From Pseudodesulfovibrio thermohalotolerans (GTDB lineage: Bacteria > Desulfobacterota > Desulfovibrionia > Desulfovibrionales > Desulfovibrionaceae), in the NCBI RefSeq assembly GCF_021353295.2, contig NZ_CP120635.1:2869501-2933500 (forward strand): a DNA stretch of 64,000 nt. The letters are read 5' to 3'. Under the pieces are notes generated by a model, which was given only the letters and a program-made list of their open reading frames with translations, was not told the origin of the DNA and made no database searches. Shown piece after piece: positions 1 through 64,000 of this stretch (position 1 is its first letter; the number at the start of each line of letters is the position of its first letter). The position numbers and the translations under genes were made by a program.

Positions 1-414
1 TTCGAGATCGTCGTGCCGGTTGGCCTGATGCTCGACCTTGTCCTCGCAGTCATGGCAGAAGGCATTCGCGCAGGTGCGCTTGGATTCCTCGGGTTGCTCG
101 CCGGGATTGCTCCTGGCCAGCCAGACCCCGGTCCAGATCGGATACTGGACGACGCCGCCCTCGAACTCGGCCCAGACCGAGGCCCCTTCCTCGGGGACCA
201 GGAACATGCCGGTGTCGTCGTTGCCGCCGTAGGGGAAACAGGGCGCGGCCCATTCGGACCAGTTCTCCCGCCCGCTGCCGAGCACGGCGGGGATTTCCAG
301 GCGGACCCGGCCAAGGCGTTCGGGGTCGTTGTTGTCGCGCACGAAGGCCCGGTACTTGCCGTACCAGCGGTTGCGGTAGCGCTCCTCGGATTGACGGTCG
401 CGGGTTTCAAGCAT
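1..414 (-). CDS. Phage baseplate assembly protein V / gp5-like OB-fold protein, 3' part outside window
   Basis: Translating the minus strand from ATG 414 gives 138 codons open to the window edge. The protein begins MLETRDRQSEERY and continues with the OB-fold pattern of phage baseplate V/VgrG-type spikes: YRAFVRDNNDPERLGRV, then NWSEWAAPCFPYGG, then VWAEFEGGVVQYPIW. In this family the OB domain docks the spike on the baseplate hub under the tail tube. The start overlaps the stop of the DUF1353 gene by 8 bp. The C-terminal part is missing because of the window edge, so any spike or lysozyme domain cannot be judged. Confidence 0.8.
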   Translation of the reverse strand, partial: MLETRDRQSEERYRNRWYGKYRAFVRDNNDPERLGRVRLEIPAVLGSGRENWSEWAAPCFPYGGNDDTGMFLVPEEGASVWAEFEGGVVQYPIWTGVWLARSNPGEQPEESKRTCANAFCHDCEDKVEHQANRHDDLE

Positions 415-826
415 GCTCCGCCTCCCGTTTTCGACTGGCGTTCCAGGCCAGCCAGCCGCCGAGGCGAACCGCCCAATACATGACCTGGCGTTTCCACAGA
501 GGCACGCCCAGGGCCGCCATCAGTTCGAGAAAGACGCGGTCGGCCGCAAGCCGCGAAACCTTGCCGGTGTGGTAGAGATAGTCGTGAACGACGGCCGCCG
601 GGGAATATCGTCCCCAGGGCGGCACCACGCGCCAGAACAGGCGCGGCACCGAGGCGAAGTCGGTCTCGAACCCGGCGGGCACTTCGATGATGCGGCCAGC
701 GCCGGTGCGGACACGGAACGGCTGGGTCAGCCTCGCGGTCATTCCATTGGGCAGGATCTCCACCCGAAGCGGCCCGGAGAGCCCCAGTGCAGTGCCGGAA
801 AACAGGGTCTTGGTTTGGGCGCTCAT
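407..826 (-). CDS. DUF1353 family phage protein
   Basis: The 139-residue product has the DUF1353 signature: a hydrophobic beta-rich N-terminus, then GFETDFASVPRLFWRVVPPW, then AAVVHDYLYHTG, ending in a basic helix. The function is unknown; members sit beside tail and lysis genes in many phages, and the HDYL motif resembles a metal-site motif. I chose ATG 826 because AGGCGAGG lies about 8 bases upstream; an in-frame GTG at 835 is an alternative. It overlaps both neighbours by a few bases, so it belongs to the same translationally coupled tail-end operon. Confidence 0.75.
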   Translation of the reverse strand: MSAQTKTLFSGTALGLSGPLRVEILPNGMTARLTQPFRVRTGAGRIIEVPAGFETDFASVPRLFWRVVPPWGRYSPAAVVHDYLYHTGKVSRLAADRVFLELMAALGVPLWKRQVMYWAVRLGGWLAWNASRKREAEHA

Positions 827-1197
827 GACCGCCACCTCGCCTTGCCCGACTGGCGCACGTCGAGATGGACCCAGGAGGCATAGACGCCGATGCCGCCTTC
901 GCGGAAGAGTGGAATCTCCTCGGCGATGACCGCCAATTCCTCGGGCGAAACGCCTGCGGGACAGCTCACGTCGGCCGCCATGCCCAGCGTGTGGAAACTC
1001 TGCTCTGCGCCGCCCACCGCCTTGTTGTGCCGGTTACAGCGGAAGCCGCTGGTGATGGACAGCGGTTTGCCGATGCGGTCGCGCAAGGCCTGCAGGGCGT
1101 CGACCAGGTCGGGATGGACCGCAGCCGAATGGCCGCAGCAGTTTTTGCCCTTGCAGGCGAATTCCGAACGGTTGAAATTCTTGCTGAGATCACCCAT
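823..1197 (-). CDS. Peptidase M15A family endolysin (D-Ala-D-Ala type carboxypeptidase)
   Basis: The 124-residue protein carries the M15A zinc-peptidase layout: ITSGFRCNRHN around residues 48-58, the SFHTLGMAAD metal motif with His69 and Asp76, and a distal VHLDVR with His111. These enzymes cut peptide cross-links in peptidoglycan, so it is the likely lytic enzyme at lysis. There is no signal peptide, so export would need a holin, and none was recognised nearby. An N-terminal Cys cluster (CKGKNCCGH) is common in phage M15 proteins. It overlaps the gpD gene by 8 bp. Confidence 0.85.
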   Translation of the reverse strand: MGDLSKNFNRSEFACKGKNCCGHSAAVHPDLVDALQALRDRIGKPLSITSGFRCNRHNKAVGGAEQSFHTLGMAADVSCPAGVSPEELAVIAEEIPLFREGGIGVYASWVHLDVRQSGKARWRS

Positions 1198-2473
1198 TGC
1201 CGCCTCCTTGTGTGACCGCGCCGGAATCCGCGTCGATGGTCACCATGGCTGGCGGCTCGTTTTGCGGCGTGGGCGGGGCCTCCTTGTCGTTGGGTTTGCC
1301 CTGGGACTCGGCGGACTTGTCGCCCGCTCCCTTGCCGAGGGCGTTCTTCTTGAGTTTGAGTTCGCAGAGATAGCCAGCGCCGCTGATGCTGTGGCGCACC
1401 GAGTGGCAGTAATAGATGCCGGAAAACTTCTGGCCCACGCCCTTGATCTCGACGTTTTTCTTGGCGCGTAGCTGGGGAATGCCAATGGTGGCGGCGTCCG
1501 CCTCGACCTGGCGCAGCTCGGCCTCGCGGAACTTGCCTTCGGCGCTGTCCTGGGCGGGCTCCTGGCGCGGCTCTTCGTGAAAGCCTTCGGAACGGTCGAA
1601 GCAGGGCACGATCTGCCCCGTCTCCTGTTCCTTGAAGCTGCCTTCGCCGGTGTTGCCGTCGACCAGATAGGTCTGCTTGCCCAGGGCCGTCCGCTCGGGC
1701 GTGGTGGCGTTGTTGGCCTTGTGCTCGACTACGTCCTTCTTGCGCGGGTCGACGCCGACCGTCTTGGTCTCGACACCCGCGCCCTTGGCTCCCTGGGATT
1801 GGGTGCTGGGGCGGAACGAGCGCAGCAGGCCCTTGGTGTCGGTGAAATATTCGAGGGTCAGCAGCGGCGTTTGGTCGAGTTCGCGGGGATGGAAATGGAG
1901 TTCGTCGTCCTGGATGTAGAAGACATAGCCGCTGACGCCGTCGCCATCGCGGTCGCGGGCCTTTTCCGCCAGCTCCTTGAGGAACTGGGCGTCCGAGATG
2001 TTGCTCTGGGTGACGCGGAGATGGGTCCCCTTGGTGGCCGTGACCACCGGCGTGAGGCCGTTGGCGGCGGCGACTTGTTCGGCGATTTCCGAATAGAGGA
2101 TGCCGGGAGCAGGTTTTTGCCAGACCTTCTGGTTTTCCTTGCCCGCGAGTTTGAAGCCCTTGTCGTAGGCCTTGATGCGGATGGTCGGATCGCCGTTTTC
2201 CGGGAAGTCGTAATCGATGTCCTTGATGACCGCTTTCTTGCGCGGAGAGAGGTTCCCCACGTAGCCGAAGCGGGCCACGATCTCGTTGCCTTCCTGGAAC
2301 AGCGGATCGTCGACGAACTGCAGGTTGCGGTCGGTCACCGACAGTTCGAGGACATCCAACTCCTCCTCGTTGTCGGTGAAAACGAACGAGGTGATCTCCT
2401 GGGTGATGTCCTTCGAGAGGTCTTGCCCCTCGATCTGAATCAGAAATGTCGGCTTGAAGGTATCCAGATCCAT
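1190..2473 (-). CDS. Phage late control gene D protein (tail hub, gpD-like)
   Basis: This 427-residue protein opens with a beta-rich hub domain (FLIQIEGQDLSKDITQEI, then LDVLELSVTDRN) followed by the phage GPD core (IRIKAYDKGFKLAGKEN, then APGILYSEIAEQVAAANGL). The family forms the trimeric baseplate hub to which the spike attaches, the equivalent of T4 gp27. The last 70 residues are rich in Pro, Glu and Lys and look disordered. It is the first gene after promoter-like element A, whose downstream edge is 30 bp from the ATG. The next gene starts 7 bp before its stop. Confidence 0.85.
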   Translation of the reverse strand: MDLDTFKPTFLIQIEGQDLSKDITQEITSFVFTDNEEELDVLELSVTDRNLQFVDDPLFQEGNEIVARFGYVGNLSPRKKAVIKDIDYDFPENGDPTIRIKAYDKGFKLAGKENQKVWQKPAPGILYSEIAEQVAAANGLTPVVTATKGTHLRVTQSNISDAQFLKELAEKARDRDGDGVSGYVFYIQDDELHFHPRELDQTPLLTLEYFTDTKGLLRSFRPSTQSQGAKGAGVETKTVGVDPRKKDVVEHKANNATTPERTALGKQTYLVDGNTGEGSFKEQETGQIVPCFDRSEGFHEEPRQEPAQDSAEGKFREAELRQVEADAATIGIPQLRAKKNVEIKGVGQKFSGIYYCHSVRHSISGAGYLCELKLKKNALGKGAGDKSAESQGKPNDKEAPPTPQNEPPAMVTIDADSGAVTQGGGNG

Positions 2474-2503
2474 GCGTCTCTCCGGTAGTTCGCAGTTCCC
2501 TGC

Positions 2504-2535
2504 TTACTTACCGGAAGGCATGGCGAGGTGTCGGA
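2504..2535 (-). promoter_or_regulatory. Phage promoter-like element, copy A
   Basis: Minus-strand layout TCCGAC-N14-TCCGGTAAGTAA, seen on the plus strand as TTACTTACCGGA (2504-2515), 14 bases, then GTCGGA (2530-2535). It starts 4 bp after the stop of the tail protein X gene and ends 30 bp before the gpD start. The same 12-mer and exact spacing recur at six other gene boundaries. Confidence 0.7.
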
Positions 2536-2539
2536 CGCT

Positions 2540-2830
2540 TCAGTCGAGCAGGCGCATCTGGACGTGTTCGCGGGAGGGAATGCGCAGCGCCAGACCCGGC
2601 TCGAGCGCCAACGGGAAAAAGAGGTCGTTGTAGTCGCAGATGATCCACCAGAGCCTGGCGTCACCCAGATAGCGGTGCGCCAGCAGATCCAGGCGGTCGC
2701 CCTCGACCACGGTGTGTAGGCGGTCGTCGTGTCTGGGAGTAGCGTCGATGCGCTGGCGCATGCCGAGGGAAATGCCGTCGCTGTCCCGGTAGAGAAGGCA
2801 GCGGGCGTATCGGGAATCACGGCTGATCAT
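2540..2830 (-). CDS. LysM-like tail protein (phage tail protein X type)
   Basis: This 96-residue protein shows the compact LysM/gpX pattern: HTVVEGDRLDLLAHRYLGD (residues 39-57), then RLWWIICDYNDLFFPLALEPG, then LRIPS. Such proteins bind at the tail hub or tube-baseplate junction. The ATG overlaps the stop of the CIS-tube-like gene (ATGA overlap), so the two are translationally coupled. It is the last gene before element A, and its TGA stop (2540-2542) is immediately followed by the element. Confidence 0.75.
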   Translation of the reverse strand: MISRDSRYARCLLYRDSDGISLGMRQRIDATPRHDDRLHTVVEGDRLDLLAHRYLGDARLWWIICDYNDLFFPLALEPGLALRIPSREHVQMRLLD

Positions 2831-3297
2831 GAGCGCACCTCCGACCAGTTGATGGAGCGGTCCACATATTCCTCGAGGACGATGTCCACCTCGGCGCGTT
2901 GCGGCAGCAGGTTGTCCCGGTCGAACAGGCCGAAGAAACGCGCCTTCACCTGCCGGACGATGCAGGTCACGCCAGGGTAGAGATCGCCGAAAATGAGCAG
3001 CACACGGTGCGGCGCGTTCTTGAGCATGGTTCCGGCGTGTTCCGGATATTGCAGCGAGCGGAGCCAGTCGACCTTCTGTTTGACCGGCCCCTTGAACAGC
3101 TCGACTTTGAAGGCGATCCGGCGCGGTTCCCCGGCGACGTACTGGTAGCGCGGGTGGCTCATGCCGGGGATCTTGATCGTCGCGTAGTCGGTCGACTTCT
3201 CGTCGCTGATGGAGTTGGGGTTGTACTGGAATTCGAGCCGCTCCCCCGTGTCGGCGTCCACCAGATATCCCTTGATGGGCTGTTGATCCCAGGCCAT
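2827..3297 (-). CDS. Contractile-injection tube-initiator / XkdP-like tail protein
   Basis: The 156-residue product contains the N-terminal signature of contractile-system tube adaptor proteins: GYLVDADTGERLEFQYNPN (residues 10-28), then ISDEKSTDYATIKIPGMSHP, then RIAFKVELFKG. In phages and injection systems this domain connects the inner tube to the baseplate hub. It lacks the usual C-terminal LysM, which is encoded separately by the next gene, so the two together correspond to a longer fused protein in other phages. Confidence 0.75.
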   Translation of the reverse strand: MAWDQQPIKGYLVDADTGERLEFQYNPNSISDEKSTDYATIKIPGMSHPRYQYVAGEPRRIAFKVELFKGPVKQKVDWLRSLQYPEHAGTMLKNAPHRVLLIFGDLYPGVTCIVRQVKARFFGLFDRDNLLPQRAEVDIVLEEYVDRSINWSEVRS

Positions 3298-3300
3298 TCC

Positions 3301-3612
3301 TTACACCTCGGCGATCTCGAGGATCGGCTTGCCCAGTTGTCCGGCCCGGTCGAGTTCCCGCCGCATGCCGCTGGAAATGCCGTTGCCGGTGAACGCCCAC
3401 ACCTCGTCGCAACATTCCATGTAGGCCAGGCCGCAGGAGATGCCAGTCTCCCGCTGCTCGGGAACGCTGTCATCGGTAAAGGTTGGATACAACAGGTGCG
3501 GCGCGAACGGCGCGTGACCGTTTCTCATGACCCGTCGGCAAAGCGCCTCGGCGACCTTCACGTTTCGGGCTATGTCACCCGCGAACGGGCTGCAGACAAA
3601 GATGCGTTTCAT
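3301..3612 (-). CDS. DUF4406-like / nucleoside 2-deoxyribosyltransferase-like protein
   Basis: Starting at the internal ATG 3612 (with GAGAGGA just upstream) gives 103 residues beginning MKRIFVCSPFAGD. The Rossmann-like fold pattern RIFVCSPF...N...A, then APHLLYPTF, then CDEVWAFTGNGISSGM with a final PILEI strand is that of DUF4406 and related 2-deoxyribosyltransferase-like proteins. The substrate is unknown; relatives act on nucleosides or nucleotides. Its place between tape measure and tube genes suggests a cargo gene rather than a tail part. The ORF can extend to 3624, which would overlap the tape-measure stop. Confidence 0.65.
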   Translation of the reverse strand: MKRIFVCSPFAGDIARNVKVAEALCRRVMRNGHAPFAPHLLYPTFTDDSVPEQRETGISCGLAYMECCDEVWAFTGNGISSGMRRELDRAGQLGKPILEIAEV

Positions 3613-3620
3613 CGGTCCTC

Positions 3621-6600
3621 TCAAAGTGTTTCGTAGTTTCTGATCTTCCGCTCCCGAAGATCCTTGTAGACGGCCTCGGCCACCTTCCGGCCATCGATGT
3701 TGGTGGTCACGCTCAGTTCCACCGGTCGGTCGGCCAGGCCATCGAGGCGCGAGAGCAGCGATTCCAGCAGTTCGCGCAGCCCCGGACCGGCTTCCTCTCC
3801 GCGCTGGGGTGTCGCTGGAGCGGTGCGGGGCGGAGTAATCAACCGTTCGGAAGGCACCGTCTCGGCGAGTCCGGATTGCAGGGGCTTCGCTATCAGAGTC
3901 GGCGCGGCCGTCTTGGGCCGTTCAATCCCGGCCGGAGCCAGAGAAGCACTTCCGATTTCCGGTGCCGGTTCCACCGCAAACGGCTGGATGTAGCTCTTAC
4001 TTACCGGCTCGACGGCCGCCGCGACGGTCTGCACGGTGCCGTTCATCGATTGTGGGGGTGGTGCGGCCGTGGCCATGACTGGCTGGAGCATCAGCATGGC
4101 GCTCAGGGCCTTGGGCACCAGGCGTTCGTCCAGACGCGGAACGAGACTGAGCACTCTTTCGATGATGCGTTGCCCAATCGATTCGGCGGGCTGCGCGGTC
4201 TTGAGCGGTTGCTTCTGCTCGGCCACCTGCGGGACCGGTACTTGGACTCCCAGCATGGCGCGAGCGGAGGAGAGCAAACCGTTGGCGATCCCGGCGCTGC
4301 GATCCTTGATCGCCTGAATGCCCGCGCTCGCGCCGCTGGAAAGCCTTTGCCAGAGGGATTGCCCCTCGGTACCGGCACTGGCAAAGATTCGGCCCACAGC
4401 CCCGGGGACGGCAGACAGAGTGGCAACGATCCGGTCGCGGAGATTGACGGCTCCCGTGGCCAGCGCATCCCAGGCATTGACCTGGGGCGGTTTGAGCGCC
4501 AGTACGGGCGTGTCGCCAAACAGGGATTGCTTGAGACCGCCGAATATGGCACCGGCCTTGGCCGCGACGGTTTGAGCCCCGGAGGTCAACCCATCCCAGA
4601 GTTTTCCAGCCATCCGGAAAGGAGCCGAGGCGGCGTCCATGAGGTTTCCGCCCGCCGTCTTGATCTGCTGCCAGGCTCCCGCAGCGGCCGAGAGAATCCC
4701 GCGAGCGGCGAAGCCGAACACTTTTGCGGGCAGCGACTGGGTAAGGCTCATGCCGTCGGCGAGAGTCTTGAGCAGCGCGGAACCGGAGGCGGTCAGGCTG
4801 GCGAGTGGTCCCTCGCGGGCATCGGAGAACGGCAGCAGATTGCGCAGCTTGCCCAGGGCGTTCTTGAGCATGGTGAAGGGATAGGTCACCGCCGACCAGA
4901 TCCCTTCGCCCAGGGCGATCAGCAGCTTTTTGCCCGCCTCGAAGAAGGTGGTGTCCCCGGCGAAGAAGGAGCGCACGGTGGCAAACAGCTCACGCAGTGT
5001 GCTGATGATCGGCAGATTCAGAATCGCCTGGCGGATCTGTCCGGCGGCGTCGGCCACCAGGCGTCCGAAGGAGGTGAAGATGCCGGAAATGAAATCCCAG
5101 ACACCGACCACCACATCCCGCGCCCAGCGGAACGGGGTGGCAAGAAAATCGTAGACCGCGCCGCCAATGGCCTTGAGACCATCCAGCAGGGAGATGTCAC
5201 CGGTCAGCACCTGCCAGACGGAATAGACGATCTTCCCGGCGGCCATGAAGGCCTCGCCGATCATGCGCACGGGCAACAGGAACTTGTAGATGAACTTGGC
5301 CGCTCCGACCAGGGACCCGACGATGGCCTTGCCGACCCAGACCACGCTGCGCACCACCACCGCCAGGGCTCGGACGATGAGCGACAGGTTCCAGGCCACG
5401 ATCTTCAGCGCGAATGCCAGCCCCTGCAGAAGCACACCGGCGACGGTGCCGATAACCGTGCCGAAGGTGCGCCAGGACGAGCCGTCGGTGGCGCTGGCGG
5501 CCACGCCGAAGATCTCCACCACCGAAAAGACTGCGCTGGCCAGCGCCGCATAGGCACTCATCAGGGTGCGGACGGTGGGTTCGAGGATGGCGCGGATGCG
5601 GCCAAAGGCATGGGAGAACGCGCCCCACAATCCGGCCATGGCCTCACGAACGCGGTAATAGGCCTTGAAGACGGTGACCACGAAGCCCAACAGCCCGGCG
5701 GATTCTAGCTTCTGGGCCAGTTCGGCCGACATCTGCCCGACGCCGCCGCTGAGAGAACCCACCAGCTCTCTGATCCCCTGGAAGACCACCGAGACCTTGT
5801 TCCAGGACCCGGTGATGATCTCCTGAATGCCGCCGAAGTTGGTTTCCCAGGCGCGTTTGAGCAGATACACCGACAAGATCACGCCCGCGATGATCGCGGT
5901 GACGGGCAAGAAATAGGTCGCAACCGCCGAACCCACCCCGGCGAGCGCGGCGCTGATAGCCACGAACCCGGCCTTGATGGCTGGAAGCATGAGTCCCACC
6001 ATGCCCACGGCGGCGGTGACGGCTCCGACCACGACCAGAATGGTGCCGAGGGCCATGGATAATCCAAGGACAACCCGGGTCACGCCCGGCATCGATTTGG
6101 CCATGCGTTGCAGGAACAGAATGAGGCGGGAGACGCCGTTGATCATCGGGGTGACCACCGGTAGCAGAGTGCGACCCAGGATTTCGCTGAGGTTGGCCAC
6201 CTGCTGGCGCAGGAGCAGGAATCGGGCTCCGATGTCCTGGTTCATGGCGTCGGCCATCTGTTCGGTGACCGCCGTGCCGGTCTTCATGGCTCGGCCCACC
6301 GACTGGATATTGCCTTCGAGGCTCTCCATGCCCGCCGACATCTGCAGCAGGAACTTGACCGCCTCGTCGGAGCCGAAGGCCTTCTTCAGCTTCACCTGGG
6401 CGGCGGCGTTGGAGAGATCGGGAAACTGGCGCTTGATCTCCTGCAGGATGGGAACCACGCCCTTGAGACGGCCGCTGGTGTCGGTGAAGGACAGGCCAAG
6501 CTCGTCACCGGCCTCGGCCGCCTTCATGATGAACGCCTTGTACAGCGTGCCAGCCTCTGAGCCGGGCATGGTGGTCTGGAGCTGGCCGAGCACGGCGAGC

Positions 6601-7256
6601 TGCTCGTTCAGCGGAATATTGCTCGCCGCCGCCACCGCGCCGATGTTCTTGATGGCGTCGGCCATCTGGGTGCCGTTGGTCTTGAACGAGGCCACGGTCT
6701 GCGCCATGGCTCCGGAAAAGGCGGTCGCCCATTCCATGTCGTTCATGTCGGCCATGATGGGCTTGAAGATCCCGTAGGCCGTGGTGAAGGTGCCGACCAT
6801 CTCCTGGGTGGTGGCCTTGGTCGCCTTGGCGGTCATGGCGGCCATGGATGTGAAGATGCCCACCGCCTCGTCGCTGAGGTTGGACAGGGCCGATTTCACA
6901 TCGTAGGTGGCGGTGATGAAGGCGGCCTTGTCGGCACCGGACCATTGGTTAGTGAAGGATTCGGCGGCGTCCTCGATGGCCCGGAGGTCCTGCACGCCGA
7001 GGGACGCCAGCTCGCCCAGGGCTTTCTGGGTCGCGGCGGTGGAGGCGACCAGGGCGGCGGGTACCGCTATCAGGGCCAGTCCAGCCCCCAGCATCATGGT
7101 CCCTTGCTGGATGCGGTCCAGGTTGCGGGTCATCCGCTCGCTGGCATCCGCCACGGTGGAATCGAGGTCCATCATGGAACCACGGATGCGCTGCGCGTTC
7201 TGCGAGAACGCATCCTTCATCGATACCACTATGCCCAGTCCGAGATCGCCGTTCAT
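3621..7256 (-). CDS. Tail tape measure protein (TP901 type)
   Basis: The 1,211-residue length suits a scaffold that sets the length of a contractile tail. The first 330 residues match the TP901 core domain (TQKALGELASLGVQDLRAI, then KAAFITATYDVKSALSNLSD, and a later GSEAGTLYKAFI). Long hydrophobic segments follow (about residues 390-470 and 600-720, for example LGLSMALGTILVVVGAVTAA), then Ala-rich helical regions and a Pro-rich tail. The C-terminus ends with a short beta/alpha segment (ELSVTTNIDGRKVAEAVYK) typical of such proteins. It lies directly after the frameshifted chaperone ORF, the standard position. Confidence 0.9.
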   Translation of the reverse strand: MNGDLGLGIVVSMKDAFSQNAQRIRGSMMDLDSTVADASERMTRNLDRIQQGTMMLGAGLALIAVPAALVASTAATQKALGELASLGVQDLRAIEDAAESFTNQWSGADKAAFITATYDVKSALSNLSDEAVGIFTSMAAMTAKATKATTQEMVGTFTTAYGIFKPIMADMNDMEWATAFSGAMAQTVASFKTNGTQMADAIKNIGAVAAASNIPLNEQLAVLGQLQTTMPGSEAGTLYKAFIMKAAEAGDELGLSFTDTSGRLKGVVPILQEIKRQFPDLSNAAAQVKLKKAFGSDEAVKFLLQMSAGMESLEGNIQSVGRAMKTGTAVTEQMADAMNQDIGARFLLLRQQVANLSEILGRTLLPVVTPMINGVSRLILFLQRMAKSMPGVTRVVLGLSMALGTILVVVGAVTAAVGMVGLMLPAIKAGFVAISAALAGVGSAVATYFLPVTAIIAGVILSVYLLKRAWETNFGGIQEIITGSWNKVSVVFQGIRELVGSLSGGVGQMSAELAQKLESAGLLGFVVTVFKAYYRVREAMAGLWGAFSHAFGRIRAILEPTVRTLMSAYAALASAVFSVVEIFGVAASATDGSSWRTFGTVIGTVAGVLLQGLAFALKIVAWNLSLIVRALAVVVRSVVWVGKAIVGSLVGAAKFIYKFLLPVRMIGEAFMAAGKIVYSVWQVLTGDISLLDGLKAIGGAVYDFLATPFRWARDVVVGVWDFISGIFTSFGRLVADAAGQIRQAILNLPIISTLRELFATVRSFFAGDTTFFEAGKKLLIALGEGIWSAVTYPFTMLKNALGKLRNLLPFSDAREGPLASLTASGSALLKTLADGMSLTQSLPAKVFGFAARGILSAAAGAWQQIKTAGGNLMDAASAPFRMAGKLWDGLTSGAQTVAAKAGAIFGGLKQSLFGDTPVLALKPPQVNAWDALATGAVNLRDRIVATLSAVPGAVGRIFASAGTEGQSLWQRLSSGASAGIQAIKDRSAGIANGLLSSARAMLGVQVPVPQVAEQKQPLKTAQPAESIGQRIIERVLSLVPRLDERLVPKALSAMLMLQPVMATAAPPPQSMNGTVQTVAAAVEPVSKSYIQPFAVEPAPEIGSASLAPAGIERPKTAAPTLIAKPLQSGLAETVPSERLITPPRTAPATPQRGEEAGPGLRELLESLLSRLDGLADRPVELSVTTNIDGRKVAEAVYKDLRERKIRNYETL
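3997..4028 (-). promoter_or_regulatory. Intragenic near-match to the phage promoter-like element
   Basis: TTACTTACCGGC (3997-4008) followed after 14 bases by GACGGT (4023-4028) reproduces the spacing of the seven intergenic elements, with one mismatch in the 12-mer and two in the outer hexamer. It is inside the tape-measure coding sequence, so coding constraint or chance may explain it. If active it would start a transcript toward the tail-end genes. Confidence 0.3.
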
Positions 7257-7478
7257 CTATCGCCGTTCCGTTTGCTCACGTTCAAAATCAAGTTGCCGCT
7301 CGAGGGCCTCGACGAACTGACGCCGGACCCTGAGCGGCAGCGAGCGGGTTTCCGACCAGCCCCAGTGCAGTCCACCGTAAGCGAGAAAAAAAACGTCGCT
7401 TACAAGCGAACTCCGGGGAACAAAAAAGCTGGTTCCGCCTCCAGGCGGGTACGGATCTTGGTGCCGCAGCCATCGCAT
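7257..7478 (-). CDS. DUF6760-like C-terminal part of tail assembly chaperone, reached by -1 frameshift
   Basis: This frame encodes VSDVFFLAYGGLHWGWSETR and then RRQFVEALERQLDFEREQ, which resembles the small DUF6760 proteins found between tail chaperone and tape measure genes (pattern: F-A-Y, H-W, small-residue loop, R-x-F-V-E). The upstream residues overlap the chaperone ORF in another frame and have no start of their own with a ribosome site. A slippery heptamer at 7421-7427 would join it in the -1 frame to the 225-residue upstream protein, giving a G/GT-type pair. The useful coding part is therefore 7257 to about 7427. Confidence 0.7.
   Translation of the reverse strand: MRWLRHQDPYPPGGGTSFFVPRSSLVSDVFFLAYGGLHWGWSETRSLPLRVRRQFVEALERQLDFEREQTERR
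7396..7427 (-). promoter_or_regulatory. Programmed -1 frameshift signal (slippery heptamer plus hairpin)
   Basis: On the minus strand the zero-frame codons GCT TTT TTG contain the canonical heptamer T-TTT-TTG (plus strand 7421-7427). Eleven bases downstream is a short perfect inverted repeat, TCGCT-TGTA-AGCGA (7396-7409), and the zero-frame TAA (7400-7402) lies inside it. The -1 frame is exactly the downstream DUF6760-like ORF. Confidence 0.72.
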
Positions 7479-8077
7479 TCGGTCTCGACCGAGGTGTTGA
7501 TTCCCGCGTCGACCCGCGACATCTCCTGCCGCAGCGCGTTGCGGTCGCGCATCGACATTTCCGCCAGGCTCTTTTTGGAGGGAGCCTTGCCGTCGATGTC
7601 GAGGACGCGGATGAGCATGGCCGAGGTGATGTTGGGCTCGCGCAGGCTGGCCAGACGCTTTTCCTTGTGGCCGTCGAGATATCCGAAGCGCACGGTTTTC
7701 TTCGAGCCGGGCAGCTTGAACGCGAACTCTCGCTCCTCGCCGTAGGGGGTGACCTTGAGATCCTCGAGATTGATGGTCACGAAGTTGGTCATGCGGCAGG
7801 CGCTGTTCGGGCAGCTCAGCTCCAGCTCCACCTCGTCGCCGAGGGAGATCTGGCGCAGGCGGACCAGGGCGAACAACCGGTCACCCGAGAGCAGGTTCAT
7901 CACCTCGGAAAGATCGGGGTCGGTCTTCTCGCCCAGCCGGACGAAACAGTTGCGAAGCACCTGGTTGATCGCCTCTCCGGAGCGGATCAGGCGCTGGTTG
8001 GTGAGCAGTTCTTCCTCGGCCCCGGTCATTTCCCGGAGCTCGAGTTCAGTGCCGCTTGGCAGTTCAAAGCTGTACAT
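7400..8077 (-). CDS. Tail assembly chaperone / T4-baseplate-like protein with zinc-finger cysteines
   Basis: The 225-residue product has an alpha-helical N-terminal half (LREMTGAEEELLTNQRLIRS) and two paired cysteine motifs, SCPNSAC near the middle and CDGC near the end, which together could bind a zinc ion. Proteins of this kind precede tape measure genes in contractile phages and act as tail assembly chaperones. It ends with EAEPAFLFPGVRL, and the codons for that end carry a slippery heptamer that can shift ribosomes into the next ORF. A good ribosome site (CCGGAGGA) precedes the ATG. Confidence 0.75.
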   Translation of the reverse strand: MYSFELPSGTELELREMTGAEEELLTNQRLIRSGEAINQVLRNCFVRLGEKTDPDLSEVMNLLSGDRLFALVRLRQISLGDEVELELSCPNSACRMTNFVTINLEDLKVTPYGEEREFAFKLPGSKKTVRFGYLDGHKEKRLASLREPNITSAMLIRVLDIDGKAPSKKSLAEMSMRDRNALRQEMSRVDAGINTSVETECDGCGTKIRTRLEAEPAFLFPGVRL

Positions 8078-8092
8078 GGTCGATCCTCCGGT

Positions 8093-8554
8093 TTAGGTCC
8101 AGTATTGGAAGCAGATGGTGAGCTTCTCGATGGTGTTCTCGGTGTTGCCGCCCTCGAGCTCGTCGTATTCGAGCGCCTTCACCCAGGCCCCGTGCAGGGT
8201 CCAGCGGCGGGTCTCGTTGCCGGTGCGGTCGTAGCGGACAACGTCGATGTCGCGCATGTAGTCGGCCGGAAGGCCGCCGGTGACGGCGTTCACGTCCACC
8301 TGTTTCTTGATCCATTCGCGGGCCGCCTCGTCGGAGCCGTCCTGCAGGGTGCCTTTCTCGAGGGTGATGTCCTCGAACTTGACCCGGCCCGCCACCTTCT
8401 GGTCGAACATCGAACCAGCCGGGGCAAAGGCCACTTCCTCGAATTCTGTTTTGGGCTCCTGTCCCTTGTGGAACAGGGCCACGTCGAAGCCGTTTACCTC
8501 GATGGCGAACTGCCAGTTCTGGTAAAGGCTCTTGGGCATGTTTCCGCTTCTCAT
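8093..8554 (-). CDS. Tail tube protein (gp19/Hcp-like)
   Basis: This 153-residue protein has the phage gp19-type tube pattern: QNWQFAIEVNGFDVALFHKG at the start, a central FEDITLEKGTLQDGSD loop, and the C-terminal beta hairpin WTLHGAWVKALEYDELEGG. Hexameric rings of this protein form the inner tube inside the sheath. Its location directly downstream of the sheath gene is the normal order. The first ATG is supported by GGGAGAA about 7 bases upstream. Confidence 0.88.
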   Translation of the reverse strand: MRSGNMPKSLYQNWQFAIEVNGFDVALFHKGQEPKTEFEEVAFAPAGSMFDQKVAGRVKFEDITLEKGTLQDGSDEAAREWIKKQVDVNAVTGGLPADYMRDIDVVRYDRTGNETRRWTLHGAWVKALEYDELEGGNTENTIEKLTICFQYWT

Positions 8555-8569
8555 AGCCGTGTTCTCCCG

Positions 8570-10099
8570 TTAGATGATTTCTTTGAAGTCCGCGCCGGTG
8601 CTGGTCAGGATGAAGTTCAGCTCGATGAACTCCGCCGTCTTGGTCGGCTTGACGAACACGCGGGCCACCATTTCGTTGCGGTCGATGACCGCCGGGGTAT
8701 TGGTCTCCTCGTCGCACTGGAAGGCGAAGTCGTACAGGCCACCCTTGTCCTTGATGTCCTGCAGGAAGGGATTGATCAGGCGGCCGAGGGCACGCCAGGT
8801 CTGGGGATGGTTCGGCTCGAACACCACGAAGCGGGAGGATTCCGAGATGGCTTCCTCCATGAACATCATCAGGCGGCGGACGTTGATGCGGTCCACGGCC
8901 GAGGGCTGGCTTTGCAGCGTCTTCTGGCCCCAGATGTTGATGCCGGTGTCGGGGAACACGGCGATGACGTTGACCCCTTCGGGATAGAGCACATCGCGTT
9001 CGCCACGGCTGGTCTTGTAGGCCAGGGAGAGCGTGTTGAAGATGCGGCCACGGTCGATACCGGCGGGCGCGTTCCAGACGTTGGTCTTCTGGTCGCTGCG
9101 GGCGATGCAGCCCGCCACCGCGCCGCAGGGCGGCACCAGCTTCTTGCGCGAGTTGACCGGATCGCTGATCTCCAGCCAGGGGTAGTAGAGCGCCGCGTAG
9201 GAGGAGTTGAATGCCGCGTGGCTGTACATCCCTTGTCCCTTGCGGAAGTCGACCGCTTCGAGCGGCTCCAGGTGCATGGGCGTGTCGGCGATGAACAGCA
9301 GATCCTTGCGCCCCTCGGCATAGGCGATTCCGGCGTTGATGACCGGCACCGTGGTGACGCCGGGGACCATCAGCAGGTTCAGGGCGTCGATCTCGTCAAA
9401 GCCATAGAGGCCGGTATGCTGCGAGGGATCGCCGATGAAATCGGCATCGGCCAGATCGGTCAGCCCGTTGTCGCCGCCGCTGAGGGCGAACACGCCCAAT
9501 GCCGGACGGTCGCCGGGCGTTCCCGTTGCTGCGGCCAGATCCTGGATCAGGATGAAATCCGAGCGGTCGTTGATCGCCAGTTCCACATGGTTCGGCAGCG
9601 TCTCGTCCATGCTCAGATCCTTGAACACCTCGACCACATCGCCTTTATGCCGGACCACCAGGTTGAAATGGTTGGCCGGGTCAAGGGAGCCATCCTCGAT
9701 GGAGACGGAGAGCCGGTCGCCCCAGACGCCTTCGTTCACGGCCTCGATCCGCAGGGCGTCGGCGGGCGTCGCCTCCCGGTTCTGCAGGACGACGGATGAC
9801 TTGAGCGCCGACAGGGTGTCCCGGTCGGTGGGATCGGTGAGATGGGCGATGCGGGTGACGTAGAGGACCGAGCCGCCGTTGTCGAAAAACGCCCGGGCGG
9901 CGTAGGCCAGATAACTTTCATTGATGTAGGAGCCGAAACGGTTGATGAACTGTTCCCAGCTCGTCACCAGCACGGGCTTGTTGATCGGACCTTTCTCGGC
10001 CACCCCGACCATGGCGGCCGACGAGGTCGAGATCTGCTTCACATAGAAACTGAAGTCCGTTTCCCGGGTGTAAATCCCGGGCGATAGATAGGTCGGCAT
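8570..10099 (-). CDS. Tail sheath protein
   Basis: The 509-residue product starts with the classic sheath N-terminus PTYLSPGIYTRETD, followed by AMVGVAEKGPINKPVLVTSW and FINRFGS. The C-terminal third has the conserved sheath features: DRGRIFNTLSLAYKTSRGER, then GINIWGQKTLQ, then VRRLMMFMEEAI. It forms the contractile outer sheath that drives the tube through the cell envelope. A strong ribosome site (GGAGGAAATAACC) precedes the ATG. Length and domain order are normal. Confidence 0.95.
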   Translation of the reverse strand: MPTYLSPGIYTRETDFSFYVKQISTSSAAMVGVAEKGPINKPVLVTSWEQFINRFGSYINESYLAYAARAFFDNGGSVLYVTRIAHLTDPTDRDTLSALKSSVVLQNREATPADALRIEAVNEGVWGDRLSVSIEDGSLDPANHFNLVVRHKGDVVEVFKDLSMDETLPNHVELAINDRSDFILIQDLAAATGTPGDRPALGVFALSGGDNGLTDLADADFIGDPSQHTGLYGFDEIDALNLLMVPGVTTVPVINAGIAYAEGRKDLLFIADTPMHLEPLEAVDFRKGQGMYSHAAFNSSYAALYYPWLEISDPVNSRKKLVPPCGAVAGCIARSDQKTNVWNAPAGIDRGRIFNTLSLAYKTSRGERDVLYPEGVNVIAVFPDTGINIWGQKTLQSQPSAVDRINVRRLMMFMEEAISESSRFVVFEPNHPQTWRALGRLINPFLQDIKDKGGLYDFAFQCDEETNTPAVIDRNEMVARVFVKPTKTAEFIELNFILTSTGADFKEII

Positions 10100-10101
10100 G
10101 G

Positions 10102-10359
10102 TTATTTCCTCCGCTTGCTGGTGGTCTTGGCCTCATCGGTTCCGGCGTCCTCGGTCGCCATGGGCTTTTCCGGCTCCGGTTCCGCGCCGCCGGTCAGGTC
10201 GGTGATGCGCACCAGGCCGCGTTTTCCGGCGGTCTGGATTTCGGCGGAGAGGTCCTTGCGGGCGATGCTCTTGCGTTCTCGCGGTCCGAGGTGGAGGGTT
10301 CCCTGGCCGGAGAGGTTGAACGTCAGGGGTTGGAACTGCAGATTTCTGATCTCGATCAC
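10102..10359 (-). CDS. Small phage protein upstream of sheath, function unknown
   Basis: The 85-residue protein begins at GTG 10359 behind a good AAAGGAG site. Its first 50 residues are beta-rich (IEIRNLQFQPLTFNLSGQG, then LHLGPRERKSI) and the rest is charged and probably disordered, ending SKRRK. It is packed 2 bp from the sheath gene. Small proteins with a similar N-terminus occur at this position in related phages, but I cannot name a function. Confidence 0.65.
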   Translation of the reverse strand: MIEIRNLQFQPLTFNLSGQGTLHLGPRERKSIARKDLSAEIQTAGKRGLVRITDLTGGAEPEPEKPMATEDAGTDEAKTTSKRRK

Positions 10360-10371
10360 GGTTGTTCTCCT

Positions 10372-10920
10372 TTACGGTTGAATGGTTCGTTGCTCTGTCA
10401 CGTCGCCGTGAAACTGGAAGGTCCGGTCCCGAATCAGCCGACCGTCGCGCAGGTCGCCGTCGTACACCGGGCAGGATTCGATGCGGATGCGTCCGGAGCT
10501 CTGCCGGAGATTGGAGAGGTTCACCCGGGCCAGACCGCCCAGAGGAACCAGTTCGGTGAGGTTCAGGCTGCCCTGGTCGGTGATGGCGATCTCCGGGTGA
10601 AGCTGAAGGAACCGCGACACAGATTCTTGAAAACCGAGCAGTTCGGCCTCCCGATCCACGGTCACCACCAGATCGAAATCGAGGTGATAGAGCCGGGGAA
10701 ACCGGCACTCCTCGAAACTCAGCTCCGCGACATTCTTCTCGAACAGGCGGCTCTGGCTGCGACGGAAGCGGTCTTCCGCCAGCTTCGGCCCCTGGAGGAT
10801 GACGCTGGGTGTGCGCTGGACCTCGAACAGGTCATCCGGGAACACCAGCACGGTGTCCGGGTGGATGGCCTGCTTGGCCAGGCGGATCAGGGTTTCTGTG
10901 ACGGTCTGTATCGTGCTCAA
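10372..10920 (-). CDS. Phage tail protein, probably tail terminator-like (function uncertain)
   Basis: The 182-residue product starts at a TTG codon 24 bp downstream of element B, with GGAGGCGTCCC as ribosome site. It has an N-terminal helix (TVTETLIRLAKQAI), then mixed strands (YHLDFDLVVTVDREAELLGF) and a C-terminal beta region. Its position between head-tail connector genes and the sheath is that of tail terminator proteins, but sequence alone does not prove it. It heads the tail operon. Confidence 0.6.
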   Translation of the reverse strand: MSTIQTVTETLIRLAKQAIHPDTVLVFPDDLFEVQRTPSVILQGPKLAEDRFRRSQSRLFEKNVAELSFEECRFPRLYHLDFDLVVTVDREAELLGFQESVSRFLQLHPEIAITDQGSLNLTELVPLGGLARVNLSNLRQSSGRIRIESCPVYDGDLRDGRLIRDRTFQFHGDVTEQRTIQP

Positions 10921-10944
10921 GGGACGCCTCCGTTTTCTGCCTGG

Positions 10945-10976
10945 TTACTTACCGGAAGCGCTGGGGATGTGTCGGA
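10945..10976 (-). promoter_or_regulatory. Phage promoter-like element, copy B
   Basis: TTACTTACCGGA (10945-10956), 14 bases, GTCGGA (10971-10976) on the plus strand, which is TCCGAC-N14-TCCGGTAAGTAA on the minus strand. It starts 3 bp after the stop of the upstream gene and lies 24 bp before the TTG start of the first tail gene. The short leader constrains where transcription could begin if GGTAAGTAA is a -10-like box. Confidence 0.7.
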
Positions 10977-10979
10977 GGC

Positions 10980-11465
10980 TCAAAGCGCGGAGCGGATCGC
11001 CTCGCGATAGTTCTGGAGGATTTGCTCGCGGTACTTCTCCATCACCGGATGCAGAAAGGGTCTGGCGGGGATGACGATGGTCGCGCCGTTGGGATGTTTG
11101 ATGGTGGCCCCGTACTCCATGACGGCACCGATGTTCACCATGTCTTCACCGTCCTTGTTGACGGTGCCGCGCAGCAGTCCGACGAACGCCTTGTCGGCCA
11201 TGATCTTCTGGGTGATAGCGTTGACGAGAAAGCCGGTGTCGATGAGCGCCTTGCTGGAACCTTTGCGCTCGATGGTGCTCTCGGCGAGCTTCACGAAGGC
11301 CTGTCCGCCCGGGGCCTGGGAGCGAATCCCCCGCTGGATCTCGCGCACGAGAAAAAGGGCGTTGCGGATCGTGGCCTGACGCAGGGCCGTGGCCAGGCGC
11401 GGCCCCATGCCGGCGGTCAGCTTGGCGCGGGCCTTGTCCCAGTCACCGGTTCGCCTAACGCCCAT
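10980..11465 (-). CDS. Phage virion morphogenesis / gp10-like neck protein
   Basis: The 161-residue protein has an N-terminal Arg-rich helix (ATALRQATIRNALFLVREIQ) and the pattern STIERKGSSKALIDTGFLVNAI, typical of Mu gpG-like and HK97 gp10-like proteins that complete the head-tail joint. The C-terminus has the usual VIPARPFLHPVMEKY segment. It overlaps the preceding gene by 11 bp. Its stop is followed at once by element B, making it the last gene of the head unit. Confidence 0.75.
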   Translation of the reverse strand: MGVRRTGDWDKARAKLTAGMGPRLATALRQATIRNALFLVREIQRGIRSQAPGGQAFVKLAESTIERKGSSKALIDTGFLVNAITQKIMADKAFVGLLRGTVNKDGEDMVNIGAVMEYGATIKHPNGATIVIPARPFLHPVMEKYREQILQNYREAIRSAL

Positions 11466-11814
11466 TGAGCTTCACCAGTTGCAGGTTCTTGTGGGTGACG
11501 GTGCCGAAGAAGTGTTCTTCCTCCACACTCTGTATGCGATAGGTTTCCCTGTCGGTGGCCAGGCGGTCTTCACCCCGGACATCGGCATCTGGAAGGACGC
11601 AGGCGAGCGCGTCGATCTTGCCGCTCAGCTCCTCCGGCGGGGTTTCGTTCAGTTCGAGGGGGATGACAGAGATCTCCGCGTATTCGGCATCGTCGGTGCC
11701 GTAGAGCCGCTCGCCGGGAACCACGCGCAGGACGCGTGCTGTCTGGCCGGAGGAGAGGATCAGCCGGGCGACGTCGGCCACGGCTTCGGCGCGTTCCCGG
11801 TCATTCAACAACAT
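11455..11814 (-). CDS. Head closure / head-tail joining protein (probable)
   Basis: This 119-residue protein is beta-rich with an N-terminal helix (RERAEAVADVARLILSSG) and an EISVIPLELNETPPEELSGK stretch. Size and position, between a connector-like gene and a gp10-like gene, match head-closure proteins. There is no diagnostic motif. It overlaps both neighbours (14 bp upstream, 11 bp downstream), which fits stoichiometric co-translation. Confidence 0.55.
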   Translation of the reverse strand: MLLNDRERAEAVADVARLILSSGQTARVLRVVPGERLYGTDDAEYAEISVIPLELNETPPEELSGKIDALACVLPDADVRGEDRLATDRETYRIQSVEEEHFFGTVTHKNLQLVKLNGR

Positions 11815-12265
11815 CGAGATCGATCCCTTGTTCGTAGATGACCGGCGTAAGGCCGCTCGGGGTCAGGATGTAGGCTTCCTGATCGAGCTGGGTGTCCGGA
11901 CGCAGCTCGGTGAGCCGCTGGCGGTAGTCGGCGAGCAGATCGGCCTCGAGCTTGGCCCAGTGGCCGGGCTGGCCGGTTTTGTCCACCCGCTTGTCGCCGC
12001 TGGAAAAGGAGAAGGCGTTGGCGGTGGCCGAACGCATGACCTGGCAGGCGTGGATCTGCGCCATGATCACCAAAAGCTCGCGGACCTCGCCGGTGGGATC
12101 GGGGGTAATCTCTCCGGCCGTGATCGTCAGCGATTGGTCGAGGTCACGGCCGACACGGAAAACGGCCTTCCGGACGCACCTCTCCAGAGTCTGATCCTCG
12201 AAGAGAGATGCGCCCGGATCGGACAGGTCGAGCCGCAGGTCGGCGATCAGGTCACTCAGCAGCAC
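11801..12265 (-). CDS. Head-tail connector protein (probable, gp6-like)
   Basis: The 154-residue protein is mainly helical: LLSDLIADLRLDLSDPGASL, then LERCVRKAVFRVGRDLDQSL, a central VRELLVIMAQIHACQVMRS, and a C-terminal YRQRLTELRP helix. This is the layout of DNA-packaging connector proteins that sit under the portal. It overlaps both adjacent genes by 14 bp. The family assignment rests on pattern and position only. Confidence 0.6.
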   Translation of the reverse strand: MLLSDLIADLRLDLSDPGASLFEDQTLERCVRKAVFRVGRDLDQSLTITAGEITPDPTGEVRELLVIMAQIHACQVMRSATANAFSFSSGDKRVDKTGQPGHWAKLEADLLADYRQRLTELRPDTQLDQEAYILTPSGLTPVIYEQGIDLDVVE

Positions 12266-12611
12266 CTTGCAGACCCTCCAGACGGCTCTTGAGTGCGTCG
12301 ATCACCGTGCGGCGTTTCTCGGTGTCCATGTAGCCTTTGAGGGTTTCCGGATTGGCTTCCTCGTTGACCCGGGAGATGGCGTCGGTGGCGGAGAGTTTGC
12401 TCAGGTCCACCGGTTCCGCGTCCTGATCTGGCTCTGGAGAGGCGAGCGGTTCCTGCTTCGGTTTGTCGGTCATGGCCAGGCGGCCGTTCTTGAGCGCCGC
12501 CTGGATCTGCTTGGTGAGACGTTCCACCTCGACCACCTGACCGGGTTTGAGCTTCAACCCGGCGTCGGGGATCACCAGAACGCCGGGACGGATGTTCTTG
12601 ATTCGATTCAT
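12252..12611 (-). CDS. Small capsid-region protein, possible head fibre-type, function unknown
   Basis: The 119-residue product has an N-terminal RPGVLVIPDAGLKLKPGQVV segment, typical of small proteins next to the major capsid gene, followed by an acidic Pro-rich linker and a C-terminal helical part (DTEKRRTVIDALKSRLEGL). The linker-plus-helix design suggests a two-part capsid accessory protein, but no enzymatic motif is visible. Confidence 0.55.
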   Translation of the reverse strand: MNRIKNIRPGVLVIPDAGLKLKPGQVVEVERLTKQIQAALKNGRLAMTDKPKQEPLASPEPDQDAEPVDLSKLSATDAISRVNEEANPETLKGYMDTEKRRTVIDALKSRLEGLQGAAE

Positions 12612-12629
12612 GTCACGTCACCTCCCGGA

Positions 12630-13493
12630 TTACGGAACCAGTTTGACCTTGGCCATGATGTCGGGGCGGGTAATGCCCTGACCGATCTCGGACCACACCA
12701 ACCAGCCGGTCTTGAAGCGGGTCTTCTGATCGATGGACTCCGTCTTCAGGTTTTCGCGCACCGGCATCTTTCCGACCTCTTCATCCGGGACGATGATGAT
12801 CTCGTCCAGCGGCATGGAGGCCGTCAACAGAATGCCGCCGGTGCCGTAGTTCTTGATGACGCCCTTCTGACGCAGCTCGAGCTTGGTCTGGGGATCGAGG
12901 TTCCAGCCGCGCATGTCGTTGAAACGGCGGCCGCGCATGACGATGTACTTCACCGACAGCTCCAGATCCTCGATGATCGAGATGGCCTCGTTCAGTGCAT
13001 CCTCGGTGAGCAGGTCGCCGGTGACCTCGATGGTGTTGGCCGCCGGGATGGCCGAGGACAGCACCGAAATGGTGCGGCGGTCCATCTCCTTGCGGATGGC
13101 GTCGGCGGCGCTGGTCTGAATGTCCATCAGCGTGCCGATGTTGCCGTTTTTGAGGACGGAAACGTCCACCATCGGGTTGGAGTGGATGCGGTTGGTGGGG
13201 AACTCGACCTCGTCCTTGCCCACCTCCTGCTCCTGGGCGTCGCCGTCCTTGCTGATCCAGTGGGCCTTGACGGTCGGTTTCTTCTGGTAGACCGGACGTT
13301 CGCCCTTGGGCAACGTGTGCTTGGTGAGCAGCAGCGAGGAGATCTCCTTGCGCTTGATCTCCTGTTCGATGGGCGCGGCGATGGCGGCGGCAAGCGCCCG
13401 CATGCCTTCGGGCGACTCGAGAGCCTCGCTCATGAGCCGCGCCATGGTTTCCATGTATTCCTGGGAATGGATCTTCAACTGATTGGTTTTCAT
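12630..13493 (-). CDS. Major capsid protein (HK97-fold type)
   Basis: The 287-residue protein has an N-terminal helical arm (EYMETMARLMSEALESPEGM), an extended E-loop-like stretch (KAHWISKDGDAQEQEVGKDE), a spine helix (DIQTSAADAIRKEMDRRTI) and a C-terminal A-domain ending ITRPDIMAKVKLVP. It follows scaffold and decoration genes in standard order. It lacks a long delta domain, which fits a separate scaffold. The ribosome site AAGGAG precedes the ATG. Confidence 0.85.
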   Translation of the reverse strand: MKTNQLKIHSQEYMETMARLMSEALESPEGMRALAAAIAAPIEQEIKRKEISSLLLTKHTLPKGERPVYQKKPTVKAHWISKDGDAQEQEVGKDEVEFPTNRIHSNPMVDVSVLKNGNIGTLMDIQTSAADAIRKEMDRRTISVLSSAIPAANTIEVTGDLLTEDALNEAISIIEDLELSVKYIVMRGRRFNDMRGWNLDPQTKLELRQKGVIKNYGTGGILLTASMPLDEIIIVPDEEVGKMPVRENLKTESIDQKTRFKTGWLVWSEIGQGITRPDIMAKVKLVP

Positions 13494-13511
13494 GTGCGTT
13501 GGCTCCTTGGG

Positions 13512-13874
13512 TTAGACGAGCAGGCGGAATTTGAGGACGCCGCTCTGTACGGAAATGGCGTGGGCGACGACGTGCTCTCCGGCCGCGACGCCGTTGGTCA
13601 GCCGACCGCTCGCCGAAACTTTCAGGTCGTCTCCGGCGACGACGGTCCCTTCGAAGGCGTCGGTCTCGTAAACGCCGCCGTCACAATAGATGCCGGGCAT
13701 TTCGCCACCGGCGTAATCCTTGATCAGGATGCCGAAGGAGCGTTTGGTGGGATCGGTGTTGACGGCGAACAGGTCGTCGCCGACCACGCGGACCACCTGG
13801 CCGAGCTGGCCATCGCCCTGGATGTGACCGTCGCCATAGGCGAGGCTGCGGTGACACGGATTGATGAATGACAT
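13512..13874 (-). CDS. Capsid decoration / DUF2190-like protein
   Basis: This 120-residue beta-rich protein has repeated Gly-turn strands (GQVVRVVGDDLFAVN, then GGVYETDAFEGTVVAGDDL, then AGEHVVAHAISVQSGVLKF) like small head decoration proteins. It sits between scaffold and major capsid with a strong AAGGAGG ribosome site, consistent with high expression. Decoration proteins trim the expanded capsid surface. Confidence 0.7.
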   Translation of the reverse strand: MSFINPCHRSLAYGDGHIQGDGQLGQVVRVVGDDLFAVNTDPTKRSFGILIKDYAGGEMPGIYCDGGVYETDAFEGTVVAGDDLKVSASGRLTNGVAAGEHVVAHAISVQSGVLKFRLLV

Positions 13875-13886
13875 GGTGTTTCCTCC

Positions 13887-14474
13887 TTATGCGTTGATTT
13901 GCGAGTGTTCGGGAGAGTCCTCGCCGACACGGTTGCGGTAAGCGGCCATGAACCCGTCGCGCAGACGGTCCTCGAGCGACACCTTGCGGTCGTCCACATC
14001 GTGGGGCCTGACACCGGCGTCGCTGCGCAGCGGGGTTTCCGTCGATGCCTTGGCGGCGGGCTTGCCGCCCTGGTCGCTGTCAGCGGGTTTCTCTTCCTTG
14101 TCCTTGTCCGCCTTGGCCGACTTGGGCAGGCGCTCATAAGCGGCTTCGGTGGCGGCGAAGGCTTCGTCGGACAGTTCGGCCAGGCGTTTCAGCTCGGCTT
14201 CCCGGTCCTCATCGGACGCAAAGGAGAGCCCCTGCTTCTCCAGCCGGGTGAGCAGTTTTTTGGCCCGGGAGCGGCAAGCGGCCGCCTTTTGTTCGGCTTC
14301 CAATTCCTGGACGCGCTTCTGCAGCTCGGCGACCTGGGCCTTGAGCTGCCGGTTTTCCTTTTCCAGGTCGGAAACGCGGGCAGGATCGCCTTCCTGCTGG
14401 GCCGGTTTCTTCTTGGCCGCGTCAGATTCAGTCTTGGCGGCCGGGTCTTCGGTAGGTTTGGTTTTGTCTTCCAT
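13887..14474 (-). CDS. Internal in-frame start: free scaffolding protein (Nu3-like)
   Basis: An ATG at 14474 inside the fusion gene is preceded by GAAGGAGA with a 7-base gap, a full ribosome-binding site in the middle of an ORF. Translation from it gives 195 residues, MEDKTKPTED onward, with the coiled coil RVSDLEKENRQLKAQVAEL. This is the lambda C/Nu3 arrangement, where the scaffold is also made alone and in excess over the protease fusion. Confidence 0.7.
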   Translation of the reverse strand: MEDKTKPTEDPAAKTESDAAKKKPAQQEGDPARVSDLEKENRQLKAQVAELQKRVQELEAEQKAAACRSRAKKLLTRLEKQGLSFASDEDREAELKRLAELSDEAFAATEAAYERLPKSAKADKDKEEKPADSDQGGKPAAKASTETPLRSDAGVRPHDVDDRKVSLEDRLRDGFMAAYRNRVGEDSPEHSQINA

Positions 14475-16298
14475 CGTGGAATCTCCTTCGGGTTGGGATT
14501 GGTCGGGCTGGCTCTGAAGGGACGCCACCTGCAGAATCCTGGCGTTCTCGTCCGCGCCTTTGCGGTCGAGCAGTCCCAGTCCGGTGAAAGTGACGCCGTG
14601 CAGAATCTCGAAAACGGGTTGGCCGTTGAAATCACGGCCCTTGAATTTGCGCAGGTGGGTGCAGTAGTCGGCCTTGTTCTGGAAGCGCTTGTGGCAGACC
14701 GAACATTCGCCTTCCTGGTAGTCGCATTCCATGGAGACCTGGGAGATGATCCCGCGCTTCATCAGCTTGTAGGCCAGCCGGGCGGCCGGGGTGTCGTGGA
14801 CGTACAGCTCACCGACGCATTCCACGCGGCCGCCGTTGTCGTCCTCCAGGTAGTCGGCGGCGACGATGCCGCCCACGATGTCGTTGAACTCCTGCGAATG
14901 TTGCAGATCGACCTTCTTGTTCACGGCCGTCATATGCCGACCGGACAACTCCTCGGCGGTGAAGTGGTCGCCGTTCTTGTTGGTGCCGGTGCGACAGAGC
15001 ACGAAGCTGAATTGGGGGTCGCCCGCCGAGCCGACATCCATGGCCTCGGTCGTGAGGCGTTCGCCTTCGCCCAGCTGGATGTCCACGGGGATGCTGGTGT
15101 GGAAGTTCGCTGCGGCGGCCATCGGAACGGGTTTTTCCTCCCGCTCGGCGCTGGCCTTGGCCCCGGGAGCGCAGACGAACAGACGCTCCTTGGCGTTGGA
15201 AGCCTCACCGTGCTTGGAGGTGATGGCGTAGTGGTGATCCTTGGACCTCATCCGGCTCTGCTTGCCGAAGGAGCCGATGATCCGCTTCATCTCCTGCTCG
15301 TTGGGATAGGCGTGATCGCGGTAGGAGATCAGCCAGTGCGGGATGTGCTTTGCATTACCGAGAAAGGTCTGGAAGAACTCGTTGGCGTTGGCCTTGGTGA
15401 CGGTCTTGTGGTCGGTCTCGTAATACTTGACCTTGGTGTCGGCCTTGATTTCGAGCCCTTCCCAATAGGTCATGAGCCCCTCCACGAAGTGGTAGGCCCG
15501 CTCGTAGTTGGTGGTCGAAAACTCGGTGGCGTAGGGCGGATCGAAGTAGGCCAGATCCGCCTTGGCTTTCGGCAGCAGGTCGTTGATGTCCTGCCGGTAT
15601 GCCTTGTTCTCCTTGTCGTTGTCGAAAACCAGGGCGTTGATACGCTGCAGGTTCTTGCGCAAGCGATCCTTGAACTCGTCGGGGGTGTCCTGGCGGCGGC
15701 CATAATCGGTGGACGACGAGAAGTGGCCGAAGCCACCCTTGCCGCTCATGCAGGTCTTGCCGAGGCCGAACAGGGCGATGTCTTTCTTGAAGCCGGAGAG
15801 CTTGTCGCAGTTGGCGCGGATGGTGTCGATCAGCGCATGGACGCCCTTGGCGAAGAAAATGCCCTTGAAGTTGTCCTGAACGAAGCTGCCCGCCTTGGCG
15901 TTGTCGGCCAGGAGTGCCTCGATCTCGTCCTCGCTCAGGCGAACCGAGTTGTTCTCGATGATCGCCTTGGCCGCATGGTGGCAGTAGCGGAGCCGGTCGT
16001 TGGCGATGACCTGGAGGCCCTTGGTCTTGTACATGTAGGCCACGACCGCAGACCCCGAAAAGGCATCCAGCACCGTGCCAGTGCCCTCCGGGGTATGCTT
16101 CCAGATCCAGTCGACGAGCTTCTGCTTACTGCCGATGTAGTTGGTGATGTACTTGGGGCGCTTCTCGGGAGGGAGCTCTTCAGGAGCGGACTGTTCGGCG
16201 GCCTCGGACCCGAGCGTGTCGGGATCGAGAGTCAGCGCCGCATCGGCCTCCAGTAGAAACGCCAGCCTTTCCAGGTCTGTGGCGAACAGTTCCATCAA
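13887..16298 (-). CDS. Fusion: D12-class DNA adenine methylase + prohead protease + scaffold
   Basis: The 803-residue ORF joins three functions. Residues 51-380 are a D12-class N6-adenine methyltransferase: ITNYIGSKQK, the SAM motif LDAFSGSAVV (78-87) and the catalytic DPPY at 253-256. Residues about 393-600 are an XkdF/S78-like capsid protease with candidate His467 (VDLQHSQE) and Ser522 (ISQVSMEC), interrupted by a C2H2-like finger (CSVC, then CTHLRKFKGRDF). Residues 609-803 are a coiled-coil, Lys/Glu-rich scaffold. Head maturation proteases fused to scaffolds are common; a methylase at the front is not. There is no stop or frameshift between the parts. Confidence 0.8.
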   Translation of the reverse strand: MMELFATDLERLAFLLEADAALTLDPDTLGSEAAEQSAPEELPPEKRPKYITNYIGSKQKLVDWIWKHTPEGTGTVLDAFSGSAVVAYMYKTKGLQVIANDRLRYCHHAAKAIIENNSVRLSEDEIEALLADNAKAGSFVQDNFKGIFFAKGVHALIDTIRANCDKLSGFKKDIALFGLGKTCMSGKGGFGHFSSSTDYGRRQDTPDEFKDRLRKNLQRINALVFDNDKENKAYRQDINDLLPKAKADLAYFDPPYATEFSTTNYERAYHFVEGLMTYWEGLEIKADTKVKYYETDHKTVTKANANEFFQTFLGNAKHIPHWLISYRDHAYPNEQEMKRIIGSFGKQSRMRSKDHHYAITSKHGEASNAKERLFVCAPGAKASAEREEKPVPMAAAANFHTSIPVDIQLGEGERLTTEAMDVGSAGDPQFSFVLCRTGTNKNGDHFTAEELSGRHMTAVNKKVDLQHSQEFNDIVGGIVAADYLEDDNGGRVECVGELYVHDTPAARLAYKLMKRGIISQVSMECDYQEGECSVCHKRFQNKADYCTHLRKFKGRDFNGQPVFEILHGVTFTGLGLLDRKGADENARILQVASLQSQPDQSQPEGDSTMEDKTKPTEDPAAKTESDAAKKKPAQQEGDPARVSDLEKENRQLKAQVAELQKRVQELEAEQKAAACRSRAKKLLTRLEKQGLSFASDEDREAELKRLAELSDEAFAATEAAYERLPKSAKADKDKEEKPADSDQGGKPAAKASTETPLRSDAGVRPHDVDDRKVSLEDRLRDGFMAAYRNRVGEDSPEHSQINA

Positions 16299-16351
16299 CG
16301 TCTCCGGTCAGTTTGCTGTGCTCTCCGCGACCTGCGGGGAGCGTTCAGCGG

Positions 16352-16383
16352 TTACTTACCGGAAGCGTCGGCGATGTGTCGGA
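16352..16383 (-). promoter_or_regulatory. Phage promoter-like element, copy C
   Basis: TTACTTACCGGA (16352-16363), 14 bases, GTCGGA (16378-16383) on the plus strand. It lies 53 bp upstream of the methylase-protease-scaffold start on the minus strand. It sits back to back with the + strand promoter of the restriction-modification cassette, so it would restart phage head transcription after that insertion. Confidence 0.7.
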
Positions 16384-16448
16384 GGGTGACGGCGAATTTC
16401 AGCGGACGGGACTTGGGGGGAAATTTATGGAAGTTGCCGAGATTTGGC

Positions 16449-16477
16449 TTGAAAATCGGCCTGGTATTCGTTATTTT
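16449..16477 (+). promoter_or_regulatory. Sigma70-type promoter of the restriction-modification cassette
   Basis: TTGAAA (16449-16454), a 17-base spacer and TATTTT (16472-16477) lie about 45 bp upstream of the HTH gene. The region is more AT-rich than the phage genes around it, matching an acquired cassette with host-type expression in the lysogen. Confidence 0.5.
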
Positions 16478-16522
16478 CTATTATCATGTTTTATTACAGA
16501 ATTCAGAAAAGCGGTGACTGAC

Positions 16523-16735
16523 ATGGAACCACAAGACAAATGGCTGACCATCGAGGAGCTTTCCGGTTATCTGAAGATGAGCCGCAGCAAGCTCTACCAG
16601 ATGGCCCAGAAAGGCGAGCTGCCCGGTTCCAAGATCGGAACCCAGTGGCGGTTCGACCGGGACCGGATCGATGCGTGGATGAACGAAAAAATGAGCGCAC
16701 CAAGCAAACGAAAAACGGGGGCTCAACATGCCTGA
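16523..16735 (+). CDS. Excisionase-type helix-turn-helix protein of the RM cassette
   Basis: From ATG 16523 the 70-residue product reads DKWLTIEELSGYLKMSRSKL and then GSKIGTQWRFDRDRIDAWM, the MerR/Xis-like HTH_17 domain. It overlaps the methyltransferase start by 8 bp, so it is co-translated with it and may act as a controller or DNA-binding accessory protein. The ORF is open further upstream to 16313, but those residues look unlike a protein. The ribosome site is weak. Confidence 0.75.
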   Translation: MEPQDKWLTIEELSGYLKMSRSKLYQMAQKGELPGSKIGTQWRFDRDRIDAWMNEKMSAPSKRKTGAQHA

Positions 16736-18266
16736 AGCTTTATTGAAAGAACCTCTAAATCTTCTGTCTCGGGCGGATGCTTCGAGGAAAATTGCAAACG
16801 GCAAGCTCAAGGTGGAAACCAAAAGTGCTTTTGGCCAGTATATGACCCCGGCCACGGTTGCCTCGTTTATGGCTTCGTTGTTTCCCGCCCCATCAAGTCA
16901 GAATATCCGGCTGTTGGACCCCGGAGCAGGTGTCGGCAGTCTGACATCCGCTTTTGTCGAACATCTCTGCAAAGGTAAAAACGGCTATCGTATTGATTTG
17001 GACGCCTACGAAATAGACTCGGTAATGCGTTCCTATCTGGAGAAGAATCTTGATCTGTGCGAAATAACCGCAGCGAAAAGCGGTGGTTCGGTGGCGTGGC
17101 GCATTATTGCTGAGGACTTCATAACCGAAGCATCAAAGAAGGCGGCTTCGCTTAATAGCCTGTGGCCTGAAAAGGTGGATAAGTACACGCACTGCATTAT
17201 GAATCCTCCCTATAAAAAGATTTCCAGCGCATCACGCCACCGGGCATGTCTTCGCACCGCCGGAATTGAAACGGTTAACCTGTATTCAGCTTTCGTTGCC
17301 TTGTCCTTGCTGTTACTGGAAAAAGGCGGATATCTGGTTGCAATCATTCCCAGGAGTTTTTGCAATGGACCGTACTATCGTCCATTCCGGGAGTTCATGC
17401 TGAAACATGCCGCTGTGCGGCGCATTCATCTGTTTGGCTCCAGAAACAAGGCGTTTAGGGAAGATAAGGTTCTTCAGGAAAATATCATCGTGGCGCTTGA
17501 AAAAGGTGGTCTGCAAAAAGGTGTCACTGTCTCGACTTCCACCGACGATACATTCTCCGACACATTCATTTCCGATTATCAATTCAGAGAAATTGTCCGC
17601 GAGGATGACAAAGAACTTTTTATTCATATCCCGGCGACACCGGAAGCTGATTTTCTGGACGATGCGAAAGCATTTAACTACTCGCTTTCGCAACTTGGCA
17701 TACAGGTTTCAACCGGTCCGGTTGTGGATTTTCGCATGAAGGATCACTTGAAAGCCATGCCTGAAGCCGGAACAGTGCCGTTGTTGTACCCATGTCATTT
17801 CAAGGGACAGTCCATGCAATGGCCGATAGTAGGAGGGAAAAAGCCCAATGCGATTCTGTGCAATAAGGAAACGCAAAAATGGCTTTATCCGAATGGCTTT
17901 TATACTGTGGTGCGCCGTTTTTCATCAAAAGAAGAAAGGCGGAGAATTGTGGCGAGCGTTGTTGCCCCTGCGGTGTTTGGTGGAGTGGAGAAGCTTGGCT
18001 TGGAAAATCACCTCAATGTTTTCCATAGCAATAAAGGGCCGCTAACAGAGGCCCTTGCAAGAGGGCTTTCCGTCTTTCTGAATTCAACGGCTGTTGATGA
18101 CAACTTCCGGCGGTTCAGCGGCCACACACAAGTCAATGCAACCGATCTTAAACTTATGAAGTACCCGAGCCGCAAGGCCCTCATTGAACTCGGACAATGG
18201 GCAATCAAGCAAGGGGAGTTGACTCAGGATATGATCGACGAAGAAATGGAGAGAATTGCGGAATGA
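16728..18266 (+). CDS. Type II N6-adenine DNA methyltransferase (M.PstI/M.BsuBI-like)
   Basis: The 512-residue protein has a FGQYMTPATVASFMASLF N-terminal segment, SAM-binding motif I LLDPGAGVGS (62-71), acidic motif II (LDAYEID) and catalytic motif IV NPPY (159-162), followed by a target-recognition half. The layout is that of gamma-class adenine methyltransferases paired with PstI/BsuBI endonucleases. Methylation protects host and prophage DNA from the partner nuclease. The stop overlaps the endonuclease ATG. Base composition is visibly more AT-rich than the flanking head genes, a sign of separate acquisition. Confidence 0.9.
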   Translation: MPEALLKEPLNLLSRADASRKIANGKLKVETKSAFGQYMTPATVASFMASLFPAPSSQNIRLLDPGAGVGSLTSAFVEHLCKGKNGYRIDLDAYEIDSVMRSYLEKNLDLCEITAAKSGGSVAWRIIAEDFITEASKKAASLNSLWPEKVDKYTHCIMNPPYKKISSASRHRACLRTAGIETVNLYSAFVALSLLLLEKGGYLVAIIPRSFCNGPYYRPFREFMLKHAAVRRIHLFGSRNKAFREDKVLQENIIVALEKGGLQKGVTVSTSTDDTFSDTFISDYQFREIVREDDKELFIHIPATPEADFLDDAKAFNYSLSQLGIQVSTGPVVDFRMKDHLKAMPEAGTVPLLYPCHFKGQSMQWPIVGGKKPNAILCNKETQKWLYPNGFYTVVRRFSSKEERRRIVASVVAPAVFGGVEKLGLENHLNVFHSNKGPLTEALARGLSVFLNSTAVDDNFRRFSGHTQVNATDLKLMKYPSRKALIELGQWAIKQGELTQDMIDEEMERIAE

Positions 18267-19219
18267 ACCAGACCAACAACCATAAGCAAATCAGTGACGC
18301 GATCAATATCCTGGTAGCTCTTGGAATGCCGAGGGCGCAGCAGAACGAACGTTCCGCGCTCTGTCTTCTTGCCTTGTTGAATCTCACACCCGGCAAGAAG
18401 TGGAAGGAGTCTGAAAAACCGTTGATGGGGATAACGCCCATCATGGATTGGGCGCGTGAGCACTATCAAAAAGAGTACGCCCCAAATACTCGGGAAACCG
18501 TCAGGCGGCAAACCATGCATCAGTTCGTGGATGCAGGAATCGCACTCTACAATCCAGACAAACCCAACCGGCCTGTAAACAGCCCCAAGGCCGTTTACCA
18601 GATCGAAGATACCGTTCTGGAGTTGCTACGTTCCTTCGGTACTTCGATGTGGCATGACAACCTGACGTCCTACCTTGCCGACCGCGAAACCCTTGCGGCG
18701 CGTTACGCAATGGAACGGGAGCAAAATCGGGTTCCCGTGAAAATCGCCAAGGGCAAGGAGATCACCCTGAGTCCCGGCGAGCACAGCGAATTGATACGAG
18801 ACATTATTGAGGAGTTCGGGCCTCGATTCGTTCCCGGCGGCGTGCTGATCTATGCTGGCGATACCGGTGACAAATGGGGATATTTCGATGCGCCTTTGCT
18901 CTCCGATCTTGGCATCAGTGTCGATTCTCACGGGAAAATGCCCGATGTCGTTCTGTTCTGTCCGAAAAGAAACTGGCTGTTACTCGTTGAATCCGTTACC
19001 AGTCACGGCCCTGTGGACGGCAAAAGACATGCGGAACTGTCACAGCTTTTCGCCAATTCCAAAGCGGGGCTTGTCTATGTCACCGCCTTTCCAAACCGTT
19101 CTCTCATGGGGCGGTATCTTGGAGAAATCGCCTGGGAAACGGAAGTATGGGTGGCTGACGCCCCTTCCCATCTGATTCATTTCAACGGAGAGCGATTCCT
19201 CGGACCTTACAAGGACTGA
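18263..19219 (+). CDS. Type II restriction endonuclease, BsuBI/PstI family
   Basis: ATG 18263 overlaps the methyltransferase stop (ATGA) and gives 318 residues, about the length of BsuBI/PstI enzymes. The N-terminal half is the helical DNA-binding part (ETVRRQTMHQFVDAGIALYN). The C-terminal half holds the nuclease pattern GGVLIYAGDTGDKWGYFD, then KMPDVVLFCPKRNWLLLVES, where the PD and E/xS strand form a PD-(D/E)XK-like core. The product cleaves unmethylated DNA; CTGCAG would be the family default, but specificity cannot be read from sequence. The cassette opposes the phage late transcripts. Confidence 0.9.
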   Translation: MNQTNNHKQISDAINILVALGMPRAQQNERSALCLLALLNLTPGKKWKESEKPLMGITPIMDWAREHYQKEYAPNTRETVRRQTMHQFVDAGIALYNPDKPNRPVNSPKAVYQIEDTVLELLRSFGTSMWHDNLTSYLADRETLAARYAMEREQNRVPVKIAKGKEITLSPGEHSELIRDIIEEFGPRFVPGGVLIYAGDTGDKWGYFDAPLLSDLGISVDSHGKMPDVVLFCPKRNWLLLVESVTSHGPVDGKRHAELSQLFANSKAGLVYVTAFPNRSLMGRYLGEIAWETEVWVADAPSHLIHFNGERFLGPYKD

Positions 19220-19276
19220 ACAACTACTGCCTTCCCCGTCCATTCATGGTCCAAAGCCTCTTTCGGCAAGGTTTCA

Positions 19277-20836
19277 TTATCGGTCCCGGATCTGCCGGAG
19301 AATCCACTTTCTCAGCGTTTCCTCGGTCGCCAGCCGGATCAGCGCCTCGACAAGCTGCTGCTTGTTCTTGAGGATGCCGATGCCGTGCTTCTGTTTGGCC
19401 GCCGCGAGTTCCTTGCCCATCAGGCCGCTGTGATCCACGCCGGGCTCCAGCTTGTCCAGCAGCTCGATGGTCTCCTGCTTGGTCATGTTGAGGGAGATGC
19501 CGTTCTCCTTCGCCATCTCCTTGAGCTGCTGGGCGGTCATGCCCTCCAGCCCCTCGGCGGGCGGGATCTTCGCCATCTGGGCTGCGAGCAGCTTGGCCTG
19601 TTTGAGTTCCGCCTGTTTCAGTCCGAGCAGCTCGACCAGTTCTTCCTTGGTCCGCAGCAGGCCGATCTTGTGTTCCTTGAGCTTGGCGCTGAGCGCCGCT
19701 CCGGCCAGGTCACCGTGATCGATCCCCGGTTCGGCCAGGTCGAGCAGCTTGATGAAATCGGCCTTGGTCCGGGCAATGGCCACGCCGTTCTGTTTCGCCA
19801 GGGTCTGGAGCTGTTTAACCGTCAGCGAGCCGAGGTCGGCAATGTCGCCGTTTTCAAAGGCGCTCTTGAGCTTGGCGTTCTCCTTGGCCTGGGCGTCGGC
19901 CATGCCTTCCAGCACGTGGGGCGGGAGAATGCAGGCGTCCCCCTGCGATGCCTGTGCGGCGGCCTTCGCGGCCATCTCGCTGCCGCAGACGGTCATCGGC
20001 CACGCCACGATGTTGGTGCAGCGGCAGTGCGGATGCGCGGGTTGCTGGGGGAACTTGTCGATGGGAAAGGTCTTGCCGTCCAGGCCACCGCAGACCGGGC
20101 ACATCCGTTCATCCTCCATGGCCAGCCATTCCAGCTTCTGGATGCCGACCCGCTCGTGGAACTTGAGCCTTCCCATGTTGTGGGCGCGGAGGACCTCGGT
20201 GCGGGCGATCATCTCCATGCGGTACTGCGCCTTGCTGAACACCCGGCTTCCGGCCTGACGAAAGGAGTCCTTGTCGATGATCACCTTGCCCATGTCCCGG
20301 ACGATGTCGTCGGCTCCCTTGCCCGTGGCGACGCCGTTCAGGATGGTGCGCTTGATGCCGTCTGCGAGTTCGCGGTGAACGTCACCGGCGAGTGTGAGGT
20401 TGTACTGCGCCATGAAGTCGAGGGCATTGGTGTCGACGATGGTGAACACCTTGGTGGCCAGCTTGTCGATGCCTTCGGCTTTGAGGTCGGCGTAGAACGG
20501 CAGCGCCGCGTCGGCGAGTTCGCCGATTCCCTGCTGGATGCCGAGCTTGAAGGAGTCCTTGGTTGTCTTGCGAAAGACCAGGGTCTGCTCCCGCTTGAGC
20601 CGTTTCATGGTGTCGTCGAGTTCGAGCTGGAGCTTTTCCAGCCCTTTGAGGGCGGCGAGCTTGTTATCCGGCAGGGAGCCGAGGGAGCGGTACTGGAGGA
20701 TGGCGCGGGCGACCTCGTCTTCGGCCTGTTTCAGCGCCTGGGTGAGCTGGGCCGTGACCTGGTCGTTGTAGCGGTTGCGGGCCGTCAGGCTTTTCAGGGT
20801 GGCCGCTTGGATGCGCTGCTTGAGGTCCGATGGCAT
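19277..20836 (-). CDS. Phage minor head protein (SPP1 gp7 / Mu gpF-like) with two C-terminal repeats
   Basis: The 519-residue protein has the phage head-morphogenesis domain in its middle: MIARTEVLRAHNMGRLKFHE, then WLAMEDERMCPVCGGLDGKT, then HPHCRCTNIVAW. The C-terminal 170 residues contain two copies of a roughly 70-residue LEM/SAP-like unit, LTVKQLQTLAKQNGVAI and MTAQQLKEMAKENGISL, each followed by an EPGxDHxxLxG motif and a KHGIG/EHKIG helix. Such helical domains often bind DNA or protein. It sits directly after portal with overlapping stop and start, the usual order. It may ride inside the capsid. Confidence 0.88.
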   Translation of the reverse strand: MPSDLKQRIQAATLKSLTARNRYNDQVTAQLTQALKQAEDEVARAILQYRSLGSLPDNKLAALKGLEKLQLELDDTMKRLKREQTLVFRKTTKDSFKLGIQQGIGELADAALPFYADLKAEGIDKLATKVFTIVDTNALDFMAQYNLTLAGDVHRELADGIKRTILNGVATGKGADDIVRDMGKVIIDKDSFRQAGSRVFSKAQYRMEMIARTEVLRAHNMGRLKFHERVGIQKLEWLAMEDERMCPVCGGLDGKTFPIDKFPQQPAHPHCRCTNIVAWPMTVCGSEMAAKAAAQASQGDACILPPHVLEGMADAQAKENAKLKSAFENGDIADLGSLTVKQLQTLAKQNGVAIARTKADFIKLLDLAEPGIDHGDLAGAALSAKLKEHKIGLLRTKEELVELLGLKQAELKQAKLLAAQMAKIPPAEGLEGMTAQQLKEMAKENGISLNMTKQETIELLDKLEPGVDHSGLMGKELAAAKQKHGIGILKNKQQLVEALIRLATEETLRKWILRQIRDR

Positions 20837-22344
20837 CAGCGAGGCTCCCGGCGGTCGATGAAACGACAGGCCGGGGCGTCGAAGGTGCGCTCGCTGTTGT
20901 GGACCCGGCAGTGGTTGGTGTCAGCAATGAAGTGGCTGCACTCGTCGCATACGGCAGCAATGCCGGTGGACTCCAGGTCGCCCGACCAGACCAATGCCGC
21001 CTCCGCCGTGGGTTCATTATCCTCGGCCGGAATCCCGAGCATCTTCCGGGCGCGAGGCACGCTGAGAATGCCGGAGACGACCATATCCACCACCGGCTTC
21101 ACCTGTTTCTCGTCCATCAGGTCGATCTGTTTGCGTTCGGTCTCGCGGTTGGCGGCCTCGATGTCCGGGTCCAGGTCCATCTTGAGCTGGAGGCTGGAGC
21201 GGCTGATGAGTTTGCGGTCGTAGAGTTCGATGAGGAGCTTCTTGAAATCGACCGCGTCGCTGGGGTCGAGGTCGTTGAAGATAAACTGGATGCTCTTGTC
21301 GCCGTGGCCGTTCAGTTCCATCCAGTCGTCGAACACCCAGTCGAGGAGCTTTCGAGCGGCCTGTTTGATCTCGCGGATCATGACCATCATCTTCTGCATG
21401 CTCACCGAGGCGGTGGCGAAGTTCGGACCGTCGCCGGTCACCAGCGAGCGTGACAGCCCCAAGGCCACCACGATGTCTTCCTTCACCTCCTTGACCTTGT
21501 CCTCGACGTTGAGGACCTGGCCGTCGGTGCCGTGGGTTTCGACGTTGACGTAGAACGGGACCACCAGGCCGCTTTTCATGTCCATCTTGTTGACCATGTC
21601 GCGGACCTGTTCGAGCATCCGCTGGTCCGGCATCACCATCTTCTGGCCGAACGCGCCACCCACCTTGAGCAGGCGGAACGGCGTGGCCCAGCGCTTGGCG
21701 ATGGCCTGTTCGGCCCGGCGGTAGTCGCGCAGCAGTTCGATGGCTTGAAAGGCGGGAAGCACGAGGGAGTTGCCTCGGGGCGAGAAGGCCGGTGCGTCCC
21801 ATTTGAGGTGGACCACCTGCTCGACGGGCAGCGGAATGGATTCGCCGCCGCCGGGTGTGTCCTCGGGAAATTGCCGGGCCTCGATCAGCTCGCCCTGGGC
21901 GTATTTGACCTTGACCGAAACCGGGTTGACGCAGACCAGCTCCTCGATGTCCTGGCCGGACTTGGTGAAGCGTTTGAAGCCGATGGCGTCGCCTTTCACC
22001 AGGAGCTGAAGAACCATGTCTTTGATGAACTGCGAGACGTTCAGCCGCCAGGCGGCCTCCAGGGCCTGCTCCTTGAGGGTCTCGTCATCGCTGGTGATTT
22101 TGATCTCGTCGCCCACGGCGAAGGTGCGCCAGGAGTTGACGCAGTTCTTCACCAGCGGCTCCTCGACGTAGTATTCCCAGGCCTTACGGGCGCGTTCTTC
22201 CCAGGTGGCCGGAATCGCTTCGGCGGCGTTCACCTTGGCGAAGGCGGCCGAGTCGAGCGCGGCCGCTGCTGCCATCGGCGCGATGACAAAGCCGGTGGTG
22301 TCCAGGCTTTCGGGTTGTTCGTCCTGATGGGCGGTGCTTTCCAC
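20836..22344 (-). CDS. Phage portal protein
   Basis: I place the start at GTG 22344 because AGAGGATCAC lies directly upstream; the open frame continues to 22383 without a ribosome site. The protein (about 502 residues) has portal features: a long clip/stem region, HLKWDAPAFSPRGNSLVLP, then IELLRDYRRAEQAIAKRW, and a DIVVALGLSRSLVTGDG loop. The portal dodecamer is the DNA gate of the head. Its C-terminus carries an unusual Cys cluster (AVCDECSHF, then CRVH, then ACRFI) that could bind zinc. Confidence 0.9.
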   Translation of the reverse strand: MESTAHQDEQPESLDTTGFVIAPMAAAAALDSAAFAKVNAAEAIPATWEERARKAWEYYVEEPLVKNCVNSWRTFAVGDEIKITSDDETLKEQALEAAWRLNVSQFIKDMVLQLLVKGDAIGFKRFTKSGQDIEELVCVNPVSVKVKYAQGELIEARQFPEDTPGGGESIPLPVEQVVHLKWDAPAFSPRGNSLVLPAFQAIELLRDYRRAEQAIAKRWATPFRLLKVGGAFGQKMVMPDQRMLEQVRDMVNKMDMKSGLVVPFYVNVETHGTDGQVLNVEDKVKEVKEDIVVALGLSRSLVTGDGPNFATASVSMQKMMVMIREIKQAARKLLDWVFDDWMELNGHGDKSIQFIFNDLDPSDAVDFKKLLIELYDRKLISRSSLQLKMDLDPDIEAANRETERKQIDLMDEKQVKPVVDMVVSGILSVPRARKMLGIPAEDNEPTAEAALVWSGDLESTGIAAVCDECSHFIADTNHCRVHNSERTFDAPACRFIDRREPR

Positions 22345-22418
22345 GTGATCCTCTCGGTAGTTTCGGCCATGACAGCCGCACATCCGGCCCGTGTGGGCCG
22401 AATCCGGCTCGATGCCGG

Positions 22419-22450
22419 TTACTTACCGGAGCGGGGTGGAAAGCGTCGGA
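22419..22450 (-). promoter_or_regulatory. Phage promoter-like element, copy D
   Basis: TTACTTACCGGA (22419-22430), 14 bases, GTCGGA (22445-22450) on the plus strand. It lies between the terminase stop (22459) and the portal start, 74 bp from the GTG chosen here and 35 bp from the earliest in-frame start. Confidence 0.7.
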
Positions 22451-22458
22451 GGATGCGA

Positions 22459-23982
22459 TCAGATGAAGACCGGATTGGTGAGCACCGGCTTGAGCGAGAC
22501 CACCTCTTCACCGACCGGGTCGAGGTTGCCTTCCTCCCGGATCAGCATGGCGCAGCGCACCGCGTCGATGATGTGGTCGTTGCCCTTGGAATAGATGATC
22601 TTGCCGTCCCGCAGGGTGTAGGTGTGGGTGGTGAACTGGTCTTCCACCTCCAGGTCGTCCGAGGGGAAAATGACCTGCTTACGCTGCAGGGCTCCGTTGA
22701 TGAGGCTGGTCATCAGCTCCTTGGTCCGTTTCTTGATTTCCTTGCCGTCTCGCACCGCCAGCCGGGTCATGCCGCCGAAGTCGTATCCCTTGAGCCTGCC
22801 TTCCAGCTCCAGCCCTTTGTACTTGTCCAGCGTGAGCAATTCCTGAACCACCGCCAGACCGTTCCCGCCGTTGTCCACGCCGATGCCAGCCGGGGTGTAG
22901 TAACGCTCCAGCAGCGCGATGATCTGGGCGATGTGCGGATAGGAAACGTGTTCAAGATGCACGCGCAGGATCATCTTCAGCAGCGTCCGCTCGCCGATCT
23001 CCATCTCCTGAAATACGACGATCTCGGTGGGGTCGTTGGTGTAGCCCAGGTCGCCGCCGACCCAGAACTGCCCGCTGCGGGGAGTGAGGTTGAGCAGCAT
23101 CTCCAGCCGGTCGTGGGCCGCTTCCTCGGTGTCGCAATCGCGTAGCTCGGAATCGGTGATGACGATCTTCTGATACTCCAGCAGATCCTGCCGACAGAGG
23201 TTGAACTGCTCGACATTGAAGGCCCCGTAGGAGGGCTTGCCGTGTTCACCGGCCACCTCGTGCTGCCAGCCGGAGCTGTCGCGGCCGCCGTAGAACTCCA
23301 GCAGTTCGGCTTCGCGGTCTTCGGTCCACAGGGGATTGAGCCAGGACGGCCAGCGGAACACATGGAACTGATCCGACGAGGTGAGCCGGTAATAGGTGGT
23401 GTCGCGCAGGCCGTTGGGCGTGGAGTAGATGCGCAGGGTTCCCCCGGCCTTGAGGCACTGGCGCAGCGCCTTCCAGGCCCGTTCGGTCAGCCAGGCTCCT
23501 TCATCGACCCAGACGCGGCCGACATGCAAGGACCGGAAGGCGTCGCCATAGGCCCCGGCCGGGCGGAAATAGAGAACCGAACCGTTGGTGAACTCCAGCC
23601 TGAAGTAGGGTTTGCGGTGGATCTTGGGCTTGCCGTACTTGGTCAGGGCAATGCTGTTCATCAGATCCGGGTTGGTGTCGAGCTGGAACTCGATCTCCTC
23701 GATGATGGTATCGAGGTGCCCCTGGTGCGGAGCCGCGACGAGGCCCTGGCCGCCTCGGGTGGTGAAGGCGTAATGGAGCGCGTCGGTCGAGAGAACGATG
23801 GACTTGCCCACGTCCCGGCCGTCGAGGTGGATGATGTTCTTGGCCGGGCAGCGCAGGTCCTCCACCTGATGCGGCCAATAGTCGCGGCCTGAGCCATCCC
23901 GGTTGTAGAGGTAGGCTTGCCCCCACAACACGGGATCGCTCAGGGTCGCCGCAAGTTTGCGCTCCTTGTCGGTTACCGCCAT
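22459..23982 (-). CDS. Terminase large subunit
   Basis: The 507-residue protein shows a packaging ATPase with Walker A GRDVGKS (55-61), Walker B VWVDEG (157-162) and a coupling STPNG motif (187-191). The C-terminal RNase H-like nuclease has its first Asp at 311 (WVGGDLGYTND) and a late DHIIDAVRCAM. It cuts the phage concatemer and pumps DNA into the prohead through the portal encoded next door. Length and domain order are normal for a terL. Confidence 0.93.
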   Translation of the reverse strand: MAVTDKERKLAATLSDPVLWGQAYLYNRDGSGRDYWPHQVEDLRCPAKNIIHLDGRDVGKSIVLSTDALHYAFTTRGGQGLVAAPHQGHLDTIIEEIEFQLDTNPDLMNSIALTKYGKPKIHRKPYFRLEFTNGSVLYFRPAGAYGDAFRSLHVGRVWVDEGAWLTERAWKALRQCLKAGGTLRIYSTPNGLRDTTYYRLTSSDQFHVFRWPSWLNPLWTEDREAELLEFYGGRDSSGWQHEVAGEHGKPSYGAFNVEQFNLCRQDLLEYQKIVITDSELRDCDTEEAAHDRLEMLLNLTPRSGQFWVGGDLGYTNDPTEIVVFQEMEIGERTLLKMILRVHLEHVSYPHIAQIIALLERYYTPAGIGVDNGGNGLAVVQELLTLDKYKGLELEGRLKGYDFGGMTRLAVRDGKEIKKRTKELMTSLINGALQRKQVIFPSDDLEVEDQFTTHTYTLRDGKIIYSKGNDHIIDAVRCAMLIREEGNLDPVGEEVVSLKPVLTNPVFI

Positions 23983-24260
23983 CAGTGCATTCCCGTCCTC
24001 AAGGCGCTGCCGAGGATGGTGCCCACCAGTTCCGTCAGGATCTGCTGCACAGCCAGAGTGTTCTTCCTGTCGTGGACAGCCTCCTGAATGTCGATGATGG
24101 CCTGGTCCAACTCCGCCCAGGCCCGGTACTGCTGCTGGGCCGCTTCCAGACGGCCGAGGGCGTTCTCGATCCGTCCCGCCGCCAGTTCGGTGCCGATTTC
24201 GACCAGGGCCTCACCGGCCTGGCGAACGGCATCGCTGTTTTCCTGAAGGATCTCTTTCAT
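23982..24260 (-). CDS. Small helical phage protein upstream of terminase, function unknown
   Basis: The start ATG 24260 overlaps the lipoprotein stop. The 92-residue product is almost all helix (SDAVRQAGEALVEIGTEL, then LEAAQQQYRAWAELDQAII) with no membrane segment and no metal motif. Its position upstream of terL and after a lipoprotein gene suggests a lysis or packaging accessory role, but nothing in the sequence decides it. Confidence 0.55.
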   Translation of the reverse strand: MKEILQENSDAVRQAGEALVEIGTELAAGRIENALGRLEAAQQQYRAWAELDQAIIDIQEAVHDRKNTLAVQQILTELVGTILGSALRTGMH

Positions 24261-24529
24261 TGGCCTGCCTCCCGGTTCGAGCCGTTGGCCCACTGGTCAA
24301 GGGCGTCCACGGCGGTCTGCAGGCGCAGACCGACTCCGGTCAGGCGCTCGGCGTCCGGGTGGCCGACCTCGCGCAGCGCCTTGTTGGCCTCGGTCACGTA
24401 CTCGGGCGTGTGGCGGTTGACGGTGGCCACCGCCGACTGGATCTGGGCCGGAGGCCGGTAGGTGGCGCAGCCGGTCATGATCCCGGCCAGCGCCAGTGGG
24501 ATGGTCCATTCGAGGGTCTTCTTCAACAT
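24257..24529 (-). CDS. Small phage lipoprotein (possible outer-membrane spanin-type)
   Basis: ATG 24529 follows AAAGGAG. The 90-residue product has a signal peptide with lipobox LAGIMTGC, so it should be lipidated at the Cys and periplasm-facing. The remainder is helical. Rz1-like outer spanins look like this, but no inner-membrane partner is encoded next to it, so a moron lipoprotein that changes the cell surface is as likely. It is the first minus-strand gene after the tyrosine-recombinase cassette, and no promoter-like element was found before it. Confidence 0.6.
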   Translation of the reverse strand: MLKKTLEWTIPLALAGIMTGCATYRPPAQIQSAVATVNRHTPEYVTEANKALREVGHPDAERLTGVGLRLQTAVDALDQWANGSNREAGQ

Positions 24530-24668
24530 GTTGATCTCCTTTGGGTTATGGGTTTGGGGCACATGCAGAAAGATCTCTGCAAACACTTGATTTCCAACGA
24601 AATAGAAGCGTCATTGGATGTGACGCGGGATGGTCCCGCATCCACGAAAACGGAACCGGAGGCAGGCC

Positions 24669-24863
24669 ATGACCTACGACAGAAACCGCCAGCAGGCACT
24701 CAAGGCGTACCGAGAAAAGCAGGAGAATATCGCCCGGCTGATCGAGGGCATTCGCGGCAAGCTCGAAGCAGACGCGAAGCAGCCGGACATCACCTGGGCG
24801 AGCGTCGGCTCCCTCGGTCACGTCGAGGAACTGCTGCGGGAGCTGGACGAGTTCCTGTCCTGA
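24669..24863 (+). CDS. Small protein of the tyrosine-recombinase cassette
   Basis: This 64-residue protein (MTYDRNRQQALKAYREKQEN onward) is charged and helical, ending VEELLRELDEFLS. It precedes two recombinase-type genes on the same strand and is the first gene of the insertion that splits the phage packaging genes. A GGAGGCAGGCC site precedes the ATG. I recognise no family; a DNA-binding directionality factor is possible by context only. Confidence 0.5.
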   Translation: MTYDRNRQQALKAYREKQENIARLIEGIRGKLEADAKQPDITWASVGSLGHVEELLRELDEFLS

Positions 24864-24896
24864 ACACACCGGGCCACCGACAAAGGAGACATCGAC

Positions 24897-25271
24897 ATGA
24901 CCGAATGCACCGTGCATCAAGCCGCCGAGGCTTTCATCGGCCACCTGCGGGAATCCGGAAAGAAAGAGCGGACCCTTTACACCTACCGGAAGGACCTCGA
25001 TGTAGTGGAGGTCTTCTTTGGGGCGGATCGCCAGCTCACCGAGATCCGGCTTCCCCAGGTCGGCAAGTTCTACAAGTCGGATCTGCTGCTCAAACTCCCC
25101 GACGGCAAGGAGCGGGCTGAACGCACCGTCGCCAAGACCGTCCGGGTGTTCCGCATGATGATGGTATGGGCCAGGGAATCGGGGCGCATCGAGGAGCTGC
25201 CGCTGCCCAAGAGCACACCCATGGGTCACAGCAGGGTGAAGGAGTCCAGCGATGAGCAACCGAACGGCTGA
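24897..25271 (+). CDS. Stand-alone tyrosine-recombinase core-binding (SAM-like) domain protein
   Basis: The 124-residue protein matches only the N-terminal arm/core-binding half of tyrosine integrases: AAEAFIGHLRESGKKERTLY, then YRKDLDVVEVFFG, and a final VRVFRMMMVWARESGRIEEL. No catalytic Arg-His-Arg-Tyr half follows, so it cannot cut DNA alone. It overlaps the full recombinase gene by 20 bp. It probably binds recombination sites as a helper, or regulates the neighbour. Confidence 0.7.
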   Translation: MTECTVHQAAEAFIGHLRESGKKERTLYTYRKDLDVVEVFFGADRQLTEIRLPQVGKFYKSDLLLKLPDGKERAERTVAKTVRVFRMMMVWARESGRIEELPLPKSTPMGHSRVKESSDEQPNG

Positions 25272-26166
25272 CCTCGACCTGACGGGCGCGACAGAGGCGT
25301 TCTGTGCCCGCCTGTCGGCCGAAGGACGCTCCCCGGCGACCATAGCCGCATACCGCCGGGACCTTGCCCTGGTGGCCCGCGTTGCCGATGAGCTGGCCCC
25401 GGGCATCATCTGCCGGGCGATCACGGCCGGGCTCCTCGACCGGGCGTTCTCCGCCGGGGCGGTCACCGAGAGCGGGCGCGGCCCACGCTCGGCGGCCTCG
25501 CTCCATCGGATGAAGGCGGCGGTGCGGGCCTTTTTCGCCTGGGCCTCCGAGGCTGGCGTGGTCGATGACAATCCGGCCCGGTCCATCCGCATGCATCGGC
25601 TGCCGAGAAAGCTGCCGGTGTTCCTGACCACCGCCGAAAAGAAACGACTGCTCAAGGAACTCAAGGGACGGACCGACTTCTCCGCTCTGCGCGACCGCGC
25701 CATGATCGAGGTGCTGCTGGGCACCGGGATCAGGCTTGGCGAGCTGGCCGCGCTCGACATGGATGACATCGACCTCGACGCCAAACATCTGCGGGTGCGG
25801 GCCAAGGGGAATGTACCGCAGGTCAAGTTCATCAAGACCGACCTCCGCACATTGCTGCGCCGTTACCTGGCCGAGCGCCGCCGACATGGCCGTCCGGAAA
25901 TGGAAGCCCTGTTCCTGTCGAACCGGGACGGCAGACTCTGCCAGCGGCAGATTGCCAACCGGCTCGCCCACTGGCTGCGGAAGGCCGGGATCGAAAAGGA
26001 ACTGACGCCGCACGGGCTGCGGCATACCTTCGCCACCCACCTCTACGGCGCGACCAATGACCTGCTCGTGGTGCAGCGGGCCTTGGGGCATCGGGACGTG
26101 TCCACCACCCAGATCTACACCCACCTCGTGGACGGCCAGCTCGAGGAAGCCCTCGAACGCCTCTGA
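25252..26166 (+). CDS. Tyrosine site-specific recombinase (XerC/D-like)
   Basis: The 304-residue protein is a complete tyrosine recombinase: core-binding domain (ATIAAYRRDLALVARV, residues 29-44), then catalytic Arg161 (GTGIRLGEL), Lys185 (AKGN), His254-x-x-Arg257 (HGLRHTFATHL), His280 (LGHRDVSTTQ) and nucleophile Tyr289 (IYTHL). It is unlikely to be the prophage integrase because it sits between terS and terL genes and a serine recombinase closes the phage. About 200 bp downstream is an array of imperfect palindromes, half-sites facing across a 7-base gap, that could be its substrate. Confidence 0.88.
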   Translation: MSNRTADLDLTGATEAFCARLSAEGRSPATIAAYRRDLALVARVADELAPGIICRAITAGLLDRAFSAGAVTESGRGPRSAASLHRMKAAVRAFFAWASEAGVVDDNPARSIRMHRLPRKLPVFLTTAEKKRLLKELKGRTDFSALRDRAMIEVLLGTGIRLGELAALDMDDIDLDAKHLRVRAKGNVPQVKFIKTDLRTLLRRYLAERRRHGRPEMEALFLSNRDGRLCQRQIANRLAHWLRKAGIEKELTPHGLRHTFATHLYGATNDLLVVQRALGHRDVSTTQIYTHLVDGQLEEALERL

Positions 26167-26367
26167 TCCTTCCGGACCCGACGATGGGAGCGGCCTCGGC
26201 TGCTCCTGTTTTCGTTGGGGAAGACAGTATCGAAGACAGTGAATGACAGTGCCCGCAGAAGAACACATCCGCCGATGATGAATGATCATGACGATGGTTC
26301 TCGGCCTCCCGGGCGGAGCGGGAAATATCGATTGACCGGAATTTCTCCTTTTCTGTCTGTCGGCCGC

Positions 26368-26600
26368 ACATCGCTATAACTGCTTGGCTTGTGCGCTCCG
26401 GGCGCGGAACACACATGGCAATATCTGCTTGGCTTATGTGGGGGCCGCTGCCGAAAAAATGGCTGTTTGCGGGGCCTGGCCGGTTCTGCCTGGGGCTCGA
26501 CATGCCCATATTTACTTGGGTTGTGTGAGAGAGCCCCGGCGTGAACATGCCAATATCTGCTTGGCTTATGCGGCTCGGCTTATGCGCACACATGCCAATC
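26368..26600 (+). repeat. Array of 28-bp imperfect palindromic repeats on a 45-bp period
   Basis: Four full copies of a unit close to ACATGCCAATATCTGCTTGG plus CTTATGCG start at 26368, 26413, 26500 and 26545, and a half copy starts at 26590. Steps are 45, 87, 45 and 45 bp, so one position near 26456 is empty or decayed. Each unit has arms GCCAA/TTGGC around a 7-base centre and outer CAT/ATG arms; copy 3 changes both arms together (GCCCA and TGGG). The rest of the 26,167-26,766 gap, which follows the recombinase, holds no gene I can support. Confidence 0.75.
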
Positions 26601-26766
26601 GGGTATCGAGAGCTGCAGGAAGAAATAGAGGAGTGGAAATGATGATCGGCGGCCGAAGAATGCCGATTCCGAAAGTGCAAGGAACACGTCTTATCCGCAA
26701 TTCCTGGTGAAGCTGTCTGCCGCAAGTCGCCGTGTGCCGGGGTCATCGGAAAAGCCCTCCATGGTG

Positions 26767-27267
26767 TTATCCGCAATTCTTTCCGCGTTTCTTGCGGCCG
26801 GAGGGTTTCGCGCCCGGGGCGTTGGCGGCCTCGGCCACCTTCTCGAGCAGCGCCGCCGCCCATTCCGCCGGAGAGGTCTGCGGGCCTTTCGGCTCCTCAC
26901 CCTCGCGGGCGATCTTGGTGGTCTTGAGGTCCTTCATGTGGCAGCGGATCATCCGGTCGAGCTTTTCGGCGGCGTCCGTGTTCCCCTCGATCTGGGCGCG
27001 GACCAGCTTCACCGAGTAGACGCCCACCAGCTCCACCTGCAGGAAGTCGCTGGACTTGTTGAACTCGAAGTCCTGGTTGAGGCGGTCGATGATGGCGTCG
27101 AACATGACCTTCTCTTCCGGCGTCAGGCAGCGGTCGGCGAAGATGCCGTGACGCAGCCGGTTCTGGTTGCCCTCGGGCGCACCAGGCCCGCGCCGGGGCG
27201 GTTCGGTCTTGCCCTCGTTGCGGTGCCAGCGGTCCAGCGTCTCTTTGTCCGGTTTGTTCAGTGCCAC
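26767..27267 (-). CDS. Possible small terminase / packaging-region DNA-binding protein
   Basis: The start is GTG 27267. The 166-residue product has a basic Pro/Gly-rich N-terminus with GAPEGNQNRLRHGIFA, a motif often found at the N-terminus of small terminase-like and transposon-linked DNA-binding proteins, then helices (KVMFDAIIDRLNQDFEF, then LVGVYSVKLVRAQIEGN) and a basic C-terminus (SGRKKRGK). Position upstream of terL and downstream of element E supports a packaging role. The direct link to terL is interrupted by the recombinase cassette. Confidence 0.6.
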   Translation of the reverse strand: MALNKPDKETLDRWHRNEGKTEPPRRGPGAPEGNQNRLRHGIFADRCLTPEEKVMFDAIIDRLNQDFEFNKSSDFLQVELVGVYSVKLVRAQIEGNTDAAEKLDRMIRCHMKDLKTTKIAREGEEPKGPQTSPAEWAAALLEKVAEAANAPGAKPSGRKKRGKNCG

Positions 27268-27358
27268 GTGGAAATCCTGCCGAATATTGTTTTCCCAAGC
27301 CGGGATGCGGGGCGGGAGGCCGATTTAGCCTCCAAACGCGCTCCCGCCGGTTCAGGGG

Positions 27359-27390
27359 TTACTTACCGGAAGCGGCGCTCAACTGTCGGT
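27359..27390 (-). promoter_or_regulatory. Phage promoter-like element, copy E (overlaps upstream gene's 3' end)
   Basis: TTACTTACCGGA (27359-27370), 14 bases, GTCGGT (27385-27390) on the plus strand. Unlike the other six intergenic copies it lies within a coding sequence: the terminal TAA of GGTAAGTAA is the stop codon of the Mor-like regulator gene. It is 91 bp upstream of the GTG of the terS-like gene. Confidence 0.65.
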
Positions 27391-27637
27391 CCCGGTCCTG
27401 TTTTCGTTCGGCGGCGATGATCTGGTTGACCCGGCGGGTGGTCACACCGGCGAGGTTGGAAATCTCCTGGCTGCTGATCCCCTGCAGATGAAGGGCAAGC
27501 ACCAGGTCGCGGCGCTCCTGGTAAAACCGGCTCGGTGCCGGGACCCAGAGAATTCCGGTGTAGTGCTTCTGGATCTGCTCGAAGAGTTCCTCGGGCAGGA
27601 CATCCTTGGCGTTGGCGTAGCGTTTCTTTTTCTTCAC
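27359..27637 (-). CDS. Mor / CD3324-like helix-turn-helix transcription factor
   Basis: The 92-residue protein reads YANAKDVLPEELFEQIQKHY, then a beta-like GILWVPAP, then a C-terminal helix-turn-helix LQGISSQEISNLAGVTTRRV and NQIIAAERKQ. This is the layout of the CD3324 family, which I relate to the DNA-binding part of Mor/C, activators of Mu middle and late promoters. It lies just before the structural genes, a fitting place for a late activator. Its final codons form part of promoter-like element E, so it may feed back on its own transcription unit. Confidence 0.65.
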   Translation of the reverse strand: MKKKKRYANAKDVLPEELFEQIQKHYTGILWVPAPSRFYQERRDLVLALHLQGISSQEISNLAGVTTRRVNQIIAAERKQDRDRQLSAASGK

Positions 27638-27640
27638 GGC

Positions 27641-28411
27641 TCAATCCTCCACTTTCTTCATCCACGGCTGCGGCACGTCCGGGTTGTAGAACCGCAGCGT
27701 GCTGGGACGCCCGGACTTCGGCCCGTGGATAATTTCAATAAAACGCTCGGTGACCTCGCCAATCTCCTGATCGCCATCGACGAAGCAGACCAGGCCGTAG
27801 TCCTCGCCGCAGGGAAACCGGAAGCGGCCCTGGTTCTGATAGAGGCGTGCCTCGGACCAGCCCTTGGCCATGGCCTCCTCACGGATGGCGTCGACCTTGG
27901 CGACTGCCTGGGAAGTCACCGGCTGCTTACATTTCCAAGCTTGGTTCCCGGGATAAATCCAGTCCTTTCTGGGAACTTCGACGGGTTTCTCCTGGGGCTC
28001 GGAACGAAGCGCGGGTGGCCGATAGTTCTTTGGGGAAAAGGACTGCAGGACCTCCTGCAGGCTTTCCTTGCCGAACTCTCGGAGGGCCAGCTCCTGCAGG
28101 GCGTTGAATCGCTGCCGCAGCGTGTTCCAGGCATCCTCGGGGAGTTTTCCGGCCTTGTGCGCGGCTTGGGCGGTGACCATGCGGGAACGTAGCCAGGCAA
28201 AGTATTCAGGCGACAGACGGCGACACAGCGTGCCGTTGACCTCCCTGTCTTCAGGCCAATCGCGGGCGTCCTCGATCTCGTGAACGATGAGCCCGGTGGA
28301 GACATAGATGGCGGGCTGCGGTGGTTGCGGTGGTAATGATGAGATTTCACATCCGGCCGAGGCGTCCTGCCCTCCGGCGGTGTGCTTGATCATGGTTTTC
28401 AGAAGGCTCAT
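27641..28411 (-). CDS. Conserved-looking phage protein of unknown function
   Basis: The 256-residue product has a Pro/Gln segment (PPQPPQPAIYVSTGLIVHEI), a middle helical part (YFAWLRSRMVTAQAAHKAGK) and a C-terminal half with GRFRFPCGEDYGLVCFVDGD followed by IEIIHGPKSGRPSTLRFYNP. The Pro-Pro-Gln codons are themselves two copies of the GCGGTGG motif that clusters upstream. It is first in the unit after element F and 3 bp from the Mor-like gene. I cannot assign a function; a replication or regulatory role near the origin-like cluster is conceivable. Confidence 0.6.
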   Translation of the reverse strand: MSLLKTMIKHTAGGQDASAGCEISSLPPQPPQPAIYVSTGLIVHEIEDARDWPEDREVNGTLCRRLSPEYFAWLRSRMVTAQAAHKAGKLPEDAWNTLRQRFNALQELALREFGKESLQEVLQSFSPKNYRPPALRSEPQEKPVEVPRKDWIYPGNQAWKCKQPVTSQAVAKVDAIREEAMAKGWSEARLYQNQGRFRFPCGEDYGLVCFVDGDQEIGEVTERFIEIIHGPKSGRPSTLRFYNPDVPQPWMKKVED

Positions 28412-28930
28412 GGCTTCAGGCTCCAGAAATACGGGTTAATCGCTTTTCCCGTTACTTACCGGAGCCCATGGCCAGGTGACGGAGGACCGACGCTTTCGTT
28501 TGTAATCGTTTTTTTAGCGAGAGGCCGTTTTGTAACTGTTTTTTGAGGTCTCTAAACGTTTTTCCAGAAACCGGCTGATCTGCGGTGGATATGTGCGGTG
28601 GCTGCGGTGGTCGTGCGGTGGAAGGTTTTCTCGTCCCACCGCAGGGGGGTGCGCGTTGTTTGTTTATTGTTTTTCGATAGTTATGAAGATAGAGAAGATA
28701 GAGTGCGGTGGTTGCGGTGGTATTTGGGGAATGTCTCTCACGCTGGGCCGGAATTTATCTTGTGGGAGCCGACGAATCGGTGAGTCGAAAAATATTTCAG
28801 CCCATAGGGGGTGACACCTCTGGATTTACCACCGCATCCACCGCAAAGGGCATGAAAGCCTTGTCTGGCAAGGGTTTGGCGTGCGGTGGTCATCCACCGC
28901 AAGGGACAGCGGTGTTCACCGCACCACCGC
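28318..28930. repeat. GCGGTGG cluster, iteron-like, possible replication origin
   Basis: Fourteen exact GCGGTGG heptamers lie here. Nine are on the plus strand, with first bases at 28318, 28327, 28582, 28595, 28604, 28615, 28705, 28714 and 28883. Five are on the minus strand, with plus-strand starts at 28636, 28829, 28838, 28894 and 28924. Near matches occur at 28909 and 28916. Four pairs are 9 bp apart. No believable gene occupies 28,484-28,986, and the short ORFs there are products of the repeat. The layout resembles iterons bound by phage primase-helicase or initiator proteins. Confidence 0.65.
28452..28483 (-). promoter_or_regulatory. Phage promoter-like element, copy F
   Basis: TTACTTACCGGA (28452-28463), 14 bases, GACGGA (28478-28483) on the plus strand. 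It ends 40 bp before the ATG of the 256-residue protein gene, at the edge of the GCGGTGG cluster. The outer hexamer differs at one position from the consensus. Confidence 0.7.
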
Positions 28931-28986
28931 AAAAGAAAAGGACGCCCGAGAGCGTCCTGGATGGTTGGGGATCGAACTGGTGGGGT

Positions 28987-29583
28987 TCAGACCTGGAGAA
29001 TGTTTTCGACCAGCTTGTAAACCGTGGTGCCGCCAAGGGCGCGTGGCCAGTCGGCGCAGGGCGGATTGTCGCGCAGTCTGGCGCGGCGGATGGCTTCATC
29101 GATCCGGTCGCGGGTGATCTTGCGTGCGTCGATCCCCTTGTCGTAACCGGGAAGGTGCCGCTTCAGCCGGTCGCCGCAATCCCGTGACGATGCGATGCCG
29201 GTGCCATCCTCGAAGTGGAGCAGCAGCCAGTATTCGAACTTGGGATTGCTCAGGGCGAAGCCGTAATTGTCGCGTGCCTGAGCCCAGGCATGAAGCTGGT
29301 CCAACTGTTCGTCGGTCCACTGATCCTTGTCCACCACGATCCAGGCCTCGTCGGAGGATCTCAGCTCCTCCTGGCGGAGATGATCTTCCATCCGCTTCAG
29401 TACCTGCGGCGGGGAGCTATCGTGGCTGCCTTTGAGACAGTTCACCCGGATCACCGATTGCTGGTCATTGAAGATGGCGAAATACTGCGGCTCGGTCTTA
29501 ACGCCTTCCACCGCGATCACGAACAGCTTGCGGTAGCGACGCTCGCCGAGGGGTCTCTGGAATCTGCGTCTCTTCGGCGGCAT
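28987..29583 (-). CDS. RloB-like TOPRIM protein (AbiLii-type)
   Basis: The 198-residue protein has a basic start (PPKRRRFQRPLGERRYRK), then the TOPRIM-like strand LFVIAVEGVKTEPQYF with a conserved Glu, a WIVVDKDQW Asp-x-Asp motif, and NPKFEYWLLLHFED, all hallmarks of the RloB family. RloB partners with an ABC-type ATPase (RloA) in restriction-linked loci and in the AbiL abortive-infection system. The start codon touches the RloA stop, so the two form one operon. The proposed role is prophage-encoded defence against other phages; the activity of the TOPRIM-like part is inferred. Confidence 0.82.
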   Translation of the reverse strand: MPPKRRRFQRPLGERRYRKLFVIAVEGVKTEPQYFAIFNDQQSVIRVNCLKGSHDSSPPQVLKRMEDHLRQEELRSSDEAWIVVDKDQWTDEQLDQLHAWAQARDNYGFALSNPKFEYWLLLHFEDGTGIASSRDCGDRLKRHLPGYDKGIDARKITRDRIDEAIRRARLRDNPPCADWPRALGGTTVYKLVENILQV

Positions 29584-30929
29584 CAGTCATCCCCCTCACT
29601 TTCTTCGGTGAGGCAGGGATTGGTCAAAGCGCCTCCCAAGAGAATCCGGGGAATTCCACCCAGTCGTCCCTGCAGGTAGCTCTTACGGATATCCTTGTCG
29701 TATCGGACATCCTTGTACTCGCTGAAGGAGAGCAGGTTCGAAGCTCCGGTGGCATCTCTTTCGGCGACCCACATCTCGTCACGGCGCAGGAGTTGCTGAT
29801 CCATGAGCAGCACGTCATGGGTGGTCAGCAGCAACTGCGTTCTGGTTTCCGTGGAGCAGTTGGCCAGGTACGCTTCGAGCAATCTGCGTGTCAGCAGCGT
29901 GTGCAGGCTGCGGTCGACCTCGTCGATCACGTAGACCTTCTTCGAGACCTGGGCCGAGAGCTCAAGAAACGCGGGCAGCAGATCGATCACCCGCTGCGAG
30001 CCGTCCGACTCCTGACGGATCTCGAACTTGGCTTCCGTGCCATCCGCTTTCGGATGATAGGTCACCAGCTTCTTGGCGATCAGCTCGCCACCTTTGCGGG
30101 TCACCACGAACCGTTCGTTGATCGGCTCGGTCAGCAGACGAACGGTCATGCCTTCCTTCACGTCTTCCTGCAGCTTGGTCTTCAGCGGCTCGGGCAATGG
30201 AATATTCTCGAACGGAATCTCCTCGCCACCGAGGTGCGCGATGCCGGTGTCGAGCTGCGGCAGCATCTCGTTCATGGTGGAGTAAAGCGGATGCCCCTCG
30301 TCGAGGAATTGCTCGAAAGGTTCGAAGCGGGAATCGGGCGCGACCAGCTCGAGCGTGTCCTTGAACCAGTCGTAGACCGGCCGGAAATTGTCGACCTTCT
30401 GGGAGACCGAGTTGGTCAGGAAGAGTTGGTTGTCCCGGGTGCCCTTGAAAGCGAACTGGAGGAACTGGTCCTTGGCCAGGGACTCATCGAAGTTGGGCTC
30501 TCCGTCCCGACGGTGGTAGAGCACCTTTTCGCTGGTACTGGTGATGGCCACCAGCTTCTCTTCCAAAATCGCCTTGCGGGTCACCGCGAAGCTGAACTCG
30601 TAAATGATCTCGTCGATCAGTAGCTCGAAGCCAAACCGTGACGGCTGGTCGGCCACCTTGGCGTCCAGCCGGAACGGCTCGACAGGAATCAGGCTGTCGG
30701 GCTGGGTGCCTTTGACGACCAGCGCCTTGGCGAAACTCAGGGCCTTGAAAAAGTTGGTCTTGCCCGACGCGTTGCCACCATAAATTGCCGCAACCGGAAG
30801 AACTCTCGTCTGGTACTTGCCGAGCTTGGGAACCCTGTCTCCATGCTGGCGCTCCCTGCTGGCGACCATCGAAAATGTGACCTGGTTGCGGAAGGACATC
30901 CAGTTTTCGAGTGAGAAACTGACTATCAT
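29583..30929 (-). CDS. RloA-like AAA/ABC-type ATPase (AbiLi-type)
   Basis: The 448-residue protein begins [20 protein letters not shown], the typical AAA_15/AAA_21 opening, with Walker [12 protein letters not shown] near residue 53, and ends with Walker [16 protein letters not shown] and the TTHDVLLMD switch. It is an SMC/RecF-like ATPase that would sense infection and control the RloB effector. It has a strong TAGGAGG ribosome site and its own sigma70-type promoter, independent of the phage element, which fits expression in the lysogen. Confidence 0.85.
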
Positions 30930-30964
30930 CTTACCGCCTCCTAAAGTGAAAAATTCGCTTTATC

Positions 30965-31001
30965 ATGCCTTTAATATAGGCATAGGCGGCCGGAAAGTCA
31001 A
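30965..31001 (-). promoter_or_regulatory. Sigma70 promoter with dyad over the -10 box (rloAB)
   Basis: On the minus strand: TTGACT (plus 30996-31001), 17-base spacer, TATATT (plus 30973-30978). A perfect inverted repeat ATGCCT-N7-AGGCAT (30965-30983) covers the -10 box, an obvious operator position. No repressor is encoded in the pair itself. Confidence 0.75.
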
Positions 31002-31022
31002 TCTAAAAGAGAAAATATCTCG

Positions 31023-34000
31023 TTAAACACCTTTGCTACTGATCCGGTACTCGAAGTTCTTGGTGTGGGCGTTGCGCTGCCGGACGATGTCAAACCCGGC
31101 ATCCCGGATGACGTCCAGGTCGTTGCTGATACGCCGACCGAGCTGGGCGGGCTTCTTGTATTCGAACTCGAGGTTGAATTCCCGGCCGACCCTGCGCAGC
31201 GCCGCGAGCAGCCGTCCCGCCGACACCGGTTCCATGGTGTTCTCGTTCTCGAACCGCACCTGGTAACGCTCGATGAACCCCACCACGTGGTTTGCCCGGT
31301 CGTCCTCGCCGTAGCGAGCCTTCTCGTCCAGCTCCACCGCGTTCCGATAAGCGTGGAAGAGCGACGCCAGCGCCGTGGCGATGGGGTTCGACTCTCGCGC
31401 CATCTCCTGGCTGGTATCGTTGATGGAATGGATCTGCTCGATGAACAGCGGGCTCAGATCCTCAAGTCCGGTAGTCACCTCGTGTTCCTCGGACCCGGCC
31501 AGCATCATCAGGTACATCAGGCTCAGATAGTCGTTGCACCGGCGCTTGCCATGGGTCGGCATGGTTCGGTGCAGCAGGCGCATGACCTGTTTCTGGGCTC
31601 CGTCCCGGATCATCGCCAGCACATGGCTGGTCCGCTTCATGATGGCCGAGATGATCAGGTCCCGGTTTTGCTGGATGGCGGAGATGACCTCCGATTCCAG
31701 AAAGCAGTCGCTGGCCTGGTTGGCGAGGTCGAAGTTGATGACGAAGGACCTCGAAAGGATCTCCGAAAGCTCCCCGCACAGCGGCTCAATGCCGGTGGTG
31801 TTCAGCAGGCATTTGGTCCGCTCGGTGATGGTCTCGCTGTCGGTGCCGCTCTTCCGTTTCTCCTTGGCGATGCCTGTGATGCTGGTCAGCATGAAAGTGG
31901 TCAGATCCTCGGTCATCTGCTTGACCTCGATGTTGTCGAGGACGATGAGCGGGTTCTGCGAGCCATCGGTGTAGTTCGCCGCGTCGGTTGCCTTCTTGTG
32001 CTGGGGCTCGCCGAAAAGCAGCGTCGACGTGATCTTGCTGGCGGTGGTCTTGCCCGATCCGGCCGAGCCCTCGAAGCGGGTCATGGGCCGCGTTCCGGCA
32101 AAGTCGATCAGCAGGAAGCAGGAGAGCCAGGAAAGGATGAGAAAGCGATCCCCCTGCGGACAGGTCATGTTGCCCACCAGCAGATCGACCAGGAGCCGGT
32201 CCGCCTCTTCGAGGTCGGCGTCGGGCAGGAATTTCAGCGGCTTCATCTTCCGCGAGCCGTCCAGGATGATGCCGTCCTCGTTGCCGCCGTTCTTCATGAT
32301 CTGAATCTCGTCCGGGGTGATCTTGGCGATTTCGTGCTCCGGATTGTTCAGATTGAAATAGACGGTGTAGGAAGCCACATCGGTGTGCAGCCAGGAAAAA
32401 TGGTCGCGCACCTGGCCACGGATCATGGCCAGACTGGGCAGTACCTCGAAAAATGTCCGTCCGCCGCCCGTGGTCGGCACCATGCCCGTGTGCTTGTAAA
32501 GCATGGCCGCGTAATGGCGCTTGCGGCCTCGGTCCGGCGAATCCATCCAGTAGATGGCGTTGTCGAAATACATGAAAGGCTCGCCCTGCAGGGTGTGAAA
32601 GAACTGGGCACCGTTGGCGGTGAACCAGTCGTAAGCGGCCTCGGCGGCCAGGGTGTAGTCGGGAGCGCCGTTCTCCAGTTCCGTGTCGATCAGCACCTCG
32701 TCGACCCTGGCGCGGCACGATCCGGGCATCGCGCCGGACATCCGCTTGGCCTTCTTCTTTTCGTTGCGGAACTCGACCTTGCGGTCCTTCTGGATGGCGC
32801 GGATCTGCTCTTTGAGGGTGGCCATCGAAACGCCACCACCGATGCGCTCCTGCACCAGCTTCAGCAGACGGGCCTGTTCCAGGGGAGACTGCTCGGAGAT
32901 CTCCCCCAGGATCGGTTCGAGCAAGCGGTTGCGTTCCTCTTCCTCAGCGCCCTCGGGAAGCGAGCGCACGCCGAACTCGATGGGCGTGCTGGCTTCGGCG
33001 AGCAGACGTTCGAAATCCTCCCGGGTATGCCCGGCGGCAATGTAATCGTTGACGTCGATCTTGGCGGTGGCGAGAAGCGCCTCGGCCGCCTGAATCTCTT
33101 CGGCGGGCCGTCCCGCCAGCAGCTTGGCCAGCTCCTTCGGCCCCACGCTCGCCGTCAGGCCGAAACGTTCGGTCAGCTCCTGCCGGGCTGAGATCTGTGT
33201 CTCCGACAAGGGCAGCGTCACCAGGCGGGTGTCGATCTTGTGTTCGGCCAGGGTGCGGGCGGTTTGCAGCGCCCCTTTGAGACCGGCCTGGGAGAGTTCG
33301 TTGTCCTGGCAGATGTAGACGGTTTCGACGCCGCGCAGCTTGGGGATCAGACGCTCCCAATCGGCGGCCCGGATGCGGACGGTGACCGGCGATACGGTGG
33401 GCAGGCCCAGTTGCATCAGCGCCAGGCAATCGGTCACCCCCTCGGTGATGATCACCTTGCCGGGCCTGGCCAGCAGGCAGTCCTCGTTGAACAGCAGCGC
33501 GTTGTTGATGAAGTCGGCGACGTAGGGCCGCTGGTGTTCGTCGTGAACCGGCAGCTTTTTGTATTTCCCTTGCTCCCAGCCCACGTCCGGGGTCCACGGC
33601 GTCTTGCGGCCGATCATGAACACCACCCTGCCACGGCTCCAGTACGGAAAGACGATCCGGCGCTCGAAGAATGGCGTCAGGCCATCCTGACTGGTGGGCC
33701 GGAAAGCGCCGGTGGCGGCGAGCTCCCGCTTGGAGAAACCGTCTTCGCCCCCGGTCAGTTGGGCGACCGCGCCGGACGCGTTGTCCGCGTAGCCGATCAG
33801 GAGATCGTCGATGGTCTCCTCGCTCAGGGCGTATTTGGATTTCAGCCAGTCGAGGACCTCCGGCGACTCCTTGAGTCTGGCGTGGTAAAGCCTGGCCAGG
33901 GCGGTCAACGCGTCCTTGACCCGCAATTCGAAGGCGCGGTCGGACTCTGTCTGGGCCAGACGCTCCTGGCTCAGGCCATAGCGCGACAGCGGCGGCAAGC

Positions 34001-34334
34001 CCGCCTTCTTGGCGAGATAGTCCCGGGCCTGGCGGTGGCTGTCCGGCATCGGACCGGATTGCCCGGCGGTGACCGAGCCCGTCTGAATGAACTCCACGAA
34101 CTGCAGCACATCGCCGCCGACTCCGCAGCCGAAGCAGTACCAGCCCTGTTTGTCGAGCATCACGTGCAGCGACAGGCGCGACTGGCTCTGATGGTTGGGG
34201 CAGTCGCACATCAAGCGCTGGCCGGTCTCCTGGGTGATCCGTCCCGGCAGGAGTTCCCGGGCCACGTCACCGATGTCCATCTCGGTGACGAGCCGGTAAT
34301 ACTCCCTGACGTTATCCGTTCCGCCCATGCTCAT
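31023..34334 (-). CDS. Phage primase-helicase (CHC2 zinc finger, TOPRIM, SF3-like ATPase)
   Basis: The 1,103-residue protein begins with a CHC2-type zinc finger, CDCPNH then WYCFGCGVGGDVL (about residues 44-76). A TOPRIM-like centre follows (KVIITEGVTDCLALMQLGLP, with a later YICQDNELS). A C-terminal ATPase follows with Walker A GSAGSGKT near residue 756 and LIVLDN as Walker B. It would prime and unwind phage DNA at the origin. It is the last gene of the unit that starts at element G, and overlaps the RecD2-like gene by 4 bp. Confidence 0.88.
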   Translation of the reverse strand: MSMGGTDNVREYYRLVTEMDIGDVARELLPGRITQETGQRLMCDCPNHQSQSRLSLHVMLDKQGWYCFGCGVGGDVLQFVEFIQTGSVTAGQSGPMPDSHRQARDYLAKKAGLPPLSRYGLSQERLAQTESDRAFELRVKDALTALARLYHARLKESPEVLDWLKSKYALSEETIDDLLIGYADNASGAVAQLTGGEDGFSKRELAATGAFRPTSQDGLTPFFERRIVFPYWSRGRVVFMIGRKTPWTPDVGWEQGKYKKLPVHDEHQRPYVADFINNALLFNEDCLLARPGKVIITEGVTDCLALMQLGLPTVSPVTVRIRAADWERLIPKLRGVETVYICQDNELSQAGLKGALQTARTLAEHKIDTRLVTLPLSETQISARQELTERFGLTASVGPKELAKLLAGRPAEEIQAAEALLATAKIDVNDYIAAGHTREDFERLLAEASTPIEFGVRSLPEGAEEEERNRLLEPILGEISEQSPLEQARLLKLVQERIGGGVSMATLKEQIRAIQKDRKVEFRNEKKKAKRMSGAMPGSCRARVDEVLIDTELENGAPDYTLAAEAAYDWFTANGAQFFHTLQGEPFMYFDNAIYWMDSPDRGRKRHYAAMLYKHTGMVPTTGGGRTFFEVLPSLAMIRGQVRDHFSWLHTDVASYTVYFNLNNPEHEIAKITPDEIQIMKNGGNEDGIILDGSRKMKPLKFLPDADLEEADRLLVDLLVGNMTCPQGDRFLILSWLSCFLLIDFAGTRPMTRFEGSAGSGKTTASKITSTLLFGEPQHKKATDAANYTDGSQNPLIVLDNIEVKQMTEDLTTFMLTSITGIAKEKRKSGTDSETITERTKCLLNTTGIEPLCGELSEILSRSFVINFDLANQASDCFLESEVISAIQQNRDLIISAIMKRTSHVLAMIRDGAQKQVMRLLHRTMPTHGKRRCNDYLSLMYLMMLAGSEEHEVTTGLEDLSPLFIEQIHSINDTSQEMARESNPIATALASLFHAYRNAVELDEKARYGEDDRANHVVGFIERYQVRFENENTMEPVSAGRLLAALRRVGREFNLEFEYKKPAQLGRRISNDLDVIRDAGFDIVRQRNAHTKNFEYRISSKGV

Positions 34335-36559
34335 TCGGCCTCCGCGACACGGGCGAAATCGGCATCCGCGTGCTGGGCGGCGTCCAGAAACAGGGGCAGA
34401 AAGGTCCGGCGGTCATCCACCTGGCAACGCTTGGCGCAGTTCTGGATGCCCCAATGGTCACCCAGGACAATGGCGGTGCGCCGGGCGCGGGTCACTCCGG
34501 TGTAGAGCAGATTGCGGTGGTGCATGAAGGAATGCGCCTTGTGGACCACCACCACGGCGCAAGGGAACTCGGAGCCCTGGGTTTTGTGGATGGTGAGCGC
34601 ATAGGCGAGCTGCAGATCCTGCAGGTCGGGCGACCCTTTCTCCAGTTCCACCGGCATGCCGTCGAAGTCGATGACCAGGGTGCCGTTCGCGAGGACATCG
34701 ACCACATAGCCGATGGCACCGTTCATCACGTTCAGGTCGTAATTGTTCCGGGTCTGGATGACCTTGTCGTGCTTGAGAAACGGGGCGCGGCGGCCCATGG
34801 CGACCGGCGGCACCTCGGTGTTCCAGAGCTTGCGCTGGATGAGCCGCTGCAGTTCCTCGTTCAATTCCTTGGTGCCGAGCGGCCCCTTGTGGGTCGGCGT
34901 CAGCACCTGCACGTCCTTGATGATGTCGAAACCCAGGGCATCGAGCCGCTCCTGAAACAACTCCAGCAGGAACGAGCGTGCCGCCATCGGGTCGGTGAAC
35001 TGATCCACCAGATACCAATCCCGGCATCCGCCCACCGACGCCTCGCTGGTCTTGCGCACCTCGCCCTTGAGAACGGCGGTGCAGTTCTCCTTGAGGACGC
35101 CAGCCTGACGCACGACCTTGTCGAGGATGACCGTGGGGATGGCGCGTGTCTGGATCAGATCGCGCAGGATGTTCCCTGGTCCCACCGGCGGAAGCTGGTT
35201 GTGGTCCCCGACCAGCAGCACTGTGGTCCGCGACAGATCGACCGCCTCGAACAGGTGCCAAGCCAACGGCACATCGACCATCGAAAACTCGTCGACCACC
35301 AGGACATCGGCATCGATGGGGTTCTCCTTGCTGCGCGAGAAACCCTTGCCGTCATAGCCGAGCAGACGGTGGATGGTGGTGCCGCTGCGACCGCTGACTT
35401 CCTCCAGGCGCTTGGCCGCCTTGCCGGTCGGCGCGGCGAGCACGACCTCCAGATCGCTCTCCTCGCAGATGGTGTTGATGACCGAAATGGTGTAGCTCTT
35501 GCCCGAACCGGCTCCACCCGAAATCAGGCTGATGCTGTGCTGGAGGGCCGAGCGCACCGCTTCGAGCTGCTTCTCGTTCAGCGTTGATGCGCAGCGCCGA
35601 ATCAGGGCATCGCGTTTCTTGACGGACTGGAAATGCGGGTTGGGTGTTTCGGATTGGCCGAACAACGAGGCCAGCTCCCGCTCCATGCGGACGATCTCCG
35701 GCAGAGCGACCACGAAACGTCCGCCGTGGGAATCGCAGGAAAGCGCCTGTTCTTCGATGAACGCGTCGAGGGCGCTCTCGACACGGACCCGGCTGTCCAG
35801 GGCATCCATGACGAGCAGCAGATTGGCCTGATCCACCAGATCCTCGTATTCGATCCAGCAGTGACCATTGTCCAGGGCTTCACGGACGCAGAAATTCAAC
35901 CCGGCGCGGATACGAGGGGTGTGGTCCTTGGGGGTACCCAGCTTGCGGGCGATCTTGTCGACCTTCTTGAAGCCGAATCCCCGGATCTCCCGAATGAGGA
36001 TATACGGGTCTTCCTTCAGAATATCGAGGCAGTTGCCGCCCAGTCTTTCGGCCAGAGTGGTGACCTGATGATGGGTCAGTCCGAATGCCGACAACCAGGC
36101 CATGACGGCGTTGACGCTGCGGTTCTTCAACCATTCGTCACGCAGCCGCCGGGCAGCATCCAAGGGCAGCCGGGCTTTGAGCGCGATGCGCTCGGGGTCA
36201 TTCAGAAGGGTTTCTTCAAAGGCGTCGCCGAAACTCTCGACGATCAATCTGGCCTTGGCCGGACCAATGCCCTTGATCTCCGGATGGTTGGCCAGATAGT
36301 GGATCAGCCCCTCCGGATCGAGTTCTAGGTCGTGCTCCATCCCGTCGACCTTGAACTGACGGCCGTATTTGGGATGGGTGGCCCACGACCCGAGCAGGAC
36401 CACAGGCTGATTTTCCCGGGCGAACAAATTGCCCGCGAACTGGACTTCCTCACCGGTCGGGGTGAGCAGTCGGCCTGCGGAGAACTTGGGTCCGGCATAG
36501 TAAACGCGCTCTATTCTTCCCCGGAGTCGCGCCGGGTTACTCTCATTTCTTTTTGGCAT
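34331..36559 (-). CDS. RecD2-like SF1 DNA helicase
   Basis: I use ATG 36559 (GGAGGATCGCGAG upstream); the open frame extends to 36742 but the extra residues overlap the nuclease gene. The roughly 742-residue protein has an N-terminal OB-like part (GRIERVYYAGPKFSAGRLL), helix-hairpin-helix repeats (IKGIGPAKARLIVESFG, then IRGFGFKKVDKIARKLG), Walker A SGGAGSGKSYT, Walker B VLVVDEFSMVD and the UvrD_C_2 motif YALTIHKTQGSEF. This is the RecD2 architecture, a 5'-3' helicase used here in phage replication or recombination. Confidence 0.9.
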   Translation of the reverse strand: MPKRNESNPARLRGRIERVYYAGPKFSAGRLLTPTGEEVQFAGNLFARENQPVVLLGSWATHPKYGRQFKVDGMEHDLELDPEGLIHYLANHPEIKGIGPAKARLIVESFGDAFEETLLNDPERIALKARLPLDAARRLRDEWLKNRSVNAVMAWLSAFGLTHHQVTTLAERLGGNCLDILKEDPYILIREIRGFGFKKVDKIARKLGTPKDHTPRIRAGLNFCVREALDNGHCWIEYEDLVDQANLLLVMDALDSRVRVESALDAFIEEQALSCDSHGGRFVVALPEIVRMERELASLFGQSETPNPHFQSVKKRDALIRRCASTLNEKQLEAVRSALQHSISLISGGAGSGKSYTISVINTICEESDLEVVLAAPTGKAAKRLEEVSGRSGTTIHRLLGYDGKGFSRSKENPIDADVLVVDEFSMVDVPLAWHLFEAVDLSRTTVLLVGDHNQLPPVGPGNILRDLIQTRAIPTVILDKVVRQAGVLKENCTAVLKGEVRKTSEASVGGCRDWYLVDQFTDPMAARSFLLELFQERLDALGFDIIKDVQVLTPTHKGPLGTKELNEELQRLIQRKLWNTEVPPVAMGRRAPFLKHDKVIQTRNNYDLNVMNGAIGYVVDVLANGTLVIDFDGMPVELEKGSPDLQDLQLAYALTIHKTQGSEFPCAVVVVHKAHSFMHHRNLLYTGVTRARRTAIVLGDHWGIQNCAKRCQVDDRRTFLPLFLDAAQHADADFARVAEAE

Positions 36560-36993
36560 CTCGCGATCCTCCGGTGAAAACGTGTCAGGTACTCCTCGAC
36601 AAAACGGCAGGCGGCCTGCCGGTCCGAGCAGAAGTAGACGGGGACACCGAAGTCGACGACGATGGAGGCGACCGTTCCGATCAGCGCATGCGGGTGGGCA
36701 TCGCTGCGGTAGCGGCCATCGACCAGATCGCGAAAGTTGCATTCGACAACCACGCAGGCGGATTCGTAAGCTGAGAGCTTTTCCAACTCGCGGTGAAACC
36801 GCTTTCGCCCCCGGATGACGGTGGAGACGAAATCCGTCAGGGATTTACGCTCCACCGCCACCCGTTCCTCGAGGCCGACCAGTGAGTAATCACCGGCGGG
36901 CAGCGCCTTGCGAACCGCCGAAACCTTGTCGCTATCGAAGCTGTAGGGCTCCTGTTCGCGGGTGTCGACGACAACGGTGATCCGGTCCATCAT
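36511..36993 (-). CDS. ERCC4-type nuclease
   Basis: The 160-residue protein has the ERCC4/XPF nuclease core: VVVDTREQEPY at the start, LPAGDYSLVGLEERVAVERK with the ERK motif, then FHRELEKLSAYESACVVVE. It should cut branched or flap DNA with a divalent metal. It overlaps the RecD2-like start by 49 bp and starts at the stop of the DUF669 gene, so the three act in one recombination/repair operon. Confidence 0.88.
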   Translation of the reverse strand: MMDRITVVVDTREQEPYSFDSDKVSAVRKALPAGDYSLVGLEERVAVERKSLTDFVSTVIRGRKRFHRELEKLSAYESACVVVECNFRDLVDGRYRSDAHPHALIGTVASIVVDFGVPVYFCSDRQAACRFVEEYLTRFHRRIARCQKEMRVTRRDSGEE

Positions 36994-37466
36994 CAGAACG
37001 GCATCATGTCGTCCATCGCCGCGCCGGGAGCCCCGGCATCGTCGGCCATGACAATGCGACGGTTGAAGTAGATGTTCTCGTTTTCACCGCGAGTGCGCTT
37101 GGTCACCTCCAGCTTGATGTTGAGAAGCTGCTCGAGGTGGCCCGGCAGGTCGGAGAGCTTCTGAAGCTGCAGCCCGCAGGTGTAGAGGTCCTGCTTGAGC
37201 CACTTGATGTTCTCGTTGCTGGCCATGACGTTGTTGCGCCAGAGCAGACGGCCCTTGAGGGTCGGCGCGAGAATGCGCAGGGTCCACTTGAGCATGGGAT
37301 TGCCCGAGGTCTGGGCGCGAGTCAGTTCGACCCGGTCAACGTTGACCTGATACTTGCCGTCGGGAACGGCTTCGAACTCACGCTCCTCGACTTCGGCGGT
37401 TTCGAAGGCGTCGTCGAACTGCGCCAGGTCGAGGTTGCTGTTGGATTGGTTTTCGTAGTGTTCCAT
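36993..37466 (-). CDS. DUF669 protein, ssDNA-binding-like
   Basis: The 157-residue protein matches DUF669: an acidic N-terminus, EAVPDGKYQVNVDRVELTRA, then GNPMLKWTLRILAPTLKGR, then IKLEVTKRTRGENENIYFN. It ends with the acidic, hydrophobic-tipped tail MDDMMPF, like the partner-binding tail of single-strand binding proteins. It is placed next to a Sak4-like ATPase in many phages, consistent with an annealing/recombination partner. Confidence 0.8.
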   Translation of the reverse strand: MEHYENQSNSNLDLAQFDDAFETAEVEEREFEAVPDGKYQVNVDRVELTRAQTSGNPMLKWTLRILAPTLKGRLLWRNNVMASNENIKWLKQDLYTCGLQLQKLSDLPGHLEQLLNIKLEVTKRTRGENENIYFNRRIVMADDAGAPGAAMDDMMPF

Positions 37467-37478
37467 GGTCGGATCTCC

Positions 37479-38249
37479 TTACTGTTGGGGTTTCGCCGCC
37501 GCACTCGCGGTCGGCTCCGGCTTCGGCCGGGCGGCACTCGCCGCAGCTCCGGCTGCCGTGTTGTTGAACGCTTTCATGAAGCTCGGAAAATCGAGGGGGA
37601 TGATTTCGGGGAGTCGGCCGGTGCGGTCACCGGCGTCGTAATTGGGACTGGGTTTGGTGCGCATCACGCGCTGCCAGACCGGCTTGCCGTCTTCGCCGGT
37701 TTTCATGTCCAGGTCGCAGAACAGGATCAGGTCCACCAGACCGGTGACCAGCTTCCGCGCCTTCTCCGGTAGCGTCGGCACGATGCGGGTGTGTTTGCCG
37801 GTCCGGGTCTCGATGTCCCGCTCCTGGGAGTGGGAGATCAGGATCAGCCCATAGGGCAGGAAGGCGAGCTTGTTGATGACGCGCTGGAACTCGTTGTTGA
37901 TCAGCGCGTAGCCCTTGCCGTAGCCCAGGTCGGATTCGTGCTCGATCTTGAATTTCTTGCAGACGTAGTCCGAGCACATCTTGTAGGCGTTATCCACCGT
38001 GTCGACGACAATGGTCTTGAACTCGTGCTTGCCCTCGGCGATTTCGGCGCAGGCCTGCAGAAGGTCGTCCCAGCAGGTGATCGGGGTCTGGAACACCTCC
38101 AGGGCGTTCAGGCCCGGCTCGGTCGCGAGGAACAGTGCGTCATCGGCCTTGGAGCACCAGGTGCTCTTGCCGATCTTGCTCGGGCCGTACACCAGGGCGG
38201 TGAGGTCCGAGAGCGTGTGTTTGGGTTTGCTTTTGGTCTTGGGAAGCAT
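37479..38249 (-). CDS. Sak4-like RecA-fold ATPase
   Basis: The 256-residue protein has Walker A LVYGPSKIGKST (19-30), Walker B FKTIVVDTVDN and a RecA-fold core (ALFLATEPGLNALEV, then GLILISHSQER), the Sak4 / phage AAA_24 pattern. It probably promotes single-strand annealing or strand exchange together with the DUF669 protein. The Ala/Pro-rich C-terminus looks disordered. Confidence 0.85.
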   Translation of the reverse strand: MLPKTKSKPKHTLSDLTALVYGPSKIGKSTWCSKADDALFLATEPGLNALEVFQTPITCWDDLLQACAEIAEGKHEFKTIVVDTVDNAYKMCSDYVCKKFKIEHESDLGYGKGYALINNEFQRVINKLAFLPYGLILISHSQERDIETRTGKHTRIVPTLPEKARKLVTGLVDLILFCDLDMKTGEDGKPVWQRVMRTKPSPNYDAGDRTGRLPEIIPLDFPSFMKAFNNTAAGAAASAARPKPEPTASAAAKPQQ

Positions 38250-38275
38250 GGCTTCGTCTCCTTATGGTTGGGATT

Positions 38276-39292
38276 TCAAAACACCGGAGCGGCGTCTTCA
38301 CCGGCTCCGTCCCGCAGCTCTTCGTGCGGGGCGATCCGTTGGAAATGGTTTTCGATGACGTTGGGGTTGCCGCCCGAGCGGCAGAGCTGGAAGTAGGCGC
38401 AGGGCCTTCCGTACTGGAAGCAGTAGCTGGTGTTGCGGTAGAAGGTGTCGCGCCGACGGGCGTCGAGCATGGCCTTGGAGAGTTCCCACAGCTCCGCCCG
38501 CAGCTCCTCGAACTGGTCGCGGGAGATGTAGAGCACCTCGCGATGGAACATGCCCGGCTCGAGGTACTTCTCCTGGAGCCGTTGCTGGAAGGTGTCGTCG
38601 TCCTCCGGAAGCTTGCGCTTGGCGCTGCTCTTGCCGGTTTTCGACTTGGCGATCAGCTCCGCCCGGCGGGCCTCGAATCCGGCTTCGGTTTCACCCTTGC
38701 CCTGGCGCAGCTTGGCCTTGACCAGGACGTTGTAGATGATGCCGCTGACCGTGATGCCGAGGGTCTGCTCCAGGTACCAGGCGTAGAGGATGATCTGGAA
38801 ATCGGTCCACAGCCGCTCCAGGTAGCTGGCGTCGATCTGCGAGGCGGTTTTATGTTCCAGCAGGAAATACTGGCCATCCTGAAGGACGATGCCGTCCACC
38901 TTCCCGGCGAGAATGAAACTGCGCGAGGTCGCCCCGGTCGCCGGGTTGACGATGGGACCTTCGAAGGTTTTCTCGAGCGCGACGACCTCGAACGCTTCGG
39001 CCGGGTAGTGTTTCGCATAGGCGCTCATCATGGCCCGGGCGAGATGCCAGTCGGCCTGTTGATGGTCGTCCTGCGCCCGGTTCGGATAGGTCCGGTCGAT
39101 GTGGTCGAGGACCTTGGCCAGATCCCGCTCGCCGTGCCAGCACTCCAGGCAGTCGTGAATGACCGAGCCGAAGGCCAGATTGGGATCGCGCTCGAGTGGC
39201 ACCAGCTCGTCGATGTAGCGCCACTTGCAGGCCATGCGGCAGTTGCGGAACAGCCGCCACATGGAATAGGTGGTGGTCATCAGCTCGCTCAT
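38276..39292 (-). CDS. PD-(D/E)XK exonuclease (RecB/Cas4-like)
   Basis: ATG 39292 overlaps the stop of the upstream gene. The 338-residue product has FGSVIHDCLECWH (motif I His), GKVDGIVLQDGQYFLLEHKT with the D...ExK active site, and a Gln/Tyr motif (DFQIILYAWYLEQ). An N-terminal CRMACKWRY and a C-terminal CFQYGRPCAYFQLC supply Cys residues that could hold an iron-sulfur cluster as in Cas4/AddB. It likely resects phage DNA ends for the annealing proteins. Confidence 0.85.
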   Translation of the reverse strand: MSELMTTTYSMWRLFRNCRMACKWRYIDELVPLERDPNLAFGSVIHDCLECWHGERDLAKVLDHIDRTYPNRAQDDHQQADWHLARAMMSAYAKHYPAEAFEVVALEKTFEGPIVNPATGATSRSFILAGKVDGIVLQDGQYFLLEHKTASQIDASYLERLWTDFQIILYAWYLEQTLGITVSGIIYNVLVKAKLRQGKGETEAGFEARRAELIAKSKTGKSSAKRKLPEDDDTFQQRLQEKYLEPGMFHREVLYISRDQFEELRAELWELSKAMLDARRRDTFYRNTSYCFQYGRPCAYFQLCRSGGNPNVIENHFQRIAPHEELRDGAGEDAAPVF

Positions 39293-39624
39293 ACCGCCAC
39301 CCCCGCTTCGGCGGCGGGCGCTGCCCGATGCTTGGAGGCACAGGCGCAACCCGACGGCTGGGATCGTTCGATCAGGACCGAGCGTTCGCCGTACTCCTTG
39401 GTGGCGAAGCCGGTGAAGATGCGGGCGAGGTCGCTGCCGACATCGGTGGAGGCGTCGATCACGCAGGTGCGTCGGGCCGTGTCCAGATTGAACCGGCTCT
39501 CCATCCGCACACGGGAGCGGCCATGCAGGCTTTCGACGGCCAGCATCGCCAGCATGAAAGTGTCTTCCAGTTCCTGGGCCGGGACCGACTCGTCAAAACG
39601 GTACTTGTAGGTGTCGTGAGTCAT
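39289..39624 (-). CDS. Small phage protein at the head of the replication unit
   Basis: The 111-residue protein from ATG 39624 (AAAGAGGAG upstream) reads DTYKYRFDESVPAQELEDTF, then a central ESLHGRSRVRMESRFNLD and a Cys-containing C-terminus (GCACASKHRAAP). I know no function. It is the first gene behind element G and overlaps the exonuclease start, so it is transcribed with the recombination genes. Confidence 0.6.
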   Translation of the reverse strand: MTHDTYKYRFDESVPAQELEDTFMLAMLAVESLHGRSRVRMESRFNLDTARRTCVIDASTDVGSDLARIFTGFATKEYGERSVLIERSQPSGCACASKHRAAPAAEAGVAV

Positions 39625-39694
39625 GGTTGAACTCCTCTTTTGTTCAGGTTCTGATTTCCGAGGCCCCGGATAGCCGCACCATGCGGCACGGTGC

Positions 39695-39726
39695 TTACTT
39701 ACCGGAGGCGGAGCCGATGCGTCGGA
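39695..39726 (-). promoter_or_regulatory. Phage promoter-like element, copy G
   Basis: TTACTTACCGGA (39695-39706), 14 bases, GTCGGA (39721-39726) on the plus strand. It starts 2 bp after the stop of the sigma-like gene and lies 70 bp before the first replication-unit gene. It would give the sigma-like factor control of the replication and recombination operon directly downstream. Confidence 0.72.
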
Positions 39727-39728
39727 GA

Positions 39729-40313
39729 TCACAGGTAGTCCTCGAGCCCGGCCTCGCGGAACGCGTCCCGGAGCTTGCTCAGCCGGTCGTAGAGGGTGGT
39801 TCTGGGAATGCCCATCTCCCGGGCGACTTCGGCCATGGTGCTGTCGTGCAGGCGCAAGCACAGATCCCGGAGCTCTTCCGGCAGCGAGGCGATGGCCCGG
39901 TCGAGATCCATGCGGATCTCATGGGCGAGACGCTCCCTTGTTTCACGGGTGCCGCCCCCTAGAGAGCCTTCGCTATCCAGGAATTCGATCCGCTCGGTGG
40001 TGTCGCCCTCACCGTTGTCGATTGGTTCGTTGAGTGAGGTTTGACACAGCCGCCAGTCCCGGCATTGGGCGAACCGGGCCTCCAGAATGGTGGAGATGTG
40101 ACGTTCGACGATCCGGGCCATGAAGGTGGTCTTCTTGGCCTTGGCGGGATTGAAATGCCGCATCCGCTGCAGCAGATCGATCATCAGTTCCTGTTCGAGG
40201 TCGGGTCTGTCGTCCTCGGTGAATCCGGCCTTGCCTACGAGTTGACGTGCTTTGTGCCGAATGAGGTCGGCGGCATACTTGTCGATGCCGTCGTAAGAAT
40301 TCTGAGAAACCAT
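39729..40313 (-). CDS. Phage-encoded sigma-70-like factor
   Basis: The 194-residue protein has a sigma region 2-like part (DDRPDLEQELMIDLLQRMRH, then NPAKAKKTTFMARIVERHIS) and a C-terminal region 4 HTH (LPEELRDLCLRLHDSTMAEV, then AREMGIPRTTLYDRLSKLRD). Size and two-domain form fit small ECF-like sigma factors common in such prophages. A GAGGAGG ribosome site precedes the ATG. The gene is followed directly by element G. It could direct RNA polymerase to the seven TCCGAC-N14-TCCGGTAAGTAA sites; that link is inference. Confidence 0.8.
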   Translation of the reverse strand: MVSQNSYDGIDKYAADLIRHKARQLVGKAGFTEDDRPDLEQELMIDLLQRMRHFNPAKAKKTTFMARIVERHISTILEARFAQCRDWRLCQTSLNEPIDNGEGDTTERIEFLDSEGSLGGGTRETRERLAHEIRMDLDRAIASLPEELRDLCLRLHDSTMAEVAREMGIPRTTLYDRLSKLRDAFREAGLEDYL

Positions 40314-40508
40314 CGGGGCCTCCTCGGAGCGAGGAGGAGGTCCGCGTGGGTGTCGGCACGGGCCAGATCACAGGACAAAGCTGTCGCGTGGGCGAAGGGG
40401 TCGCAGGTACGCCGCCAATTGCCGTATTCGGCTCGGCGACACCCACAACAGCCTCCGCCATGCGTCCAGCTTGTTGTCCAGTGTCTAAGGGTTCAGGTCG
40501 TTACGTGT

Positions 40509-40835
40509 TCAGGCTGTCCGTTCCTCGATGCGCATCAGGAACGGCAGACCGTGCTTGATCTCGAGCAGGCAGACTTTTCCGCTGCCCATCTGCGCGAGGT
40601 GCTCCAGCAGCGCCACGACCTCTTGCTTGAGAATGAAGTCATCCTGGTCGCGCTCGGGCCGGGGACCGCTCTGTCCGCCCAGCTTGATCTCGCGCTCGAT
40701 GACCGTGTCAGGGGTGAGTTCCGGCTCGCCGTCGCGGACCGGAATGTTGGTGATGCGGCCGAAGTTGATGTCCTGCATCAACTCGATGAGTCGCCGCTTC
40801 GGTGGGGTGAGGTGTGCTTTGTTGACTTGTGCCAC
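40509..40835 (-). CDS. Small phage protein upstream of the sigma-like gene
   Basis: GTG 40835 with AAGGAGACTGGCA upstream gives 108 residues: KRRLIELMQDINFGRITNIP, then PELTPDTVIEREIKLGG, and a C-terminal VCLLEIKHGLPFLMRIEE. It looks like a conserved early phage protein, with the RLIELMQ...FGRI pattern seen in small proteins beside phage sigma genes. The 195 bp between it and the sigma gene hold no ORF I can support. Confidence 0.6.
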   Translation of the reverse strand: MAQVNKAHLTPPKRRLIELMQDINFGRITNIPVRDGEPELTPDTVIEREIKLGGQSGPRPERDQDDFILKQEVVALLEHLAQMGSGKVCLLEIKHGLPFLMRIEERTA

Positions 40836-40892
40836 TGCCAGTCTCCTTGTTCGGAAGTTCTGGCACGCCCGGTGGCCAACCCTGTGCTGACC

Positions 40893-40944
40893 AATAAAAA
40901 ACGCCGGATCGCGCCTTCATTGGGGAAGGCGCTACATCCGGCGT
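40893..40944 (-). terminator. Rho-independent terminator of the QueC-like cassette
   Basis: On the minus strand a long stem (ACGCCGGAT pairing ATCCGGCGT, with inner GCGCCTTC pairing GAAGGCGC; plus 40901-40944) is followed by a T-run (plus AATAAAAA, 40893-40900). It insulates the QueC-like cassette from the phage sigma operon. Confidence 0.85.
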
Positions 40945-41008
40945 CGCAATGGCTACATTTGGCGTAGCGGAAATTTTTTTTAGTTTTTTCTTCCTGGGTG
41001 GTCCCGGG

Positions 41009-43111
41009 TCATTCGTTGACTATGGGGCGGACCTCCCAAACGATCTCCTCCTCGGTCCGGTAGACCGGCTCGTTGCCGCACTTGATGGACTCCTTCAGGT
41101 GGGCGGCCAGCGGCTTGTCGTACTTTTCCAGGTATTCAATGGCCCGATTCACAGCGATCCGGAAAGCGTCACGGATATTTTTGCGCTTGTCTTTAGACGT
41201 CCGAAGCTTGCCGCCCAGGCCGACGGCTTCGTTGATCGCGGCGATGACCTTCGTCATTTCATCTTCAAGCCGCTTAATTTCGGCCGTATTGTTGGTAGCC
41301 CGAGCTTCCTCGATCTCTTGAAAAAGTTCATGAGCAGCCTCCCGGTACTCCTCGACAGCTCTTCGGTCGGCAACGAAACCCGCATTACCCAGCGGTAACC
41401 CCTGGGTGACCTGAAAGCCTTCGTCGGTTTCATTGGAGTTAAGGACTGCGTTGCAGCTATCGATAGCGAAGCCGCAGACGATCTCGTAGACTGAGGTTTC
41501 CTTGTTCGGCCTTGCCAGGAGGAAATTGATGTACTCAGCGCCTTTATCGACACCCGTTACGAGCACTTCGGCGTTGCCATTAAAGCGTGCAGCCCAGACG
41601 CCGCCGCGCTCCCTGAAGTAGTTGTCCGGCTGCTTGATCTCAACCGGGATAGCAGGGACCGAGATCACCGAACCGGATTCGTACACCGTTCTCAACAGAC
41701 AGTCTCCGGGCAATGTCCGTTGGCGAATGGCCGTGATGTTTCGGGCGACCATGGTGTCCATCGCGTCGCAAACCTCCTTGGCGTGACGCTTGTAAAGGTC
41801 ATACACCTTTTGGGCCACGCTTCCGGGGTTCCCATTCAGGTAGCGGAAGACCCGGCTTACCTCGCTGAACCGGGCGATAAACTGGGTGATGTTATCCTGA
41901 TCACGGACCTGGTTGGCACGCTCCAGGTAGGCGGCCGTCATGATCTTGTCTTCATCCTTGCTTCTGCTTTGGGTGAAGATATCGGCTTTATAGGCTTCCA
42001 CCGGGTCGTACTGATCGGCCTTTGCCGCAAGCATGGCAAAACGCCTGTCGATACACTGCGAACACGTTCCACAGTGGGTATGGTGATTGGTCATCTCCCA
42101 GGTGTGTGTGCAGGTGGTCGACACCGCGATCATGTCCTGACATTCGGCCTTGGTGATCACCTCGATGACATCTGCCTTAGTTTTCCAGATGTAGGGATTC
42201 TCAATCGTGAACGGCTCGCCAGCCACCAGGCTGATGATTTCCTGAAAACCTCGAATCACCCTGGGATGGGTGGTTCGAGTTGCCCGCCCGCCGACTACCT
42301 GGGCGCAGACCGGCAGATTCAGACTGATGACGCCGTTTTCGTAGAATCGGACGCTCTTCAGGTTCAGCATCCGCGCAATGGTCGCCCCGATGGATACATA
42401 GAGAAAGGAGCGGCTCCGTTGGGTGTACTCTTTGTTGAGCTTCTTGTTCTTGTTGACGCGAACGCCGATGTGGAGGGGATCGTTTTCGCCAGCCTTGTCG
42501 GCAATCATCTTTTCCAGCCGACGGTGGCGCTTGTTGAGCTTCGGGGTCGGCTTGTGGGTTACCAGAACGACCCGTCGTTTTTCATTCAGTACCTCGTCAA
42601 TGGCTCCCGCCAGTGAGTCCAGGCCGCCCGAAAACATCACCACCTGTTCCGGAAAACCGTGAAGACGTCCGTCATCGTTGAAGTCCAGGTAGCCTTGGAA
42701 CGCCTGTGCCTCTGTCAGTTTGGTGAACTCGAAGTGGTAGTTGTCGTCGGACAGGAAACCAAGCGTTGAGCACAGCGCCTGCCGAATCTCTTTCCCGTTC
42801 CAGAAATCCGGGGTCCGTACCGGGATGATGAAGTGCAGATCTCTACGCCAGCCGTGCCCGAAGGAATCGACGTCATCGGCTCCCCGTGGAATGGCCTGGT
42901 CGGCACAGTACACATAGGTGGCGATCTCAAGCAGATCCTGGAAAACATCCGGCACATTTCTGACAATTTTTGTATGAATGTCTTCGATGCGCAGGGTGAT
43001 CTTGTCCGGCCCGTCGTTGCCCCAAAGGCGCAGACGCAGATCCCGGTCAGGGTTTTCCTTAATCCCATCGGTCGGTGCGTTTCCGCAGATGATGTAACGC
43101 TTATCTTGCAT
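41009..43111 (-). CDS. QueC-like PP-loop protein, probable defence enzyme (QatC-like)
   Basis: The 700-residue protein holds a QueC-type ATP-PPase: the PP-loop VVMFSGGLDSLAGA (SGGLDS at 161-166) and a zinc site of Cys334 and Cys347-x2-Cys350-x2-Cys353 (HTHCGTCSQCIDRR). QueC makes preQ0 for queuosine, but here there are 150 extra N-terminal and about 330 extra C-terminal residues (including a coiled coil, AAHELFQEIEEARATNN), and no other queuosine gene nearby. QueC-like proteins occur in Qat and some CBASS defence systems. Its ATG overlaps the preceding gene by 11 bp, and a strong terminator follows. Confidence 0.78.
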   Translation of the reverse strand: MQDKRYIICGNAPTDGIKENPDRDLRLRLWGNDGPDKITLRIEDIHTKIVRNVPDVFQDLLEIATYVYCADQAIPRGADDVDSFGHGWRRDLHFIIPVRTPDFWNGKEIRQALCSTLGFLSDDNYHFEFTKLTEAQAFQGYLDFNDDGRLHGFPEQVVMFSGGLDSLAGAIDEVLNEKRRVVLVTHKPTPKLNKRHRRLEKMIADKAGENDPLHIGVRVNKNKKLNKEYTQRSRSFLYVSIGATIARMLNLKSVRFYENGVISLNLPVCAQVVGGRATRTTHPRVIRGFQEIISLVAGEPFTIENPYIWKTKADVIEVITKAECQDMIAVSTTCTHTWEMTNHHTHCGTCSQCIDRRFAMLAAKADQYDPVEAYKADIFTQSRSKDEDKIMTAAYLERANQVRDQDNITQFIARFSEVSRVFRYLNGNPGSVAQKVYDLYKRHAKEVCDAMDTMVARNITAIRQRTLPGDCLLRTVYESGSVISVPAIPVEIKQPDNYFRERGGVWAARFNGNAEVLVTGVDKGAEYINFLLARPNKETSVYEIVCGFAIDSCNAVLNSNETDEGFQVTQGLPLGNAGFVADRRAVEEYREAAHELFQEIEEARATNNTAEIKRLEDEMTKVIAAINEAVGLGGKLRTSKDKRKNIRDAFRIAVNRAIEYLEKYDKPLAAHLKESIKCGNEPVYRTEEEIVWEVRPIVNE

Positions 43112-43889
43112 CGGCTCGCGCTCCTTCTTTTAGCTCGTCCTTCATCTTTTTCAGCGCATAGGAGGCGAAGCCATTGGAAGACTCCCTGGAGATGTCACCA
43201 CCTTCTTCGTATCTGTGCTTTGAAAACCAGTCTGCTGAAAACTGCTCGACGATCAGGGACGCCTCTTTGCAGTGTGTGTTCAGGGCGTTCTCGAATTGTC
43301 CCATTTCATTCATGGTGGCAAAGCGCTGGCCCTCGCCAAGATGGGTCGCCAGCGTTTTTGACAGGAAGTAGTTCATGCTCTCGTTGGTCAGCTTGGAGAA
43401 GAAAGTCCGCGACAGCTCTCCGAACTCCCGCTTTTTTCCGAGCGCTGCCAGTGCGGCCCGAACATCATCTGGCCCGGGGGCGAATAGAGACGGCAGCTTT
43501 GGCGAGATGTGCTCTACCAAGGCTCCAACCAATGCCCGCTGAGACATTTCACCGAGGTCGGATCGGCCACCGTTGGACTCCAATTTATTATCCAAGGCCT
43601 CGGAGACAGCGGCGGCAAGATCGGGAAGGGATGTATCCTGCGGCAGGTTGACGCCAAGGGATTGGAGATGCTCGCCGAAGTTCTCTTTTTTCGCGGCAAT
43701 GGCGAGCTGGGTCATCAACCAGACCGCCTCGGTGAACCCTTCATCGTTGAGCACGAAGGTGAAGGCCTTGTCGGCCGCTCGTATTGTGGCGTTTGCGATT
43801 TGGGACACGTCGGCACCGGCCGTGATCAAGCCGACCACCTCTTTCCATGCCCTCGACCTTGGAAGGCTTCCAAGTCTGACGTGCCCCAT
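43101..43889 (-). CDS. Unrecognised partner of the QueC-like enzyme
   Basis: The 262-residue protein begins MGHVRLGSLPRSRAWKEVVG and is otherwise helical (IRAADKAFTFVLNDEGFTEA, then FGELSRTFFSKLTNESMNYF). I find no known enzymatic motif. The Met-Gly start would leave an N-terminal Gly after Met removal; I recall reports that QueC-like defence enzymes attach a deazaguanine to the N-terminus of a partner (QatB), but cannot verify this. The 11-bp overlap with the QueC-like gene shows tight coupling. A good AAGGAG site precedes the ATG. Confidence 0.65.
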   Translation of the reverse strand: MGHVRLGSLPRSRAWKEVVGLITAGADVSQIANATIRAADKAFTFVLNDEGFTEAVWLMTQLAIAAKKENFGEHLQSLGVNLPQDTSLPDLAAAVSEALDNKLESNGGRSDLGEMSQRALVGALVEHISPKLPSLFAPGPDDVRAALAALGKKREFGELSRTFFSKLTNESMNYFLSKTLATHLGEGQRFATMNEMGQFENALNTHCKEASLIVEQFSADWFSKHRYEEGGDISRESSNGFASYALKKMKDELKEGARADAR

Positions 43890-43922
43890 GTCGATCTCCT
43901 TATTGTTCGCGACCCAGCATCG

Positions 43923-44156
43923 TTATTCGGGCCTCCTGATGACGACGATGCTTCGGGCCTTACGAGCCTCTTTCTTCAGATAGCCTTTCCGTACCAGTTG
44001 AGCGATCTGCTCGTGGGCGCTCGCGTGGCTGATACCAAGGACTTCCGACAATTCTTTCACCGTTGGCGGCAACCCCTTTTCATCGATGATTTGGCAAATG
44101 ACCCTCAGCGTGTTGGCTTGTGGGTCGGTTATTTCCGAGACCTTTTTCTTTCCCAT
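43923..44156 (-). CDS. LexA-like winged-helix repressor of the QueC-like cassette
   Basis: The 77-residue protein is a stand-alone LexA-type DNA-binding domain: RVICQIIDEKGLPPTVKELS, then EVLGISHASAHEQIAQLVRK, then GYLKKEARKARSIVVI. It lacks the LexA autoprotease domain, so it would not respond to RecA by self-cleavage. It is first in the operon, and its own promoter carries a perfect 18-bp palindrome in the spacer, pointing to autorepression of the whole cassette. Confidence 0.82.
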   Translation of the reverse strand: MGKKKVSEITDPQANTLRVICQIIDEKGLPPTVKELSEVLGISHASAHEQIAQLVRKGYLKKEARKARSIVVIRRPE

Positions 44157-44212
44157 GGCGATTGCTCCGTGTCGTAGCCACTGAGCGGATTAAGCCCAAT
44201 TTATGACCACAA

Positions 44213-44241
44213 AATATACGACCTGATGAACATCAGGTCAA
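44213..44241 (-). promoter_or_regulatory. Promoter and operator of the QueC-like cassette
   Basis: On the minus strand: TTGACC (plus 44236-44241), 17-base spacer, TATATT (plus 44213-44218). Inside the spacer and reaching into the -35 box is the perfect palindrome ACCTGATG-TT-CATCAGGT (plus 44221-44238). Position and symmetry are those of a repressor operator for the LexA-like protein encoded just downstream. Confidence 0.82.
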
Positions 44242-44453
44242 TCAAAAAAAACAGGACTTCTCGTCTGATTCCGTCATCTTGCACGTCCCTCCGGTAGGTA
44301 ACGAACGCAAGTCCGGTTCAAGCCGGGCACAACCAGATAACCGACCAGAGGCGGAGCTGAGGCGGTTGTGGGTGCCATCGAACGCGCATCCCGACCGCCA
44401 CCGTTTTCTGGCATCCACACCATCCAGCCCCCCGGTCCCACCGGAGGTGTTCG

Positions 44454-44696
44454 ATGTTGGATGTACAAGAAATGAATGATTGGCCGGGGACGGATGACCT
44501 TGGCGAAAACGGCAAGCCCGGCCGCCTGTCGGGTGAGGCGAGGCTCCAGTCAGCCGCCTCCATTCTGGCCACGGCGATCCTGCGCCGAAAGGAAAAAAAC
44601 GCATGTGTGGGCAATGAGTTAGATGTTTTCGAAGATTCTTCCCCTGTGCTCGGAGAAGGACTTGATTCATTGCCGGAACAGAGCATTCATTCATGA
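44454..44696 (+). CDS. Small protein upstream of the recombinase module
   Basis: This 80-residue ORF (MLDVQEMNDWPGTDDLGENG onward, with a central LQSAASILATAILRRKEKNA) has a clear GGAGGTG ribosome site 4 bases before its ATG and ends 35 bp before the DUF2924 gene on the same strand. The helical middle resembles short proteins that precede DUF2924-recombinase pairs elsewhere, but this is from memory. It may be a directionality or regulatory factor. Confidence 0.45.
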   Translation: MLDVQEMNDWPGTDDLGENGKPGRLSGEARLQSAASILATAILRRKEKNACVGNELDVFEDSSPVLGEGLDSLPEQSIHS

Positions 44697-44730
44697 CAAC
44701 TCGTCCGGAAACCAAAATAAGGAGTTGAAA

Positions 44731-45255
44731 ATGAATGAGTTACAGAACGCCGCCACCGGCGGCAAGAACCAGGACCGAACCCGAAACTCGGTCCTTCGGC
44801 AGATGGCTCTGCTGCAATCTATGTCCCTGGAGCAACTCCGGGGAAAATGGCTCGACCTCTACGGTGAAGAGCCGCCCCAGTACAAGAAGCAATTCCTCAT
44901 CAAGAGGCTGGCCTATCGCATCCAGGAGCTTTTCTACGGCGGGCTGTCCGAGCAGGCCAAGGTCCATCTCCAGCAGGCAGCCAAGGAGGACCCGGTCGCC
45001 ACTGTCAATCGACGCATCCCAGAGGAACGGAAATCGAACGAGGCGATCCTGCCTGGAACCAGACTGGTGCGGGTCTGGAACGACCGGCGCTATGAAGTGA
45101 CTGTCCTTGCCGATGGCTATGAGTTCGAAGGTCGCACCTTCCGGTCGCTCAGCGCGGTGGCCAGGGAGATCACCGGGACGCGCTGGAACGGCAAGGTCTT
45201 TTTCGGACTGAAGAAGGTTTACGGCAGAAAAGCCGAGGGAGGGTCGGATGCTTGA
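44731..45255 (+). CDS. DUF2924 family protein
   Basis: ATG 44731 with AAGGAG upstream gives 174 residues matching DUF2924: RQMALLQSMSLEQLRGKWLD, then FLIKRLAYRIQELFYGGLS, a basic linker, and the C-terminal strand set LVRVWNDRRYEVTVLADGYE with RSLSAVAREITGTRWNG. This family almost always precedes a large serine recombinase; a DNA-binding or accessory role in recombination is inferred. Its stop overlaps the recombinase start by 8 bp. Confidence 0.88.
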   Translation: MNELQNAATGGKNQDRTRNSVLRQMALLQSMSLEQLRGKWLDLYGEEPPQYKKQFLIKRLAYRIQELFYGGLSEQAKVHLQQAAKEDPVATVNRRIPEERKSNEAILPGTRLVRVWNDRRYEVTVLADGYEFEGRTFRSLSAVAREITGTRWNGKVFFGLKKVYGRKAEGGSDA

Positions 45256-46834
45256 TAACAGCAATGTCGCGCCGGGAAAGAACAAGACCCTGCGCTGTGC
45301 CATCTACACCCGCAAGAGTCATGAGGAAGGGCTCGAACAGGAGTTCAACTCGTTGGATGCCCAACGGGAGTCGGCGGAACACTATATCGAGAGTCAGCGG
45401 ATGCGGGGCTGGACGGCCCTGCCGGATCGCTACGACGATGGTGGTTTCTCGGGTGGGAACATGGAGCGCCCGGGGCTGCGCCGCCTGCTGGCGGACATCG
45501 ACGCCGGGAAGATTGATGTGATCGTGGTCTACAAGGTCGACCGGCTGTCCCGCTCGCTGCTGGACTTCATGAAGATGATCGACCTCTTCAACGAAAAGGG
45601 CGTCAGCTTCGTTTCGGTCACCCAGCACTTCAGCACCACCGACCCCACCGGCCGAATGTTTCTCGGCATCCTGATCACCTTCGCCCAGTACGAGCGGGAG
45701 GTCATTGCCGAGCGTATCCGGGACAAGGTGGCGGCTGCCAAGCGCCGGGGGAAATACTGCGGCGGCGTGCCCATCCTCGGATACGACGTTGACCGGGATA
45801 ATAAGAAGCTGCTGGTCAACCCCGATGAGGCCAAGACGGTGCAGTACATCTTCCGCCGCTTTATCCAGATCGGCTCGGCCAAGAAGCTGGGCCAGGAGCT
45901 GAACGAACAGGGTTACCGCACCAAGGCCTGGACCACCAAAAAAGGCAAAGTCCGTGAGGGCTCCGAATGGAACACCGCCCATATCTACCGGCTGCTCAAC
46001 AACCGGATCTATATCGGCGAGATCGCCCACAAGGACCGCAGTTACCCCGGCGAGCACGAAGGGATCATCGACCGGGCGACCTGGGACAAGGTGCAGGCCA
46101 TCCTGGAGGACAACAAACCGGTCAAGGTATCCATGGCCAGAACCAAAATGGTCGCCCCGCTGAAAGGCGTCATCCGCTGCGGCCACTGCGGATGCTCGAT
46201 GGGACCGACCTACGCCCGCAAGAACGGCCGCCACTACACCTATTACATCTGCCAGAAGGACAGCAAGCGGACCGTGAGCCGGTGCCCGCTCAAACGTATT
46301 CCCGCCGGGGACATCGAGCAGGCCGTAGTCGAGCAGTTAAGCGCGGTGTTCCGCACACCGACGCTGGTGGCCAAGACCTACTTCGCTGCCCGGGACATCG
46401 AGCAGGCGGAGCGAGAGCGGCTGTTCAAACAGAAAGCCCAACTCGAGATGGAGCTGTCGCAGGCGCGGGAGCAGGCACTTGAACTGATGAAGCCCGGCAA
46501 CGATCAGCCGGGCAAAGCCGAGATGCTGACGACCGTCAACCGTCAGGCGGTCGAGCTCTCGAAACAACTGACCCATGTGAGCGAGCGATGCAGAGCCTAC
46601 CAGGGGAACAGCATCACGGAACAGGATGTGTCGGAGGCCTTCCAGAATGTGGAGGGCTTCTGGGAAGACCTTTTCCCGGTGGAGCGGAATCGCCTTATCC
46701 GCCTCCTGGTGGACAAGGTGGAGATCCGCGAGACCGGAATCGACATGGAGCTGCGCACCAACGGACTGACAACGCTCATCGCAGAGCTGGCCGGTCTGGC
46801 ATGCGAAGTCACGGAACGGAGGACAAACCGATGA
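45248..46834 (+). CDS. Large serine recombinase (probable prophage integrase)
   Basis: The 528-residue protein has a resolvase catalytic domain with nucleophile Ser24 (IYTRKSHEEG), VYKVDRLSRSLLDFMKMI and the E-helix FAQYEREVIAERIRDKV. A recombinase domain (YIFRRFIQIGSAKKLGQEL) follows, then a zinc ribbon (IRCGHCGCSM, and a later RCPLKR) and a long coiled coil (about residues 385-450). Such enzymes insert phage DNA at short asymmetric att sites. It is the rightmost phage-type module, next to the presumed attachment end. Confidence 0.9.
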   Translation: MLDNSNVAPGKNKTLRCAIYTRKSHEEGLEQEFNSLDAQRESAEHYIESQRMRGWTALPDRYDDGGFSGGNMERPGLRRLLADIDAGKIDVIVVYKVDRLSRSLLDFMKMIDLFNEKGVSFVSVTQHFSTTDPTGRMFLGILITFAQYEREVIAERIRDKVAAAKRRGKYCGGVPILGYDVDRDNKKLLVNPDEAKTVQYIFRRFIQIGSAKKLGQELNEQGYRTKAWTTKKGKVREGSEWNTAHIYRLLNNRIYIGEIAHKDRSYPGEHEGIIDRATWDKVQAILEDNKPVKVSMARTKMVAPLKGVIRCGHCGCSMGPTYARKNGRHYTYYICQKDSKRTVSRCPLKRIPAGDIEQAVVEQLSAVFRTPTLVAKTYFAARDIEQAERERLFKQKAQLEMELSQAREQALELMKPGNDQPGKAEMLTTVNRQAVELSKQLTHVSERCRAYQGNSITEQDVSEAFQNVEGFWEDLFPVERNRLIRLLVDKVEIRETGIDMELRTNGLTTLIAELAGLACEVTERRTNR

Positions 46835-47253
46835 AAATGAAGCCGACCATTACCGTTGCCGACAACGGCAACCTGCAGATCCATATCCCGATGCTGATCC
46901 GGCGCATGCGCGGCCGCAAGACGGTCATCGCTCCCCAGGCCCTGGATGGAGAAATCACAGGAGCGCAGGAACCGGTGCAGTCCGCCGTCCTCCAGGCGCT
47001 GGGAAGGGCCTTTTGCTGGGCCGACATCCTCGAATCCGGCCAGATCAAGTCCATCAGCGAGCTTGCCCGTACCCTCGACGTCGATGGCTCGTATGTGGCC
47101 CGCATCCTCAAGCTGACGACCCTGGCCCCCGACATCGTCGAGGCCCTGATCAACGGCGAGGAACCCAACGGGCTCTCGCTGGCCAAGCTGACCCAGACCT
47201 TTCCCGAGGACTGGGCCGAGCAGCGCCGCCAGTTCGGCTTCGCCACCGACTGA
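46831..47253 (+). CDS. ParB-like HTH accessory protein of the recombinase
   Basis: The 140-residue protein overlaps the recombinase stop by 4 bp. Its N-terminal half is beta-rich (NGNLQIHIPMLIRRMRGRKT) and its C-terminal half contains an HTH of ParB/KorB type (ISELARTLDVDGSYVARILK) followed by LAPDIVEALINGEEPNGLSL. Proteins of this kind regularly follow DUF2924 and serine recombinase genes; they probably help choose or regulate the recombination reaction. Confidence 0.75.
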   Translation: MKMKPTITVADNGNLQIHIPMLIRRMRGRKTVIAPQALDGEITGAQEPVQSAVLQALGRAFCWADILESGQIKSISELARTLDVDGSYVARILKLTTLAPDIVEALINGEEPNGLSLAKLTQTFPEDWAEQRRQFGFATD

Positions 47254-47279
47254 CGACCGGACCGAAGACCACCCCAGAG

Positions 47280-47310
47280 AGCCGACTATCAGCGTCGGCT
47301 TTTCTTCTTT
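47280..47310 (+). terminator. Terminator of the recombinase operon
   Basis: AGCCGAC-tatcagc-GTCGGCT (47280-47300) followed by TTTCTTCTTT. A 7-bp stem with a T-rich tail 26 bp after the operon's last stop. Confidence 0.8.
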
Positions 47311-47464
47311 AGGGGGCAGGAAGCCGGAGTTGACCGCGCTTCTTTTCATGGCCGAGGCGGGCGATTTCGAAAAAAACGTCCGGTTGCGGCATCGAACGAT
47401 GACCTAAGACAACCGCCAAAAACGGCAACCAGCCGCAAACCCATATCAATCAAGGATGTAGCTT

Positions 47465-47492
47465 TCCGGACGAGCTTCGGACTCCGTCCGGA
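47465..47492. repeat. Inverted repeat near recombinase, possible attachment-site half
   Basis: TCCGGAC (47465-47471) pairs with GTCCGGA (47486-47492) across a 14-base centre that contains a further near-match GAG/CTC. There is no T-run, so it is not an obvious terminator. Its distance from the serine recombinase makes it a candidate for an att arm. Confidence 0.35.
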
Positions 47493-47611
47493 GAAAACAG
47501 AGAATCAGGGGCCAAACAGAGAAAGAAAGGCTGGAAGATGGGGAGAATCGATGGTGCGGAGAGGTGCTTTGGAAAGATGTGAAACGGACGCAAACCCTTT
47601 AGAAACAAGGG

Positions 47612-47660
47612 GAAAAAGAAAACCCGTCACCCCGGAGAATGACCCCAGAGAGACGGGTTT
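47612..47660 (-). terminator. Terminator downstream of the tRNA fragment
   Basis: On the minus strand, AAACCCGTC (plus 47652-47660) pairs with GACGGGTTT (plus 47620-47628) and is followed by TCTTTTTCC. It lies just beyond the 3' end of the partial tRNA copy and may be the original downstream terminator of the tRNA gene. Confidence 0.7.
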
Positions 47661-47672
47661 GTCTTTTCTAAA

Positions 47673-47717
47673 TGGTGGAGCTGGAGGGAATTGAACCCAC
47701 GACCTCTTGAATGCCAT
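47673..47717 (-). repeat. attL-like 45-bp copy of the tRNA-Ala 3' end
   Basis: Positions 47673-47717 are identical to 49822-49866, the 3' 45 bases of the tRNA-Ala gene from the CCA end through the anticodon. Beyond that, one mismatch is followed by four more matching bases, and then the sequences diverge. It is a truncated tRNA copy and cannot fold as a tRNA. A direct repeat of a tRNA 3' end is the normal scar of tyrosine-integrase insertion. Confidence 0.88.
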
Positions 47718-47882
47718 GCAAGAATGTGGGCACTTAACACTTGAAATACTTTGACTTTTTATCCTGAAGCCAACACAAAATCAGTGATGTTGGAGGTGTG
47801 TTGAAGGCGTTTGGTTGACCGGATGGTTGACCATTTCTTCTGCCATCCTCCCCAAGCACCAACCATAATAAGCACTGCTGGC

Positions 47883-48179
47883 TCACTCATATTTTTGCAA
47901 AAGGCGAGCTACCGTCTCATCATACTCCTCCTTTCCAACCTTCTCTTCAAGGTACCCTTGGTTCAGTTCCGCCATCTCTTTGCGAAAATCAGAAGACTTT
48001 AAATTTCTAACCCGCGAATGATACTTGTAGTCGCCATAAAAATCTGGAGCACCTCCGGTCGCAACGGTTTTCACCAATCGACCAGTACCAGAAAGCACAA
48101 ATTTGATTGCGAGAAAGATCATGGCAATCACTACTGCTGCCGTCGCAGCAACTAGTGCGTTGTATAATGCACCATCCAT
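47883..48179 (-). CDS. Small membrane-anchored protein of unknown function
   Basis: The 98-residue product has one N-terminal membrane helix (ALVAATAAVVIAMIFLAIKF, residues 8-27) and a charged soluble tail (RKEMAELNQGYLEEKVGKEE) that looks helical. AGGGGGCTC precedes the ATG. The tail resembles short SHOCT-like regions by pattern, not by proven homology. It may work with the next two genes of the mini-island. Confidence 0.6.
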   Translation of the reverse strand: MDGALYNALVAATAAVVIAMIFLAIKFVLSGTGRLVKTVATGGAPDFYGDYKYHSRVRNLKSSDFRKEMAELNQGYLEEKVGKEEYDETVARLLQKYE

Positions 48180-48229
48180 TTTGAGCCCCCTAAATCGATT
48201 TTTACCTCATACTCAAAAAAATCAACCGG

Positions 48230-48661
48230 TTACTTGCGTTCTAACAGCCTAACTTTGTCTTTATATACGCTTGAAACCAATTCAAAGCATTCATCAAATT
48301 TTTTCTTATCTAGAAAACTGTACTCCACCTTTTGCCCATCGACAACCAAACGAACCCAGCGGTACACCATTGCTCTGCTAGTTATGAAATTTCCTTTCTT
48401 AAAGACAAATTGAATTTCATCCACATTTTCAAACTCAAAGAAACACGCTGTCTTGTCCTTTTTTAAAACTTCCTCTTTGGTCCAGTGCAATTTTTGTTTG
48501 TCTTTCTTATCTCGCGACAACTGAGATGCTACGACACCAACTGAACCCAAGAGCACAGAAAAGCTAAAGAACATTCTTCGATGAACATCAACGATTCTGT
48601 CAGGGAAAAAAGCCAGCAACCGATCCTTGGAATTTTTCATAACAGCACACTCAATGATCAT
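48230..48661 (-). CDS. Unknown protein with one hydrophobic segment
   Basis: The 143-residue protein starts at ATG 48661 behind GGAGATGGA; a second Met is seven codons later. It has a hydrophobic stretch (MFFSFSVLLGSVGVVASQL, about residues 30-48) and a beta-rich rest (TACFFEFENVDEIQFVFKKG, then WVRLVVDGQKVEYSFLDKK) that resembles PH-like folds. I recognise no family. Confidence 0.5.
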   Translation of the reverse strand: MIIECAVMKNSKDRLLAFFPDRIVDVHRRMFFSFSVLLGSVGVVASQLSRDKKDKQKLHWTKEEVLKKDKTACFFEFENVDEIQFVFKKGNFITSRAMVYRWVRLVVDGQKVEYSFLDKKKFDECFELVSSVYKDKVRLLERK

Positions 48662-48802
48662 TCCATCTCCATCGGGAATATAAAGTTTCTAAAATCACCA
48701 AGACACGAATGAACATAAGACTACACGTAGGACCAAAACTCATCAAAATATCGAGCAAATTTTAGCTGAAACCTGAAAAAGAATAGCTTTACTGCTTTCA
48801 GC

Positions 48803-49423
48803 ATGGTAATTAGCTGCAAATATAAAATACCGTGTAAAGGACTAACTATACCGCACTACAAACGCTTCCATTTTCTTGACACAACATATCAGTGTAAAGA
48901 TGTTTCATACGAATATGACACAATCTCCGGCATTGATTACCGAGAAAGCAACGCTACGATAAACCTTGTGAACACAAGAGGAGTTTATTTGTGGATATTT
49001 TCAACAAATGGGAAACACAAATTGTCAGCTTCATCCATGTATCGGGACAGCAAAAAGATGAAGGCTCTCCGTCAAATACATACATTTATAAGCAAGAAAA
49101 CATTCAACAACCGACTTCAATTGTATTTGAAGCAGATCGAATCTGATGGTTTTTTTGTTTATGATAATGCTAAAATCTACCTGAATGGAACAGTCGAAAA
49201 GAAAAATAAAATATTTAATCTCGTTGAGATATACCAACAAAATGGTCTCACTCTTGGCGAAAGCGGCGAGTGGGGATTTAACTCGTATAACAACCCGTAT
49301 AAATTACACTTAGAGAATCGCGATAAATTTTTCTCCTTTAACCACCTCTGGATAAAATGCTCATATAATAGAGATGTGTTCTTTCAGTTGGTAAATCACA
49401 TCATTTCAAAGGGAATGAACTAA
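48803..49423 (+). CDS. Unknown AT-rich protein, PH-like pattern
   Basis: This 206-residue protein runs opposite to its two neighbours. Strands such as DVSYEYDTISGIDYRESNAT and VYLWIFSTNGKHKLSASSMY suggest a PH-like fold, a pattern also suspected in the neighbouring 143-residue protein. The ribosome site is weak and the base composition is the most AT-rich in the window. It is likely foreign cargo of the mini-island; function unknown. Confidence 0.5.
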   Translation: MVISCKYKIPCKGLTIPHYKRFHFLDTTYQCKDVSYEYDTISGIDYRESNATINLVNTRGVYLWIFSTNGKHKLSASSMYRDSKKMKALRQIHTFISKKTFNNRLQLYLKQIESDGFFVYDNAKIYLNGTVEKKNKIFNLVEIYQQNGLTLGESGEWGFNSYNNPYKLHLENRDKFFSFNHLWIKCSYNRDVFFQLVNHIISKGMN

Positions 49424-49766
49424 TCGTCTGAGCAAATGAACCGTAAGAGGTTTATGACCGCTTGACTAGAATCCAAGAGTTCTTCCACCACCCGACGGAA
49501 CCCCAGAGCATCCAAAGTCTCTCCTCATAATTCGCGCAAAAACACCCCAATCCTGCGCGGTTACCAAATTCCTAACCACTCCTCCCCCAACCCCCAAAAC
49601 GGGCAGGAGGCGCGAAAATATCACATCCCGAAAAATCGCCCCAAAGCACTGGCTAAAACCAATCTTACCTCATACATCCTCAAACACAGTTCATACACAT
49701 CATTAATCATTTATCTCAAATAGTTATTCAACAAAATGGTTGACCAGCTGGTTGACCAACCATAGA

Positions 49767-49805
49767 AAAAGGACCATCCAGCCTATCAAGCTAAACGGTC
49801 CTTTT
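49767..49805 (-). terminator. Terminator downstream of intact tRNA-Ala
   Basis: On the minus strand AAAAGGACC (plus 49797-49805) pairs with GGTCCTTTT (plus 49767-49775), followed by TCTATGG. It ends the tRNA transcript 17 bases after the CCA end. Confidence 0.75.
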
Positions 49806-49821
49806 ACTTAAGAAAATATGG

Positions 49822-49897
<76 letters not shown>

Positions 49898-50511
49898 ACG
49901 TCGTTGGGAAGGACAACTTGGCTCAAGGGGACGATGTTGTCAACAGAAAATACGCACAAATTTCGACAGGTCGGAATATATTTGCGATCTCGGCGCGGAA
50001 GGGCTGCCGCCCGGATCGAAAATGCTCGCCAGCCGACGTCCGGACCGGCGCGCGCGAAGAGACCGACGACAGCATCGCGCGAATTGCGACGCCGCACGGC
50101 TCCAACCTTTCCACTGGGTACTACGCAGGCCGCCCGGCCCTCTCCCCCGCCGACAATCAGGACTGTCTTCCCCCTGAAATAATGGAACCGCCAATGGACA
50201 GTTCCCAGGCAAAAGCTATCTTGCTTCTAAAAACCGCAGAGACGCGGCCCCCCCAAAAAAAACGCATTTTTCCCTGTTTTCTTTTTTTCTCCTAATTGCA
50301 GAGAGTTATTCAACACATTACCTCCCATCCCCGTGGGGAAAACTAAAGCGTAAGCAATTTTTTTTAAACATGAACCTGTTTAAAACTTTTCTATTCACAA
50401 ATAATCACCAATAAACGCACTCGTCATTAGCCCCCGAAAGTCCGGCAACTACGACCGTCAAAGATATCTTTTACACATCGCAACTGCCTGACTTAATGAA
50501 ATTAGTCGTGT
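49898..50511. other. Intergenic stretch without supported genes
   Basis: Short ORFs (for example 49,840-50,295 +) overlap the tRNA or have no ribosome site and low-complexity ends. The second half (50,290-50,510) is AT-rich and leads into the adhesin promoter. Confidence 0.6.
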
Positions 50512-50540
50512 TTGACTAAAAAATGCCGAATGGATATATA
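50512..50540 (+). promoter_or_regulatory. Adhesin promoter
   Basis: TTGACT (50512-50517), 17-base spacer, TATATA (50535-50540). It sits about 50 bp upstream of the adhesin ATG, whose ribosome site is AAGAGG. Confidence 0.65.
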
Positions 50541-50592
50541 TTATACAGACTGCTCCCTAGTTGACTTCCACAACCGGACAAAAGAGGTTGCC

Positions 50593-53500
50593 ATGACCAT
50601 TACTACGTCGCAACAAATTCAAGTTTCTCTCCCCGGCGCAGGGAAAACCCAAACTTACCGCATTGAAGCCGACACCCCGGTCAAGTTCGACTTCGACTTG
50701 GCCGACGCGGTTTTCTCAGGCATCGACGGCAACCTCGGCATAACCGTCGAAGGCGGCGGCACCGTCGTTCTGGAGAATTACCAGGCCCTCGCCGACGCCG
50801 GCAGCCTTCCTTTATTTGAAATGGCCAGCGGCGAGCAGGTGGCGGGCGACGTCTACATCTACGCCTTTGACGGAGTGGATCGAAACGCGGACATGGAAAC
50901 CGCTGCGGGCAACGCCAACACCGGCTCCGGCGCAGGCCAGTACAGCGACGACCCCGGCACGCTCGTGGCAGGCATTGAAGCTTTGGACGGCCAGGGCGAC
51001 GCCTTTGACGGATCGGCTCTCTCCTCCGAAGAAGACGTCCTCGGCGACACCGACGACGCTCTCGCCGGTGCAGCGGTGGCCCCGGTCATCCTGATTTCCG
51101 GCGATGACGAGGGTTCCGTGACCGAAGACCTCAATGTCGGTAAAACCGGCCTGCTGACAGACTCCGGCCAACTCTTGGCCTCGGACGTGAACGAAACCTT
51201 CATCGCCCAGGACATCATTGACCCCCAAGGCGGCACCTTCTCCATCCTGGCCGACGGGTCCTGGACATACCGAATCGACAACGACAGCGTTCAGAAGCTG
51301 GGCGAGGTGGAGGGCGTCAACAACGAATTTTCCAACGACTTCACCATTTCTTCCGCAAGCGGCGTCGAACACACCGTGACCGTGACCGTGAACGGCGAGA
51401 ACGACGCGCCCGAGGGCTCGGACTTCACCGTCACCGGCGACTTCGGCGCACCCGTGGACATCGACTTCGATGTCGCCCCCATTACCGATGTCGAAGACGA
51501 CGCCGGGACGGGAGATGGTCTGGACACCGGCGTGGTTATCACCAGCCTGCCCGAACACGGCACGCTTTATTATAATGAAACGGAAGTCACCCAGGAAGAC
51601 ATCGACAGCGGCACCCGCTTCGACGATCTCGACAACTTTCATTACGTGAGCGGCGACGCTCCCGCCACCAATGGCGTGCTCCTCGGCTCCCGACTGGCCG
51701 AGGATGCGGGCCTGAACACCTGGGGCGAGCGCGTCGACGGCGCCACCCGCCAGCTTTCGGTGGACACCGACGGCGAAGGCGGCGCGGACGTAACCATCAC
51801 CACGCACATCAGCTCCGGAAACCTCAAGGTATACAACGGCCAGCAAGCCCACATCGACCACGGTCTGGCCAATGCCAGCCATAATGGCATCGACCGCGGC
51901 GAAATCCTGACCATCACCTTCGAAGGCAAGGACGTCGCCCACGCCGAGATAGGCTTCGGCGGCCTCGGCGGTTATTTTCACGCCAACGCCCGGCAGGGCG
52001 CCCAGGCCACCTGGACCGCATACGACGACGGCGAAGTGGTGGCCTCCGGCACGGTAAACACCACGGTCATGACCTGGCACAACCACGTCACCGGAGAGTC
52101 CGGAACCATTACCGGCGGCGACGGCGACATTTTCCAGTCCCTGACCCTCGACCAGAGCATCCTGGACGGCCAGTCCTTCGACAAGATCGAGTTCGGCACC
52201 TCCGAAGCAACCGCCCGCAACTGGTTCTCAAACTGGGAATTGCAGTACATGGATGTTGAATTCGCCGGGGACGACAGCTTCACTTACCGCCCCGTCGACA
52301 GCGAGGGACTGGTCAACGACGGCGATCCCTACACGGTCACCGTGACCATGCTCCCTGGCCCGGGCAACGAGGACCCGGCCGCCGTGAACGACGCGGCCTC
52401 GATCCACGAGCCCAACACCGACGGACTCGACTACACGGTCTCGGCCAACGTCCTGACCAACGACGTGGACGCGGACAACACCCCGGGCGAGATGTCCCTG
52501 ACCCAAATCACCTTCGGCGACACCACCGTGAACTTCGTCGATCACACCATCAGCGGTGACGCCGCCGCCTTCAACGGCGACGGCACGGTGACCTTCCAGG
52601 GAGCGCACGGCACCCTGACCATCGGCGCGAACGGCGCTTATACCTACACCGCCACCGACAACACCCTGGTGCCCGGCGATGCGCCCACCGAAACCTTCAC
52701 CTACACCATGACCGACGGCGACACCGTGGACAACGATCCCGCCGCTCAGACCGCCGACCTGGTCATCACCGTTCACGGCCTCAATGACGCGCCCGTTGCG
52801 GCAGACGACGCGGCCACCGTGCTCGAAGACGGATTGGTCAGCGGCAACGTCATCAACGGCGCGGGGACCGACCATGCCGGGCAGGACACCGACATCGACG
52901 GCGATTCCCTGACCGTGACCCAGTTCGTGATCGACGGCTCCACCTATGAGGCGGGCCAAACCGCCGACATGGACGGCGTGGGCAAACTGACCATCGACGC
53001 CGACGGCGACTACTCCTTCATCCCGGCCGCCGACTACGACGGCGACGTGCCCACGGCCACCTACACCGTGACCGACGGCAACGGCGGATTCGACACCGCA
53101 GACCTGGCCATCGACATCACCCCGGTCAACGACGCGCCCGTTGCGGCAGACGACGCGGCCACCGTGCTCGAAGACAGCTCGGTCAGCGGCAACGTCATCA
53201 ACGGCGCAGGGACCGACCATGCCGGGCAGGACACCGACATCGACGGCGATTCCCTGACCGTGACCCAGTTCGTGATCGACGGCTCCACCTATGAGGCGGG
53301 CCAAACCGCCGACATGGACGGAGTGGGCAAACTGACCATCGACGCCGACGGCACCTATTCCTTTATCCCGGCCGCCGACTACGACGGCGACGTGCCCACG
53401 GCCACCTACACCGTGACCGACGGCAACGGCGGCTTCGACACCGCAGACCTGGCCATCGACATCACCCCGGTCAACGACGCGCCCGTTGCGGCAGACGACG

Positions 53501-56500
53501 CGGCCACCGTGCTCGAAGACAGCTCGGTCAGCGGCAACGTCATCAACGGCGCAGGGACCGAGTTCGCCGGGCAGGACACCGACATCGACGGCGGCGCCTT
53601 GACCGTAACCCAGTTCGTGATCGACGGCTCCACCTATGCGGCGGGCCAAACCGCCGACATGGACGGCGTGGGCAAACTGACCATCGACGCCAACGGCGAC
53701 TACTCCTTTATCCCGGCCGCCGACTACGACGGCGACGTGCCCACGGCCACCTACACCGTGACCGACGGCAACGGCGGATTCGACACCGCAGACCTGGCCA
53801 TCGACATCACCCCGGTCAACGACGCGCCGACCATCGACCTGTCCATGGGCACAGTCAATTTCGTCAGTGAAAACGCCGGATACAACAACATGGTCGGCGT
53901 TTACCAGCTCGATGAAAACGGTGACCCAATCAATCCGGAAATCATCCTCCAGAACTCAAACCTCGCTTCTCAGGGAGACCTCCTTACCACCTTCGAAGAT
54001 GGCGAAGCCCCGCACTACTTCCTGGTGGACGTGAGAAACGGTTCAACCCCGCAGGGCACGCCGGTCTTCTCACAGAACGCCTCCGGCCAATGGGAAGTCT
54101 CCTTCGACGGCGGAGCAACCACCTATGCGGTCCGCTTCGACGATGCGAGCCTGAATAATGACCCCGAGGACACCTTCCGAATCGAAAACTTGACCGACGG
54201 CCGCCTGATCAGCTTGGACGACCAGTTGGTGGAAGGCTACAAGACGGCCGGCGACGATGACGACTACAACGATACCGTCCTACAGGAGCACGCCAGCCCT
54301 GACACCTCGTTCGAAAACACTTTTGTTGAAGACGGCGGCCCGGTACGTATCTCCGGCGAAGTGAATATCTCTGACGTGGACTCCACGCACATGGCCCAGG
54401 CGGTCATCTCCTTGACCTCCGACTATGACGGCGACTCCCTGAACATCGACACGAACGCCCTGCCCGACGGCATCACCGCCACGATCTCCGGCAACAAGAT
54501 CGTGCTCTCCGGAGATGCGCCGGTGGCAAGCTACGAGTCCGCCATCGAAATGATTACCTTCAACAACGACTCGGACGATCCGAACACGAGCGACAGGCTT
54601 ATCGAAGTCCAGGTCTGGGACGATGCCGCCACCCCCGTGGGCGACCCGAGCAACATTGCCGTGGCGACCATCCATGTGATCGCGGTGGACGACAACACCC
54701 CGCCGACCGCCGTGGACGACACCGGTTCCGGCTCCGGCTGGATCACCGGCGACGGCGGCGAGGCGGGCGTTATCTCCGGCTCCACGAACTATAGCTTGGC
54801 GGCCGAACAGTACGACGCCGACAGCGGCGAATGGGTTTCGGCCATCCTGACCCACAAGGGAAGCGGAAACGGCGCTCAATACGGCGTGCAGTCCCCCGGC
54901 GATACCACCGGCCACGACATCAACAGCATTGAGAACGACGGACACCTGGAGCGTCTGCTCATCGAATTCGACGACCCGCAGCAGTCCGTCAGCTTCAAGC
55001 TCACAGGAGACGGCCGCTCGCAGGAATCCATCAAGGCGTGGGATGCCGACGGCAACGAAATCACCGACCTGAGAATCGACATGCCCACCGACGACATCAC
55101 GATCTCCAGCCCCACGGCGACCATCAGCACCGTCGTCATCATGGCCGACACGGACCTCGCGAACTCTTCGGTCGTCCTCAAGGGCACCGTCTCCTCCGTC
55201 CCGGCAGAACACTCTTCCGGCGACTTCGAAGCGGCGGTCATCACGGGCAACGTCCTGGCCAACGACCACGACGCCCAGGACACCGACTACACTGACGGCC
55301 CGGGCTTCCCGGGCGGTTCCACCGCACTGACCGTCACCGGGGCCGCCACGGGCGACCTCGACAATCTGACCCAGAGTGAATACGACCAGCACCTTGCCAA
55401 CGGCGACTTCGACCCGGATTCGGGAACCTTCGATCTCGACGACGGCGTGGGCGCGACCATCCACGGCCAGTTCGGCGATTTGGTCATCGCCGAGGACGGT
55501 TCCTATACCTACACCACCCACGACGGCCTGGCAGCAGGTGACTACACCGAGTCCTTCACTTACCAGGTGAGCGACACGGAAGGAGCCGTAGACTACGGCG
55601 TGATCGACGTAAGCGCGACCATTGCCGAGCCGACCTTGACCGCCAACATGGACCTGGGGCCAGCAGCCGTCGTCGATCCCGCCGCCACCGAGATTGCGGC
55701 GGGCGAAACCCATCACCTCGACTTCACCTTCTCCTTCCACTCCGACAGATGGCAGACTATGGACGATGTGGTTGGCCTCAAGGTTTCCGGCGAGAACTCT
55801 GTCGGCGGCAGCGCGGAACTGATAAACTCCGGCGACGGACTGGGCCTCTCCTCCTCTGCCCCCGACGGATACACGGACACCAATTCCAGCGAGATCAGCC
55901 ACGGCGTTTTCCAGGACGGCGACGCCACCGAGTCCCTGATCCTCGATTTCGGCCACTACGGCGTCAAGGAACCGCTGAACGTCGCGATCGCCCTGAACGG
56001 CGTATCCGACGGCGAGTCCGTCATATTCACCGTCACGGATACTCTCGGCAACACCTACACCTTCGACACCTCCACGGCCGCGGACGGCTCGCTCATCACC
56101 GATGCCAACGGCAGCGGCGTCACCCTGTTCAAGGCCAACGCCCTGGAGTACGAAATCCGAGGCTCCATGGCCGGATACGACGAGAGCAACGTCAAGCTCA
56201 TCGACACCATCACCATCACTCCCGGCGCAAACTCCGCCTTCAGGCTCTACAGTATGGACGTGACCGGCGAAGGGACCTGGGAACCGGCCCTGCAACCCGC
56301 GTCCGGCTTCCTGCTCGCCAACGACTACAGTTCTGACAACGCGGCCATGGAAGCCGCCATCGTCGGTTCGGGAGTGGGCCAATGGGGCACCCTCGAAATC
56401 ACCGACGCCTCCACGGGTGCGTGGGTCTATACCCCTAACGAAGATGCCGTACTTGATCCGGATACCGGGTTGCACGCCCCGACCGTTGAGCAGTTCACCT

Positions 56501-57195
56501 ACCAGGTGACCGACGCGCACGGCCTGATCGACACCGCCACCCTGTATGTGCCGGTGCAATACGGCAGCGTCCAATCCGACCACGGCACCACGGCCAACGA
56601 TCTGATCCACGGCACTTCCGGCGACGATACCATCACCGGCCTGGACGGCAGCGACATGCTGTTCGGCGAAGCCGGCAACGATCACCTCGACGGCGGGTCC
56701 GGCAACGACTACATTGACGCCGGCAGCGGCAATGACCACCTGTACGGAGGTTCCGGAAACGACCACCTGTTCGGCGGCGCGGGCGACGACACCATCGACG
56801 CGGGAACAGGCGACGACACCGTCTACTTCGGCGGGGGCCACGACTCCGTGACCCTGGGAGCCGGGGCGGACACGATCACCATCGACCCGAACTACCTGGC
56901 CGACGGCAACAGCGACTCCTTGGACGTTTTGGACTTCAATATCGGCGAAGGCGACCGGATCGACTTGAGCACCCTGCACGGCGGGACCGTGGAGATCACA
57001 TCCGACGGCACCAGCGACGATCTGATCCTGTCCATCGACGGCGCGGACATCGGCGGAGACGACATCACCATCACGCTCCACGGCGTACTGCCCCCGAGTC
57101 ACGATGCGTTCGACCACCAGGTGGACCTCGACGCGGGTGACGACCTGAACGCCGTGATCCAGCACATCATCAGCTCCGGGGGCCACGATTCCTAG
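50593..57195 (+). CDS. Lap-type giant RTX adhesin, LapG-cleavable, type I secreted
   Basis: From ATG 50593 the protein has 2,200 residues. The N-terminal about 100 residues look like a retention module (QIQVSLPGAGKTQTYRIEAD), followed by TAAG at 103-106, the same motif that LapG cleaves near residue 108 of Pseudomonas LapA. A VCBS-like repeat (about 180-300), three near-identical 115-residue Ig/cadherin-like repeats (about 731-1075), a DUF4114-like calcium domain (about 1100-1235) and further VCBS units follow. The C-terminus has RTX nonapeptides (GGSGNDYIDAGSGNDHLYGG) and a type I secretion signal. It anchors cells in biofilms and should be released by the LapG homologue encoded nearby. Confidence 0.9.
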   Translation: MTITTSQQIQVSLPGAGKTQTYRIEADTPVKFDFDLADAVFSGIDGNLGITVEGGGTVVLENYQALADAGSLPLFEMASGEQVAGDVYIYAFDGVDRNADMETAAGNANTGSGAGQYSDDPGTLVAGIEALDGQGDAFDGSALSSEEDVLGDTDDALAGAAVAPVILISGDDEGSVTEDLNVGKTGLLTDSGQLLASDVNETFIAQDIIDPQGGTFSILADGSWTYRIDNDSVQKLGEVEGVNNEFSNDFTISSASGVEHTVTVTVNGENDAPEGSDFTVTGDFGAPVDIDFDVAPITDVEDDAGTGDGLDTGVVITSLPEHGTLYYNETEVTQEDIDSGTRFDDLDNFHYVSGDAPATNGVLLGSRLAEDAGLNTWGERVDGATRQLSVDTDGEGGADVTITTHISSGNLKVYNGQQAHIDHGLANASHNGIDRGEILTITFEGKDVAHAEIGFGGLGGYFHANARQGAQATWTAYDDGEVVASGTVNTTVMTWHNHVTGESGTITGGDGDIFQSLTLDQSILDGQSFDKIEFGTSEATARNWFSNWELQYMDVEFAGDDSFTYRPVDSEGLVNDGDPYTVTVTMLPGPGNEDPAAVNDAASIHEPNTDGLDYTVSANVLTNDVDADNTPGEMSLTQITFGDTTVNFVDHTISGDAAAFNGDGTVTFQGAHGTLTIGANGAYTYTATDNTLVPGDAPTETFTYTMTDGDTVDNDPAAQTADLVITVHGLNDAPVAADDAATVLEDGLVSGNVINGAGTDHAGQDTDIDGDSLTVTQFVIDGSTYEAGQTADMDGVGKLTIDADGDYSFIPAADYDGDVPTATYTVTDGNGGFDTADLAIDITPVNDAPVAADDAATVLEDSSVSGNVINGAGTDHAGQDTDIDGDSLTVTQFVIDGSTYEAGQTADMDGVGKLTIDADGTYSFIPAADYDGDVPTATYTVTDGNGGFDTADLAIDITPVNDAPVAADDAATVLEDSSVSGNVINGAGTEFAGQDTDIDGGALTVTQFVIDGSTYAAGQTADMDGVGKLTIDANGDYSFIPAADYDGDVPTATYTVTDGNGGFDTADLAIDITPVNDAPTIDLSMGTVNFVSENAGYNNMVGVYQLDENGDPINPEIILQNSNLASQGDLLTTFEDGEAPHYFLVDVRNGSTPQGTPVFSQNASGQWEVSFDGGATTYAVRFDDASLNNDPEDTFRIENLTDGRLISLDDQLVEGYKTAGDDDDYNDTVLQEHASPDTSFENTFVEDGGPVRISGEVNISDVDSTHMAQAVISLTSDYDGDSLNIDTNALPDGITATISGNKIVLSGDAPVASYESAIEMITFNNDSDDPNTSDRLIEVQVWDDAATPVGDPSNIAVATIHVIAVDDNTPPTAVDDTGSGSGWITGDGGEAGVISGSTNYSLAAEQYDADSGEWVSAILTHKGSGNGAQYGVQSPGDTTGHDINSIENDGHLERLLIEFDDPQQSVSFKLTGDGRSQESIKAWDADGNEITDLRIDMPTDDITISSPTATISTVVIMADTDLANSSVVLKGTVSSVPAEHSSGDFEAAVITGNVLANDHDAQDTDYTDGPGFPGGSTALTVTGAATGDLDNLTQSEYDQHLANGDFDPDSGTFDLDDGVGATIHGQFGDLVIAEDGSYTYTTHDGLAAGDYTESFTYQVSDTEGAVDYGVIDVSATIAEPTLTANMDLGPAAVVDPAATEIAAGETHHLDFTFSFHSDRWQTMDDVVGLKVSGENSVGGSAELINSGDGLGLSSSAPDGYTDTNSSEISHGVFQDGDATESLILDFGHYGVKEPLNVAIALNGVSDGESVIFTVTDTLGNTYTFDTSTAADGSLITDANGSGVTLFKANALEYEIRGSMAGYDESNVKLIDTITITPGANSAFRLYSMDVTGEGTWEPALQPASGFLLANDYSSDNAAMEAAIVGSGVGQWGTLEITDASTGAWVYTPNEDAVLDPDTGLHAPTVEQFTYQVTDAHGLIDTATLYVPVQYGSVQSDHGTTANDLIHGTSGDDTITGLDGSDMLFGEAGNDHLDGGSGNDYIDAGSGNDHLYGGSGNDHLFGGAGDDTIDAGTGDDTVYFGGGHDSVTLGAGADTITIDPNYLADGNSDSLDVLDFNIGEGDRIDLSTLHGGTVEITSDGTSDDLILSIDGADIGGDDITITLHGVLPPSHDAFDHQVDLDAGDDLNAVIQHIISSGGHDS
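52784..53818 (+). repeat. Three tandem 345-bp repeats in the adhesin gene
   Basis: Units beginning at 52784, 53129 and 53474 encode NDAPVAADDAATVLED followed by the same roughly 100 residues with a few substitutions. Identity at DNA level is very high, so recombination could change the copy number and adhesin length. Confidence 0.9.
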
Positions 57196-57206
57196 GCAAC
57201 CGACAC

Positions 57207-57234
57207 CCCGGCCCGGCCATGCCGCCGGGCCGGG
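57207..57234 (+). promoter_or_regulatory. Intercistronic hairpin after the adhesin gene
   Basis: CCCGGCCCGGC (57207-57217) pairs perfectly with GCCGGGCCGGG (57224-57234), an 11-bp GC-only stem with a 6-base loop, 11 bases after the adhesin stop. There is no T-run. It could stabilise the adhesin mRNA end or reduce read-through into the companion gene. Confidence 0.65.
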
Positions 57235-57278
57235 AGATTAACCCGGCTAAGGCTTTTCCCGCGAACAAGGAAAGCGAT

Positions 57279-58049
57279 ATGAACGAAACAACAATGCTCG
57301 GCACCTATACACTGGACGGAAATGTTCCGGTTTCGCCGGAGATTGTCCTGGCCAACTGCCACGACACCGCCATGCTCGGCCGGTTGGTGGCCATGTTCGA
57401 AGGCGACCCGGACATCAAATTCTTCATCGTGCATGAAGTGGACCGGGCCTCCGTCGATCTGGGCGCGGCCTTCCACTTCGTCAGGGACGCCGGGAGCTGG
57501 GTGCTGGCCAACAATGACACCCTCCACCCCGTCTTATTCGACGACGCAAGCTTCAACCCCGGCGGGCACGAGGGGACCTTTTCCCTCACTCCCCTGGCCG
57601 ACGGCTCCTATTTCCTGGACACCGGCGGCAGCGCGACGCACGGCGCACTGCTTGTGGACACGCCCGGCGACGACATCTTCGCGAACGGGACCGAAGCCGC
57701 CCCGGCCGAGCATGATCCCCACGCCGACGCGAATTCAAACAGCCTGTTCATCGATCCTTCGGTGCTGGGCGACGGCCAAAGCGAGATCGTGGTCTCCAAC
57801 TTCACCTTCGGCAGCGACCACCTGGAACTTGCGGACCACCTCTCCGTCAAGGACGTGGTGGTGGACAACGAAAACGACCAGACCTCGATAATCCTCAGCC
57901 AAAACGACCATGCAGGCGACGACATCGTGGTCAAGCTCCTGGGAGTCGCCCATCCGGACATCCCGGCACATGACTTCCCCACCGAAACGGATCACTCCAC
58001 CGATGACCTCATCAACCACCTGATCCATTCCGGACGCAATGTGGATTAA
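57279..58049 (+). CDS. Small companion protein with adhesin-like C-terminus, probable type I secretion substrate
   Basis: The 256-residue protein from ATG 57279 has no signal peptide. It starts with NETTMLGTYTLDGNVPVSPE and DUF4114-like pieces similar to those in the adhesin (IKFFIVHEVDR, then PVLFDDASFNPGGHEGTF). Its C-terminus (NSLFIDPSVLGDGQSEIVVS, ending in IVVKLLGV) resembles the secretion-signal region of the adhesin. It is acidic like secreted RTX proteins. Probably it is exported by the same machine; function unknown. Confidence 0.6.
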   Translation: MNETTMLGTYTLDGNVPVSPEIVLANCHDTAMLGRLVAMFEGDPDIKFFIVHEVDRASVDLGAAFHFVRDAGSWVLANNDTLHPVLFDDASFNPGGHEGTFSLTPLADGSYFLDTGGSATHGALLVDTPGDDIFANGTEAAPAEHDPHADANSNSLFIDPSVLGDGQSEIVVSNFTFGSDHLELADHLSVKDVVVDNENDQTSIILSQNDHAGDDIVVKLLGVAHPDIPAHDFPTETDHSTDDLINHLIHSGRNVD

Positions 58050-58613
58050 CCGCTCCCGGCACCTGAAACCGGATGAACAGAATCATCCACATCGGCTACG
58101 AAAACGGCATGTACGGGATCAAGTCCGGCAAGGGAACGCCCCCATCGCCCCGCGAAACGAGGATCGCGGGACAGCGCCCTGAAGACCCACGACGTCACCA
58201 GGCGCGGCGACCGAATTTGCATGAACGAAAGCGTGACTGGCGGCAAAATGGAGACAATCCGAACGCAAACAGCATAGCGATGACGTTTTCCGTCCCTCGA
58301 CAGCAACCAGGAACGCAACGACCGGCGAGACTCCTTACGGCGCTCTGTATGCCGACCGCCCGACAGACACGGACTTCGCCGCCGTTATTGGAATTATTTC
58401 CATTAGGCAACTCAATAATCCGATACAACAGATCGCGGACTCGCAGGACAACAACGGACCCGACAAAACACAATCCCGGCTCCGACCCAAACGGTCGATC
58501 TGTGCCTCCTCAAACGAAATGGACGTAAACAGGGACCTGCAACGGCATTATAGAATACGTATTATCCATTTCAATTCACAGGATGAATTATTTATAATCA
58601 ACCTTGATCCCGC
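58050..58613. other. Intergenic stretch without supported genes
   Basis: The ORF at 58,073-58,528 (+) has no clear ribosome site and an improbable, Arg/Thr/Pro-rich composition, so I do not call it. The last 80 bases are AT-rich and lead into the tolC promoter. Confidence 0.55.
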
Positions 58614-58642
58614 TTGACCGCATTTATTCGTCAGGCTATAAG
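58614..58642 (+). promoter_or_regulatory. Promoter of the TolC-family gene
   Basis: TTGACC (58614-58619), 17-base spacer, TATAAG (58637-58642), 38 bp before the chosen ATG. Confidence 0.65.
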
Positions 58643-58680
58643 AAAAAAAGTAAGCAATTTACGCAACCATGAGGCTCTAT

Positions 58681-60018
58681 ATGAAAAAACAACTTCTCAC
58701 GATTCTTATACTAACGCTAGCGATGTCCGTTCCGGCCTTCGCCGACAACGGCACCGTGACGCTCAAGGACAGCGTCGTTTCCGCGGTCAAACAGCATCCG
58801 CAGATCAAAGCTCTCCTGAACAACAAGGACGCCGTGGCCAAGGCGAAGCTGTCCGCTCTGGGCCGCTTCTTTCCTTCCCTCGATCTGACGGGCGAGTACG
58901 GAACGCAGCAGTACAGCAGCGCCGCCACCCGTAGCGTGGACACCGACGAGCACTGGCGTAACCCGACAGAATTCCAGGCAACTCTGACCCAACCGATTTT
59001 CGACGGCTTCGACCGCTGGCACGACTACAAGCGTGAAGGCGCTCGCCTGACCTCGGCCGAAGGCCGCCTCGTGGACAACGTTGAAACCGTTGGCCTGGAC
59101 GCTGTCCGCGCCCATGTGGACGTGGTCCGCCTGCGCAAGCTGATAACCCTGGCCGAAGACAACATCGCCGCTCACCAGCACCTGCTCGACTCCATTTCCG
59201 AGCGTGTTCAGGGCGGTGCAGGCAACCGCGCCGACGAGATGCAGGCCAAGGGCCGCGTCGCACGCGCCGAGACCACCCTGGTCACCTACACCGGCGAACT
59301 GCGTTCCGCCGAAGCCGAGTACATTCGCACCGTGGGCACGGCCCCGACCGCTCTGGCCAAGCCCGCCTACCTGCCAAACTATCTCCCCGCCAAGGCCGAC
59401 CAGATTCTGGAGATCGCCCTGGACAACAACCCCAAGATCGCCGTGTACAAGGCTGAGATAGAAGTGGCCGAACAGACCAAGGGCCAGCTCGAATCGACCA
59501 TGTACCCGACCGTCGACGCCTACCTGTCCTCCCGCCACACCGACAACCTTGAGGGCGTGGATTCCTGGGTCCAAGACAACAAGGCCATGCTGCGCGCCCG
59601 CTGGAACATCTTCAACGGCACCAGCGACTACAACGACGTCCGCACCGCCACGGCCCGCGTCCGAGAGGCGCAGAACAACCTGCAGGACACCACCGACGAC
59701 ATCATCCGTCAGGTGGCTTCCACCTGGGCCGACTACCAGTCCAGCCTGAACCAGATTGAGAAGTACCAGGAAGCCCTCCAGTACAGCATCGAATCCCTGG
59801 ACATGTATCTGATGCAGTTCAACGTGGGACAGCGTTCCCTGCTCGACCTGCTCGACGCCACCAACGAGGTGTTCACCAACCGTGTGCAGCTCGAAACCGC
59901 GACCATGAATCGCGACTTCACGGTCTACAAGTTCCTGGCCCTCGAAGGTCAGCTCATGAAGACCCTGGAAATCGCCTCCAACACCTACGAAGAGATGCCC
60001 ATGGAGGCTTCCAACTAG
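58681..60018 (+). CDS. TolC-family outer membrane channel of the adhesin secretion system
   Basis: I start at ATG 58681 (GAGG seven bases upstream) because it yields a clean signal peptide, MKKQLLTILILTLAMSVPAF before ADN. The mature protein has the two TolC repeats of long helices (VSAVKQHPQIKALLNNKDAV; QRSLLDLLDATNEVFTNRVQ) and an expected 445-residue length. It would form the trimeric outer-membrane tunnel for the adhesin with the HlyD-type adaptor at the right edge of the window. A strong terminator follows. Confidence 0.92.
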   Translation: MKKQLLTILILTLAMSVPAFADNGTVTLKDSVVSAVKQHPQIKALLNNKDAVAKAKLSALGRFFPSLDLTGEYGTQQYSSAATRSVDTDEHWRNPTEFQATLTQPIFDGFDRWHDYKREGARLTSAEGRLVDNVETVGLDAVRAHVDVVRLRKLITLAEDNIAAHQHLLDSISERVQGGAGNRADEMQAKGRVARAETTLVTYTGELRSAEAEYIRTVGTAPTALAKPAYLPNYLPAKADQILEIALDNNPKIAVYKAEIEVAEQTKGQLESTMYPTVDAYLSSRHTDNLEGVDSWVQDNKAMLRARWNIFNGTSDYNDVRTATARVREAQNNLQDTTDDIIRQVASTWADYQSSLNQIEKYQEALQYSIESLDMYLMQFNVGQRSLLDLLDATNEVFTNRVQLETATMNRDFTVYKFLALEGQLMKTLEIASNTYEEMPMEASN

Positions 60019-60046
60019 CCCGCGACAAACAGCAAGAACAGCTCAC

Positions 60047-60081
60047 AAGGGGCGCAGCCGTGACGGCTGCGCCCCTTTTTT
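60047..60081 (+). terminator. Terminator of the TolC gene
   Basis: AAGGGGCGCAGCC (60047-60059) pairs with GGCTGCGCCCC (60065-60075) followed by six T residues. Confidence 0.92.
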
Positions 60082-60642
60082 GTCGAGCTGATTCGAGTGT
60101 GCCGTTCCCATGTCGGAGCCGCGCCGTTTCTCACCCATGACGCCAAAGGCGCACTTTTCCCCGGCACCAAAACGGGCGAACCTACGAAACCGTCCCGGCT
60201 TGGTCTTCCCTCGACTTCACGCGGCCGGCCGTGCGGACTGCCAGAATGCCCCGACAAGTCCCGACACGCGCGCTCAGAAATTCGATCCCGCCACAAGCAG
60301 TGCCCCGCACCAGTTCCGTGCAACCGGAGGCTGGCGGCTCGAATGTCTCCTACCGATAATTTAACAGTATAGCCCAAACCCAAAAGGGCTTTCCCGGGCG
60401 CAGGGCAATACCTCCAGACTCGCGGCCACTCCAAACAACCGAATCCCCCGCCTCCTCCCCTGTCTGCCATGACGGGACAAGGGCTGCCCGGACGGGCAAC
60501 CCCGAATCGGATTTCCCGCACCCGGCCGAGCATCGGCTATAGCCATGCCGTCCCCGCGCATGAGGCCACGCATTTGTCCGCAAGCCTCTCTCGCTTGATG
60601 ACGCGCGACTTCAAATGAAAAGAGAGTCCAGAACCGGGGACG
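60082..60642. other. Intergenic stretch without supported genes
   Basis: Several short ORFs on both strands have no ribosome sites and no recognisable sequence. The stretch lies between convergent TolC and HD-GYP genes. Confidence 0.6.
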
Positions 60643-60676
60643 CAAAAAAAGCCCCGGCGCATAACGCCGGGGCTTT
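60643..60676 (-). terminator. Terminator of the HD-GYP operon
   Basis: On the minus strand GCCCCGGCG pairs with CGCCGGGGC (plus 60651-60673) and is followed by a run of seven T residues (plus 60644-60650). Confidence 0.92.
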
Positions 60677-60699
60677 CGGGAAACCAGATGGAGTATGAA

Positions 60700-62799
60700 T
60701 CATTCCCTGTCGCCGAGAAGCTTCTCGCCGATCGGGGTATGGATAACGTCGGCCAGCGCGGCGACAACGGCGGGATCGAACTTGCCGGTATCGCCGGACA
60801 GGATGTTCAGGGCCTGTTCCGGATCTTGCGCGCCGCGATAGGAGCGCGGCCGGATCATGGCGCAGAACACGTTGAGAACAGCGAGGATGCGGGCCAGCAT
60901 GATGATCTCGCCGTCCTTGAGCTTCTTGGGATAGCCCGAGCCGTCGAGGCGCTCGTTCATCTGATAGATGGCCGTGAGCACGCCCTCGTCGATGTCGATA
61001 TCCTTGAGGATGCGGTAGGCGTATTCCACATGCTTTTCCATCACGCCCTTCTCTTCGGGGGTGAGCTTGCCCGGCTTGGTCAGAATCTCATTGGGCACGA
61101 ACATCTTGCCGATCTGGGACAGGTTGGCCGATGTCTCAATCTCGGCGATGTCCATTTCGGAGAGATGCATGGTTTTGGCCACTTCCACGGAAAGCCCGGC
61201 CATGAGCTTGGTATGCCCGCCCAGATACGGGTCTGCGGCCTCGATGGTGGAACCCAGAGCCTCCATGGCGTTCCTGACGAGTCGCTTGTTTTTCTCCTGC
61301 GCGGCCACGAACTCGGTCATGTCGCGATAGACCTCGACGATGCCCTGACAGGTTTCATCCGCGCAAAGATAGGGCGACTTGGACACCTGGAACAGATGCC
61401 GCCGGGAACGAATGAAGATGGGCTCGTTGACCGTCATCTTGCGCTTCTCGCTGACGACCACCTCGTCGATGGACTCAAGCCGCTTGGCCGTGTCGAAACC
61501 GAAGACGGCCGCGGTATCCATGCCGATAAGTTCCTCACGGGGCCGTCCCGCCGCCGAGGCGAAGGCGTCGTTGACATAGGTGAACTTGCCGTTGACGTCC
61601 TTGAGGACGATGAACTCTTCGATATTCGCGTTGATGGAATCAATGAACAGCTTCTGCTCCTCGATCTGCGTGGCCAGGGCGCGGAACTGTTTGGCGACGC
61701 GCTGGCTCTGCACGCCGGTCAGAATCCACCAAGCCAGCCCGGCGATCAGCAGTGCCGTCAGAATGCCCAGCCCCGCCACGATGTAGACCGTGCGCTCATA
61801 CTCCGCGATGGGCTTCATGGCCGCGTCGTAGCTGATCTCCTGCACCAGCCACCAGGCCGGGCCGGGGATGCGCACGCCCATGGAATAAACCTTGGCGTCC
61901 ACGTTCGCGATGCTCGGCCTGACGCCGAAGGGAATGTGGCCGGTCTCGTCGATCTCCACAGGAAAGGCAACGTCCGTGAAGCCAACGGCGGTCCAGGGAG
62001 CGATCTCCCGGAAAACGGCCCCGCTCTTCTGCATGAGCCGGGTCTTCTCGCCCGCTGCCGCCAGGGGGGAGTTGGACAGCAACTCGGTGATCTTGCCGGA
62101 GACCTGCCGTGTCATCATGAGCACGCCCACGGCGGGCCGATCGGATTTTCCATCGGTGCGGCCCACTGCCTCGGGCGGATAGATGGGCACGAAAACGTCC
62201 ATCTCGACACCCTGGGCGGTCTTGCGCACAGAGGAATACTGCGGCCCGTTCGCCTCTATGGCGGCTGCGGCCAGGGCGGTCTGTTCCTGGTTCATGGGCG
62301 GTAGATACCCGTCGGTGGCGATGTACGCCTCGCCCTTCCGGCTGAGGATGCGCGCGTTGAGGAAGCCCGAATAGGTGGAGAATTCGCGAAGCATGTTCTC
62401 CATCATGGGCAATTGCTCGGCCAGGGTGGCGTCGTCGCCCTCCACGGCCCGGTCGGAATGCAAGGTGCCGAAGAGGTTTGACAGGTCGCCCGCGTAGGTA
62501 TCCACCTCGGTGGCGTAAAGCCTGAAAAGATCGGACTTGATAAGCCGGTCGCCCTGGTGGGACAGATTTTCGAGCCAGGAGGCAATGACTTCGGTGCGCC
62601 CCTGCGTCAACAGCTCGAACCGCTTCTGCTGGTGTTCCAGCACCTCGGCCTTCTTGTCCCGCACCGCTTTGGCGGCGAGCAGGACAATGCCCACCGAGAG
62701 AGCCAGCACGACGGCCAGGACCACGCCGATCCTGACGCCCTGCCCGGTCGCCCCGACGGACTCGGGGACCTCGGCGGTCTTGATAAGGTGTTCAGACAT
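60700..62799 (-). CDS. Membrane sensor with periplasmic domain, PAS and degenerate HD-GYP (LapD-like role proposed)
   Basis: The 699-residue protein (Met at 62799; another Met lies two codons earlier) has a membrane helix (IGVVLAVVLALSVGIVLLAA), a Cache-like periplasmic domain, a second helix (VYIVAGLGILTALLIAGLAW), a PAS domain and an HD-GYP domain. The key HD pair is missing: LSQIGK replaces LHDIGK near residue 562, MNERLDGSGYP replaces HHERxDGSGYP near 615, and VLNVF replaces VxDVF near 641. The GYP part remains. It probably binds rather than degrades cyclic di-GMP and could control the adjacent LapG protease, as LapD does. It is last in the HlyD-LapG operon. Confidence 0.85.
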   Translation of the reverse strand: MSEHLIKTAEVPESVGATGQGVRIGVVLAVVLALSVGIVLLAAKAVRDKKAEVLEHQQKRFELLTQGRTEVIASWLENLSHQGDRLIKSDLFRLYATEVDTYAGDLSNLFGTLHSDRAVEGDDATLAEQLPMMENMLREFSTYSGFLNARILSRKGEAYIATDGYLPPMNQEQTALAAAAIEANGPQYSSVRKTAQGVEMDVFVPIYPPEAVGRTDGKSDRPAVGVLMMTRQVSGKITELLSNSPLAAAGEKTRLMQKSGAVFREIAPWTAVGFTDVAFPVEIDETGHIPFGVRPSIANVDAKVYSMGVRIPGPAWWLVQEISYDAAMKPIAEYERTVYIVAGLGILTALLIAGLAWWILTGVQSQRVAKQFRALATQIEEQKLFIDSINANIEEFIVLKDVNGKFTYVNDAFASAAGRPREELIGMDTAAVFGFDTAKRLESIDEVVVSEKRKMTVNEPIFIRSRRHLFQVSKSPYLCADETCQGIVEVYRDMTEFVAAQEKNKRLVRNAMEALGSTIEAADPYLGGHTKLMAGLSVEVAKTMHLSEMDIAEIETSANLSQIGKMFVPNEILTKPGKLTPEEKGVMEKHVEYAYRILKDIDIDEGVLTAIYQMNERLDGSGYPKKLKDGEIIMLARILAVLNVFCAMIRPRSYRGAQDPEQALNILSGDTGKFDPAVVAALADVIHTPIGEKLLGDRE

Positions 62800-62840
62800 T
62801 TCCATTCTCCATCTGGTTTATGGCCCCCGCGGGGCGGGCC

Positions 62841-63536
62841 TTAATTCTTCGCTTTTTCATACGCGGTCCGTTTCTTGGGAGCCACGTGCATCCAGCGGTA
62901 CTTCTCGTTCACCGAGTACTGCGGGACGTAATGCCTGTACCGCGAATGGGACAGGACCATGTTGGTCTGATTGTCTAGGATATAGATGTCGTCCGAGGCG
63001 TAAACCGCCAGGACCGCGTGGCCGATGCCCCGGATGGCGTCCCGGACGGCCACGATGCGCAACTGATCGCCGGTGAAGCCGAGTTCTTCCAAGGCGTAGA
63101 ACTTGGCTATGGAGTAGTCTTCGCAATCACCGGATTTCTTGAGGAATACCCAGGGCGTCGCCCAGTATTCGCTGACCCCCCAGTTGGTCTTGTCCAACCG
63201 ATAGGGCCATTTGTTGAAAAACTTGGTCACGGCCCTGAGCCGATCCATCTCGGACTTGTCGCCGACCTGCGCCTTGAGGGTCTCCCACGCCTTCCTGGAC
63301 GGATGGCCGGACGTTTGACTGTCGTTGAAGTACCCCTTCCACGCCTTCATCTTGTCGAGCACGCGCGTCCACTTGGGCAGCTTCTGCAACTTGCCCTTGA
63401 ACTCCAAGGTCCCGAACAGTTGGCGTTTGCCGGGGTCGGCCGCCTGGGCGTCCGGAGGCCGGACAAGGATTGCCGCAAGGCAGACCGCGCAAAGCGCGAC
63501 CGCCAACGCCAAGTATATGCCCCGCACCGGCCTCAT
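62841..63536 (-). CDS. LapG-like periplasmic cysteine protease (BTLCP family)
   Basis: The 231-residue protein has a signal peptide (IYLALAVALCAVCLAAILV) and the bacterial transglutaminase-like catalytic triad Cys138 (SGDCEDYS), His173 (GIGHAVLAVY) and Asp188 (YILDNQTN), plus the WGVSEYW and WMHVAP signatures. LapG cleaves the N-terminal di-alanine site of Lap-type adhesins; the TAAG in the adhesin here fits. The ATG has AGGAGTGA upstream and lies 7 bp after the HlyD stop. Confidence 0.93.
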   Translation of the reverse strand: MRPVRGIYLALAVALCAVCLAAILVRPPDAQAADPGKRQLFGTLEFKGKLQKLPKWTRVLDKMKAWKGYFNDSQTSGHPSRKAWETLKAQVGDKSEMDRLRAVTKFFNKWPYRLDKTNWGVSEYWATPWVFLKKSGDCEDYSIAKFYALEELGFTGDQLRIVAVRDAIRGIGHAVLAVYASDDIYILDNQTNMVLSHSRYRHYVPQYSVNEKYRWMHVAPKKRTAYEKAKN

Positions 63537-63543
63537 TCACTCC

Positions 63544-64000
63544 TCATCGTTCCCTGAGCGCGTTCTGCTTCGCCTTGAGCAAAGGCTTGAGCAGATAGTC
63601 CAATACGGACTTCCGGCCGGTCAGGATATCGACGCTCGCGGTCATGCCCGGGATAATGGGCAGCTGCTGGCCGCGATAGGTGATGGCGTTCTCCTTGGTG
63701 CGCACCTTGACCAGATAGTGGCTCTCGCCCTTCTCGTCCTCAATGGTGTCCGCCGAGATGTTCTCGACCTCGCCGTCCAAGCCGCCGTAAATGGAAAAGT
63801 CATAGGCCGTGATCTTGACCATGGCCTTCTGGCCGGGGTGCAGGAAGGCGATGTCCGAAGGCTTGACCTCCGCCTCGATGAGCAGGGTGTCGTCCAGGGG
63901 CACGACCTCCATGATGGACTGGCCGGGCCGGACCACGCCGCCGATGGTGTTTATCATGATGTGCTTGACCACGCCCCTGACCGGCGAGCGCACATCCGTG
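63544..64000 (-). CDS. HlyD-family type I secretion adaptor, N-terminal part outside window
   Basis: The visible C-terminal part reads SPVRGVVKHIMINTIGGVVR, then IMEVVPLDDTLLIEAEVKPS, then FLHPGQKAMVKITAYDFSIY and ends LLKPLLKAKQNALRER. This is the barrel-sandwich and beta-barrel end of HlyD/LapC membrane-fusion proteins. With TolC and an ABC ATPase (presumably beyond the edge) it forms the adhesin exporter. The open frame reaches the window edge. Confidence 0.9.
   Translation of the reverse strand, partial: TDVRSPVRGVVKHIMINTIGGVVRPGQSIMEVVPLDDTLLIEAEVKPSDIAFLHPGQKAMVKITAYDFSIYGGLDGEVENISADTIEDEKGESHYLVKVRTKENAITYRGQQLPIIPGMTASVDILTGRKSVLDYLLKPLLKAKQNALRER

Follow-up and report, generated by a model that had tools for sequence, protein, structure and literature searches.

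A phage-encoded ECF-type sigma factor as the likely reader of a repeated promoter-like element in a Pseudodesulfovibrio thermohalotolerans prophage and its relatives

The DNA analysed here, referred to as the window, is a 64,000-nucleotide stretch of Pseudodesulfovibrio thermohalotolerans (contig NZ_CP120635.1, positions 2,869,501 to 2,933,500) that includes a prophage with seven copies of TCCGGTAAGTAA, all on one strand and with the 12-mer unchanged in each. A preliminary description of this DNA had reported the seven copies at these places, with this orientation and invariance, and all were found as claimed. Ten matches to the 12-mer with up to two mismatches are present in the window, compared with a mean of 1.5 and a maximum of 5 after dinucleotide shuffling (0 of 100 shuffles reached 10). 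One of the matches, at 3997 with one mismatch, was set aside: it falls within the tape-measure gene, where it is probably part of the coding sequence. The complete sites have the structure TCCGAC-N14-TCCGGTAAGTAA on the minus strand. Site 1 (39695-39726) starts 2 bp past the stop codon of a sigma factor gene and precedes a replication/recombination unit. Site 2 (28452-28483) precedes a 256-aa unknown gene and the HTH gene P0002, site 3 (27359-27390) a TerS-like gene with TerL farther on, and site 4 (22419-22450) the portal and head morphogenesis genes. Site 5 (16352-16383) is followed by a methyltransferase/prohead-protease-like gene, the major capsid and the neck genes, site 6 (10945-10976) by a tail unit including a 182-aa gene, sheath, tube and tape measure, and site 7 (2504-2535) by the genes for a tail protein, an endolysin and subsequent products. 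These units, which had been listed before, agree with the protein-family assignments. The hexamer that had been described as GTCGGA-like is indeed TCCGAC in five of the seven copies, the variants being ACCGAC at site 3 and TCCGTC at site 2.

The next start lies 40, 91, 74, 56, 24 and 30 bp after the 12-mer for sites 2 to 7, respectively (the last one before the gene at 1190-2473), and 70 bp after it for site 1, whose next ATG is at 39624. These values agree with the range of 24-91 bp previously given. The copy at 27359 is not intergenic and overlaps the preceding gene, its TCC GGT AAG TAA being the last three codons and the stop. The first gene after site 1 (39289-39624, minus strand) codes for a 111-aa protein starting MTHDTYKYRF, and similar starts are found after the site in other phages; the product, minus its first one or two residues, had no Pfam, PHROG or NCBIfam match. 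One more minus-strand copy is located 4471 bp to the left of the window.

The single orientation that had been described holds for the seven listed copies and not for an additional one on the plus strand (44270-44301, TCCGTC-N14-TCCGGTAGGTAA, with the 12-mer at 44290), which faces the integrase genes. We retained this copy as a real site because it is conserved in relatives: the same form is found in three genomes (G001, G066 and G067), a CCGAC form in G015 (two copies), and a CTCGGTAGGTAA form in four others (G036, G085, G250 and G253), with none seen by these patterns in G007. A T-arm-like sequence follows it, and the possibility of a tRNA end at 44290 was discarded, ARAGORN giving only a tRNA-Ala at 49822. 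The divergent site is followed on the plus strand by an 80-aa ORF (44454-44696) with GGAGG before its ATG and no protein-family match, which might code for an excision factor, by a gene with the Pfam DUF2924 domain (44731-45255), and by a serine integrase gene (45248-46834; phrog_95, 1e-129; DNA invertase family, 3e-45). On the opposite strand a consensus match predicts an early promoter, TTGACC-N17-TATATT (44213-44241). Inside it is a perfect inverted repeat, GACCTGATG-NN-CATCAGGTC (44220-44239), that is likely to be a repressor operator and whose inner 18 bases are present in four of the eight A/B regions scanned. The first gene behind this promoter (43923-44156, minus strand) codes for a LexA-type winged-helix protein (Pfam LexA_DNA_bind, 5e-13).

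The gene immediately ahead of site 1 (39729-40313, minus strand) codes for P0001, a 194-aa protein assigned to phrog_1740 (2e-25). This phage-encoded ECF-type sigma factor, overlooked in the preliminary description, is the likely reader of the sites. P0001 passes the NCBIfam sigma70-ECF model TIGR02937 with 56.4 bits (cut-off 42.9), as does the B-type sigma (45.6), while the C-type and Wolbachia phage WO relatives score below the cut-off (23.9 and 37.9, respectively). The Pfam matches to regions r2 (residues 16-73) and r4_2 (residues 135-180) have scores slightly below the cut-offs (22.8 vs 24 and 22.8 vs 25.7), and no Pfam match was found to r1 or r3. Sigma2 and sigma4 without sigma3 or sigma1.1 is the organization of the ECF (group 4) factors. 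The structure model of P0001 is helical with a low-confidence linker, and a Foldseek search with it identified ECF sigma factors as the best matches, including the closest solved structures. A scan of the window found no site upstream of the P0001 gene itself. The approximately 700 bp that separate the sigma gene from the early genes yielded no sigma70-like promoter; a separate promoter for the sigma gene may lie within this segment.

The element and the sigma gene occur together well beyond this prophage. The 3.89-Mb host genome has 13 exact copies, all within two related prophages, and no copy was found outside these two, either among the 13 exact matches or among the 18 with up to one mismatch. 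A motif common elsewhere in the host would have spoken against the proposed phage promoter family, as would its absence in relatives, where the sites do precede the same genes. Among 288 genomes of the family, at least three pattern matches were found in 13, which are precisely those with a sigma match at E below 1e-40, and in none of the 275 others (Fisher 9e-23, related prophages being counted as independent). Prophage B, whose sigma factor is 50% identical to P0001, includes three sites of the TCCGGTAGGTAA/T form in its diverged part, one of them directly behind the sigma gene, plus five A-type sites. Sigma factors with about 45% identity are accompanied by sCCGGTAYGTAT sites with unchanged spacing, the first copy lying directly after the sigma stop codon. 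Because a CRISPR-like array in G070 swamped a k-mer search for the C-type motif, this motif was taken from the DNA that follows the sigma gene.

When relatives down to about 30% identity were included (80 of 98 and 80 of 101 found were kept for the locus sets), 147 of 163 loci had a site with the consensus CCGAC-N15-CCGGTAnGTA where the sigma gene ends, as counted with a matrix trained on the same sites, in a collection that includes near-duplicates (L117 and one of the regions from the family are one contig) and many MAG contigs. In the controls the site was seen in 5 of 728 windows taken from other positions and, on the opposite strand, in 0 of 161. The matrix found no site in the other 16, including both WO loci, and several of them have a variant recognizable by eye. 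Within the genome loci, for which 12 phyla are named, the site was present in 71 and absent in 4 of 75; five of the 80 genome loci had been left out as cut or short matches (L086, L116, L121, L131 and L136) and all 80 viral loci were kept. Extra copies in 79 loci modestly exceed the reversed-pattern control (34 on the same strand and 23 on the opposite one against 12, with 8 from prophage B). Seven of ten motif-bearing virus records, hand-picked among long contigs from at least 80 motif loci, had no sigma match, and all seven end no more than 9 kb upstream of their first site; in the phages measured, 9.2-11.2 kb separate the sigma site from the next one downstream. As with the sites, their places and the sigma gene, the tie between the two is read directly from sequence, and the pair is found in viruses and genomes assigned to a dozen bacterial phyla. 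A phage-private promoter family that splits the prophage into transcription units, as proposed previously, is supported as the best reading, with the amendment that the family extends beyond a single phage and accompanies the sigma gene across many phyla.

The least probable of the alternatives is that P0001 only hitch-hikes next to sites that are read by an alternative sigma factor of the host or by a single-subunit polymerase. It draws on the fact that binding of P0001 to the sites is predicted only, and it is at odds with the confinement of the sites to two prophages in the host, with the way they accompany the phage sigma in genomes from many phyla, and with a PHROGs scan of 50 prophage proteins, covering part of the prophage genes, that detected no polymerase family.

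A second candidate reader is P0002 (27359-27637, minus strand), a 92-aa HTH protein weakly similar to late activators and Mor (phrog_836, 2.6e-5; Pfam Mor, 0.044), for which the sites could be operators used together with host sigma70. Its gene sits between two sites, and a homologue is present in six of the seven A-type regions, the seventh being a 9.6-kb fragment, and in B. We consider this very unlikely. A Mor/C-type activator gene would be expected wherever the site occurs, and P0002 was set aside because four C-type regions have sites of the same geometry and no P0002 match (tblastn, 1e-5; two of these regions are contig fragments). Furthermore, P0002 is itself downstream of two sites, and the site at the end of the sigma gene is present in loci of many phyla, a count made for the sites and the sigma gene.

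The elements could also be processing, termination or packaging/partition signals, as their gene-boundary positions, the overlap with one stop codon and the uniform orientation on one strand might suggest. Such a role is hardly probable: neither dyad symmetry nor a T-run was seen by inspection of the element, the divergent copy faces divergent genes, and two blocks with a fixed 15-bp spacing adjoining a sigma gene fit -35 and -10 boxes. Blocks of this kind, at fixed spacing and upstream of genes, are what a sigma-dependent promoter presents. The preliminary description had noted two TCCG cores separated by two helical turns, a layout that does not hold in relatives. We prefer a -35/-10 layout because the second core varies among them (CCGGTA, CGGGTA, CCGTGTA) and the spacing is constant, to within 1 bp in WO; judged from these comparisons, the meaningful geometry is CCGAC, 15 bp, CCGGTAnGTA. 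The elements are very probably promoters for host RNA polymerase carrying the phage ECF-type sigma factor P0001.

A more distant case is the sigma-70 gene of Wolbachia phage WO, a P0001 relative with 25-27% identity found in seven records. It is followed by GGACGAATT-N10-YCGTRYATATA, an AT-rich variant in which the GAC-CCG distance is 18 behind the sigma gene, as in the prophage described here, and 17 in four other sites. A scan of viral contigs with the WO pattern gave no matches, and two WO records were therefore scanned directly; with gaps of 8-11, three sites were found per record and none with the reversed controls. Kent et al. 2011 (PMC3173496) mention the WO sigma-70 gene, and the word promoter is absent from the main text of that article. 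In heat-stress data, PMC12558409 reports no sign that the lytic cycle was entered.

After removal of rows more than 85% alike (146 to 79), the top covarying columns paired residue 78 with base 21 in the -10 block, Y175 with bases 3 and 4 in the -35 block, and D176 with base 0. E78 occurs with C in 32 of 32 cases and R78 with G in 31 of 33. Extra copies tend in this direction as well: with a strict threshold R78 goes with G in 2 of 2 and other residues with C in 24 of 25 (8 strict copies are from prophage B), and with a looser one in 2 of 3 and 42 of 50, respectively, counting one copy (L124) that may be the sigma-adjacent site itself. Mapped on the tree, base 21 changed seven times, and of three independent pairs on supported branches two agree, none opposes and one shows no difference. 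In a sister-pair test the six best columns did not include residue 78 for base 21, Y175 for base 3 or D176 for base 0; residue 78 was the best column for base 22. These associations, which are weak when relatedness is taken into account, point to sigma2.4 and to the recognition helix of sigma4. We hold a residue-level code as suggestive because independent tree events are too few and the sister pairs miss base 21.

Late-gene control in the temperate phages Mu (Mor/C), P2 (Ogr) and lambda (Q) is exerted by activators or antiterminators on host sigma70 promoters, with no known replacement sigma factor. Those phages keep the host sigma70 promoters, whereas a replacement sigma is proposed here. 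A closer likeness is found in phiEco32 and 7-11, in which an ECF sigma factor (gp36) is reported to direct the host polymerase to middle and late promoters found only in the phage, with, for phiEco32, the consensus tAATGTAtA (PMC4331800, PMC7881722). PhiEco32 gp36 belongs to the same PHROG (1740) as P0001, but the direct relationship is marginal (BLASTP E 0.025 over 23 residues; hhalign probability 7%), and none of the seven tblastn matches of P0001 (E up to 0.01) was a phiEco32-like record in a collection that contains phiEco32. The consensus also differs, CCGAC-N15-CCGGTAnGTA taking the place of tAATGTAtA, and phiEco32 and 7-11 are lytic podophages, whereas the phage described here is temperate, has one copy of the site facing its integrase genes and has an early promoter that is predicted to be under operator control. 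SigN (ZpdN) of the Bacillus subtilis plasmid pBS32 is likewise reported to be an ECF-like sigma factor on an element with a prophage-like part and with its own consensus promoters, expressed from a LexA-repressed host promoter and by self-activation (PMC6751061). The SigN promoters are reported to lie largely outside the pBS32 prophage region (PMC6751061), whereas the sites described here cover phage genes. SigN also drives its own expression, whereas no site was found before the P0001 gene. Sporulation-like sigma factors of Bacillota phages are also phage-borne; their reported targets are sporulation genes of the host, and they have been described as nonessential for lytic infection (PMC9429907), unlike the present case, in which sites occur only in the phage. 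No report of this sigma-site family was recognized in a literature search that took in few subscription journals. Phage ECF sigma factors with private promoters are known from lytic phiEco32; in the present case such a factor seems to direct lytic development in temperate phages.

A possible course of events can be drawn from these features. The host sigma70 promoter with its built-in operator at about 44.2 kb would drive the early genes, the last of which is the sigma gene, presumably co-transcribed with those preceding it. Once repression is lifted the sigma factor would accumulate, bind, and open eight minus-strand promoters (seven in the window and one outside), setting the time at which the replication, terminase, head, tail, lysis and baseplate genes are expressed. 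The divergent copy would open the integrase genes, probably for excision. Most of the nine copies would be expected to have a transcript start 5-12 bases downstream from GGTAAGTAA.

The regulation of temperate phages of Gram-negative bacteria is taught in terms of repressors, antiterminators and activators. A self-encoded ECF sigma factor with a promoter array over the lytic genes and a divergent copy at the integrase would, if true, constitute a different control scheme. On balance we lean towards a broader proposal, in which a single family of phage ECF sigma factors would act as the lytic master switch for the temperate phages of at least a dozen bacterial phyla, including phage WO. Each sigma factor would have its own diverged promoter adjoining its gene, and the pairs would follow a code legible from residue 78 (-10) and residues 175-176 (-35). 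The sequence of any such phage would then reveal its lytic promoters. The sigma-site tie predicts six concrete promoter sites in the two records of Wolbachia phage WO, and sigma factors with a site right behind their genes would provide a natural series of sigma-promoter pairs for recognition studies and orthogonal gene control.

Every copy of the putative promoter element, a -35/-10 layout of CCGAC-N15-CCGGTAnGTA, that the preliminary description had placed on one strand of prophage A was present on checking the sequence, at 2504, 10945, 16352, 22419, 27359, 28452 and 39695. In this genome, a single contig of 3,887,578 bp, the 13 exact copies of the invariant 12-mer, each in minus orientation, lie inside prophages A and B, as do 18 of 18 matches to the two-block pattern with one mismatch permitted. 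Prophage A includes the window copies and one further copy lying 4471 bp beyond the window's left edge; prophage B (1898-1955 kb) includes five exact and three variant copies. A minus-strand GCCGGTAAGTAA with a correctly spaced CCGTC, located at 3997-4008 within the tape-measure gene and retained in relatives, may reflect either coding constraint or an internal promoter.

Gene content behind the sites was assigned from PHROG and Pfam matches. The site at 39695, adjacent to the gene of the ECF-type sigma factor P0001 (39729-40313, minus strand) proposed to read the sites, is followed by a short gene and genes for an exonuclease, a Sak4-like annealing protein, SSB, an ERCC4 nuclease, a helicase and a primase; an AAA ATPase and RloB-like gene pair (28987-30929, minus strand), possibly a defence cassette, closes this unit. 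The product of the short gene (39289-39624, minus strand), which had no match in the family libraries searched (Pfam, PHROG, NCBIfam), starts like M..E.YRYxF, after which come VEETLLLAVLAxES-like residues; the strict form of this start was found in 27 of 80 loci and comparable forms in more. Site 28452 precedes a gene of no assigned family and the HTH protein gene P0002 (27359-27637, minus strand), site 27359 a TerS-like gene (a weak match) with TerL further along, and site 22419 the portal and head morphogenesis genes. Behind site 16352 are a D12 methyltransferase gene (the prohead-protease match is weak and below the cut-off), the major capsid and the neck; behind 10945, a 182-aa gene, sheath, tube and tape measure; behind 2504, a tail protein and the endolysin; and behind the copy left of the window, the baseplate wedge and tail genes. 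The array is interrupted at 16313-19219 (plus strand) by an insertion of lower-GC3 restriction-modification genes, a methyltransferase and a restriction endonuclease, on the opposite strand. Two neighbouring ORFs matching integrase family phrog_1 (24897-26163, plus strand) lie between the TerS-like gene and TerL, against the direction of the phage genes.

The early genes preceding the sigma gene include one for a 700-aa QueC-like protein (41009-43111, minus strand). A sigma70-like promoter predicted at 44213-44241 has a perfect inverted repeat in its spacer, a probable operator of the lysis/lysogeny switch as judged from sequence. An opposite-strand site copy at 44270-44301 points to an 80-aa ORF, a DUF2924 gene and a serine integrase; it is kept in most relatives with the A-type sigma and site, and was not found in G007 among those scanned for site patterns.

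Sigma and site occur together. Within the genus the sigma is present in 4 of 36 genomes, and only these four have more than two site matches (at most one mismatch). Across 288 genomes of the Desulfovibrionaceae, 13 have a sigma match below E 1e-40, and CCGWC-N15-CCGGTAnGTAW is found at least three times in exactly these 13, whereas five others (G030, G081, G094, G236, G240) have one or two matches; the Fisher probability of 9e-23 overstates independence because the prophages are related. Four further genomes have matches of 6e-5 to 1e-3 within long frames, probably other sigmas or proteins.

The pairing extends to diverged sigmas. Those about 45% identical (G070, G040, G066, G068) are followed by CCGAC-N14-sCCGGTAYGTAT; a CRISPR-like array, in which about 200 repeats recur every 61 bp, lies near the C-type prophage of G070 (L048-L050). 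Relatives of the sigma were collected as 80 loci kept of 98 from the genome collection and 80 of 101 from the virus collection, and 155 of the 160 were scored after dropping cut or short matches (genome loci L086, L116, L121, L131 and L136). In a search no further than 210 bp from the end of the sigma gene, the best match to 14 fixed positions reached 14 in 64 loci and at least 12 in 109, and 50 of 3100 random windows from the same loci, some of them true copies, also reached at least 12. According to a refined matrix, trained on the sites of these same loci (103 distinct), 147 of 163 loci have a site at the end of the sigma gene. Control windows gave 5 hits in 728 elsewhere and none in 161 taken from the opposite strand; several of the loci missed show a variant on visual inspection, for example GCGTCA with GCAAAGGT. 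Sites were present in 71 of 75 genome loci, with 12 phyla named, although individual host assignments may be wrong because many of these loci are MAG contigs. When 10 virus records were picked for holding the site, among the matches listed, the sigma was found in three. The other seven have 3 to 8 site copies each, and their sequence upstream of the first site runs out in less than 9 kb; the distance from the sigma-adjacent site to the next, 9.2-11.2 kb in seven phages measured, is farther than those records extend.

Prophages A and B are 96% identical across 36 kb holding the late genes, and their replication and early parts, including the sigma, have diverged. The B sigma is 50% identical to P0001, with a TCCGGTAGGTAT site behind its gene, and would have to recognise late sites of the A type, which points to compatibility or a recent swap. 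Among 79 non-redundant sigma-site pairs, corrected mutual information, which rests on few independent events, was highest for residue 78 with -10 base 21 (0.66; next 0.38); the top column was Y175 for -35 bases 3 and 4 and D176 for base 0. All 32 cases of E78 have C, and G accompanies R78 in 31 of 33. The structure model puts residue 78 towards the C-terminal end of helix 61-83 and residues 175-176 close to the N-terminal end of helix 171-187, where, from ECF structures, sigma2.4 and the sigma4 recognition helix would be expected. A sister-pair test did not single out residues 78, Y175 and D176 for their respective bases, and a residue-base code is suggestive.

Among 50,697 phage records the only relatives at E 0.01 were seven, all from Wolbachia phage WO (25-27% identity). 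Their sigma gene is followed by GGACGAATT-N10-YCGTRYATATA, which, with gaps of 8 to 11, has three copies in each of two records scanned (reversed control, 0), one per record diverging from the sigma gene and heading to the terminase or tail side. A Wolbachia 5'-end study reports only sigma70-like motifs and no lytic entry under heat (PMC12558409).

Phage ECF sigmas as such are already known: lytic phiEco32 encodes one with promoters tAATGTAtA, and phage 7-11 has a related sigma (PMC4331800, PMC7881722). The phiEco32 protein, gp36, and P0001 have a common PHROG and little else in common. The present family is therefore a variation on phage ECF sigmas: its promoter differs, its phages are temperate, and its host range is wide.
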